Shown here piece by piece: positions 1 to 35,105 of a stretch of DNA of 35,105 nt; the first letter of the stretch is position 1, and each line of letters begins with the position of its first letter. The notes under the pieces are model-generated. The model was not told the DNA's origin. It made no database searches and saw only the letters and a list, made by a program, of their open reading frames with translations. The translations under genes were made by a program, and so were the position numbers. Source of the stretch: an uncultured Prevotellaceae bacterium (lineage in GTDB: Bacteria; Bacteroidota; Bacteroidia; Bacteroidales; Bacteroidaceae); NCBI GenBank assembly GCA_900315095.1, contig OMXS01000022.1:1-35105 (forward strand), written 5' to 3'.

Positions 1-1
1 G

Positions 2-148
2 GAAATCCTTCATGATTTTGGATGGACAGACACTTTCGACATGGGCGATATTTCCATGTCTCGCTACACTGAAATGTTAGGTGCATTCTGGGTTCCTGTA
101 TTCGGACAGTTGAATACTATGCACTGGGGGTTCAGACTTGTCAGGTAA
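2..148 (+). CDS. C-terminal fragment of an unidentified protein (truncated by window edge)
   Basis: An open frame enters from the left edge and stops at TAA 146-148, giving the last 48 residues of a protein. The tail is rich in aromatic residues and ends HWGFRLVR. A GFR-type ending is reminiscent of formylglycine-generating-enzyme-like (SUMF1) domains, but the fragment is too short to assign. Just before the stop there is a run of five G (126-130). If one G were absent, the frame would continue as HWGSDLSGN and on to TAA at 198-200, also with coding-like content, so the true C-terminus is uncertain. Codons here are more AT-rich than in the genes further right. Nothing downstream suggests an operon partner. 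Confidence 0.5.
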   Translation, partial: EILHDFGWTDTFDMGDISMSRYTEMLGAFWVPVFGQLNTMHWGFRLVR

Positions 149-250
149 TGTTTATGTATCAGGTGATTTCAATCAAGTAAATTCCAATTTATCTTTATAA
201 AAAAGCCGAGTTTCCACCTCTCGCGGGCAAATGGCGGGAAAAACAAACAT

Positions 251-297
251 CAGTCGCATCAGGAATGCCGTGTATATGCGGTTTCCTGGTGCGACTG
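251..297. other. Strong inverted repeat
   Basis: CAGTCGCATCAGGAA (251-265) pairs with TTCCTGGTGCGACTG (283-297) with a single G-T wobble, and a smaller CCG/CGG pair lies in the loop. There is no T-tract on the plus side. On the minus strand the hairpin is followed by a T-rich run, but no minus-strand gene ends here. It could be a terminator for the gene ending at 148 or a relic of a mobile element end. Confidence 0.5.
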
Positions 298-442
298 GCA
301 TAATAGGGGCATTCAAATCCTGTCCGATATACCTTTCGGCATGTCACTTGTATATGTTTTAGCCCCCCAAAAACCTCTAATGGCCTCTCAAAGTATCATC
401 ACCCAGGCCCTCAAAAGCCCCTCCCTAGAACCACCATTTAAC

Positions 443-470
443 GGTAGGGGTGTTCCACCGTGTGCGCCCG
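443..470 (+). repeat. GTAGGGGYG dispersed repeat, copy 1
   Basis: GGTAGGGGTGTTCCACCG followed by TGTGCGCCCG. The same ~27-base element occurs twice near 33.8 kb (33825-33851 and 33863-33889). The GGGGYG and GCGCCC ends are nearly complementary, so each copy can form a small hairpin. Confidence 0.6.
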
Positions 471-710
471 TATAATCACGCATGCTCTATCCCTTTAAGG
501 CGCGGATGATGCGGATTAACATGGAAAACAGATAATCATGTTGTATTTGCGTAGAGACCTTAACGCGAATTACATTTCCTCCTAGTTCTTGGACTTGCCA
601 AGTGGCGAAACCGAGCGGTGGTCGGTGAGTGGTGACAGTTGATATATTACTGTTTTAGGAAACTGTTAGGAAATAGAATGGAAAGGTGGATAATGGACAG
701 AGACCTATAC

Positions 711-749
711 TGGAATAAAAAACGTCTGCATCGTGAGGGTGCAGACGTT
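711..749 (-). terminator. Rho-independent terminator of asnA
   Basis: AACGTCTGCA (721-730) and TGCAGACGTT (740-749) form a perfect 10-bp stem with a 9-base loop. Read on the minus strand the stem is followed by a TTTTTTATT run (complement of 714-722). It lies about 30 bases past the asnA stop. Confidence 0.9.
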
Positions 750-780
750 GACTGTTATTCCAATATTTATATGTACGGTT

Positions 781-1818
781 CTATATTAGGGGCATTCCGA
801 GAGAACGACACTCACTCATCATGTCGCAAGGCCAGATGCTGGCCTGTATCTCACCGAGGTGTGCCTTGTGAAGAAGCACCATACAAAGACGGCTCTGTCC
901 GATGCCGCCGCCCACGCTGAGTGGCAGTTCGCCGGCAAGGAGTTTCTTGTGGAAATAGAGTTCTTTGCGGTCCTCCTTCCCCGAGATGGCAAGTTGTCGG
1001 AGAAGGCTCTCCTTATCAACGCGGATGCCCATAGAAGAGAGTTCTACAGCGCGGTCGAGCACAGGATACCAGATGAGGATGTCGCCGTTAAGTCCTGCCT
1101 TTCCGTCCTCGCCCTCAGTGGTCCAGTCGTCATAGTCGGGAGCGCGCCCGTCGTGAGGTTCGCCGTTGCTCAGTTTTCCTCCGATCCCTATGATAAATAC
1201 TGCACCATATTTCTTAGTGATGAGGTCCTCGCGCTCCTTTACGCTCTTGTCGGGGTACATCTGGAGCAAGTCTTCGCTATGAATGAAGTAGATGTCGCGC
1301 GGAAGGAAGGGTTTGATGTTGGCGTAGCGCTCACACACGAGGAACTCTGTGCGCAGTATTGCGGCGTAGATTCGTCGCACGATGCTCTTGAGGAAGTCGA
1401 TGTTGCGTTGCTCTGCGGTGATGACTGCCTCCCAGTCCCACTGGTCCACATACAGCGAGTGCAGATTATCGAGCTCCTCGTCTGCACGTATGGCGTTCAT
1501 ATCAGCATAGATGCCGTAGCCTGGCTCCACCTTGTATTCTGCGAGTGATAGCCTCTTCCACTTGGCCAGCGAGTGCACCACCTCTGCCTTTGCGTCGCCG
1601 AGGTCTTTGATGGGGAATGTCACGGCGCGCTCAACGCCGTTAAGGTCGTCGTTGATACCCAGTCCCTTCAGCACGAACAGCGGCGCTGTGACACGTATCA
1701 GTCGCAGTTCCGTAGAGAGGTTCTGCTGGAAGAAGTCCTTTATAAGTTTTATTCCCTGCTCGGTCTGCTGAGTGTCGAGTAGTTGCTCATAGTGCTCAGG
1801 CTTAATCAAATTGCTCAT
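781..1818 (-). CDS. asnA: Aspartate-ammonia ligase (asparagine synthetase A)
   Basis: 345 residues, close to the usual 330-345 for AsnA, which forms asparagine from aspartate, ammonia and ATP in the cytoplasm. The fold is related to class II aminoacyl-tRNA synthetases. Characteristic segments are present from end to end: RVTAPLFV near residue 42, GIYADMNAIR near 103, YVDQWDWE near 125, and a C-terminal GGGIGQSRLCM near 305 corresponding to motif 3. It is a single-gene unit: a TTTG/TAnnTTTG promoter lies at 1951-1981 and a strong terminator at 711-749. The leader is about 125 bases and carries a short heptamer array (1886-1906). There are no deletions or missing motifs. The assignment is secure. 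Confidence 0.97.
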   Translation of the reverse strand: MSNLIKPEHYEQLLDTQQTEQGIKLIKDFFQQNLSTELRLIRVTAPLFVLKGLGINDDLNGVERAVTFPIKDLGDAKAEVVHSLAKWKRLSLAEYKVEPGYGIYADMNAIRADEELDNLHSLYVDQWDWEAVITAEQRNIDFLKSIVRRIYAAILRTEFLVCERYANIKPFLPRDIYFIHSEDLLQMYPDKSVKEREDLITKKYGAVFIIGIGGKLSNGEPHDGRAPDYDDWTTEGEDGKAGLNGDILIWYPVLDRAVELSSMGIRVDKESLLRQLAISGKEDRKELYFHKKLLAGELPLSVGGGIGQSRLCMVLLHKAHLGEIQASIWPCDMMSECRSLGMPLI

Positions 1819-1885
1819 TATCTCGTTTGTTACATTATTCTACTTTTACAAGGGCGGGAATACAGTTGGCAGCATCAGCGAGCGA

Positions 1886-1906
1886 CAACCAACACCCATC
1901 ACCCAT
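1886..1906 (-). repeat. Heptamer array in the asnA leader
   Basis: Three period-7 units on the plus strand: CAACCAA, CACCCAT, CACCCAT. Unlike most arrays in this window it lies in a 5' leader rather than directly behind a stop codon. The CACCCAT word recurs at 15871-15884. Confidence 0.6.
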
Positions 1907-1950
1907 GAGTGATGTCCTTCCACCTCCCTCAAAATATCATTTTGCGCCTG

Positions 1951-1981
1951 CAAAGGTACTACTTTTTATTTACTCTGCAAG
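1951..1981 (-). promoter_or_regulatory. Promoter of asnA
   Basis: On the minus strand the -7 element is TACCTTTG (complement of 1951-1958) and a CTTG -33 element lies 19 bases upstream (1978-1981). This matches the Bacteroidetes pattern TTTG-N19/21-TAnnTTTG. Confidence 0.75.
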
Positions 1982-1983
1982 CA

Positions 1984-2028
1984 AAAACCGAAGAAATTGC
2001 GCATTTTGACACAAATTTCTTCGGTTTT
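1984..2028. terminator. Bidirectional terminator-like hairpin upstream of asnA
   Basis: AAAACCGAAGAAATT (1984-1998) and AATTTCTTCGGTTTT (2014-2028) form a perfect 15-bp stem with a 15-base loop and A/T flanks on both sides. It probably insulates asnA from the minus-strand secreted-protein pair upstream. Confidence 0.75.
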
Positions 2029-2134
2029 CTTACATCAGGATAGTCCGAGCGTATGTTTCCTGTGCAATTATATACAATTAGAATGGCTTTCAACAGCAAC
2101 GTGCAGGGACGCCCGTCGTAGCCTCATGCTATTG

Positions 2135-2168
2135 AGATAATAAAACGGGCGCGCACAAAGGCACGCCC
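2135..2168 (-). terminator. Terminator of the YARHG gene pair
   Basis: GGGCG (2147-2151) pairs with CGCCC (2164-2168), with further pairing inside the loop. On the minus strand the stem is followed by TTTTATTAT. It lies ~90 bases past the stop at 2261. Confidence 0.65.
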
Positions 2169-2223
2169 ATACATGGTTAGAATGATAACAGACAAAGAAC
2201 AACCGGAATACAAGCGCTTGTGC

Positions 2224-2251
2224 TATCAATTATCCATTATCAATTATCAAT
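2224..2251 (-). repeat. Heptamer array behind the YARHG gene
   Basis: Four period-7 units on the plus strand: TATCAAT, TATCCAT, TATCAAT, TATCAAT. Read in the gene's direction this is ATTGATA/ATGGATA. It starts about 10 bases after the stop codon and shares a 23-base identical stretch with the array behind pepT (within 5545-5574). Confidence 0.8.
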
Positions 2252-2260
2252 TCTACTCAG

Positions 2261-3280
2261 TTACTCGTCAGCCTCTTTCTCTGCTCTCTTTATCTGCTGG
2301 ATGTTGAGTTGTTCTGTCTCAGAGAGTTCGGCCACTACGGCGTTGTTGTTGCCGCGCGGACTATACCAAGGACAGCGGGAGAAGTACTCCTTCATCTCGG
2401 GAGTGCTGAACTGATAACCGTGACGTGCGTAGATTTCGTTGCGCATCAGCTGCAGTTCCTTCTTTGTGAACCAACCGAGCATTCCGTTGTAGAGCACGTT
2501 CTCGCTAGCGAAGTCGAAGCGCGATGTCTTGCCTGACGCTCCTGTATAGTTGGCTGGCAGCACATGATAGAGTTTTATGGTGGAATTTGTGCTCTCCCAG
2601 CTCTCTGTGTCTTCGCTGCTGATGTCCATCTTGGTGAGCAGCAGTCCATCGTCCTCGTGTTTGATGCTGTAGGCTGTGCCGTCACTGAACTGTATTATAT
2701 CAGACGGTGAGTCGTAAACAGTCTTTATCTCGAAGTTCTTCTTGCCTCCGAAGAGTCCTGTCACGCTGCGCTCGCCCTTAGAGAATGTAACGAGGTCGCC
2801 TTTAGAGTCGATGTACTCTCCTGCGAATACGATGTCGTTCTGCAGCGACTCTTCGAGGTCGTAGATGGTATTCCATCCGCCACCGGTTATTCCTGCGATG
2901 AACTCATGATAGACGTCCACTAGTTCGTTGCCGTCGTAGATGAGCAAGTATCGCTGTCCGTTGATTTTCTTCTGCTTTGCGGTAGGGTTCTTGGCGTTGA
3001 ACACGAGGTTTTGTCCTGAGTAGTAATACTCTGAGCCTACGGGCTCTCCGTTGTCGCCCTCCACCACTTTATAGTCGTTGCCAGAGCCTTTCAGTCCGAA
3101 GATTACGCCGCCCTCATGCAGCGTTCCACCCTGACCGTTGATGAAGTTTGGCTTTCCTGCCACATGATTGAGCACGAAGAATTGTGATGCGTTGCACCAT
3201 ACGGTGCCTGTCACCTTGTCTTGCTGCGCTGCTGCTATCATAGGCACGAGTGCGAGCAAGAATGTTATCAGTTTTTTCAT
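2261..3280 (-). CDS. Secreted YARHG-domain protein
   Basis: 339 residues. The N-terminus is a classic signal peptide (MKK, hydrophobic core, cleavage near AAAQ at residue 18), so the protein is exported. The C-terminus carries a YARHG domain (about residues 275-330): RNEIYARHGYQF, then an aromatic/Cys segment ending CPWYSPR. YARHG domains are extracellular modules thought to act at the cell surface or on peptidoglycan, but no enzymatic role is established. The central 230 residues are predicted beta-rich and I do not recognise them. The gene follows the secreted protein at 3299-3997 after only 18 bases and shares its promoter (4046-4078). A heptamer array and a terminator follow the stop. Confidence 0.85.
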   Translation of the reverse strand: MKKLITFLLALVPMIAAAQQDKVTGTVWCNASQFFVLNHVAGKPNFINGQGGTLHEGGVIFGLKGSGNDYKVVEGDNGEPVGSEYYYSGQNLVFNAKNPTAKQKKINGQRYLLIYDGNELVDVYHEFIAGITGGGWNTIYDLEESLQNDIVFAGEYIDSKGDLVTFSKGERSVTGLFGGKKNFEIKTVYDSPSDIIQFSDGTAYSIKHEDDGLLLTKMDISSEDTESWESTNSTIKLYHVLPANYTGASGKTSRFDFASENVLYNGMLGWFTKKELQLMRNEIYARHGYQFSTPEMKEYFSRCPWYSPRGNNNAVVAELSETEQLNIQQIKRAEKEADE

Positions 3281-3298
3281 AGCGATGTTTGTTTGTGT

Positions 3299-3997
3299 TT
3301 AGTCTATTTTCTTAAGTGTGAATCCATTGCCGTTCCACTCGTAGATGTAGTTTTGTCTTTCTGCGAGAGGCAGTTGTTCGCCGTCGGCTATTCTCACGTT
3401 GATGTTCTTGCCCACACGCGGCAGGGTGTAGATGGGAGCCCATCCGTTGGCGTCTTCGTTGCCCACAGAGCGAGCATACTCGATGCGCTCCTTGCTTGTG
3501 CGTCCGGGCTTAGTCCAGTCGATGGGGTCTATTTCCTTAGAGAATGGAGGATTGATACGCCTCATCTCCCTTTTGGCGTTATTGTATCGGTAGAAGATGA
3601 CGTAGCTCTCGTCTATTGACTCTCCTTGCAGGTTGAGGCGGTTGATGCCCACTATTTTCTCCTTCTTGTTGGCACAGTTCCAGTAGCACATCTCTATGCG
3701 CTCCAGCGAGCCGTCCTCTCCGCTTTCCAGATCGTAAGAGGCAAAACCGTTAGGGATGTCGCACACGGTCTCGGTGTTCACGAACTTGTGTGAGCCTGCT
3801 TTCACCTCGTTAGCAAACTGGATAAAGAAATCGTCGGCCTCCTCGTTGCGAGCATAGCTCTGCGCGAAGTCCTTGATGTTGGGCGCGGTGCCGCTGAATG
3901 TGACTTTCACTAAGTCGGGCTGTGCCATCGCTCCCTGTGCTACAACAAGCATTGCGATTGTCATAGCGATTCTAAAGAATTTCTTTTTCATGATCAT
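3299..3997 (-). CDS. Secreted protein of unknown function
   Basis: 232 residues with a signal peptide (MKKKFFRIAM core, cleavage near AMAQ about residue 26). Translation may begin at 3997 (MIMKKK) or at the second ATG at 3991. The second gives the more typical signal peptide. The mature part has no domain I recognise. It contains scattered Trp/Tyr and an acidic middle and ends in an Asn/Gly-rich beta-like segment. It is first in a two-gene unit with the YARHG protein, with an 18-base gap, which suggests the two act together in the envelope. A good TTTG/TAnnTTTG promoter lies ~50 bases upstream. Confidence 0.8.
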   Translation of the reverse strand: MIMKKKFFRIAMTIAMLVVAQGAMAQPDLVKVTFSGTAPNIKDFAQSYARNEEADDFFIQFANEVKAGSHKFVNTETVCDIPNGFASYDLESGEDGSLERIEMCYWNCANKKEKIVGINRLNLQGESIDESYVIFYRYNNAKREMRRINPPFSKEIDPIDWTKPGRTSKERIEYARSVGNEDANGWAPIYTLPRVGKNINVRIADGEQLPLAERQNYIYEWNGNGFTLKKID

Positions 3998-4045
3998 TTA
4001 GTTTTATGTTTTTAATATAATATTTGGTTTTCAGTCTATCTGATG

Positions 4046-4078
4046 CAAAGATAAGAACATTTTTCAAAAAAGACTCAA
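4046..4078 (-). promoter_or_regulatory. Promoter of the secreted-protein pair
   Basis: On the minus strand the -7 element is TATCTTTG (complement of 4046-4053). A TTGA-like -33 element lies ~21 bases upstream (4075-4078). Confidence 0.6.
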
Positions 4079-4114
4079 TAAGGAATAGAAAAGTTTAAAA
4101 AATGGAATAATTAT

Positions 4115-4145
4115 TTTGATATGCGGGCAAAATACCGTACCTTTG
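4115..4145 (+). promoter_or_regulatory. Promoter of tRNA-Arg (and perhaps pepT)
   Basis: TTTG (4115-4118), then exactly 19 bases, then TACCTTTG (4138-4145): a perfect match to the Bacteroidetes consensus. The tRNA starts 10 bases after the -7 element. No terminator is seen between the tRNA and pepT. Confidence 0.85.
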
Positions 4146-4155
4146 CGCAACGATT

Positions 4156-4229
4156 GGCTCCGTAGCTTAGTTGAATAGAGCGTCGGATTCCGGTTCCGAA
4201 GGTCCTGGGTTTGAGTCCCAGCGGAGTCA
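4156..4229 (+). tRNA. tRNA-Arg, anticodon CCG
   Basis: A 74-base cloverleaf. The acceptor GGCTCCG (4156-4162) pairs with CGGAGTC (4222-4228) with one G-T. The D stem is GCTT/GAGC. The anticodon stem TCGGA/TCCGA encloses loop TTCCGGT, with anticodon CCG at 4190-4192. The T stem is CTGGG/CCCAG with loop TTTGAGT. The discriminator base is A at 4229. CCA is not encoded. It reads CGG codons. Confidence 0.95.
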
Positions 4230-4317
4230 CATCATTAATTAAGGAGTTAGAAGGAGATACTTGAAAAAGTCAAACACTAACACTTCATTGAAGAACTTAC
4301 AAATCAATACTACCATA

Positions 4318-5541
4318 ATGAACTTACAAGAACGTTTTCTTAACTACACCAAGTTCGACACACAGTCGAGCGAGGAAAGCGAGACCGTGCCCAGCACATC
4401 GAAACAACTGATTTTTGCAAAATACCTTAAGGAGGAACTCGAGAGGGAAGGCCTCAGCGACGTCGAGATGGACGAGATGGGATACATCTACGCCACGCTG
4501 CCCTCAAACTCGAAGAAGAAGATACCCACAATAGGTTTCATAAGCCACTATGACACCAGCCCCGACTGCAGCGGAGCAAACATCAAGGCAAACATCGTGA
4601 GCAACTATAACGGCGGCGACATTGAGCTGTCGCCAGGCATCGTGAGCAGTCCGCAGAAGTTCCCCGAACTGCTGCATCATGTGGGCGAGGACCTTATCGT
4701 TACCGACGGCACAACGCTGCTGGGCGCTGACGACAAGGCTGGAATAGCCGAGATAGTGCAGGCGATGTGCTACCTGCGCGACCATAAGGAGATAAAGCAC
4801 GGAGATATCCGCGTGGGCTTCAACCCTGACGAGGAGATAGGTATGGGCGCGCACCACTTCGATGTGGAGAAGTTCGGCTGCGAGTGGGCATACACTATGG
4901 ACGGCGGCGACCTTGGCGACCTGGAGTTTGAGAACTTCAACGCCGCTTCGGGCAAGGTGACCATCAAGGGCGTGAGCGTTCACCCGGGATATGCTAAGGG
5001 CAAGATGATCAACGCCAACCGTCTGGCGGCAGAGTTCGCAAGCATGCTGCCTGCAGACGAGACTCCCGAAGAGACCGAAGGCTACGAGGGATTCTATCAT
5101 CTGCTGGGAATAGAGTCGAACATCGAGTCGGCAAAGATGAGCTATATCATTCGCGACCACGACCGCGACACCTTCGAGGACCGCAAGGTGTTCTTCACTC
5201 GCTGTGCAGAGAAGATGAACGAGAAATACGGCGAAGGAACGGTAACGGCTGTGGTGAAGGACCAGTATTACAACATGAAGGAGAAGATAGACCCCAACAT
5301 GCATGTAATAGACATCGTGCTGAAGGCGATGCAGGAGTGCGACGTTCCGCCAAAGGTGGAGCCTATTCGCGGCGGCACCGACGGTGCACAGCTGTCGTTC
5401 CGCGGTCTCCCCTGCCCCAACATCTTCGCTGGCGGTGTGAACTTCCACGGCCCTTACGAGTTCGTCAGCATCCAGGTTATGGAGAAAGCGGTGCAGGTAA
5501 TCGTCAAGATTTGCGAAATAACAGCTAATTATAACGACTGA
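4318..5541 (+). CDS. pepT: Peptidase T (tripeptide aminopeptidase, M20B)
   Basis: 407 residues from the ATG at 4318, whose [10 protein letters not shown] start fits the family. A TTG at 4261 with AAGGAG just upstream would add 19 residues and is the alternative. PepT removes the N-terminal residue of tripeptides using two zinc ions in the cytoplasm. Metal ligands and catalytic residues of the M20B family are all visible in order: [40 protein letters not shown] and the late [10 protein letters not shown]. The dimerisation domain lies between them. The length is normal. The tRNA-Arg promoter 5' of it is the only promoter I can see, so read-through from the tRNA is likely. Confidence 0.96.
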
Positions 5542-5544
5542 GAG

Positions 5545-5572
5545 AATTGACAATTGATAATGGATAATTGAT
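5545..5572 (+). repeat. Heptamer array behind pepT
   Basis: Four exact period-7 units starting 3 bases after the pepT stop: AATTGAC, AATTGAT, AATGGAT, AATTGAT. It ends 7 bases before the ATG of the next gene and is the left arm of an inverted pair around it. Confidence 0.85.
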
Positions 5573-5579
5573 AGAGGGT

Positions 5580-5984
5580 ATGTCTGAAAATAATTCGTAT
5601 CATCGTAAATACAATATAATTACAGACAAGAGCAAAGCCTTCGCCATAAGGATAGTTGGCTGTTACAAGTACCTGTGCGATGAGAAAAAAGAGTATATCC
5701 TTTCAAAGCAACTGATGCGCTCGGGAACAAGCATTGGCGCAAATGTCAGGGAAAGTTTCAACGCACAAAGCACGCCCGACTTCATAAGTAAGATAAGCAT
5801 CGCCTTAAAGGAAGCCGAAGAGTCGCTTTACTGGTTAGAGATTCTCCACGAGACAGGAACTTTGGAAGAAAAACTGTTCGACTCCATATACAACGATTGC
5901 GTTGAATTGGTCAAAATTCTTACGTCAATAGTTAAATCGAGCAAAGAGAAAGAAGAAAAAGACTCTAAAAACTATCCAAAATAA
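5580..5984 (+). CDS. Four-helix-bundle protein (23S rRNA intervening-sequence protein family)
   Basis: 134 residues from the ATG at 5580. An upstream TTG at 5568 lies inside the repeat array and is unlikely. The protein is all-helical with the signature region LSKQLMRSGTSIGANVRES (about residues 42-60), followed by FISKISIALKEAEESLYWLEIL, typical of the PF05635/TIGR02436 four-helix bundle family. Members occur inside 23S rRNA intervening sequences or as scattered solo genes, and the fold is shared with the Avd accessory protein of diversity-generating retroelements. No rRNA or reverse transcriptase is near. Function is unknown, possibly nucleic-acid binding. The gene sits as an isolated cassette between two related housekeeping-like genes and is flanked by inverted heptamer arrays. 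Confidence 0.85.
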   Translation: MSENNSYHRKYNIITDKSKAFAIRIVGCYKYLCDEKKEYILSKQLMRSGTSIGANVRESFNAQSTPDFISKISIALKEAEESLYWLEILHETGTLEEKLFDSIYNDCVELVKILTSIVKSSKEKEEKDSKNYPK

Positions 5985-5987
5985 TAA

Positions 5988-6070
5988 CATCTATCAATTG
6001 TCAATTAAAACATCTATCAATTGTCAATTAAAACATCTATCAATTATCAATTGTAAATTATCAATTAAAA
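5988..6070 (+). repeat. Heptamer-based array behind the four-helix-bundle gene
   Basis: Two exact 23-base units (5988-6010, 6011-6033) beginning CATCTATCAATTG are followed by a longer variant to 6070. Inside the units the words TATCAAT/TGTCAAT repeat at period 7. It begins 3 bases after the stop. Orientation is opposite to the array at 5545-5572; both arms share AATTGACAATTGATA when one is reverse-complemented. Confidence 0.85.
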
Positions 6071-6074
6071 AAGT

Positions 6075-8330
6075 ATGGAGGATATTCCTGGACTGGTTAA
6101 AGACCTTGCGCTGATACTGATGGTTGCCGGCGTTGTGACGCTGGTGTTCAAGAAACTGAAGCAACCGCTCGTATTAGGATATGTGGTGGCGGGATTCCTT
6201 GTCTCTACCCACATGCCCTACACAATGTCTGTTGTCGACCAGGAAGACATTGAGACGTGGGCCAACATCGGCGTGATGTTCTTGCTCTTCTCGCTCGGTC
6301 TCGACTTCTCGTTCAAGAAGATACTCAAGATGGGCATGCAACCCATCATTGCCACTATGGCCATTGTGTGCAGCATGGTGCTGCTGGGCATCACGGTGGG
6401 CAACATGATGGGCTGGAGCCAGATGAACTGCATCTTCCTCGGAGGTATGCTTGCAATGAGTTCCACCACCATCATCTACAAGGCGTTCAGCGACTTAGGA
6501 CTGCGGCAGCAGCGCTTCGCGGGAATGGTGATGAGCGTCCTTATCCTTGAGGACATCCTCGCCATCGTGATGATGGTGATGCTGAGCGCCATCGCCGGCG
6601 GCAACAGCCCCGACGGCGGACAGATGCTGAACTCTATTGTGAAGATAGGGTTCTTCCTTATCCTGTGGTTTGTCGTAGGCATCTTCCTCATCCCGCTGTT
6701 CCTGCGCTCCGTGAGACGCCTCATCAACAACGAGACGCTGCTCATCGTGTCGCTCGGGCTCTGCTGCGGTATGGCGGTGCTGAGCACCAAGGTGGGTTTC
6801 TCGAGCGCTTTCGGAGCCTTCGTGATGGGCAGCATCCTCGCCGAGACCATCGAGGCAGAAAACATCATAAAACTCGTGGAGCCTGTGAAGAACCTCTTCG
6901 GAGCGATATTCTTCGTCTCTGTGGGTATGCTTGTAGACCCCAAAATCCTCATCGAGTATGCTGTTCCTATAATAATATTGGTGTTCACGATACTCATCGG
7001 ACAGGCCATCTTCGGCTCGTTCGGATTCCTGCTTAGCGGACAGCCGCTGAAGTCGGCCATGCAATGCGGTTTCTCTATGGCGCAGATAGGCGAGTTCTCG
7101 TTCATCATAGCGTCGCTGGGAGTGTCGCTGGGAGTGACAAGCGACTTCCTCTATCCCGTCGTGGTGGCGGTCAGCGTTATCACGACATTCCTCACGCCAT
7201 ACATGATACGCGCCTCCGGGCCTGCATACACACAGGTGGAGAAACGTCTGCCGAGGAAATGGATACGCAGCCTGAACCACATGACCTTAAGTCACCCCTC
7301 TTCTTCCAGCGGAAAGAGCCTGTGGCGCTCGTTGCTCACTGCTATGCTGCGCAACACTCTCATCTACACCATACTCGCGGCGGCCACAGTAGCGCTGATG
7401 TTCTCGTTCGCAATGCCTCTGATGCGCAACATACTGCACGCGGAGAACCTGAAGCCCTACGCCGACGCCATAACAGGAATATTCACTATAATATTCATAT
7501 CGCCCTTCCTCAGGTCTATAGTGATGAAGAAGAACCACAGCGAAGAAATGAAGAAGCTGTGGAGCGAGAACCGCAACAACCGCCTGCCGCTGATATTCAC
7601 GGTGCTTGTGCGTGTGTATATCGCTGCCGCCTTCATCTTCTACATCATCCATCGCGTGTCCGACTTCGGGCCAGCGCTGATGATAACGATAGCCATAGTG
7701 GCGGTGATACTGATGGTAATGTCACGCGGACTGAAGCAGAGGAGCATCCGTCTGGAGCGTATGTTCATACAGAACCTGCGCTCACGCGACATCGAGGCAC
7801 AGGTGCACGGCCACCGCAAACCGCTATACGAGGGACACCTGCTCGACCGCGATATCCACATCGGCGACTTCGAGATTCCCGAGGGGTCGCTATGGACGGG
7901 AAAGACACTTATGGAACTGCACCTGCGCAACCGCTTCGGCGTTCATGTGAGCAGTATTCTGCGAGGCAAGCAGCGCATAAACATCCCGTCGGGAACAACG
8001 ATAGTCTATCCTGGCGACAACCTGCAGGCAATAGGCAGCGACGAACAGCTGAAAGCGCTGAGCGACGCCATCGAGGAAGAGATGTTCAGCGGCGACCCCG
8101 AGATAGAGAAGCGCGAGATGAAGCTGCGGCAAGTGATAATAACGGCTACAAGCCCGTTCCTCAGCAAGACGCTGATGGAAAGCGGAATACGCGACAAATA
8201 CAACTGTATGGTTGTGGGACTTGAGCGCGGCGAGAAAGACTTGTGGCAACCCACGCCCGACTATGTGTTCATGAAAGGCGACATCGTATGGGTGGTAGGC
8301 GAAGAAGACTATCTAAAGGAAATTTGTTGA
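6075..8330 (+). CDS. CPA2-family monovalent cation:proton antiporter with C-terminal RCK_C domains
   Basis: 751 residues. Residues ~5-385 form the Na+/H+ exchanger (CPA2/KefB) domain with 11-13 membrane helices, including QPLVLGYVVAGFLV near 30, FLLFSLGLDFSFKK near 70 and LILEDILAIVMM near 155. Residues ~420-545 hold about four further helices that are not part of the usual KefB layout. Two TrkA_C/RCK_C regulatory domains follow at ~595-675 and ~681-751. No Rossmann TrkA_N domain is visible, so control is probably by a small ligand binding RCK_C rather than by NAD(H). The protein exchanges K+ or Na+ for protons across the inner membrane. No promoter is seen in the repeat array before it. It ends TGT TGA, and the octamer array begins right at the stop. 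Confidence 0.9.
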   Translation: MEDIPGLVKDLALILMVAGVVTLVFKKLKQPLVLGYVVAGFLVSTHMPYTMSVVDQEDIETWANIGVMFLLFSLGLDFSFKKILKMGMQPIIATMAIVCSMVLLGITVGNMMGWSQMNCIFLGGMLAMSSTTIIYKAFSDLGLRQQRFAGMVMSVLILEDILAIVMMVMLSAIAGGNSPDGGQMLNSIVKIGFFLILWFVVGIFLIPLFLRSVRRLINNETLLIVSLGLCCGMAVLSTKVGFSSAFGAFVMGSILAETIEAENIIKLVEPVKNLFGAIFFVSVGMLVDPKILIEYAVPIIILVFTILIGQAIFGSFGFLLSGQPLKSAMQCGFSMAQIGEFSFIIASLGVSLGVTSDFLYPVVVAVSVITTFLTPYMIRASGPAYTQVEKRLPRKWIRSLNHMTLSHPSSSSGKSLWRSLLTAMLRNTLIYTILAAATVALMFSFAMPLMRNILHAENLKPYADAITGIFTIIFISPFLRSIVMKKNHSEEMKKLWSENRNNRLPLIFTVLVRVYIAAAFIFYIIHRVSDFGPALMITIAIVAVILMVMSRGLKQRSIRLERMFIQNLRSRDIEAQVHGHRKPLYEGHLLDRDIHIGDFEIPEGSLWTGKTLMELHLRNRFGVHVSSILRGKQRINIPSGTTIVYPGDNLQAIGSDEQLKALSDAIEEEMFSGDPEIEKREMKLRQVIITATSPFLSKTLMESGIRDKYNCMVVGLERGEKDLWQPTPDYVFMKGDIVWVVGEEDYLKEIC

Positions 8331-8334
8331 TTGG

Positions 8335-8382
8335 ACAATTTCACTATTTTACGATTTCACTATTTCACGATTGGACAATTTT
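8335..8382 (+). repeat. Octamer array behind the antiporter gene
   Basis: Six exact period-8 units starting 4 bases after the stop: ACAATTTC, ACTATTTT, ACGATTTC, ACTATTTC, ACGATTGG, ACAATTTT. Related but less regular words continue to 8424. The first word joins the stop codon as TGATTGGAC. Confidence 0.85.
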
Positions 8383-8443
8383 TTTTATTTGACAATTTGA
8401 CAATTTCACTATTGGACAATTTTGGTTGTCACAAGATAAAAAG

Positions 8444-8471
8444 AAAATGCAGTCAGGAATGGCTGCATTTT
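8444..8471. terminator. Bidirectional terminator between convergent genes
   Basis: AAAATGCAGTC (8444-8454) pairs with GGCTGCATTTT (8461-8471), an 11-bp stem with a 6-base loop and A/T flanks on both sides. It serves the antiporter (plus) and the lipoprotein gene (minus). Confidence 0.85.
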
Positions 8472-8484
8472 ATGTTTTAATTAC

Positions 8485-8548
8485 AAATAGTAAAATCGTG
8501 AAATCGTAAAATCGTGAAATAGTGAAATAGTGAAATCGTCCAATCAAC
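8485..8548 (-). repeat. Octamer array behind the lipoprotein gene
   Basis: Eight period-8 units on the plus strand: AAATAGTA, AAATCGTG, AAATCGTA, AAATCGTG, AAATAGTG, AAATAGTG, AAATCGTC, CAATCAAC. The lipoprotein stop lies 4 bases further. Read on the minus strand it is the same GATTGGAC/GATTTCAC family as the array at 8335, so the two form an inverted pair around the terminator. Confidence 0.85.
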
Positions 8549-8551
8549 ACG

Positions 8552-9319
8552 TTACTCTGTTGTTTTCTTTCTGCTGTAGCATTGCAGATGGTCGCCAAAG
8601 CGGAGCTGCAGCGAGTCTTTCCACAGAAGCACCACCTCGGCGGTGTCACTTCTCAGTATCTTGTTGGTGTTCACGATGCTGTCGTTCTTTATGTTTACAT
8701 CCACCTGCGTGAGCACCAGTTTTCCGTTCCACACATGCCACTCGCTGTAACGCTTCGGACGCGGATACTCCACAGGACTCTCAATGTCGAGCACTCCCTG
8801 TCTGTGGCGGCTGCCTATCATCGACACGCTGTTCTGCCTCGACAACGTGAAACCATACTCGCGCGGTATCATATAGGTGCGAAGCATTGAGTCGCGCAGC
8901 GCTAATGTGGCCTTCGTCACCACCTCGCCGTCGGCAGGCTTATACTCCTTAGGCACAGGCAGCACGTTATACACCCACGAGCCGAACAGCTCGCTGATGT
9001 TCAGCACCATGTCGGCCTTCCAGTCGCCGTCCTTGCTCAGTATCACGCACATCTCGTCGCCCACCTTAGGCAAGCCGAAAACACGGTGGTTGCGCATAGC
9101 GTCGAGGATGTCTATGTGCTGAGGGTTCTCACACGACTTAGGCAGAAGCATAAGCACAGAGTCAGAGCATCCCACAGAGGCGAGACCGTAGATGGCGCTG
9201 TCACCCTTCGCCTTTTCCATTTTGTTTATGCCCACAACATTCGCCTTGCGTCCGCTACATGCCGACAACACCAACGACAATAGAAATATCAGTCCGAAGA
9301 ATAGCCTTTTATTCATCAT
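8552..9319 (-). CDS. Lipoprotein of unknown function
   Basis: 255 residues with a lipoprotein signal (MMNKRLFFGL, hydrophobic core, lipobox LSAC with Cys at 21), so it should be anchored in the outer or inner membrane. The start could be the first or the second ATG of ATGATG. The mature part is beta-rich, with a Pro/Tyr-rich central region and a charged end, and I recognise no domain. It stands alone, divergent from the carboxyltransferase gene, with a TATTTTTG -7 element at 9336-9343 and a bidirectional terminator behind it. It could belong to one of the many Bacteroidales lipoprotein families without assigned function. Confidence 0.8.
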   Translation of the reverse strand: MMNKRLFFGLIFLLSLVLSACSGRKANVVGINKMEKAKGDSAIYGLASVGCSDSVLMLLPKSCENPQHIDILDAMRNHRVFGLPKVGDEMCVILSKDGDWKADMVLNISELFGSWVYNVLPVPKEYKPADGEVVTKATLALRDSMLRTYMIPREYGFTLSRQNSVSMIGSRHRQGVLDIESPVEYPRPKRYSEWHVWNGKLVLTQVDVNIKNDSIVNTNKILRSDTAEVVLLWKDSLQLRFGDHLQCYSRKKTTE

Positions 9320-9335
9320 AAATGTTATTTTGCTG

Positions 9336-9343
9336 CAAAAATA
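9336..9343 (-). promoter_or_regulatory. -7 element of the lipoprotein gene
   Basis: TATTTTTG on the minus strand, 17 bases upstream of the first ATG. I see no good -33 TTTG at the expected distance, so the call rests on the -7 element alone. Confidence 0.45.
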
Positions 9344-9386
9344 CGATTTTTTTCTGTTAAAAGGTAGGTGTTTGGAAAAAAAACAC

Positions 9387-9394
9387 TAAATTTG
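9387..9394 (+). promoter_or_regulatory. -7 element of the carboxyltransferase gene
   Basis: TAAATTTG, 57 bases upstream of the ATG. The nearest TTTG is too close, so the -33 element is weak or absent. Confidence 0.45.
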
Positions 9395-9451
9395 CATTCA
9401 TAAACCCTTAATAGTACATTTAAGTTTTACATATCACTCAAATCAAAGACT

Positions 9452-11227
9452 ATGAAAAAGAGAATCCAGTTCAGTCTCGTATACCGAGACATGTGGCAGA
9501 GCTCCGGTAAGTTCCAGCCACGCAAGGACCAGTTGGAAAGAATCGCGCCAGCCATAATCGACATGGGAGTCTTCGACCGTGTGGAGACCAACGGCGGTGC
9601 CTTCGAACAAGTGAACCTCCTGGCTGGCGAGAACCCTAACCATGCGGTGAGAGCTTTCTGCAAGCCGTTCAACCAGGTGGGAATAAAGACACACATGCTC
9701 GACCGCGGACTCAATGCGCTCCGTATGTACCCCGTGCCCGACGACGTGCGCGAGCTGCAATACAAGGTGAAGCATGCACAGGGCGTTGACATTCCACGTA
9801 TCTTCTGCGGACTCAACGACACACGCAACATCATACCTTCCATCAAGTGGGCAAAGGCAGCGGGAATGACACCGCAGGCAACTCTCTGCATCACCACAAG
9901 CCCCGTCCACACCGTGGAGTACTATTCTAACATCGCCGAAGAACTGATCGCTGCAGGAGCAGAGGAGATATGCCTCAAGGACATGGCGGGAATAGGACAG
10001 CCGGCACTCCTCGGAGCACTCGTCAAGGCCATCAAGACAAAACACCCCGACATCATCATACAGTATCACGGGCACTCTGGCCCCGGACTCTCTATGGCCA
10101 GCATCCTCGAGGTGTGCAACAACGGCGCCGACGTCATCGACACCGCCATCGAGCCACTCTCCTGGGGTAAGGTGCACCCAGACATCATCTCCGTGCAGTC
10201 GATGCTCAAGAACGAGGGATTCGAGGTGAAAGAGATAAACATGAAGGCGTACATGCAGGCACGCACACTCACACAGGAGTTCATCGACGACTGGCTCGGC
10301 TACTTCATCAACCCAGGCAACAAGCACATGTCGTCGCTGCTGCTCGGATGCGGACTGCCAGGAGGAATGATGGGCTCCATGATGGCCGACCTCGCGGGAA
10401 TGCACCGCACCATCAACGCCCTGCGCGCTAAGAAGGGCGACCCCGAGTACAGCACCGACGAACTGCTCGTCAAGCTCTTCGACGAGGTGGCATACGTATG
10501 GCCGCGCGTGGGCTACCCACCACTCGTGACGCCGTTCTCACAGTACGTCAAGAACATCGCACTCATGAACCTCCTCACCATAGAACAGGGCAAGGGACGC
10601 TTCGTGATGATGGACGACTCAATGTGGGGAATGATTCTCGGCAAGTCAGGAAAGATTCCTGGAGAGATAGCACCCGAACTCAAGGAACTCGCAGCAAAGC
10701 AAGGCAGAGAGTTCACCGATGCCGACCCGCACACACTCATCCCCAACGCACTCGACGACTTCCGCAAGGAGATGGACGAGAACGGATGGGAATACGGACC
10801 AGACGACGAGGAACTCTACGAACTCGGTATGCACCCCGAGCAGTACCGCGACTTCAAGAGCGGCATAGCAAAGAAACGCATGCTCGCCGACCTGCAGAAG
10901 GCAAAGGACGCGAAGCTCGGCTCGAAACTCTCGCCAGAGGAACTGTCAGCATTCAAGCACGCCAAGGCAGACGCACTCGTGGCTCCTGTCAAGGGACAGA
11001 TATTCTACGAGTTCAACGGCGACGGCGAGTGCGCACCATGCGTCGAGCCGTTCATCGGACAGCACTACGACGAGGGACAGCCGTTCTGCTACATCCAGAC
11101 ACCATGGGGAGAGATTGAGACCATCCCCGCAGCACTGGGCGGAAAACTCGTTGAGGTGGTTGCAAAGCAAGGCGCAAAGGTACAGAAGGGACAAACCCTC
11201 GCATACGTAGAGCGCGACCACGAATGA
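9452..11227 (+). CDS. oadA: Oxaloacetate decarboxylase alpha / pyruvate carboxylase B-like carboxyltransferase with a degenerate biotinyl domain
   Basis: 591 residues. Residues ~1-460 are a biotin-dependent carboxyltransferase TIM barrel. Visible parts are RDMWQS with D13 (metal site), the active-site lysine K176 in CLKDMAG, and H206/H208 in YHGHSGPG. The usual RDxHQS histidine is Trp here. Residues ~506-591 have a biotinyl/lipoyl-like layout (LVAPVKGQ... IPAALGG... AKVQKG), but the EAMKM biotinylation motif is replaced by TPWGE around 550-554, so no biotin-carrying lysine is present. The family moves CO2 between biotin and pyruvate/oxaloacetate or an acyl-CoA. Here biotin would have to come from another protein, or the activity has changed. 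The gene appears monocistronic, with a hairpin at 11349-11381 behind it. Confidence 0.85.
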   Translation: MKKRIQFSLVYRDMWQSSGKFQPRKDQLERIAPAIIDMGVFDRVETNGGAFEQVNLLAGENPNHAVRAFCKPFNQVGIKTHMLDRGLNALRMYPVPDDVRELQYKVKHAQGVDIPRIFCGLNDTRNIIPSIKWAKAAGMTPQATLCITTSPVHTVEYYSNIAEELIAAGAEEICLKDMAGIGQPALLGALVKAIKTKHPDIIIQYHGHSGPGLSMASILEVCNNGADVIDTAIEPLSWGKVHPDIISVQSMLKNEGFEVKEINMKAYMQARTLTQEFIDDWLGYFINPGNKHMSSLLLGCGLPGGMMGSMMADLAGMHRTINALRAKKGDPEYSTDELLVKLFDEVAYVWPRVGYPPLVTPFSQYVKNIALMNLLTIEQGKGRFVMMDDSMWGMILGKSGKIPGEIAPELKELAAKQGREFTDADPHTLIPNALDDFRKEMDENGWEYGPDDEELYELGMHPEQYRDFKSGIAKKRMLADLQKAKDAKLGSKLSPEELSAFKHAKADALVAPVKGQIFYEFNGDGECAPCVEPFIGQHYDEGQPFCYIQTPWGEIETIPAALGGKLVEVVAKQGAKVQKGQTLAYVERDHE

Positions 11228-11265
11228 ATTGATAATTGATAATTGATAATTGACAATTGACAATT
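11228..11265 (+). repeat. Heptamer array behind the carboxyltransferase gene
   Basis: Period-7 units beginning directly after the TGA: ATTGATA three times, then ATTGACA twice, then ATT. It is the same ATTGAYA family as the arrays at 2224, 5545 and 5988. Confidence 0.85.
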
Positions 11266-11334
11266 CTTTGCTTGCAAAGCGGCATAGCCGAGCAGATAAT
11301 TCTTTGCTTGCAAAGCGGCATAGCCGAGCGGACA
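11263..11334 (+). repeat. Two tandem 36-base units with an internal hairpin
   Basis: Copy 1 is 11263-11298 and copy 2 is 11299-11334. They differ only at the end (AGATA versus GGACA). Each contains the palindrome CTTTGCTTGCAAAG and ends in a heptamer word, so the unit looks like a heptamer plus a 29-base insert. No spacers, so not a CRISPR array. Confidence 0.85.
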
Positions 11335-11348
11335 ATTGACAGAGAGAT

Positions 11349-11381
11349 AAACACTAGGCTCAAGTTCCGGGCCTGGTGTTT
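11349..11381 (+). terminator. Probable terminator of the carboxyltransferase gene
   Basis: AAACACTAGGC (11349-11359) pairs with GCCTGGTGTTT (11371-11381), an 11-bp stem with one G-T. The following bases are only moderately T-rich. Confidence 0.55.
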
Positions 11382-11390
11382 GTCTTGTAA

Positions 11391-11418
11391 ACCACAAACA
11401 ATAAACCACAAACCGTAA
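11391..11418 (+). repeat. Heptamer array, ACCACAA family
   Basis: Four period-7 units: ACCACAA, ACAATAA, ACCACAA, ACCGTAA. It lies ~40 bases before the HD-domain gene. Confidence 0.7.
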
Positions 11419-11423
11419 ACATC

Positions 11424-11447
11424 CCTCCCCTCGGGGAGGTTAGGAGG
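11424..11447 (+). promoter_or_regulatory. C-tract/G-tract element over the HD gene's Shine-Dalgarno
   Basis: CCTCCCC (11424-11430) is complementary to the adjacent GGGGAGG (11433-11439). Part of the same C-tract can instead pair with the AGGAGGGGG (11442-11450) that serves as a ribosome binding site 8 bases before the ATG at 11456. The alternatives are mutually exclusive. The strong Shine-Dalgarno is unusual here. Confidence 0.35.
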
Positions 11448-11455
11448 GGGTTCCC

Positions 11456-11992
11456 ATGAACTATCAGGCAATCATAGACAAATACTACGCTGACGACAAC
11501 CAGCTGCGCCACATACTCCTCACCCACAGCCGTGCGGTGGCCGACTTCGCCCTGCGCGTTGCCGACCGTCACCCCGAGCTCCACATCGACCGCCAGTTCG
11601 TGGAAGAGGCCGCCATGCTCCATGACATCGGCATATTCCGCTGCGACGCACCAGGCATCTGCTGCCACGGCACAGAGCCATACATCTGTCACGGCCGCAT
11701 CGGCGCCCTGCTCCTTCGCGAGGAAGGATACCCCCGGCATGCACGCGTGTGCGAGAGACACACCGGCGCAGGACTCACCCTCGACGACATCGTCGCGCAG
11801 CAGCTGCCACTGCCCCGCCAGTCGTTCCTTCCCGAGACCATCGAGGAACGCCTGATATGCTATGCCGACAAGTTCTTCTCCAAGACACGCCTCGACCGTG
11901 AGAAGACCTTCGAGCAAGCCGTAGGCTCACTCATGAAGTTCGGCGCAGCCGGAGTCGACCGTTTCCGCCAGTGGCACCAGATCTTCTCTTAA
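11456..11992 (+). CDS. HD-domain phosphohydrolase
   Basis: 178 residues. It carries the metal-binding HD pattern: H in LTHSRAVADFAL (~25), the HD pair in AAMLHDIGIF (~56), further His in CHGRIGALLL (~77) and ERHTGAGL (~97), and the late Asp in CYADKFFSK (~140). These are the ligands expected for a metal-dependent phosphohydrolase acting on a nucleotide or other phosphate in the cytoplasm. The substrate cannot be inferred. The length is normal for the small uncharacterised HD proteins common in Bacteroidales. It stands between the carboxyltransferase gene and lptD, with its own leader containing repeats and a C/G-tract element. Two small hairpins follow it. Confidence 0.88.
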   Translation: MNYQAIIDKYYADDNQLRHILLTHSRAVADFALRVADRHPELHIDRQFVEEAAMLHDIGIFRCDAPGICCHGTEPYICHGRIGALLLREEGYPRHARVCERHTGAGLTLDDIVAQQLPLPRQSFLPETIEERLICYADKFFSKTRLDREKTFEQAVGSLMKFGAAGVDRFRQWHQIFS

Positions 11993-12034
11993 CCATATTA
12001 TATATTATATACAAAGCCAACATAATGTATAATT

Positions 12035-12079
12035 AACTGATTTTATCAGTTCGTCCCTTTCTTGACTTCTGCAAGAAAG
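12035..12079. other. Two consecutive small hairpins between the HD gene and lptD
   Basis: AACTGA (12035-12040) pairs with TCAGTT (12046-12051), and CTTTCTTG (12057-12064) pairs with CAAGAAAG (12072-12079). Neither is followed by a T-tract on the plus strand, so a terminator role for the HD gene is possible but weak. Confidence 0.45.
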
Positions 12080-12140
12080 AGAAAAACCGTTAAACCTTAT
12101 AAAATCGGGGCAAAGGGTGGGGAAAAATAAAAATAAGTTG

Positions 12141-12148
12141 TAACTTTG
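12141..12148 (+). promoter_or_regulatory. -7 element of lptD
   Basis: TAACTTTG, ending 17 bases before the lptD ATG at 12166, so the expected leader is only about 10 bases. No clear TTTG at -33. Confidence 0.5.
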
Positions 12149-12165
12149 CAGCCAAATATGCTCTG

Positions 12166-15015
12166 ATGAGAAGAAATTCGTTGATTATACTTATGCTTTG
12201 CGCCTTCATTTTCATGATGGCCGCTGTCAACGTGCCTATGCTCAAGGGGACATATAACAAGAGGGTGAACGACTCCATCGCCGCCGACTCTGACTTCATT
12301 GAGACCTTGCTCGCACCGAGGATTCCGGCAATAGAGGAGCCGGAGGACACGGCTGGCGGGGACTCTATAGTGATGGACTCGCTGAGACAGGCCATCATGA
12401 TGCACAACAAGATTATAGACGACTCGATACGACTGGACAGCATCAACCGCAGCAAGTCTAACGGCATTGACGCGCCTGTGGACTACGCTGCCGACGACTC
12501 TATAGTGTACTACGCCTCTAAGCGCACCGCTTATCTCTACGGCAACACTAAGGTGAAGTACGAGAACATGGACCTTGCGAGCGAGAGGGTGTACATCAAC
12601 ATGGACAGCAACGTGGTGCATGCCATGGGCGTGACCGACACGCTGGGCAACAGCGACGGCACGCCGGTGTTCAAAATGGGCAACGACCAGTATGAGAGCA
12701 AGGAGATGGCATTCAACTTCAAGACGAAGAAGGGATACATCAGCGATGTGTACACCGAGCAGGAGGACGGGTTCCTTACCAGCGAGCGCTCGAAGCGCGA
12801 CTCCTCGGGAGTGCTGTACCTGGAGCACGGACGATACACGACATGCGACGAGGAGCATCCGGACTTCTACATCGCCCTGTCGAGGGCTAAGGTGAGACCA
12901 GGCAAGGACGTGGTGTTCGGACCTGCTTACCTCGTGGTGTGCGACGTGCCGCTGCCTCTCGCCATCCCTTACGGATTCTTCCCGTTCACGAAGAAATACT
13001 CCAGCGGTTTCATCATGCCGTCGTACGGCGACGAGAGCACACGCGGCTTCTACCTGAGAGACGGAGGTTACTACTTCGCCATCAGCGACAAGATGGACCT
13101 CAAGCTGATAGGTGAGATATACACCAAGGGCTCGTGGGGAGTGACGGCAACGTCGAACTATCGCAAACGCTACAAATACAGCGGCACGTTCCTCATGAGC
13201 TACCAGGACACGAAGAACGGCGAGAAGGGAATGCCCGACTTCTACGAGACAGAGAGTTTCAAGATTCAATGGAACCACTCGCAGGATGCCAAGGCGAACC
13301 CCTTCACCACGCTGTCGGCACGCGTGAACTTCGCCACATCGAGTTTCGAGCGCAACAACCTCACGTCAATGTATAACCCGCAGGCGATGACACAGAGCAC
13401 GCGTACTTCATCGGTGAGCTGGAACACCACGTTCTCGAGTCTGGGAATGACGCTGAGAGGAACGGTGAACCTCGACCAGAACATGCGCGACACCACGATA
13501 GAGATGACTCTGCCGAGCCTCGACGTGTCGGTGGCTCCGTTCTACCCCTTCAAGCGCAAGCACTCGGCGGGAAAAGAAAAGTGGTACGAGAAGATTAACC
13601 TCAGCTACACAGGACAGATACGCAACTCGATAAAGACCAAGGAGAGTAAGCTGCTGCACTCGAACCTCACAAAGGACTGGAAGAACGGCATAAGCCACAC
13701 CGTTCCCATCAAGGCGAGCTTCACGCTGTTCGACTACCTGAACGTTAACCCCTCGTTCACCATCACCGACCGCATGTACTTCAACAAGACGATGCGCTCG
13801 TGGGACGAGGTGGAGCAGAAAGAGGTGCGCGACACCCTGAACGGATTCTACAACGTGTACAACTGGTCGATGGCGCTGAACCTCTCGACAAAGCTCTACG
13901 GTATGTATATCCCGTCGAAGAAAATCTTCGGCGACAAGATAGTGGCTATAAGGCACGTGCTCACGCCTACGGTGTCGTTCAACTACGCACCAAGCTTCAC
14001 TAACTCGCGCTACGGCTTCTTCGAGCAGTACGCCAAAACGGATGCCGAAGGCAACGTCACAATGGTGGACTACTCGCCATTCGACGGTTATCTCTACGGC
14101 ACATCCAACAGGACGAAGACAGGCTCGGTGAACGTAACGCTGGGCAACAACGTAGAGATGAAGATACGCTCGGACAAGGACTCCACGGGATTCAAGAAAC
14201 TGAGCATCATCGACGACCTGTCGCTGAACATGGGATACAACATGGCCGACAAGGAGAGACCTTGGAGCGACCTTAACGTGGGCATCCGACTGAAATGGTG
14301 GAAGAACTATACCTTCTCGATGAACGCGCGCTTCGCCACCTATGCCTACGACCTGGACGAGAACGGGCACCCCTACGTGGGAACACACACCGAGTGGGGA
14401 CGCGGAAGATTCGGACGATTCCAGGGAATGTCGCAGACCTTCAACGTGACGCTGAACCCCGAAAAACTGAAGAAATGGTTCGGAGAAGGTGGAGACGATG
14501 ACGACGACAAGGACACCGACAACGACGACGAGGGAATAGACACGAACATAGAGAGCAACATAGACGACGATATGGAGAAAGGCGCGCATGCCGCCAAGAA
14601 ACGGAAATCCAAGGCTGAGACCGACGACGACGGGTATATGGCGTTCTCTATGCCGTGGTCGCTCACCATTGGCTATGGTATCTCGATGCGCGAGAATGTT
14701 GGAGGAAAGTTCAACACCAAGACCATGCGCTACGGGTATAAGTTCACGCAGACGCTGAACCTCTCGGGAAACATACGCATCAGCGACGGATGGAACATAC
14801 AGGTAAGAAGCGGCTATGACTTCGAGCACCACAAGATAAGTCTGACCACAGCATCGCTCAGCCGCGACCTGCACTGCTTCAACATGTCGTGCTCGGTGGT
14901 GCTGGCGCCATACACCAGTTATAACTTCACGTTCAGGTGCAACGCCGCAACGCTCACCGATGCGCTGAAGTATGACAAACGCTCGAGTTACACGAATGCC
15001 GTGCAATGGTACTAA
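12166..15015 (+). CDS. lptD: LPS-assembly protein LptD (Bacteroidetes type)
   Basis: 949 residues. An N-terminal hydrophobic segment (residues ~5-25) serves as signal peptide. It is followed by an Asp/Ser-rich linker and an OstA/LptA-like jellyroll (about 115-290), with AYLYGNTKVKYENMDLASERVYINM and later LPLAIPYGFFPF typical of the LptD family. The rest is a large beta-barrel of alternating aromatic strands that ends ...SSYTNAVQWY. LptD inserts lipopolysaccharide into the outer leaflet. Residues ~775-820 are an unusual Asp-rich insert (runs of D, then a KKRKSK basic patch), presumably an exposed loop. It is followed by genes for a glycosyltransferase and PlsC, which fits an envelope-lipid gene set. 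Confidence 0.9.
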   Translation: MRRNSLIILMLCAFIFMMAAVNVPMLKGTYNKRVNDSIAADSDFIETLLAPRIPAIEEPEDTAGGDSIVMDSLRQAIMMHNKIIDDSIRLDSINRSKSNGIDAPVDYAADDSIVYYASKRTAYLYGNTKVKYENMDLASERVYINMDSNVVHAMGVTDTLGNSDGTPVFKMGNDQYESKEMAFNFKTKKGYISDVYTEQEDGFLTSERSKRDSSGVLYLEHGRYTTCDEEHPDFYIALSRAKVRPGKDVVFGPAYLVVCDVPLPLAIPYGFFPFTKKYSSGFIMPSYGDESTRGFYLRDGGYYFAISDKMDLKLIGEIYTKGSWGVTATSNYRKRYKYSGTFLMSYQDTKNGEKGMPDFYETESFKIQWNHSQDAKANPFTTLSARVNFATSSFERNNLTSMYNPQAMTQSTRTSSVSWNTTFSSLGMTLRGTVNLDQNMRDTTIEMTLPSLDVSVAPFYPFKRKHSAGKEKWYEKINLSYTGQIRNSIKTKESKLLHSNLTKDWKNGISHTVPIKASFTLFDYLNVNPSFTITDRMYFNKTMRSWDEVEQKEVRDTLNGFYNVYNWSMALNLSTKLYGMYIPSKKIFGDKIVAIRHVLTPTVSFNYAPSFTNSRYGFFEQYAKTDAEGNVTMVDYSPFDGYLYGTSNRTKTGSVNVTLGNNVEMKIRSDKDSTGFKKLSIIDDLSLNMGYNMADKERPWSDLNVGIRLKWWKNYTFSMNARFATYAYDLDENGHPYVGTHTEWGRGRFGRFQGMSQTFNVTLNPEKLKKWFGEGGDDDDDKDTDNDDEGIDTNIESNIDDDMEKGAHAAKKRKSKAETDDDGYMAFSMPWSLTIGYGISMRENVGGKFNTKTMRYGYKFTQTLNLSGNIRISDGWNIQVRSGYDFEHHKISLTTASLSRDLHCFNMSCSVVLAPYTSYNFTFRCNAATLTDALKYDKRSSYTNAVQWY

Positions 15016-15018
15016 GGA

Positions 15019-15067
15019 CATTGAACTTTGAACTTTGAACTTTAATCTTTTAACTTTGAACATTGAG
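15019..15067 (+). repeat. Heptamer array behind lptD
   Basis: Seven exact period-7 units starting 3 bases after the stop: CATTGAA, CTTTGAA, CTTTGAA, CTTTAAT, CTTTTAA, CTTTGAA, CATTGAG. Looser words of the ACTAAAC/AACCACT type continue towards the next ATG at 15110. Confidence 0.9.
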
Positions 15068-15109
15068 TTTCCAAACGACTAAACAACCACTCCCCTAAAC
15101 CACTAAGAT

Positions 15110-15856
15110 ATGGAGGACAGCATTGTTATCATTCCGACCTACAACGAGAAGGAAAACATAGAGAAGATAATCCGCGCGGTTTTCGGTCTCGAGAAAGTGT
15201 TCCATATTCTCGTCATCGACGACGGTTCGCCCGACGGCACCGCCGCCATCGTTCACTCGCTCATAGACAACGAGTACAGCGACAGGCTCTTCATCATAGA
15301 GCGCTCGGGGAAGCTCGGGCTCGGCACCGCCTACATCACAGGATTCAAATGGGCGCTGGAGCACAACTACGAGTACATCTTCGAGATGGACGCCGACTTC
15401 AGCCACGACCCCAACGACCTGCCACGGCTCTACAGCGCCTGTGCCGACGAGGGCTACGACCTCGCCATCGGCTCGCGCTACGTCAGCGGAGTGAATGTAG
15501 TGAACTGGCCCATCGGACGAGTGCTGATGAGTTATTTCGCCTCGAAATACGTTCGCATAGTGACAGGATTCAATGTCCACGACACCACCGCAGGATTCAA
15601 GTGCTACAAGCGCAGAGTGCTGCAGACCATAGAACTAGACAAGATACGCTTCAAGGGCTATGGCTTCCAGATAGAAATGAAATACACCGCCTATAAGATA
15701 GGGTTTAGAATAAAGGAAGTCCCCGTAATCTTCGTGAACCGCAGGGAGGGCGTTTCCAAGATGAGCGGCGGCATCTTCGGCGAGGCTTTCTTCGGCGTGA
15801 TGCGGCTGAGATGGGACGGCTGGACAAGAAAATACCCTCCATTACCAAAGTCATAA
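15110..15856 (+). CDS. Polyprenol-phosphate mannosyl/glycosyltransferase (DPM1-like, GT2)
   Basis: 248 residues, the size of soluble DPM1-type enzymes. GT-A motifs are in order: IIPTYNEKENI (~5-15), VIDDGSPDGT (~36-45), the metal-binding EMDADFSHDPNDL (~90-102), GSRYVSG (~120) and the KGYGFQIEM region (~185). No C-terminal membrane helices are present, so this is the short form. The family transfers a sugar from a nucleotide sugar to polyprenyl phosphate at the inner leaflet. The donor sugar cannot be read from sequence. It lies 94 bases after lptD and is followed by plsC after 34 bases made of heptamers, probably in one transcript. Confidence 0.92.
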   Translation: MEDSIVIIPTYNEKENIEKIIRAVFGLEKVFHILVIDDGSPDGTAAIVHSLIDNEYSDRLFIIERSGKLGLGTAYITGFKWALEHNYEYIFEMDADFSHDPNDLPRLYSACADEGYDLAIGSRYVSGVNVVNWPIGRVLMSYFASKYVRIVTGFNVHDTTAGFKCYKRRVLQTIELDKIRFKGYGFQIEMKYTAYKIGFRIKEVPVIFVNRREGVSKMSGGIFGEAFFGVMRLRWDGWTRKYPPLPKS

Positions 15857-15891
15857 CACCTATCACCAAACACCCATCACCCATCACTATA
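15857..15891 (+). repeat. Heptamer array filling the glycosyltransferase-plsC spacer
   Basis: Five period-7 units: CACCTAT, CACCAAA, CACCCAT, CACCCAT, CACTATA. The first begins at the base after the stop codon and the last ends on the A of the plsC ATG, so the spacer consists of nothing else. Confidence 0.9.
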
Positions 15892-16652
15892 TGATACATT
15901 TTCTCTATTGCATATACCAGATATTGGTTTTCATACCGCTGCTGATACTGTCTACAATCATCACGGCGCTCACCGTAGGAATAGGCACCGCCATAGGCGA
16001 CGCCAGCTACTGGGGCTACTATCCAGGCAAGTGGTGGGCGAAGTTTATCTTGGCCGTGCTCTTCATTCCCGTGAAGGTTGAGGGGCGCGAGAACCTGGTG
16101 AAGGGACAGAGCTACGTCTTCGTCTCCAACCATCAGGGTGCATTCGACATCTTCCTTATCTTCGGCCACCTGTGCCGCAACTTCAAGTGGATGATGAAAC
16201 ACCAGCTGAAGAAGATTCCGTTTGTGGGATATGCATGCGAGAAGAGCAACCAGATATTCGTGGACAAGCGCGGTCCAAGCAAGATAAAACAGACATACGA
16301 GAAAGCGCGCGACATACTGAAGCATGGCATTAGTGTGGTGGTGTTCCCTGAGGGAGCGCGTTCGTTCACCGGTCACATGGGCACATTCCGCCGAGGTGCG
16401 TTCATGCTCGCCGACGAACTGCAACTGCCTGTGGTGCCGCTGACCATCAACGGGTCGTTCTACGTTATGCCTCGCACAAAAGACTGGCATTTCGTTTACT
16501 GGCACCCTCTCACGCTGACTATTCACAAGCCGATAGAGCCTACAGGGCACGGCGCGGACAACATAAAGAACGCGATGGACAAGAGTTATACCGCCATCAT
16601 GTCAGCGCTGGCACCAGAACATCAAGGCTTTATCGAGAATCCTGACCAGTAG
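15891..16652 (+). CDS. plsC: 1-acyl-sn-glycerol-3-phosphate acyltransferase
   Basis: 253 residues. The N-terminus has a membrane segment (~8-32). The acyltransferase motifs follow: SNHQGAFDIF (NHx4D, ~79-88), the GYACEKSNQIFVDK region (~115), FPEGARSF (~150) and LPVVPLTINGS (~180). PlsC makes phosphatidic acid from lysophosphatidic acid at the inner membrane. The family also includes lipid-A- and ornithine-lipid-type acyltransferases, so the exact acceptor is an inference. It is the last gene of the lptD-side cluster and is convergent with the metallophosphoesterase. The 112-base spacer between their stops is filled by octamers. Confidence 0.92.
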   Translation: MIHFLYCIYQILVFIPLLILSTIITALTVGIGTAIGDASYWGYYPGKWWAKFILAVLFIPVKVEGRENLVKGQSYVFVSNHQGAFDIFLIFGHLCRNFKWMMKHQLKKIPFVGYACEKSNQIFVDKRGPSKIKQTYEKARDILKHGISVVVFPEGARSFTGHMGTFRRGAFMLADELQLPVVPLTINGSFYVMPRTKDWHFVYWHPLTLTIHKPIEPTGHGADNIKNAMDKSYTAIMSALAPEHQGFIENPDQ

Positions 16653-16656
16653 GTTT

Positions 16657-16768
16657 ATTGGACGATTGGACGATTTCACTATTTTACAATTTCACGATTG
16701 GACGATTTCACGATTGAACAATTGTAAAATTGTGAAATTGTAAAATCGTAAAATAGCATAATTGTCAA
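16657..16768. repeat. Fourteen in-phase octamers filling a convergent spacer
   Basis: Units on the plus strand, all starting AT: ATTGGACG x2, ATTTCACT, ATTTTACA, ATTTCACG, ATTGGACG, ATTTCACG, ATTGAACA, ATTGTAAA, ATTGTGAA, ATTGTAAA, ATCGTAAA, ATAGCATA, ATTGTCAA. The first eight read in the direction of plsC and the last six in the direction of the opposite gene, yet the 8-base phase never breaks. The last unit contains the complement of the opposing TGA stop (16765-16767). Confidence 0.92.
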
Positions 16769-17937
16769 TTTTTCCTGTGTAATGTAATGACGACAACCTC
16801 GGGTTTCAGTCCTATACGGAAAGGAACGAAACCGCTGATGCCTGTGGTCACGAAGAGCGCGCGGCCGCTCGCATCCTCATACATGCCGTCGTACTCGTTG
16901 CAAGTGATGGCTGCAGGAGAGACACCTGCGATGTTCACCTGTCCTCCATGTGTGTGACCGCTGAGCGTCAGCTGTGCTGTTGTTCGCGGCAGAACGGTGC
17001 GCTGCCATGATGCGGGGTCGTGTTCCAGCATGATGGTGAATGCCCCCTGCGGCACGCCAGCCATCGCCTTGTCGGGATCTCCCTTCGTAGGAATGGGCAC
17101 CTTGCCGTCGTTGTGCATTCCAGCAATGAAGATGCTGTCGCCGCCGCGGCGTACGGTGAAGTTCTCATCCAATAGCAAATGCCACCCCATCTCTTCCTGA
17201 CGACCGAGCATCAGCTGATGGTTGTGTTTTGTTGTGGCAGAATCTGCACGCAGATAGTCGCCGTAGTCGTGGTTGCCGAGAACCGAGAAGACTCCGTCGT
17301 CGGCATTCAGTCGCTTCATAATAGGTATGGCAGGAAGCAGTTCGTCGGGGTGCATGTTCTGCAAGTCTCCCGTAAACGCTATCATATTTGCATGCTGGGC
17401 ATTCAGCGAGTCGACCACGATAGCCAACTGTCCTATGCTTCCCCAGATGTAACTTCCCACATGGGCATCACTGAAAAGAGCAACGCGATAGCCGTCGAAG
17501 GCGGGCGGCAGCTGTGCGGAATAGTAGTCCACACGGCGAACATTCACTCCCTTGCCACCGAAGAAAGCACCGTAGATTACCAACAGCAGACACATCACTC
17601 CCAACACCACGCCCACTCTGCGTCCGTTATTGCGGCTCGTCCATCCCTTGCGTTTGCACCAGGCACCTATCAGTGAGCATAAGGCAAACACCGCGGCAGG
17701 CACAATGAAAACGCCGAGCAACAACAGATAGAGGAACAACTGCCATGTCTCTATCGGAGCGAAACTACGCAGTTGAGCCAGCAGCAGAGTGTAAACAAGC
17801 ATTCCGATGCACGGCAGCCACAACAGCACATGCTTCCATTTGCTACCGCGCCAGCGTTCCTTCATCATGCCGTAGTCGATATAAAGGAACGGCAGCACAA
17901 TGACCAGTATCAGTAGTATGAATATTCTTGCTATCAT
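16765..17937 (-). CDS. Membrane-anchored metallophosphoesterase
   Basis: 390 residues. The N-terminal ~140 residues hold about four membrane helices (~3-20, 38-58, 68-95, 107-125). The catalytic domain (~150-390) carries the calcineurin-like motifs: FSDAHVGS (DxH), FTGDLQN (GDxxx), LGNHDYGD (GNHD), EHDP and GHTHGGQ. The architecture matches YaeI/YkuE-type phosphoesterases, whose substrates are unknown or lipid-linked. The soluble domain probably faces the cytoplasm or periplasm side of the inner membrane. It is last in the likely minus-strand operon behind the MetH activation-domain gene, from which it is separated by 169 bases of repeats without a visible promoter. Confidence 0.9.
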   Translation of the reverse strand: MIARIFILLILVIVLPFLYIDYGMMKERWRGSKWKHVLLWLPCIGMLVYTLLLAQLRSFAPIETWQLFLYLLLLGVFIVPAAVFALCSLIGAWCKRKGWTSRNNGRRVGVVLGVMCLLLVIYGAFFGGKGVNVRRVDYYSAQLPPAFDGYRVALFSDAHVGSYIWGSIGQLAIVVDSLNAQHANMIAFTGDLQNMHPDELLPAIPIMKRLNADDGVFSVLGNHDYGDYLRADSATTKHNHQLMLGRQEEMGWHLLLDENFTVRRGGDSIFIAGMHNDGKVPIPTKGDPDKAMAGVPQGAFTIMLEHDPASWQRTVLPRTTAQLTLSGHTHGGQVNIAGVSPAAITCNEYDGMYEDASGRALFVTTGISGFVPFRIGLKPEVVVITLHRKN

Positions 17938-17953
17938 AGTTCGTATTTTTATG

Positions 17954-17981
17954 GAGGAGGGAGGAAAGAGGAAGGAGGAGG
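17954..17981 (+). repeat. Purine-rich heptamer array
   Basis: Four period-7 units: GAGGAGG, GAGGAAA, GAGGAAG, GAGGAGG. It is largely complementary to the pyrimidine-rich end of the array at 18079-18106, so the two can pair across ~100 bases. Confidence 0.8.
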
Positions 17982-18022
17982 GAGAACACTACTGGGAGCA
18001 CTACTTTAAGCATTTCGCCCTC

Positions 18023-18106
18023 TGCTCTATGCTCTCTGCTCTATGCTCTCTGCTCTATGCTCTCTGCTCTATGCTCTCTCCTCCTTCCTCTCTCCTCCTT
18101 CCTCCT
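18023..18106 (-). repeat. Twelve pyrimidine-rich heptamers abutting a stop codon
   Basis: Plus-strand units: (TGCTCTA TGCTCTC) four times, then TCCTCCT, TCCTCTC, TCCTCCT, TCCTCCT. They end at 18106 and the stop codon of the minus-strand gene begins at 18107, so on the transcript the array starts at the first base after TAA. The array is 84 bases, exactly 12 x 7. Confidence 0.92.
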
Positions 18107-18919
18107 TTATATCAGATTCGACATAAGGAAGCGGCGTGCCGTCTCAACGGGTATTCCGCGGCGACTGGCATAGTCGGCAAGCTGGTCTTCCCCTATCTTT
18201 CCTATCGAGAAGTAGCGCGCTTCGGGATGAGCAATCATCAGCCCGCTCACCGATGCATGCGGTATCATCATGCCGCTCTGCGTCAGCCTTATGCCTATCC
18301 TGCGGGCACCGAGCATCTTATGTATTATGAAATTTATGCCAGTGTCGGGCAATGAAGGGTAACCTACAGCGGGACGTATGCCCGTGAAACGCTCGTTTAG
18401 CAAGTCCTCGATGGAGAGGTCCTCGTCTTTCGCATAGCCCCAGTAGTGCTTTCTCACCTCGAGGTGCATCTTCTCCACCGTTGCCTCGGCAAGACGGTCG
18501 GAAAGTGTCTGCGCCAGCATGCGGCTGTAGGGGTCGTCGCCGCCCGCCTTCTCCATATCGCGGTCAGTGGTAGCCATGAACACCCCCGCCTTGTCTTCAA
18601 TGCCCTGCGACTTAGGACGCACAAAATCGGCAAGCGAAAGGAACGGTCCTCTGCCGCCCGCTGTTGTCTGCTGACGCAACATCGGCAGACGTATGCCATC
18701 CATGACGATGTCGTCGCCGTCGCTGTTAGCACGGCAAATGGCAAACAAGACGTGCGTGCGGAACTTTCCCGACATGTCGTCGAGCATTGTCTCCGCGTCC
18801 TTTCTCAACTTCTCTTTCTCCTCTTCGGGCTTGCCGTTCATGCTCCATGCATGGAAGAAGTAAATCCAGTTGATGTATGGCCTTACGTCATTGATGTTAT
18901 AATCGAGTTGGATGGTCAT
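18107..18919 (-). CDS. Free-standing methionine synthase (MetH) activation domain
   Basis: 270 residues from the ATG at 18919. An upstream frame to 18985 overlaps pyrC and is unlikely. The start VRPYINWIYFFHAWSMNG matches the opening of the AdoMet-binding activation domain of cobalamin-dependent methionine synthase. The AdoMet motif is present as RPAVGYPSLPDTG (~190), and a C-terminal HPEARYFSIGKIGEDQLADYASRRG completes the domain. In MetH this domain supports reductive methylation of cob(II)alamin. Here it is a separate protein, so it must work in trans with a MetH encoded elsewhere or on another corrinoid protein. It follows pyrC by 19 bases in the same operon. Twelve heptamers follow directly. 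Confidence 0.9.
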   Translation of the reverse strand: MTIQLDYNINDVRPYINWIYFFHAWSMNGKPEEEKEKLRKDAETMLDDMSGKFRTHVLFAICRANSDGDDIVMDGIRLPMLRQQTTAGGRGPFLSLADFVRPKSQGIEDKAGVFMATTDRDMEKAGGDDPYSRMLAQTLSDRLAEATVEKMHLEVRKHYWGYAKDEDLSIEDLLNERFTGIRPAVGYPSLPDTGINFIIHKMLGARRIGIRLTQSGMMIPHASVSGLMIAHPEARYFSIGKIGEDQLADYASRRGIPVETARRFLMSNLI

Positions 18920-18938
18920 TCTGGGTGATGGATGAGTG

Positions 18939-20267
18939 TTATCTGAACAGCAGTTCCTCGCCCTTGCTGTCAGCACAGAACACACCTTTATTATATATAT
19001 GGTGGCCGTTGCAGAAAGTGTGCTCCACGCGCCATGAGAACTCGTGTCCCTCCATAGGGCTCCATCCGCACTTGCTCTGAATGATGTCCTTGGTCACCTT
19101 CCACGGTTCTCCGCGCTTCACGATGACGATGTCTGCCTTCATGCCTGGACGCAGAAAACCGCGCTCGCGCACCTCAAACAGCCGTGCAGGGGCATGACAC
19201 ATCAGTTCGGCAACACGCTCAATGTCCAGCACTCCCTTGTCAACGAGTTCGAGCATCGACACCAGCGAGAACTGTATCATGGGCATTCCCGATGCCGCAC
19301 GGGCACAACCGCCTTGCTTCTCACTCCACAGGTGCGGTGCATGGTCTGTACCCACGGTGGCTATTCTGCCGTCGGTGAGTGCCCGGCGAAGTGCATCGCG
19401 GTCGGCAGCCGACTTCACCGCAGGATTGCATTTTATGGCGGTGCCCAGTCGTTTGTAGTCTTCGTCAGTGAACATCAGGTGGGCAATGACCGCCTCGGCG
19501 GTGATATTGGGACATTCAGGGGTGAAAAGTTCCAGTTCACGGGATGTCGTAAGATGTGCCACATGCAAACGAGCACCATAGCGGCGCGCCATTTCCACGG
19601 CCAGCGCTGTGCTCTCATAACATGCCTCCACCGAGCGAATCTCAGGGTGATGAGTCACGTCAGGGTCTTCGCCGTAGCGTTCCTTTGCCTCCTTCATGTT
19701 CTGGTTTATAATGCCCGTGTCCTCGCAATGCGTCATGATAGGCAGCCGTGCGCTGCTGAATATCTGCTCAAGGGCGGCACGACGGTCCACTAGCATATTG
19801 CCCGTACTAGAGCCCATGAACAGTTTTATGCCTGGAACGCGATGCTCGTCAACCGCTTTCAGCACCTCCATATTATCGTTGGTGGCACCTATGAAGAAGG
19901 CATAGTTCACATGGCTTGTCCTGCTTGCGATGTTTTGTTTCTGCTCGAGAGCCTCGAGAGTGGTTGTCTGCGGACTGGTGTTTGGCATGTCGAAGAACGA
20001 TGTCACACCGCCGAATGCCGCCGCACGGCTCTCGCTTTCGATGTCGGCCTTATGCGTAAGACCTGGCTCGCGGAAATGAACGTGGTCGTCGATGATGCCA
20101 GACATCGCCACAGCACCGTCGCCCTCAATCACCTGTGCATCGCCAACGGCTGGCGCTTCGCCCGGGAATATGTTTTCGATACGGTCATTAGCAATGAGGA
20201 TTGAACCGCGCTGGCTCAATCCCTCATTCACTATCTCGACGTTTCTGATAAGTGTCTTGTTTACCAT
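18939..20267 (-). CDS. pyrC: Dihydroorotase (class I)
   Basis: 442 residues. It catalyses reversible cyclisation of carbamoyl-aspartate to dihydroorotate in pyrimidine synthesis. Amidohydrolase metal ligands are all present: H62 and H64 in DDHVHFREPG, the carbamylated lysine K148 in GIKLFMGSS, H180 in MTHCED, H238 in LHVAHLTT and D308 in GTDHAPH. The substrate-binding Arg and Asn follow the dihydroorotase rather than the hydantoinase pattern. Its start lies 4 bases from the stop of the DUF4369 lipoprotein and its stop 19 bases before the MetH activation domain, so the three are surely co-transcribed. The length is normal. Confidence 0.95.
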   Translation of the reverse strand: MVNKTLIRNVEIVNEGLSQRGSILIANDRIENIFPGEAPAVGDAQVIEGDGAVAMSGIIDDHVHFREPGLTHKADIESESRAAAFGGVTSFFDMPNTSPQTTTLEALEQKQNIASRTSHVNYAFFIGATNDNMEVLKAVDEHRVPGIKLFMGSSTGNMLVDRRAALEQIFSSARLPIMTHCEDTGIINQNMKEAKERYGEDPDVTHHPEIRSVEACYESTALAVEMARRYGARLHVAHLTTSRELELFTPECPNITAEAVIAHLMFTDEDYKRLGTAIKCNPAVKSAADRDALRRALTDGRIATVGTDHAPHLWSEKQGGCARAASGMPMIQFSLVSMLELVDKGVLDIERVAELMCHAPARLFEVRERGFLRPGMKADIVIVKRGEPWKVTKDIIQSKCGWSPMEGHEFSWRVEHTFCNGHHIYNKGVFCADSKGEELLFR

Positions 20268-20271
20268 AAGA

Positions 20272-21117
20272 TTATTCTGCTTGCTCCGAAGGCTGCGCCG
20301 GACGCGCCAAGTCGTTAGGAGTAGGTGTCACCGGCAGCGTCTGTTCCACTGGCGGCACGGCGTTCTCATTAGGGTCGATGGCGTTTTGCTGTTCCTGGAA
20401 AGCCTTGTAGAAACTTGCCACCTCGGCATCTTGCTTAAACTCTAACGGCGCCTTTGCCATGATATACTCTATCCACGAGGGCAGTTCCTGCATTGCTCGG
20501 GTGTAGAGCACATTGGTCATCCATGAAGGATAAGGGTAATTATATGGGTCGGTCTCGTACGATACTCTGTAAACGAACGCCCAGGGACCGAGCACATTCT
20601 CATAGTTTGTTGTCACAACCGAGGTGAACAGCGTGTCTTTCTGCTGGCTCAGGCCGATGAGCTTGTTATAGAGTGCAGTCATCGTCTCCTGCTCGTCGAG
20701 TCCTTCCATGATGCTCTGGTTCTGCTCGTGCTCAATGTCCATCACCTTGTCTTGCAGGCGGAAGAACGACTTCATGAAGTGGTCGAGTTCCTGGTTGAGC
20801 TCTGTGCCTCCCACCGTTGTCTGCGAGTTGTCTATCTTCACGAAGATGTCGCCGCTCTCCAGCACTATAGGTGTAACGTAGATGTCGTCGATGAAGAGGT
20901 TCACCACCCTCACCGAGTCGATGTTACCGTAGAACTTGAACTGCCCGTGCACCACGTCGCACGAGTCGATGTTCTCCTTCTGGTCGTTCCTTACATTCTT
21001 AAGGTATAGTTTCTTGCCGTCAAGCATCTGCACACTTGACGTACCTGTTATGTTGTAAGAGCTTGAACACGATGCAAGCAACACAGTTGCCATCAACGCA
21101 TATAAGATTCTGTTCAT
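20272..21117 (-). CDS. DUF4369-type lipoprotein
   Basis: 281 residues from the ATG at 21117. A frame open to 21144 would place the start inside the -7 element and is rejected. The lipobox LLASC gives Cys at 17. Residues ~25-115 fit the DUF4369 pattern: a beta-rich region with GKKLYLKN, a DSCDVVHGQFKFYG segment and a later VLESGDIFVKID. DUF4369 domains often precede thioredoxin-like domains in Bacteroidetes. Here the rest is helical and ends in a Pro/Gln-rich tail, with no CxxC. Function is unknown. It is first in the operon with pyrC and the MetH activation domain. The promoter -7 is at 21142-21149. Confidence 0.85.
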   Translation of the reverse strand: MNRILYALMATVLLASCSSSYNITGTSSVQMLDGKKLYLKNVRNDQKENIDSCDVVHGQFKFYGNIDSVRVVNLFIDDIYVTPIVLESGDIFVKIDNSQTTVGGTELNQELDHFMKSFFRLQDKVMDIEHEQNQSIMEGLDEQETMTALYNKLIGLSQQKDTLFTSVVTTNYENVLGPWAFVYRVSYETDPYNYPYPSWMTNVLYTRAMQELPSWIEYIMAKAPLEFKQDAEVASFYKAFQEQQNAIDPNENAVPPVEQTLPVTPTPNDLARPAQPSEQAE

Positions 21118-21141
21118 AAGTTTCGTTCTGATAAGCACTGG

Positions 21142-21149
21142 CAAAAATA
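21142..21149 (-). promoter_or_regulatory. -7 element of the DUF4369-pyrC operon
   Basis: TATTTTTG on the minus strand, 25 bases upstream of the ATG at 21117. The -33 region is not a clear match. Confidence 0.5.
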
Positions 21150-21208
21150 CAATCTATTCTTGAAGTAGAGAAAAATTTTTATGCTATTTAAAACATTTGG
21201 GGTGTCTT

Positions 21209-21637
21209 TTATAGTTTTTTTGCCTCTTTTTCCAGTTCAGACGAAATTCTGTGGGTTGTATACAGTTCTATCACGGCACCAACAAGCAGCGTCACCACCC
21301 AGTTATTATGTATATAATGTACGTACGCGTTATAGCCTTCTATGCCGTTCTCCATGAACTTGGGCAGCAGGAACTGGTAGGCGTTCTCCACCATCAGCAG
21401 GGCTGCAATCACAAAGAAGATGTTGCCGACGGTCATTATCGAGCGCAGGCGGCGAATGGTGATGTTGGTACCCTCGTATTTCTGACGCATCTGCATTGCC
21501 ACGAACGCCCCCGTGCCTGCAAGCATTATCCACGATGCGGGCTTGCGGACTGCAAACACATACATCACGGCGGCCACCGCCATCAGCAGCGCCCCGACCA
21601 CCATTATCAGGCTTTCCGTCTTAGTCAGCTGTCTCAT
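21209..21637 (-). CDS. Four-helix membrane protein of unknown function
   Basis: 142 residues with about four hydrophobic helices (~9-28, 33-48, 65-85, 110-128) and a charged C-terminal tail ending KEAKKL. I do not recognise the family. The start overlaps the FtsB/DivIC-like gene by 17 bases, so translation is probably coupled, and it is the last gene of the queF transcript. The tight coupling suggests an envelope or division-related role, but that is only inference from position. No terminator hairpin is evident behind it. Confidence 0.8.
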   Translation of the reverse strand: MRQLTKTESLIMVVGALLMAVAAVMYVFAVRKPASWIMLAGTGAFVAMQMRQKYEGTNITIRRLRSIMTVGNIFFVIAALLMVENAYQFLLPKFMENGIEGYNAYVHYIHNNWVVTLLVGAVIELYTTHRISSELEKEAKKL

Positions 21638-21959
21638 TCTCCGTTTCGTAAAGTTGTTGGTCGTCAGACAAGACGAAGATATCCTCGTCGTCAGCCTTCA
21701 TGAAATATCTCTCGCGTGCAATCTTCTCTATTGCCTTGGGGTTGGTTTCCAGCTCGCGCAGACGAGTCATGTCACGATCATACTGGCGGTTGTACTCTTC
21801 CACCTGGTCTTTCAGGTCGCTGATCTTGCTTTCCAGCTGCACCCTCTTCAGGAAAGAGTTCTCGTCAACCACGCCCACAACGAGTACACCGACGATGAGC
21901 ACAATCCAGTATTTATTGTGCCCCAGGAATCTCAAGACGCCTTTCAGTTTGTTAGTCAT
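21621..21959 (-). CDS. FtsB/DivIC-family septum formation protein
   Basis: 112 residues. It has a short cytoplasmic start, one membrane helix (~17-33), a coiled coil (~36-75, LESKISDLKDQVEEYNRQYDRDM) and then the conserved ARERYFMKADDEDIFVL segment typical of FtsB/DivIC. These bitopic proteins bind FtsL and FtsQ in the divisome. The single helix, length and motif order fit well. It starts 40 bases after queF and overlaps the next membrane-protein gene by 17 bases. In other Bacteroidetes the gene is likewise found in housekeeping operons. Confidence 0.88.
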   Translation of the reverse strand: MTNKLKGVLRFLGHNKYWIVLIVGVLVVGVVDENSFLKRVQLESKISDLKDQVEEYNRQYDRDMTRLRELETNPKAIEKIARERYFMKADDEDIFVLSDDQQLYETENETAD

Positions 21960-21999
21960 ATATTTTATATAAGTTAGGTGTTATGAGTTGTTTCTCCGC

Positions 22000-22473
22000 T
22001 CAACGTTCAATGCTTACCTCCGAAAATCTCTTCTCTGCCAGCCGCTCATACTTAGTGCCTGGGCGCCCGTAGTTGGCGAAAGGATAGATGCTGATGCCGC
22101 CACGAGGCAGGAACAGCCCTATCACCTCTATATATTTAGGGTCCATCAGGCGGATAAGGTCTTTCATTATCACGTTGACACAGTCCTCATGGAAGTCGCC
22201 ATGACTGCGGAAACTGAAAAGATAGAGTTTCAGGCTCTTGCTTTCCACCATCCTCTTGTCCGGGATATACATTATGCGTATCTCGGCAAAGTCGGGCTGT
22301 CCTGTAATTGGGCACAATGTGGTGAACTCTGGGCAGTTGAACCTCACCCAGTAGTCGTTGTCGGGGTGCATGTTCTCGAATGTCTCGAGCACCTCGGGGG
22401 CGTAGTTGTCATAATACTTAGCCTCCGCGCCAAGCAGTTTCAGGCCTTCTTTCTTGCGTTTAGCTTCTTCCAT
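22000..22473 (-). CDS. queF: NADPH-dependent 7-cyano-7-deazaguanine reductase
   Basis: 157 residues, the short unimodular (YkvM) form of QueF, which reduces preQ0 to preQ1 in queuosine synthesis. The catalytic cysteine C54 sits in [18 protein letters not shown] with the Asp at 61. The NADPH-binding E77-S-K-S motif follows ([10 protein letters not shown]), and H91 and E96 lie in [11 protein letters not shown]. All expected residues are present. A very good TTTG-N20-TATCTTTG promoter lies at 22494-22525, giving a leader of only about 15 bases, so no preQ1 riboswitch can fit. Two cell-envelope genes follow in the same direction. Confidence 0.96.
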
Positions 22474-22493
22474 CGCGTTCTATAATTTTGCTA

Positions 22494-22525
22494 CAAAGAT
22501 ACAAACTTATTTCCTTTCTCGCAAA
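22494..22525 (-). promoter_or_regulatory. Promoter of queF
   Basis: On the minus strand TTTG (complement of 22522-22525), 20 bases, TATCTTTG (complement of 22494-22501). The -7 element ends about 20 bases before the ATG. Confidence 0.85.
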
Positions 22526-22548
22526 AAGTTTACCTTTTTTGTTTGCAA

Positions 22549-22648
22549 AGATATGCTTTCGCTTGCTCAGAGATATGCTTCTGACCATGTCAGAGATATG
22601 CTTTGGCGTTGCAAGAGGTGCTTGATGAGAGAACAAAAGATATGACTC
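22549..22648 (+). repeat. Five AGATATGCTT direct repeats spaced ~22 bases
   Basis: AGATATGCTT at 22549, 22571 and 22594, then AGAGGTGCTT at 22614 and AGATATGACT at 22639. Start-to-start distances are 22, 23, 20 and 25, i.e. about two helical turns, so all lie on one face of the DNA. They sit between the queF promoter and the ECF-like element of the outer-membrane gene and may be a regulator binding array. Confidence 0.65.
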
Positions 22649-22746
22649 TGTTCATCCATTTTTATCCTTTTGAAAACAAAAAAGATAGGAATTGTTGCTT
22701 TTGAGGGTGTTTTTACAATAAAATTTCGGAAAATGCGGGTGGCGGA

Positions 22747-22772
22747 TTAAACCTTTAAAAAACTGCGGCGTC
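22747..22772 (+). promoter_or_regulatory. ECF-sigma-like promoter of the outer-membrane protein
   Basis: TTAAAC (22747-22752), 16 bases, CGTC (22769-22772), the AAC-N16-CGTC layout of many ECF sigma factor promoters. No TAnnTTTG element with a proper -33 was found before this gene. The expected leader is ~70 bases. Confidence 0.55.
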
Positions 22773-22847
22773 ATAGAAAGCGAACCTAAGAGAATCATGC
22801 TGCGCGTGGAGCGCGTATCATCCCTCTGTTTTAATGTAGCTTATTTT

Positions 22848-25800
22848 ATGATATTACGAAGACTTTTTATCGTTGCTCTTGTGGCATGCATTGCGACAAT
22901 GGCACAGGCACAAGAGAGAAAAATCACAGGAAAAGTTGTTGACAACGACTCGAAAGAGGCCGTCATGCAAAGCACGGTACAGCTGCTGCGTAGCGACAGC
23001 ACCTTCATCTCGGGCGCGCTGACCGACGAGAACGGTGAGTTCACATTGGAGGCACCCGAGGACGGCAAGTACATCGTGAAGGTTTCTAACGTGGGATACG
23101 CCATGCTGACGCAGGCCGTGACCATCGCCCAGGGAAAGAACGTGGCGCTGGGAACGCTGAAGCTGAAGACCGATGCCATAATGCTGCAGGGCGTGACGGC
23201 AACAGGACAGGCAAAGAAGGTGGTGATAAAAGAGGACACCTTCGTATATAACGCTAATGCCTTCCGCACCCCCGAGGGCTCGGTGGTTGAGGAACTGGTG
23301 AAGAGGCTGCCTGGTGCCGAGGTCTCTGACGACGGCAAGATAACCATCAACGGAAAAGAGGTAAAGAAGATTAAGGTGGACGGCAAGGAGTTCATGACGG
23401 GCGACACGCAGACGGCGATGAAGAACCTGCCTACATCTATCATTAATAATATCAAGGCATACGACGAGAAGAGCGACATGGCGCGAATGACCGGCATCGA
23501 CGACGGCAACGAGGAGACGGTGCTCGACTTCGGCATCCTTCCTGGAATGAACAAGGGTACGATGGCTAACGTGGACTTCGGTATAGGTAACCACGGGCGC
23601 TACTCTTCAAGACTGATGGGAGGATACTTCAACAGCGACATGCGCGTGGTGCTCCTCGGCAACATGAACAACACCGGCGACCGCGGATTCCCAGGCGGCG
23701 GTGGCGGCGGCAGATGGGGCGGAGGCCAGAACGGTCTGAACGCCTCGAAGATGTTCGGTGCCAACTTCAACTACGAGAAGAAGAACAAGCTGATACTGGA
23801 AGGTAGCGTGAGATGGAACCACTCGGACAACGACACTCGCGCAGACCAGTCGGAGGAGAGATTCGTGGGCGACCACTCGTCGTTCTCAAACAGCCTTAAC
23901 CAGAGCTATTCAAGGCGCAACAACTGGAACTTCCAGATGAGAGTGGAGTGGAATCCTGACTCGATGACCACCGTGCTCTTCCGCCCTTCGTTCTCTCTCT
24001 CGTCTAACGACAGCAGGAGATTCGGCAACTCGGCAAGCTACTCCGACGACCCGTACAAGTATGTAGACGACCCGCTCAACGACGCTTCAATATCAAAGAT
24101 GGATGAAGAGGGAGTAATGGTGAACACCCAAAAGACGCGCGAAATAACATATGGCGACAACAAGAACGTTGGCGGTACGCTGCAACTGAACAGACGACTG
24201 AGCAACAACGGCCGTAACATCACCTTGAGAGCAGATGCTCGCTACAGCAACAACGACGGCAAGAGCCTCTCAACGTCTAACGTGCACCTGTATCAAATAC
24301 AGGACGCGCTGGGTAACGACTCTTTGTACCAGACCAACAACTATAAACTGTCACCAACGAAGAATTACAGTTACAGCGTGCAGGCAACATACAGCGAGCC
24401 GATATTCAACAGGACTTACCTGCAGTTCAGCTACCAGTTCCAGTATAGCCATAACAAGAGAGAAAATTCTTATTATGATTTCAGCAACCTGGGAGAGTCG
24501 TTCTTCGACGGGGTGCCTACAGATTATCGCGGATGGGACCCATATCTCTCACGTCTCGAGATGCCTATCGAGAATTATCTGGACACCTACCAGAGCCGTT
24601 TCTCTGAATATAAGAACTACACACACGAGATGCGACTGACCTTCCGCATGGTGCGCGACAACTATCAGCTGAACATCGGTGCCATGATGCAGCCACAGCG
24701 CACAAAGTTCGTGCAGAACTTCCGCGGCATAAGCGTGGACACCACACGCACCGTGGTGAACTTCTCGCCGACAGTGGACTTCAGATATAAATTCTCTAAC
24801 GTGCACAACATCAGATTCAACTACCGCGGTTCTTCATCACAGCCTTCGATGGACAACCTCATCGACATCGTGGACAACAGCAACCCGCTGAACATCACAC
24901 GCGGTAACCCAGGTCTGAAGCCCTCGTTCACACACAGCATGCAACTGTTCTACAACAACTACATACAAAACCATCAGCGTGCCATCATGGGATTCTTGAA
25001 CTACTCGAACACACGCAACTCAATAAGCCAGATGGTAAGTTACGACCCAACTACAGGTGCACGCACTAGCCGTCCTGAAAACATCAATGGCAACTGGAAC
25101 GCAGGAGGAGGATTCATGTTCAACACCGCCATCGACTCTACGGGATATTTCAACGTGAACACCTTCACTCGTCTGAACTACAGCAACAGCGTAGGTTATC
25201 TGGCATCGGGAATGATGTCTAACTCACAGAAGAACACCACACGCACCACAAGCATCAGCGAGCGACTGGGATTCAGCTTCCGCAACTCATGGCTGGAGGT
25301 GGAACTCAACGGAAATGTAGACTACTCTCACGCACGCAACATGCTGCAGGAGCAGAACAACCTGGACACATGGCAGTTCAACTACGGTACCAACATCACC
25401 GTTTATCTGCCTTGGGGCACCTCGATATCTACTGACTTGCACGAGCAGAGCCGCAGAGGATATAAGAACGCAGCCATGAACACCAACGAGCTGTTATGGA
25501 ACGCGCAGATAAGCCACGGATTCCTAAGGGGCAAGCCTCTCACCGTGATGCTTCAGTTCTATGACATCCTGCACCAGCAGAGCACTATCTCCAGCACTCT
25601 GAACTCAATGATGAAGAGTGACACGCAATACAACGCCATCAATAGTTACGTCATGCTGCATGTAGCATACCGCTTCAATGCCTTTGGCGGAAACGGAGGC
25701 TTCGGCTTCGGCGGACGTGGAGGTCGCGGCGGTGGTCGTGGCGGTCGTGGAGGCGGTCCTGGTGGCTTCGGTGGAGGTCGCGGCGGCGGCTTCGGCGGAG

Positions 25801-25856
25801 GTGGCGGCTTCGGAGGCGGTGGCTTCGGAGGCGGCGGCTTCGGAGGACGCAGATAA
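22848..25856 (+). CDS. Outer-membrane beta-barrel protein with carboxypeptidase-regulatory-like domain and Gly/Arg-rich tail
   Basis: 1002 residues from the ATG at 22848, which starts a clean signal peptide (MILRRLF... TMAQAQ). A 17-residue longer frame from 22797 would precede it and is unlikely. Residues ~22-110 form a carboxypeptidase-regulatory-like beta-sandwich (KITGKVVDNDSKEAV, LTDENGEFTLEA). A plug-like segment (~110-235) and a large aromatic-rich beta-barrel to ~945 follow, as in TonB-receptor-like/OMP_b-brl proteins. There is a Gly-rich loop at ~278-297. After the last barrel strand (HVAYRFNAF) come ~56 residues almost entirely of Gly, Phe and Arg, so the barrel's usual terminal Phe is not at the C-terminus. 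No substrate-binding SusD-type partner lies nearby. A bidirectional terminator follows. Confidence 0.9.
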   Translation: MILRRLFIVALVACIATMAQAQERKITGKVVDNDSKEAVMQSTVQLLRSDSTFISGALTDENGEFTLEAPEDGKYIVKVSNVGYAMLTQAVTIAQGKNVALGTLKLKTDAIMLQGVTATGQAKKVVIKEDTFVYNANAFRTPEGSVVEELVKRLPGAEVSDDGKITINGKEVKKIKVDGKEFMTGDTQTAMKNLPTSIINNIKAYDEKSDMARMTGIDDGNEETVLDFGILPGMNKGTMANVDFGIGNHGRYSSRLMGGYFNSDMRVVLLGNMNNTGDRGFPGGGGGGRWGGGQNGLNASKMFGANFNYEKKNKLILEGSVRWNHSDNDTRADQSEERFVGDHSSFSNSLNQSYSRRNNWNFQMRVEWNPDSMTTVLFRPSFSLSSNDSRRFGNSASYSDDPYKYVDDPLNDASISKMDEEGVMVNTQKTREITYGDNKNVGGTLQLNRRLSNNGRNITLRADARYSNNDGKSLSTSNVHLYQIQDALGNDSLYQTNNYKLSPTKNYSYSVQATYSEPIFNRTYLQFSYQFQYSHNKRENSYYDFSNLGESFFDGVPTDYRGWDPYLSRLEMPIENYLDTYQSRFSEYKNYTHEMRLTFRMVRDNYQLNIGAMMQPQRTKFVQNFRGISVDTTRTVVNFSPTVDFRYKFSNVHNIRFNYRGSSSQPSMDNLIDIVDNSNPLNITRGNPGLKPSFTHSMQLFYNNYIQNHQRAIMGFLNYSNTRNSISQMVSYDPTTGARTSRPENINGNWNAGGGFMFNTAIDSTGYFNVNTFTRLNYSNSVGYLASGMMSNSQKNTTRTTSISERLGFSFRNSWLEVELNGNVDYSHARNMLQEQNNLDTWQFNYGTNITVYLPWGTSISTDLHEQSRRGYKNAAMNTNELLWNAQISHGFLRGKPLTVMLQFYDILHQQSTISSTLNSMMKSDTQYNAINSYVMLHVAYRFNAFGGNGGFGFGGRGGRGGGRGGRGGGPGGFGGGRGGGFGGGGGFGGGGFGGGGFGGRR

Positions 25857-25877
25857 CAAAAAAGAATATAAAATTCA

Positions 25878-25908
25878 GGGGCAACCTCACGTTATGTGGA
25901 GTTGCCCC
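25878..25908. terminator. Bidirectional terminator between the outer-membrane gene and purN
   Basis: GGGGCAAC (25878-25885) pairs with GTTGCCCC (25901-25908), with extra pairs inside. T-rich sequence follows on both strands, more strongly on the minus strand. Confidence 0.75.
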
Positions 25909-25990
25909 TATTTCTTATGTTAGGTGTTAGAGGGAGATACAAAGAAATATTAGGAGAAATGCAGCTTCGACACGAAGATAAAGGACAATA

Positions 25991-26560
25991 CTATTTTATC
26001 TTCTTTATCTCCTCTTCCACCACTTCAGGGAAGTGCTTCATCTCGAGTTGATGTATCTTCGCCTCGATGTCTTCTACCGTATCATCGGGAGTGAGCGCCA
26101 CCTTGAACTGCTTCACTATCTCGCCGCCGTCGCATACGTTGCTCACGCGGTGGATGGTGATGCCCGTCTCTGTCTCGCCTGCTGCCTTCACCGCCTCATG
26201 CACATGATGGCCGTACATTCCCTTGCCGCCATACTTGGGCAGCAGCGAAGGGTGGATGTTGAGTATCTTGCCGTCATACTCCTTCAGTATGAAGTCGGGA
26301 ACGATGAGGAGGAAGCCTGCCAGAACAACATAGTCTATGTTATGCTTGCGCAGCAACGGCATGACGTTTTCCTCTATGCCGAAGTCCGCTTTCTTGATGA
26401 CAGCGGTCTCGACACCCAGACGCTGGGCGCGCTGAAGAGCGAAGGCGTCGGCGCGATTGCTTATCACAAGTTCCACACGAGCCACGTCCGATGTCTGGAA
26501 GTGGCGTATAAGGTTCTCACAGTTGGTTCCGTTGCCGGAAACGAAGATGGCAATGTTCAT
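25991..26560 (-). CDS. purN: Phosphoribosylglycinamide formyltransferase
   Basis: 189 residues, the third step of purine synthesis: transfer of a formyl group from 10-formyl-THF to GAR. The start MNIAIFVSGNGTN matches the phosphate-binding loop. Catalytic N101 and H103 lie in NIHPSLLPKYGG and D144 in NVCDGG. The length is typical. It is the last gene of the rplY-pth-hslR-purN group, 71 bases after hslR, with a structured element in the gap. Behind the stop lies a weak heptamer-like run (CCTCTAA, CACCTAA) and then the shared terminator. Confidence 0.95.
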   Translation of the reverse strand: MNIAIFVSGNGTNCENLIRHFQTSDVARVELVISNRADAFALQRAQRLGVETAVIKKADFGIEENVMPLLRKHNIDYVVLAGFLLIVPDFILKEYDGKILNIHPSLLPKYGGKGMYGHHVHEAVKAAGETETGITIHRVSNVCDGGEIVKQFKVALTPDDTVEDIEAKIHQLEMKHFPEVVEEEIKKIK

Positions 26561-26581
26561 TTGAGTGAGGAGTTCTTTTAG

Positions 26582-26622
26582 TCGCTCCGCTTTATGAAAG
26601 CGCCCCTTTTCGGGTAGAGCGA
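26582..26622 (-). other. Compact three-way-junction-like element between hslR and purN
   Basis: TCGCTC (26582-26587) pairs with GAGCGA (26617-26622). Between them CGCTTT/AAAGCG (26588-26593, 26597-26602) and CCC/GGG (26604-26606, 26612-26614) form two further hairpins. The three helices abut with almost no unpaired bases. Confidence 0.5.
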
Positions 26623-26631
26623 GGAGTTTAG

Positions 26632-27108
26632 TTAGGAGTTAAAATCGTCATCGTCGAAGCCTTCGAAGTCGTCGTCGAGGTCATCGAAGCCGAACATGGC
26701 CGGGTCGACAAAGGCCTCCATGGCACGGCGGTCTTTCTTCGTGGGCCTTCCTGTGCCTCGTGCACGGTCTACGAAACCGCTGATGCGACTCATCTCTAGG
26801 ATTTCGTACTGCTTAGGGTCGGTCACGTTCTCGTAAATCTCAGGCAGCAGTTTTGCTCCGACGCGCTGCTCGATGCATTTCAGCACCTTGAACGAATAGG
26901 TGACAGGAGGCTTTCTCACGCTCACCACCTCGCCAGCCTTTATCGCCCGCGACGGTTTCACGGTGGTTCCGCTCATCATCACGCGCCCATTCTTGCAAGC
27001 ATCGGCGGCAATGGAGCGTGTCTTGAAGATGCGCGCTGCCCACAGCCACTTGTCGAGGCGTGCCACAGGAGCGCCCTGCGGTGCCGTTGGTTTTCCTTCC
27101 TTACCCAT
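26632..27108 (-). CDS. hslR: S4-domain RNA-binding protein (Hsp15-like)
   Basis: 158 residues. Residues ~16-80 form an S4 RNA-binding domain: [28 protein letters not shown], then the [15 protein letters not shown] turn. In E. coli Hsp15 this domain binds free 50S subunits carrying a stalled nascent chain. A helical segment follows, then [10 protein letters not shown] and a strongly acidic tail of ~20 residues (DDLDDD, DDDDF) not found in the E. coli protein. The gene overlaps the pth stop by 8 bases, which fits a shared ribosome-rescue theme with peptidyl-tRNA hydrolase. Confidence 0.88.
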
Positions 27109-27706
27109 TCTGTTCTTCTTTATTGTTCTGCGGCGCCACAGGCTTGCGCTTGTTATACTGGTTCATCGTGATGTTTATTCCTGCGAGAACGAAACTCTTT
27201 ATCTCCTCCACCGCAACATCCATCTGCGGCGCAAGCACTTTCATTTCTTCCTCGCTGTAGTGGCCGAGCACCCAGTCCACCTGCATCCCGCGGGGAAAGT
27301 CGTTGCCGATGCCCACCCTCAGACGGGCGTAGTCCTGCCCTATCAGCTGCTGTATGTGCCCCAGACCGTTATGGCCACCGTTGCTTCCGCCCGCCTTCAG
27401 GCGCAGCGTGCCCAGCGGCAGCGCCACATCATCGACTACTACAAGCAGTCGCTGCTGTTCTATGTTCTCCTTGTTGAGCCAGTATCTCACGGCATTTCCG
27501 CTGAGATTCATGAATGTGGTGGGTTTCAGCAGTATCACTTTCCGCCCTTTCAGCGACGTCTCGGCCACATAACCGTAGCGTTTGTCGCTGAAAACAATAT
27601 TGGACGCCTTAGCGAAAGCGTCCAATATCATGTATCCAGTGTTGTGGCGGGTATCGGCATATTCATCGCCTGGATTGCCTAAGCCCACTATCAAGTATTT
27701 GTCCAT
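27101..27706 (-). CDS. pth: Peptidyl-tRNA hydrolase
   Basis: 201 residues. It cleaves peptidyl-tRNA released from stalled ribosomes. Active-site residues follow the bacterial Pth pattern: N11 in [10 protein letters not shown]21 in RHNTGY, D92/D93 in [11 protein letters not shown], and N113 in SNGGHNGL. The C-terminal basic tail (NKRKP) may contact tRNA. It starts 5 bases after rplY and overlaps hslR by 8 bases, so the three genes form one translational unit. The length is normal and no residues are missing. Confidence 0.96.
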
Positions 27707-27711
27707 TCTAA

Positions 27712-28323
27712 TTATTCAGCAGCCTCTGTAGTCTCCTCAGCAGCGGCAGCGGCGTTGCTCTTACGTGTAGCCTTGATGGTGCAAACCACAACTTCCTTGC
27801 TTGTAGCCATCTCGAGGCCCTCGAACTTGAGGTCGCCCACCTTGATGCTCTTGCCGATAGTCATGTTTGTAACGTCGATGTCGAGAGTCTCAGGAATGTC
27901 CTGATACTTAGCGGTAACGTTCACCTTGCGTACGATAAGGCTCAGACGACCACCGTCGCGAACACCCTGAGCAAGACCGTTCAGCTTAACAGGGATGCCG
28001 ATGGTGATTGGCTTATCCTCGTGAATCTCGAAGAAGTCGATGTGAAGCAGAGCGTCTGTCACTGGGTGGAACTGCAGCTCCTTCATGATTGCAGGGTGGT
28101 TCTCGCCGTCGATAACGAGGTTCACCACATAGATGTGCGGAGTGTAAACCAGCTTGCGGAGGTCGGTCATAGGAACAGCGAATGCCAATGCCTTTGGCTT
28201 GCCGTTCTCATCCTTTGCCTCGCCATAGAGGTTACATGGCACGAGACCTTCTTTTCTCAACTGTTTGGTAGCCTTCTTGCCAAGGTCGCTACGCTTCTGA
28301 CCTGTTACATTAATCTCTTTCAT
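27712..28323 (-). CDS. rplY: 50S ribosomal protein L25 (long, CTC/TL5 type)
   Basis: 203 residues, the two-domain form that binds 5S rRNA. The N-terminal L25 domain spans ~1-90 ([26 protein letters not shown], later [15 protein letters not shown]) and the C-terminal CTC beta domain spans ~95-185. An Ala/Glu tail ends the protein. It is the first gene of the unit with pth and hslR. A good promoter lies at 28417-28448, giving a leader of ~85 bases that contains A/T-rich sequence and a small hairpin. I cannot tell whether that leader is regulatory. Confidence 0.95.
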
Positions 28324-28416
28324 AATGTGTTACTCTAAATTAAGTTTGTTAATAATACATGCTCTTAATTCGCCATCACACGAGAAAATCTCAACGATGC
28401 GCTTGAAAAAGCGGTG

Positions 28417-28448
28417 CAAAGGTATCACTTTTTCTTGAACTGACCAAG
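28417..28448 (-). promoter_or_regulatory. Promoter of rplY-pth-hslR
   Basis: On the minus strand CTTG (complement of 28445-28448), 20 bases, TACCTTTG (complement of 28417-28424). It is divergent from the nusB promoter. Confidence 0.8.
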
Positions 28449-28485
28449 TTTTCTATTAAAAAACCAATAAAAAGTTATGCTTTTC

Positions 28486-28516
28486 TTGCAAGAAAAAACT
28501 TTTTTAACTACCTTTG
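28486..28516 (+). promoter_or_regulatory. Promoter of the nusB operon
   Basis: TTG (28486-28488), 20 bases, TACCTTTG (28509-28516). The leader to the nusB ATG at 28568 is about 45 bases. Confidence 0.8.
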
Positions 28517-28567
28517 CCCAAAATAACGACAGGAAGAAAGCTTTGATCTAAATACGAAATCACAAAT

Positions 28568-29548
28568 ATGATAAACAGAGAACTTATAAGGTTAAAAATC
28601 GTTCAGTTAACCTACGCATACTACCAAAATGGCAACCGAAACATGGATAATGCAGAAAAAGAACTGCTATTCAGCCTATCCAAGGCATACGACATGTATA
28701 ACATTCTGCTCACGCTGATTGTTGCCATTACTAACGAAGCACGCAGGCAGAACGAGATAGCAATGACAAGGGCCAAAAGAGAGGGAACGGAACTGCCATC
28801 ACAGAAATTCTGCAACAACAAGTTCGAGATACAACTCGAGGAGAACAAAATGCTGCAAGAGTTCATAGAAAGCAAGAAAACCACATGGAACGACGACATC
28901 GAGGTGGTGAGAAAACTGCTCGCACAGATAGAGCAAAGCGCCACATACAAGGAATATATGGCTAACCCCGAGGAGGAGAAATATGATGTTGACCGTGAAC
29001 TGTGGAGAAAAATCTACCGCACACTCATCATGGAGAACCCCGACCTCGACGCCTTCTTCGAGGAGAAGAGCATCTACTGGAACGACGACAAAGAGATTGT
29101 GGACACCTTCGTGCTGAAAACCATCAAGCGTTTCGACCCTAAGAACAGCAAGAATCAGGAACTGCTGCCGGAATATAAGGACGAGGAGGACAAGGACTTC
29201 GCGCGCAAACTGTTCAGAGCAACCATACTCAACGCCGACCAGTACCAGCGATACATGAGCGAGACATCACGCAACTGGGACTTCTCGCGACTGGCATACA
29301 TGGACGTGGTGATAATGCAGATAGCAATAGCAGAGATGGTCACATTCCCAAACATCCCAATAAGCGTCACCATCAACGAGTATGTGGAACTGGCAAAGGC
29401 ATACAGCACACCGCGCAGCGCGGGATACATCAACGGCATGCTCGACTCCATAGCACACTATCTCGTAGACACGGGAAAGGTGGTGAAGGCAATGCGCGCA
29501 CCAGGGGCAGAAGCACCACAGCAGGAGCCTGACGAAAGGGAGTATTAA
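28568..29548 (+). CDS. nusB: Transcription antitermination factor NusB (extended Bacteroidetes form)
   Basis: 326 residues, about twice the E. coli NusB. The start RELIRLKIVQLTYAYYQ is NusB-like. The conserved C-terminal RNA-binding core is DFARKLFRATILNADQYQ... DFSRLAYMDVVIMQIAIAEM... NIPISVTINEYVELAKAYSTPRSAGYINGMLDSI. The extra ~170 residues between are helical and charged, as in other Bacteroidetes NusB. NusB with NusE/S10 binds boxA in rRNA leaders and prevents premature termination. It is the first gene of an operon with yajC, the YbbR-like gene, coaE and DUF5606. Confidence 0.92.
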   Translation: MINRELIRLKIVQLTYAYYQNGNRNMDNAEKELLFSLSKAYDMYNILLTLIVAITNEARRQNEIAMTRAKREGTELPSQKFCNNKFEIQLEENKMLQEFIESKKTTWNDDIEVVRKLLAQIEQSATYKEYMANPEEEKYDVDRELWRKIYRTLIMENPDLDAFFEEKSIYWNDDKEIVDTFVLKTIKRFDPKNSKNQELLPEYKDEEDKDFARKLFRATILNADQYQRYMSETSRNWDFSRLAYMDVVIMQIAIAEMVTFPNIPISVTINEYVELAKAYSTPRSAGYINGMLDSIAHYLVDTGKVVKAMRAPGAEAPQQEPDEREY

Positions 29549-29583
29549 CAAACGGAAGTAAATATAATTAATTAAATAAGAAA

Positions 29584-29913
29584 ATGATAACTACAATGTT
29601 TTTACAGGCCGCAGGACAAGGACAAGGCGGCGGATGGACAATGATTCTCATGTTGCTGGCTATCTTTGCCATCATGTATTTCTTCATGATCAAGCCACAG
29701 CAGAAACAGCAAAAGAAAATACGCGAGTTCCAGAACTCTCTCGAGGAAGGCGCACGCGTGGTAGTGGGCGGAGGCATCCACGGCATAGTGAGACGCATCG
29801 ACACCACAGAGAACGTCATTGAAGTGGAGATTGCCAAGGGCACCGTTATCCGCGTTGACCGCGGCTATGTCTTCGCCGACAATACCGGCGCTGCTGCAAC
29901 ACAGCAGAAATAA
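29584..29913 (+). CDS. yajC: Preprotein translocase subunit YajC
   Basis: 109 residues. It has one membrane helix (~18-38, MILMLLAIFAIMYFFMIKP) followed by QQKQQKKIREF and the beta domain ARVVVGGGIHGIVRRI, the standard YajC layout. YajC associates with SecDF in the SecYEG holotranslocon. The start is preceded by a 35-base gap after nusB without a promoter. The Gly/Gln-rich N-terminus before the helix is typical of Bacteroidales. Confidence 0.95.
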   Translation: MITTMFLQAAGQGQGGGWTMILMLLAIFAIMYFFMIKPQQKQQKKIREFQNSLEEGARVVVGGGIHGIVRRIDTTENVIEVEIAKGTVIRVDRGYVFADNTGAAATQQK

Positions 29914-29932
29914 ATAGCATCAAGACAACACC

Positions 29933-30916
29933 ATGGAGAAATCCGAAGGAAGAAGTATATACCGCATTGTCAGGGACTTCTTGTTCAGCGCTGCTAACAA
30001 GGAGTTTCTGATTTTTTTGTTCTTCCTGATAGCAAGCGGGGCTTTCTGGCTGTTGCTCGCGCTCAACGAGGACACCGACCAGGAACTGCTCGTGCCCATA
30101 CGACTCACCAATATCCCGAAGAACGTGGTGGTGACAACAAACACCGAGGACACGATACACGTCAACGTGCGCGACAAGGGATTCTTCATCATGGCATACG
30201 TCTATGGCGGCAAGCTGTCTCCCATCGAGATAGACTTTACCAAATACACCAACGAGAAGAAGAAGAGCACTATAAGCGCTGCCGACATACAGAGAAGTCT
30301 CCGGCAGATGATGTACAGCTCCACGAAAATCACAAGCATCAAGCCCGACCACTTCGACATCGTCTACACCTTCGGGCGAAGCAAGAAAGTGCCCGTGAAG
30401 ATGAGCGGAAGAGTGGACCCGGGAGAGAGCCACTATCTGGCAAGCGTAAAGTTCTGGCCCGACAGCGTGGAGGTGTATGCCGACGACGAGAAGCTGGACA
30501 GCATAAAGGAGGCTTTCACAGAGTCCATCTACCTGCAGAACTTCACCGACACCGTGATACGCGACACACCGCTGAAGAGAATCTACGGCGTGAAGTATAT
30601 CCCCAACACCGTGAAGATAGGACTCTATCCCGACATCATGACCGAGCAACGGCTGGAGGTGCCCATCATGGCCGTCAACATGCCCGAGGGAAAGGTGCTG
30701 CGCACATTCCCGCAAAGGGTGAAGGTGGTCTTCGTCACCGGAGCCAGCATGTTCCGCTCCATAAGTCCAGAGAGCTTCAAGGTGGTGGCCGACTACAACG
30801 ACATCAAGGCTAATCCTTCCGACAAATGCACCATAAGGATTATCGCCGTGCCCCACGGGGTGAAGAACGCACGGCCCGAAATAGAAAGTGTCGACTATCT
30901 CATCGAGGAGCAATGA
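29933..30916 (+). CDS. YbbR-like domain membrane protein
   Basis: 327 residues. The N-terminus is cytoplasmic. One membrane helix (~24-44, EFLIFLFFLIASGAFWLLLAL) follows, then an extracytoplasmic region of repeated YbbR-like beta domains (LVPIRLTNIPKNVVVT, KKVPVKMSGRV, LEVPIMAVNMPEGKVL). YbbR proteins are linked in Firmicutes to the CdaA diadenylate cyclase (CdaR). In Bacteroidetes the gene typically precedes coaE as here, and its role is not established. Its stop TGA overlaps the coaE ATG (ATGA), showing tight coupling. Confidence 0.85.
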   Translation: MEKSEGRSIYRIVRDFLFSAANKEFLIFLFFLIASGAFWLLLALNEDTDQELLVPIRLTNIPKNVVVTTNTEDTIHVNVRDKGFFIMAYVYGGKLSPIEIDFTKYTNEKKKSTISAADIQRSLRQMMYSSTKITSIKPDHFDIVYTFGRSKKVPVKMSGRVDPGESHYLASVKFWPDSVEVYADDEKLDSIKEAFTESIYLQNFTDTVIRDTPLKRIYGVKYIPNTVKIGLYPDIMTEQRLEVPIMAVNMPEGKVLRTFPQRVKVVFVTGASMFRSISPESFKVVADYNDIKANPSDKCTIRIIAVPHGVKNARPEIESVDYLIEEQ

Positions 30917-31464
30917 AGACTGCAATCACCGGCGGCATAGGCAGCGGCAAGAGCTACGTCTGCCAAATGCTTAAAGAACAGGGCATCGAGATATACGACT
31001 GCGACAGCGCAGCCAAGCGTTTGATGCGCACCTCCAAGCACCTGAAAGAGCAGCTGAAGGCTCTCGTGGGCAGCAACGTGTACATCGGCGGACGACTGAA
31101 CAAGCCCGTGCTGGCACAGTTCCTGCTCGCCAGCGACGACAACCAGAAGGCAGTCAACGCCATAGTGCACCCCGCCGTGGCAGACGATTTCATAGCCTCT
31201 GGCATGGAGTGGATGGAGTGCGCCATACTCTTTGAGAGCGGCTTCGACCGCCTCGTCGACCGCATAGTGTGTGTCACCGCACCCCACGAGACGCGTCTCA
31301 AGCGCATCATGGAGCGCGACGGCATAACACAAGAGAAAGCCGAGGAATGGATAAACTGCCAGATGCCGCAAGAAGAGGTGGCACAGCGCAGCGACATCGT
31401 CATCTGCAACGACGGCTCTCCCCTACTGCCGCAGCTGTCTTCTCTGCTGGAACATAAAAAATAA
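30913..31464 (+). CDS. coaE: Dephospho-CoA kinase
   Basis: 183 residues from the ATG at 30913, which overlaps the previous stop. A longer frame to 30826 is antisense-like and rejected. It phosphorylates the ribose 3'-OH of dephospho-CoA, the last step of CoA synthesis. The P-loop is GGIGSGKS (~7-14), the substrate-site segment IYDCDSAAKRLM (~28-38), the central HPAV (~78) and the CoA-domain lid AILFESGFDRLVD with RIMERDGITQEKAEEWI (~135-150). All motifs are present and the length is normal. Confidence 0.95.
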   Translation: MKTAITGGIGSGKSYVCQMLKEQGIEIYDCDSAAKRLMRTSKHLKEQLKALVGSNVYIGGRLNKPVLAQFLLASDDNQKAVNAIVHPAVADDFIASGMEWMECAILFESGFDRLVDRIVCVTAPHETRLKRIMERDGITQEKAEEWINCQMPQEEVAQRSDIVICNDGSPLLPQLSSLLEHKK

Positions 31465-31519
31465 GGTGTCACACCATGTTACGAACAACAAGCAATAAAA
31501 CATAAACAATAAGAAAACA

Positions 31520-31960
31520 ATGCAACAGACAATTCTATCTATCGCCGGAAAACCCGGTCTTTTTAAATTAGTATCGCGCGGACGCGCCAACCTCATTGTG
31601 GAGTCTCTCGACGAGCAGCACAAGCGCATGCCGGCATTCTCCACAGACCGCGTGACAAGCCTCTCAGACATCGCCATGTACACCGATGCCGAGGACGTTC
31701 CCCTGATGAAAATCCTCGCCTCGCTGCGCGACAAGGAGCAGGGCAAGGAGGTGTCCATCAATTATAAGAAAGCATCGAGCAAGGAACTGCGCGACTATTT
31801 CGCAGAGATACTTCCCGACTTCGACCGCGACCGCGTTCACGACAGCGACATCAAGAAGCTGTTCCAGTGGTACAACATCCTCGTGAAGAACGGCATTACC
31901 GACTTCGAGGACGAAGAGAAAAAAGAAGAAGAGGAGAAAAAAGAAGAACCCGCCAAGTAA
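31520..31960 (+). CDS. DUF5606-type protein
   Basis: 146 residues. The start ILSIAGKPGLFKLVSRGRANLIVESLD is characteristic of a small Bacteroidetes family (DUF5606) of unknown function. The fold is predicted to begin with a small beta barrel (~3-50) and continue as helices (~65-125). A run of Glu/Lys ends the protein. No signal peptide, so cytoplasmic. It lies 55 bases after coaE in the same direction, and the operon ends here: the stop codon itself lies in the loop of a strong terminator. Confidence 0.85.
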   Translation: MQQTILSIAGKPGLFKLVSRGRANLIVESLDEQHKRMPAFSTDRVTSLSDIAMYTDAEDVPLMKILASLRDKEQGKEVSINYKKASSKELRDYFAEILPDFDRDRVHDSDIKKLFQWYNILVKNGITDFEDEEKKEEEEKKEEPAK

Positions 31961-31975
31961 GCGGGTTCTTTTTTT
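31944..31975 (+). terminator. Terminator whose loop contains the DUF5606 stop codon
   Basis: AAGAACCCGC (31944-31953) pairs perfectly with GCGGGTTCTT (31961-31970), followed by T to 31975. The loop CAAGTAA contains the TAA at 31958-31960, so the last five codons are part of the stem and loop. Confidence 0.92.
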
Positions 31976-32041
31976 GCAATTATATACTATCTGACCTTCT
32001 CTTTTTTTATCCTGTACCAACCAAAATCAGCACAGCACCTT

Positions 32042-32097
32042 AAATCGTAAAACAGCCAAATAGTTCAATCGTGAAATTGTCAAATTGTCCAATCAAT
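32042..32097 (-). repeat. Octamer array running into a stop codon
   Basis: Seven period-8 units on the plus strand: AAATCGTA, AAACAGCC, AAATAGTT, CAATCGTG, AAATTGTC, AAATTGTC, CAATCAAT. The last contains the complement of the TGA stop at 32093-32095. Same family and orientation relative to the gene as the arrays at 8485 and 16657. Confidence 0.85.
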
Positions 32098-33106
32098 TAA
32101 CCCATATATAGTTCTGGCTGTACTCCCTCTTCTGCATCTTGTTGCCCTTCACGATAAAAGCACCGAGGCAAGCATGCTCAGGAGCAAGGTCGGTGTACCA
32201 TATCTTCAGCACGTTGTCACCCTTCTCCGCAATCTGGATGCCCATCATGGGGTAGTCGCCCTCGGTGTCAACAGCCCACATCGCCTCGCCGTTCTCAACG
32301 TCAGTACTCTCCATCTCGCTCAGCGCCAGACCCTCAGGAGTGGTCACCGCATGAATGGCGTACGCCTTGTTCCCTTCGTTCACAAACATCACCACGAAAT
32401 ACTTATAGTCGTTGCCTATAGCATAACCGTATGGCACCTTCGCAATCTTCTTGCCCGTCTGCTCCTCTATCTTGTTATACACATCCTTAGGCATCGCGAT
32501 GCCGCTGCCAGTCACCTTCAGGAAGTTATGACTGTCAACATACTCCTTGGTGAACAGCATGCCAAAGTCGAACCCCTCGCTTTTCTTGCCTTTGACGTCG
32601 CGATAGCGCACATACTTCATGTGGTCCTTGCGCTCCTCGCCGCTCCATCCCATGGCGAATGTCGACGACTCGCCGCGGTCAAAGTTAGCCTCCACATACT
32701 GCACGTCCATCCATGCCCCGTCAATAAGCAGCTTGTTGTAGCGCTCCTTGTTCTGCTTCAGCATGCTCACGAAAGCATCCACCTCAGCCTCGCCGCGCTT
32801 GTTCTCAGCCTCCTGCTCCTCCTCGCTAAGCGCGCCATACTCGTCGCCGCTCAGCTGGTTAGAGGGAGTGAAGCCCACAGGCGCATAATAGTCCGGCTCG
32901 CCATAACTCGCAGCAACCAGCAGCGGCAGGTCCTTGATGTCCTCCTTCTCCGCCTGCTGCTTAGTGTCGTTACCGTCCACCATATTCACAACAGCGGCGG
33001 TGTCAGCCGTAGCAGCGCCGAAAATGCTCTTCAACTTCTTGGTAACATCCTCCACGCACGATGTCAGCAACATCGTCGAAACAATTGCAAAGATAACTTT
33101 TTTCAT
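32093..33106 (-). CDS. Lipoprotein of unknown function
   Basis: 337 residues from the ATG at 33106. An upstream ATG at 33133 would add 9 residues. The signal MKKVIFAIVSTMLLTSC has its lipobox Cys at 17, and residues 20-50 are a helical linker. The mature part has an acidic, Glu-rich helix (~85-120), a Trp/Gly-rich middle (AMGWSGEERKDH) and a beta-rich end, but no domain I recognise. It is a monocistronic gene with a good promoter (33160-33189), divergent from hsp20. The stop codon TGA is part of the first octamer of the array that follows. Confidence 0.82.
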   Translation of the reverse strand: MKKVIFAIVSTMLLTSCVEDVTKKLKSIFGAATADTAAVVNMVDGNDTKQQAEKEDIKDLPLLVAASYGEPDYYAPVGFTPSNQLSGDEYGALSEEEQEAENKRGEAEVDAFVSMLKQNKERYNKLLIDGAWMDVQYVEANFDRGESSTFAMGWSGEERKDHMKYVRYRDVKGKKSEGFDFGMLFTKEYVDSHNFLKVTGSGIAMPKDVYNKIEEQTGKKIAKVPYGYAIGNDYKYFVVMFVNEGNKAYAIHAVTTPEGLALSEMESTDVENGEAMWAVDTEGDYPMMGIQIAEKGDNVLKIWYTDLAPEHACLGAFIVKGNKMQKREYSQNYIWVN

Positions 33107-33159
33107 ATTCTGTTTTTTATATAAGGTTTTCATGTTGAACGCTGGGTTATAAATCCTTG

Positions 33160-33189
33160 CAAAGATAATGTTTTTATTTTAAATACAAA
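33160..33189 (-). promoter_or_regulatory. Promoter of the lipoprotein gene
   Basis: On the minus strand TTTG (complement of 33186-33189), 18 bases, TATCTTTG (complement of 33160-33167). Confidence 0.7.
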
Positions 33190-33227
33190 CAAACAGCCGC
33201 ATGTTTTATCAACGTAAAGCAGTAAAA

Positions 33228-33265
33228 TGACGTTTTGTCATGCATTTCAGCCATTTTGTCATGCA
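33228..33265 (+). promoter_or_regulatory. Candidate activator site before hsp20
   Basis: TTTTGTCATGCA at 33233-33244 and again at 33254-33265, 21 bases apart (two helical turns). The first copy also forms a TGAC-N5-GTCA palindrome (33228-33240). The site lies immediately upstream of the sigma-54-like element. Confidence 0.6.
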
Positions 33266-33275
33266 ACCCGCACTC

Positions 33276-33290
33276 GGCACAGACATTGCA
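33276..33290 (+). promoter_or_regulatory. Sigma-54-like promoter of hsp20
   Basis: GGCACAGACATTGCA: GG at 33276-33277 and GC at 33288-33289 with exactly 10 bases between, matching the -24/-12 consensus (TGGCAC-N5-TTGCA) in 9 of the core positions. No TAnnTTTG promoter is seen before this gene. The leader would be ~75 bases. Confidence 0.65.
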
Positions 33291-33364
33291 AATGGTGATA
33301 GTGAACGGCGAGGCAACAAAGCCGAGACGTAACAAGAACAACAACATTTTAACAACAAATAAAC

Positions 33365-33370
33365 AGGAGG
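33365..33370 (+). promoter_or_regulatory. Strong Shine-Dalgarno of hsp20
   Basis: AGGAGG, 8 bases before the ATG at 33379. A full Shine-Dalgarno is unusual in this genome and decides the start against the longer frame from 33235. Confidence 0.75.
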
Positions 33371-33378
33371 TAAAGATT

Positions 33379-33804
33379 ATGTATCCAACAAGAACAAATT
33401 CATGGTTACCAGAGATTTTCAACGACTTCATCAACACCGAGTTCATGCCTAAGACCAACGCCACGGCACCGGCAATCAACGTTAAGGAGACCAAGGACGA
33501 GTACATCGTGGAACTCGCAGCACCGGGAATGAAGAAGGAGGACTTCGACATCAATATCAACCAGAACGGCGACCTTAACATAAAGATGGAGAGCCGTCAC
33601 GAGACAAAAGAGGAGGAGGAGAAAAAGACCCACTACCTGCGCCGCGAGTTCTCATACACCAAGTTCGAGCAGACGCTGATACTGCCTGACGACGTCAACA
33701 AAGAGAAAATCGCAGCACATGTGGCCGACGGAGTGCTCACCATCGAACTGCCTAAGGTAGTGAAGGAGGAAGTGAAGGTCGCACGACAGATCACCGTAGG
33801 ATAA
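33379..33804 (+). CDS. Hsp20/alpha-crystallin small heat shock protein
   Basis: 141 residues. It is an ATP-independent chaperone that holds unfolding proteins. The N-terminus WLPEIFNDFINTEFMP is the usual Bacteroidetes opening. The alpha-crystallin domain spans ~32-125: APAINVKETKDEYIVELAAPGMKKEDFDININ, the SRHET loop, YLRREFSYTKFEQTLILPDDV and the A-x-x-x-G-V-L motif HVADGVLTIELPK. The C-terminal I-x-I/V-type tail is RQITVG. Promoter context suggests sigma-54-dependent control (33276-33290) with paired upstream repeats. A good terminator follows at 33902-33934 after two dispersed-repeat copies. Confidence 0.95.
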   Translation: MYPTRTNSWLPEIFNDFINTEFMPKTNATAPAINVKETKDEYIVELAAPGMKKEDFDININQNGDLNIKMESRHETKEEEEKKTHYLRREFSYTKFEQTLILPDDVNKEKIAAHVADGVLTIELPKVVKEEVKVARQITVG

Positions 33805-33824
33805 ATTTGAGTTAGGAGTTAATT

Positions 33825-33889
33825 GTAGGGGCGTTCCCCCGTGTGCGCCCGATGTAAACAATGTAGGGGCGTTCTCCCATGTGCGCCCG
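33825..33889 (+). repeat. GTAGGGGYG dispersed repeat, copies 2 and 3
   Basis: GTAGGGGCGTTCCCCCGTGT plus GCGCCCG (33825-33851), and GTAGGGGCGTTCTCCCATGT plus GCGCCCG (33863-33889), 11 bases apart. They match the copy at 443-470 with few changes. Confidence 0.85.
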
Positions 33890-33901
33890 ACCAAGAAACA
33901 A

Positions 33902-33934
33902 GGAGCCGACTGCAACAGTCAGCTCCTCTTTTTG
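33902..33934 (+). terminator. Terminator of hsp20
   Basis: GGAGCCGACTG (33902-33912) pairs with CAGTCAGCTCC (33916-33926) with one mismatch and a 3-base loop, followed by TCTTTTTG. Confidence 0.85.
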
Positions 33935-34069
33935 TTTCCGCTCGGTTTGCACAATTTGACATGAAGACAAACACAAGAATCGATGCCATCCTCGCGGGGT
34001 TCTCCCTCATCGGCTGCCCCGCTGAGGAAGGGAAAGGAACCGCCCGCCGGAGAAAAAAGCGGATAATGT

Positions 34070-34100
34070 TTTGGACTTTTCCACTTTTTTCTTATTTTTG
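34070..34100 (+). promoter_or_regulatory. Promoter of the tandem secreted-protein genes
   Basis: TTTG (34070-34073), exactly 19 bases, TATTTTTG (34093-34100). The leader to the ATG at 34151 is about 45 bases. Confidence 0.85.
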
Positions 34101-34150
34101 CACTCATAACGTATAACTACTACACACCCTAACTAAAAACCAGAAAAGTC

Positions 34151-34699
34151 ATGAAAAGATTTCTTTTAAGTGTTATTGTCCTTGTGACGGGTTTGGCACA
34201 GGCGAATGCCCAAATCCAAAGAGAGTTCCTGGGCTGTTCCCTTGGTGCGTCCCCGCAGGAAGTGTTCCAGGTAATAAGCGACAAAGGATACAATATCGAG
34301 AACACCGATGACGGGTTCAGCGCACAGGGCATGGAGAATAATCCTATCGTGTTCAGGGACTGCGAGTGGGAATATGTCTTCTTCTCCTTTTACGAGGACA
34401 AACTATTCTGTGTTATGTTTGTTATGTCAACAGATAAAAGCCCGGTGAAGACGGTTATCGATAGTCACAAAAGCCTCATGACACAATTTGATGGCGAGTA
34501 CTCCCAGTATAAGGAAGAGAACTCTACTGAGAAAATCTCCCTTTGGAACGACGGGAACACCGCCGTTGTCTGCAAGTTTTTCTATTTTGACGATGATGCT
34601 AACGAGGTGGACCATACAACCGATAAGGCATCTTTAGGCGCAATGTTTTTCGACTATAATGTCAGTATCAGAATGGCGGAGGAGGAGTCCGAAGAGTAA
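34151..34699 (+). CDS. Small secreted protein, tandem paralogue 1
   Basis: 182 residues with a signal peptide (MKRFLLSVIVLVTGLAQANAQ, cleavage about residue 21). The mature part begins REFLGCSLGASPQEVFQVI and contains alternating beta-like segments (WEYVFFSFYEDKLFCVMFVM) and an acidic end. I do not recognise the family. The opening, a short beta strand then a GxSLG turn and a helix, resembles small periplasmic beta-alpha proteins in Bacteroidales, but that is only an impression. It has its own promoter and is followed after 34 bases by a clear paralogue. Confidence 0.85.
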   Translation: MKRFLLSVIVLVTGLAQANAQIQREFLGCSLGASPQEVFQVISDKGYNIENTDDGFSAQGMENNPIVFRDCEWEYVFFSFYEDKLFCVMFVMSTDKSPVKTVIDSHKSLMTQFDGEYSQYKEENSTEKISLWNDGNTAVVCKFFYFDDDANEVDHTTDKASLGAMFFDYNVSIRMAEEESEE

Positions 34700-34733
34700 T
34701 ATCACACCCGTAAACAACTAAAACAAGAAATTT

Positions 34734-35105
34734 ATGAAAAGAGCATTTTTAAGTATCATTATCCTTGTGATGGGCTTGGCGCAGTCGGAAGCCAAAATCT
34801 CAAGGACATTCTTTGGCGTTTCCCTTGGCGAGAGCCGGCAAAGGGTGATGCAGGTGATGAGTATCAATGGATACAGAATAGAAGACAAACCAGGTGGATT
34901 CACCGCGCATAGCACGGATAGGAGTCATATCGCCTATAGGAGTTATGAGTGGGATAGTGTGGAGTTCACTTTTATTGACGACATGTTGTATAGTGCCACG
35001 TTTCTCATGTCAGCGAAAAACTCATCGTCCAAGACAGTTATGGACAGTTACTTTGGTCTCGTTAATCAGTATATCGAGGATTATCGTAAGTATGTGAAAG
35101 ATGCG
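34734..35105 (+). CDS. Small secreted protein, tandem paralogue 2 (truncated by window edge)
   Basis: The first 124 residues, open to the right edge. The signal peptide MKRAFLSIIILVMGLAQSEA is nearly the same as in the preceding gene, and the mature part aligns along its whole visible length: FFGVSLGESRQRVMQVMSINGYRIED against FLGCSLGASPQEVFQVISDKGYNIEN, then YEWDSVEFTFIDDMLYSATFLMSA. It is a tandem duplicate that has diverged considerably. No promoter or terminator lies in the 34-base spacer, so the pair is co-transcribed. Function unknown. Confidence 0.88.
   Translation, partial: MKRAFLSIIILVMGLAQSEAKISRTFFGVSLGESRQRVMQVMSINGYRIEDKPGGFTAHSTDRSHIAYRSYEWDSVEFTFIDDMLYSATFLMSAKNSSSKTVMDSYFGLVNQYIEDYRKYVKDA

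Follow-up and report, generated by a model that had tools for sequence, protein, structure and literature searches.

Cyanobacterial STRR are tandem heptamer repeats, and RAYTs are HUH (Y1) transposases. For a third group, the 23S rRNA intervening-sequence proteins (IVP, also S23 or S23p), we know of no function and no nuclease motif. In the 23S rRNA intervening sequence (IVS) of Coxiella, tandem heptamers whose copy number varies between strains lie just upstream of the S23p ORF, and a Xanthomonas relative of IVP forms a pentamer in its solved structure, according to excerpts of PMC4990558. The TAACTGA repeats of Beggiatoaceae, cyanobacteria and Bacteroidetes (MacGregor 2015) have been proposed as regulator-binding sites, as an excerpt of PMC4679880 puts it. 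Among open-access titles and abstracts, none was found to connect tandem arrays of intergenic DNA with IVP/S23 genes, and within the open-access literature the Coxiella paper (PMC4990558, in excerpt) was the only one found to place heptamers next to the ORF of an S23p. Subscription papers lie outside this scope, and the absence is therefore no proof of novelty.

The window, that is, the whole stretch of DNA analysed (35,105 nucleotides from an uncultured Prevotellaceae bacterium), contains a complete IVP element and a series of arrays (Table 1). The product of the element's gene belongs to the IVP family, with both profile matches above the cut-off (TIGR02436, E 7.5e-31, 106.6 bits, cut-off 24; PF05635, E 7e-27, 94.2 bits, cut-off 33.8). 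Profile search also gave homology to the solved proteins 2gsc and 2rld (E 6.8e-34 and 2.4e-41), and Q44, R47, S51, N55 and E81 are invariant among 30 aligned members. IVP is the sole gene of the element, in which NCBIfam and Pfam revealed no transposase domain. The S23p/IVP family and terminal inverted repeats (the arms here have an inverted-repeat score of 23) are common to this element and to the 23S rRNA IVS of Coxiella and Leptospira. However, those sequences sit inside the 23S rRNA (helix 45 in Coxiella, PMC4990558 in excerpt), whereas the present elements lie between protein genes, and neither the window nor 20 other IVP loci gave a match to rRNA. Unlike the 23S IVS, moreover, both of their arms hold tandem arrays, and gene-less derivatives exist.

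Table 1. Features of the window (positions from its first nucleotide; TRF, Tandem Repeats Finder).
Feature	Position	Strand	Remarks
Complete IVP element	5542..6074	+	between peptidase T (stop 5541) and CPA2-type antiporter (start 6075)
5' arm	5542..5573	+	heptamers ATTGATA / ATTGACA / ATGGATA
Four-helix-bundle / 23S rRNA intervening-sequence protein (IVP) gene	5568..5984	+	ATG at 5580, with a TTG upstream of it at 5568
3' arm	5986..6067	+	inverted TATCAAT array in 23-bp higher-order repeat
CACCCAT units, 2-3	1886..1906	.	below TRF score 30
Solo ATTGATA array	2224..2252	-	8 nt past stop of gene 2261-3280 (-)
Octamer arrays ATTTGACA / ATTTCACT	8335..8421	+	first half of inverted pair
Octamer array	8485..8545	-	second half of inverted pair
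Solo ATTGATA/ATTGACA array	11227..11265	+	at stop of gene 9491-11227
Degenerate heptamer/14-mer array TAAACCA	11388..11420	+	TRF
TTGAACT heptamer array	15018..15066	+	
CACCCAT-type heptamer array	15854..15887	+	
Octamer array palindrome	16657..16762	.	between convergent genes
GGAGGAA heptamer array	17953..17984	.	inverted partner of C-T-rich array on its right
TGCTCTA/TGCTCTC 14-mer array and CTCCTTC array	18017..18104	.	
Octamer array	32040..32094	.	1 mismatch from word of IVP locus L050

A sequence-only reading of this DNA had listed nine heptamer arrays, described as mostly following stop codons, with a period of exactly 7 and wholly unrelated words. Eight of them were recovered by TRF with period 7 (or 14) and a score of at least 30, the array at 1886-1906 being the one that falls below. 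Autocorrelation was computed on 435 kb of the same genome against 20 dinucleotide shuffles (three for coding sequence), genes having been found with a custom script and not a standard tool. Lag 7 showed the largest excess after stops (z 13.3), before starts (z 16.2) and in all intergenic sequence (z 23.8). Further peaks stood at lags 14 and 21, lags 2 and 3 were also raised, and intergenic sequence had a clear second peak at lag 8 (z 16.6). Exact lag-7 runs of at least 10 numbered 30 in intergenic DNA, against 0.0 in shuffles, and coding sequence had no lag-7 excess over its three shuffles; the arrays are tandem heptamers of intergenic DNA, as simple sequence repeats are. The exact period has to be relaxed, with the main peak at 7 but a lag-8 peak and octamer arrays at 8335-8545, 16657-16762 and 32040-32094 beside it, and arrays stand before starts too, not just after stops, and often form inverted pairs. 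The words are not unrelated: the arrays at 2224, 5545 and 11228 and the unlisted one at 5986-6067 have one word (ATTGATA / TATCAAT), and CACCCAT stood twice in the list itself. This word gave 44 overlapping three-unit matches (up to two mismatches) at about 24 genomic places, counted by hand, and the reversed word gave none in the genome. Among 95 arrays, same-word pairs were inverted in 20 cases and direct in 4; two of the 20 are IVP flanks, and some pairs have an array in common.

The association of inverted arrays with IVP genes extends to other genomes, in several phyla. An inverted-repeat score of at least 18 for the flanks was found at 31 of the 41 IVP loci of this genome and genus, against 7 of 318 other genes, all from this genome, two of the seven being IVP genes themselves. 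Overall, 94 of 161 IVP loci reached it versus 98 of 1800 mismatched-locus pairs (own genome 9/12, genus 22/29, siblings 9/13, phylum 10/29, named genomes 37/64, cyanobacterial plasmids 7/14), and 67 of the 161 fell short, 19 of the 29 phylum loci among them. At 16 of the 161 loci (13 from the named genomes) the flanks resembled each other in direct orientation. Arrays, mostly of period 7 or 8 and sometimes 6, 9 or 10, could be scored on both sides at 84 of 147 loci, with equal period in 71 of the 84. The 5' word and the reverse complement of the 3' word agreed within one mismatch at 46 of 71 loci, compared with 86 of 2204 different-locus pairs; in direct orientation such agreement was seen at 5 of the 71 loci with both words. 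The named set is made up of 80 loci less three not entered (L132, L153, L182) and 13 with a stop in the matched frame, and the plasmid set of 14 out of 24 records. L089, the 10 weakest or partial rows of a set of 25, L245-L260 (16 loci) and 20 further fetched loci were left out of scoring, and L113 (words, scores and identities equal to L065) and L263 (a near-copy of L262) count among the 161 but were removed from the arm-mismatch and stop-word tests described below. Of the 296 Bacteroidota genomes sampled, 223 had IVP/S23 proteins.

Comparison with sibling species showed that arrays come and go. The genes flanking the window element are 6 nt apart in sibling G044, in two plasmids of one Nostoc strain a site occupied in one is vacant in the other, and vice versa, and 28 of 116 sibling spacer pairs had an array in one member only (median +66 nt; 26 of the 28 longer with the array), while array-free pairs differed by a median of 4 nt. 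Empty sites in relatives, a feature of MITE-type elements, are thus seen in all these comparisons, and this presence and absence points to the insertion of whole elements. At one junction, three siblings have three IVP subfamilies with three different words. A possible target-site duplication (TTCTA) was seen by eye in one Nostoc case, and none is obvious at the window site.

The arrays of the window give a similar picture. Those at 2224..2252 and 32040..32094 were not found in siblings G028 and G044, the junction of 16657..16762 is an array-free spacer of 51 nt in G044, and the entire spacer around 18017..18104 is just 17 nt there. The array at 11227..11265 is shorter in G044 and degenerate in G028, and at the site of 15854..15887 G044 has CCAAACGA-type repeats and G061 a 19-nt array-free spacer. 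Compared with G044, the spacer 15016-15109 has 35 nt more (5 x 7). The octamers at 8335..8421 have the word of IVP L050 of this genome (0-1 mismatch), and the centre between the two halves is inverted in G028. The TAAACCA array differs by two mismatches from the closest word among the IVPs of the genus set.

The words vary from one element family to another, and close IVP relatives often have the same one. At 60-75% protein identity, the period was equal in 88% of 66 pairs (36-43% below 60%) and the word agreed within one mismatch in 14 of 59 (3-6% below 60%); above 75%, the word agreed in 3/3 pairs and the period in 1/3. Purifying selection on the IVP genes is indicated by comparison, with dN/dS of 0-0.25 in 9 of 13 pairs and saturated dS in the other four, and in two of four orthologous elements the genes are 99.5% identical inside flanks of 87-92% identity. 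The IVP copies that share a genome are, for the most part, no recent duplicates (best identity 55% here and 74% in G028; the 83% of G044 joins two neighbours 1.6 kb apart). Across the genus, ATTGATA array counts showed no association with the word carried by the closest homologue of the window IVP (Mann-Whitney p 0.53 over 27 genomes; 27 of 30 loci, without L292, the window itself, and L303 and L318, which hold stops), a weak test because one IVP per genome was considered. Stop codons were contained in 100 of 132 5'-arm words (77.8 +- 4.7 in shuffles), but the antisense strand was enriched too (60 vs 45.7); the enrichment is therefore not specific, and stop codons were rejected as the cause of period 7. 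In the same words ATG was depleted (12 vs 28.7) and AGT enriched (58 vs 29.5).

Part of the arrays stand without a gene. The gene-less TAGAATG family has a conserved centre and retains the inner borders of IVP element L049, with full-length places, counted by hand, numbering 8 in this genome, 10 in G028 and 5 in G044. Its dispersed copies, conserved ends and related internal sequence are those of MITEs, and its best reading is that of a MITE-like derivative of an IVP element. Of 65 solo-array words in the sample from this genome, 33 matched an IVP word of the same genome (11.7 shuffled, 9 reversed) and 32 had no such match; far-phylum IVPs were not matched in this way. Repetition gave 13/22 in G028 (3.4 shuffled) and just 1/3 in G044.

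Taken together, the arrays are most probably the arms of a family of mobile elements built around IVP genes, in other words their inverted ends, or what is left of such ends. In its complete form an element consists of a 5' arm (C-poor tandem 7- or 8-mers), an IVP gene of about 115-145 codons and a 3' arm with the reverse complement of the same word. The four-helix-bundle IVP, related to the accessory protein Avd of diversity-generating retroelements, would recognise its own word in both arms and would be needed for copying or moving the element or, in trans, a gene-less copy; we infer that IVP drives the movement. Tandem units would then grow, shrink and degenerate by slippage. Elements would survive mainly in short operon spacers, which would explain why arrays stand just after stops and before starts. 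The single generating mechanism suggested earlier is kept in so far as one process would serve many words and a whole-unit change is seen at 15016-15109. The data favour neither a sequence-free copier of 7-base steps nor selection on length: many words belong to families of IVP elements, the period of 7 or 8 tends to follow the protein, and presence and absence between siblings shows whole elements being inserted.

It is rather unlikely that IVP is an accessory or passenger and that the array-ended DNA is moved by another enzyme, be it a reverse transcriptase, as in the case of Avd, or a recombinase of the host or of an IS. Such a role would fit the match of 20 of 30 IVPs to the bAvd profile PF22296 as well (E <=1, best 5e-11), the lack of any recognised catalytic domain in IVP, and genome G018, where no IVP was detected despite 61 overlapping ATTGATA matches. 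Nevertheless, the tracking of word with protein and the purifying selection argue for a specific role, and the window element has no second gene. Pairing of the arms at the RNA level into 3'-UTR or intercistronic hairpins (a terminator or an RNase III site), for which the repeats would be kept, is improbable. The RNA of the 23S IVS is cut from its terminal stem by RNase III (PMC4990558, in excerpt), and IVP has the direction of both neighbours at 121 of 146 loci, which would agree with this role. However, mismatches between the arms of 108 elements were less often of G.U type (149) than of A.C type (208), the opposite of selection on a sense-strand stem, and a stem of this kind was rejected by covariation. 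Moreover, Rfam revealed no known RNA family at the arrays (the window has a tRNA only), and many arms are solo.

Slippage alone, in which 7-8-nt duplications grow through the contact length of the polymerase without any element (the explanation of Mrazek and colleagues for long SSRs), is highly improbable. Heptamers are over-represented in many prokaryotes and slippage has been proposed for them (PMC4679880, PMC4692102, both in excerpt), and the 35-nt change is a unit step. However, slippage predicts neither inverted pairing nor IVP genes between arms, nor genome-wide shared words, conserved centres and empty sites, and as a sole cause it was already strongly disfavoured. Hardly credible at all is a set of immobile operators for RNA- or DNA-binding regulators of the IVP family, in spite of the stop- and start-proximal location and of the translational regulation proposed for the Beggiatoaceae repeats (PMC4679880, in excerpt), given the presence and absence between siblings, the different words at one junction, the IVP genes found between cas genes and between other unrelated genes, and elements largely not conserved with target genes.

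On a wider scale, the IVP elements could possibly be a class of transposase-free mobile elements present in many bacterial phyla and, it seems, in archaea. Their four-helix-bundle protein would recognise the tandem 7-8-mer words at both ends, mobilise itself and gene-less copies, and co-evolve with its word. This proposal, which we put forward tentatively, would account for the heptamers seen in cyanobacteria, Beggiatoaceae, Xanthomonas and Bacteroidota, for ORF-bearing 23S IVS and for the IVP genes catalogued as CRISPR-associated. One explanation would thus cover seven-base repeats known from separate reports on very different bacteria, and would join the heptamers, for which slippage or regulator binding was proposed in the excerpts cited, and the IVP/S23 proteins of no known function into a testable system. 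The mobile element so described would be very small, its ends would be unusual, and it might move by a new chemistry. The link also suggests insertion as the origin of the IVP genes within cas or other operons, and it offers IVP and its arm word as a fast-evolving protein-word pairing for study.

Concerning the known systems, the cyanobacterial STRR and the heptameric SSRs of Nostoc and Xanthomonas are intergenic tandem heptamers like the present arrays, whereas an excerpt of PMC4692102 treats such heptamers as simple repeats with no associated gene. The contrast once drawn with the cyanobacterial heptamers breaks down, since IVP genes of cyanobacterial plasmids have flanking heptamer arrays too: arrays with a score of at least 8 lie on both sides of 11 of 14 loci and on at least one side of all 14. 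The flanks are inverted repeats at 7 of the 14, although mismatched cyanobacterial flanks often reach that score as well (45 of 300), their words being alike. On the basis of the plasmid loci, the cyanobacterial heptamers belong here in part. The TAACTGA repeats, too, stand beside starts and stops, and those of Beggiatoaceae may belong to the same class, a likeness that comes from a Phycisphaerae IVP locus (L189) with CAACTGATAACTGACAACT in its flanks, in direct and not inverted orientation. With Avd of diversity-generating retroelements IVP has the bAvd profile similarity in common, whereas the window element has no reverse transcriptase or variable repeat. REP/RAYT systems (REPtrons) and MITEs work in a way similar to the present elements, with dispersed short inverted elements, a word tied to the flanks of the parent gene and gene-less copies; unlike in a RAYT, no transposase domain was found in IVP, and the ends here are tandem arrays.

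The tandem arrays that the sequence-only reading listed in the window are real, since Tandem Repeats Finder recovered eight of the nine with a period of 7 or 14. The fixed period of 7 claimed for them is not the only one, as the same program also found period-8 arrays that are missing from that list. When autocorrelation was computed on 435 kb (the window plus 400 kb of the same genome), lag 7 was the largest excess over shuffled sequence after stop codons, before start codons and in the whole intergenic sequence. This non-coding sequence also had a second peak, at lag 8, and echoes of lag 7 at lags 14 and 21; no lag-7 excess over shuffles was found in the coding sequence. By best period, the spacer arrays comprised 38 of period 7, 14 of period 14 and 4 of period 21, together with 15 of period 8 and 10 of period 16. 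The repeat units (words) had been described as unrelated, which does not hold for all of them. TATCAAT (ATTGATA on the other strand), searched as three units with up to two mismatches, matched the 3.24-Mb genome at about 24 places, with 44 overlapping matches in total, whereas the same word read backwards had none. The earlier observation is real, but partly mis-described.

Other repeats were also seen. Period-22 intergenic direct repeats (e.g. AACAAAGTTAATAACATAGTCG) form a separate class with 17 arrays in the spacers of this genome. In the window, a repeat of 36 bp, whose core is hairpin-like (TTGCTTGCAAAGCGGCATAGCCGAGC), interrupts an ATTGATA array and is missing from the same spacer in the sibling species G044 and G028. 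In the genus genome G045, the reversed control word gave 60 overlapping matches versus none for the forward word, and this genome is apparently dominated by another array family.

Coordinates of the repeat features and of the array-flanked gene
Feature	Position	Location
Element between peptidase T (PepT) and CPA2-type antiporter genes	5542-6074	window
5' array of the element	5542-5573	window
Small gene of the element	5568-5984	window
3' array of the element	5986-6067	window
Inverted octamer arrays with their centre	8335-8545	window
36-bp repeat	11259-11337	window
Period-22 repeats	C46:183668-183871	own-genome spacer
Period-22 repeats	C26:204041-204247	own-genome spacer
AT-rich palindromic element	C26:70477-70716	own genome
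AT-rich palindromic element	C46:26841-27055	own genome

The best explanation of the arrays is a family of mobile elements. The two arrays downstream of PepT are reverse complements of each other and flank a small gene of the four-helix-bundle / 23S rRNA intervening-sequence protein (IVP) family. The genome contains 12 matches to this family, most of them with inverted tandem arrays in their flanks (arms), and the word differs for each gene, as the period sometimes does (6, 7, 8 or 10). An inverted-repeat score, which compares the 150-nt flanks, reached at least 18 in 31 of 41 IVP loci from this genome and the genus versus 7 of 318 other genes of the genome, two of these seven being IVP genes themselves. 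Likewise, arrays scored at least 10 on both sides in 25/41 and 16/318, respectively. Two of the 12 matches (L051 and L052) are longer, weaker family members without the inverted-arm arrangement. Together with similar long, weak matches in G028 and G044, they form a subfamily of longer proteins that match IVP only in part, and in this subfamily inverted arms did not reach the threshold; L051 carries 9-mer repeats within and behind the gene.

The association extends beyond the genus. Over all sets, 94 of 161 IVP loci scored at least 18 (own genome 9/12, genus 22/29, siblings 9/13, phylum 10/29, named genomes 37/64, cyanobacteria 7/14) versus 98 of 1800 mismatched pairs, in which a 5' flank was combined with the 3' flank of a different locus. 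The cyanobacterial set contributed 45 of these 98 pairs because its words are alike. Direct-orientation likeness of the flanks was seen in 16/161 loci, and named genomes account for 13 of these. Scorable arms were present on both sides in 84 of 147 loci, with the same period in 71. In 46 of these 71, the 5' word and the reverse complement of the 3' word agreed within one mismatch, versus 86 of 2204 comparisons between arms of different loci, and in 5/71 it was the direct comparison that agreed to this extent. In the 147-locus set, 111 of 218 arms have period 7 and 84 have period 8, and the 5' arms are poor in C (9.6%, with 26.9% G).

Concerning the taxonomic distribution, the IVP family was found in 223 of 296 genomes of a Bacteroidota sample, where the inverted-arm pattern was weaker in the 29 loci scored. 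Among named genomes, 80 loci were obtained and 64 of them scored. Inverted heptamer or octamer arms were present in Clostridia, four CPR lineages, Bosea, Desulfosarcina, WOR-3, Acetothermia and Cloacimonadota, and the loci without arms included Bowmanella, Alcanivorax and one Clostridia. At the loci of a Methanophagales archaeon and Chloroflexi, only the 5' side yielded an array, yet the flanks reach inverted-repeat scores of 18 and 16. Among cyanobacterial plasmids (24 records, from which 14 loci were analysed), 11 of the 14 loci have arrays on both sides, all of period 7 except one.

The elements that end in arrays and are linked to IVP genes occur in some relatives and are absent in others. 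The distance from the PepT stop to the antiporter start is 533 nt in the window versus 6 nt in G044, whose PepT is 95% identical. Among the 30 genus loci inspected, wherever PepT is the upstream gene, this junction has no array, inverted arrays without a gene, or solo arrays of other words. At the junction that holds L041 in this genome, siblings G044 and G028 have IVPs that belong to other subfamilies and use other words; each resembles members of its own subfamily at other places. Two plasmids of Nostoc ATCC 53789 have an operon in common. In one, an IVP element separates genes 1 and 2; in the other, a different element separates genes 2 and 3, and neither plasmid has an insert at the site that is filled in its counterpart. 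Among 117 orthologous spacer pairs with the siblings (some own spacers paired with more than one sibling), both members had arrays in 15, a single member in 28 and neither member in 73, and one pair was set aside for Ns. When only one member had an array, its spacer was longer in 26/28 pairs, by a median of 66 nt, versus a median difference of 4 nt between array-free pairs. By eye, the centre between the inverted octamer arrays of the window is flipped in G028.

Of four orthologous elements compared between this genome and G028, two have 99.5% identical IVP genes within flanks that are 87-92% identical where aligned, a pattern that recent transfer or conversion would produce. The remaining two diverge as much as their flanks. 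The dN/dS ratio of IVP genes was 0-0.25 in 9 of 13 pairs, with dS above 2 in three of the nine and saturated in the remaining four pairs. Several IVP genes lie within about 35 kb of one contig (G041:C42), and two neighbours in G044:C7 (L228 and L230) are 83% identical and 1.6 kb apart, which suggests clusters or local duplication.

Moreover, there are derivatives without the gene. Contig C26 carries three TAGAATG-type inverted pairs with a homologous 54-nt centre, one of them in reverse orientation. This centre starts with TATGATTA and ends with ATCATA, and L049, the IVP element that has the same word, also has the same inner borders. By DNA search and hand count, full-length gene-less copies occupy 8 places in this genome, 10 in G028 and 5 in G044. 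G041 showed only short arm matches, and the other 77 of 81 genus genomes gave no match at E ≤1e-5 among the candidates scored (at most ten per genome). The 435 kb contain 65 solo arrays of period 7 or 8, and 33 of them lie within one mismatch of an IVP word of the same genome, versus 11.7 ± 3.0 for shuffled and 9 for reversed words; IVP words from outside the genus gave no excess among these arrays (32 versus 38.6). In G028, 13/22 solo arrays matched (3.4 ± 1.5 shuffled, 5 reversed), and in G044 1/3 versus 0.4, a sample of three only. The AT-rich palindromic elements of C26 and C46, which share 97 nt of 99% identical centre and differ in their short tandem ends (AGTCAACAA and CGACAATT), are probably another MITE family.

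The stop-proximal position noted earlier was confirmed for 74 of 113 5' arms, which start from 5 nt before to 11 nt after the upstream stop codon, but sequence before start codons also peaks at lag 7. In 121 of 146 loci, the genes on either side have the same orientation as the IVP gene (13 further loci could not be judged). Since operon spacers are short, any insertion that is tolerated in them adjoins the stop codon as well as the following start codon. Special targeting is not required to account for the position, although it may still play a part.

Regarding the relation between word and protein, pairs with homologous flanks were left out. IVP pairs 60-75% identical had the same period in 88% of 66 cases and the same word (up to one mismatch) in 14/59; below 60% identity these values were 36-43% and 3-6%. 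Above 75%, the word was common to 3/3 pairs and the scored period to only 1/3. The word therefore changes fast, yet not independently of the protein. The IVP could recognise the word of its own arms and may take part in the movement of the element. It has no recognised nuclease or transposase domain; the family is related to Avd (20 of 30 members match PF22296) and to two proteins of solved structure, 2gsc (XCC0516 of Xanthomonas campestris) and 2rld. The mismatch pattern between the arms does not support their acting as an RNA stem. Two results do not fit a simple dependence of arrays on IVP. One is the genus-wide comparison of ATTGATA arrays with the word of the best homologue of the window IVP; the other is G018, with 61 overlapping ATTGATA matches and no detected IVP, which loss of the parent gene could explain.

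As for known systems, MacGregor 2015 (PMC4679880) describes TAACTGA arrays and cites the observation that, in most genomes, long repeats are most often heptamers. Heptamers are noted as over-represented in Xanthomonas and Nostoc (PMC4692102), and 23S_rRNA_IVP is catalogued near cas genes (PMC10910872, PMC3936711). In three cyanobacterial plasmids (L265, L267, L268), an IVP with heptamer or octamer arms lies between cas6 and cas4, or cas10 and cmr3. This arrangement favours insertion over function, and the published IVP-cas links may be insertions. The Coxiella IVS (PMC4990558) is described as a selfish element of 23S rRNA that has inverted repeats at its ends, is excised by RNase III and carries heptameric repeats on the upstream side of its S23p ORF. 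Among the open-access titles and abstracts searched, no paper brought these observations together. Unlike the Coxiella IVS, the elements described here lie outside rRNA, end in arrays and have gene-less derivatives, and the family is filed as a variant of the IVS / S23-ORF element with these features.
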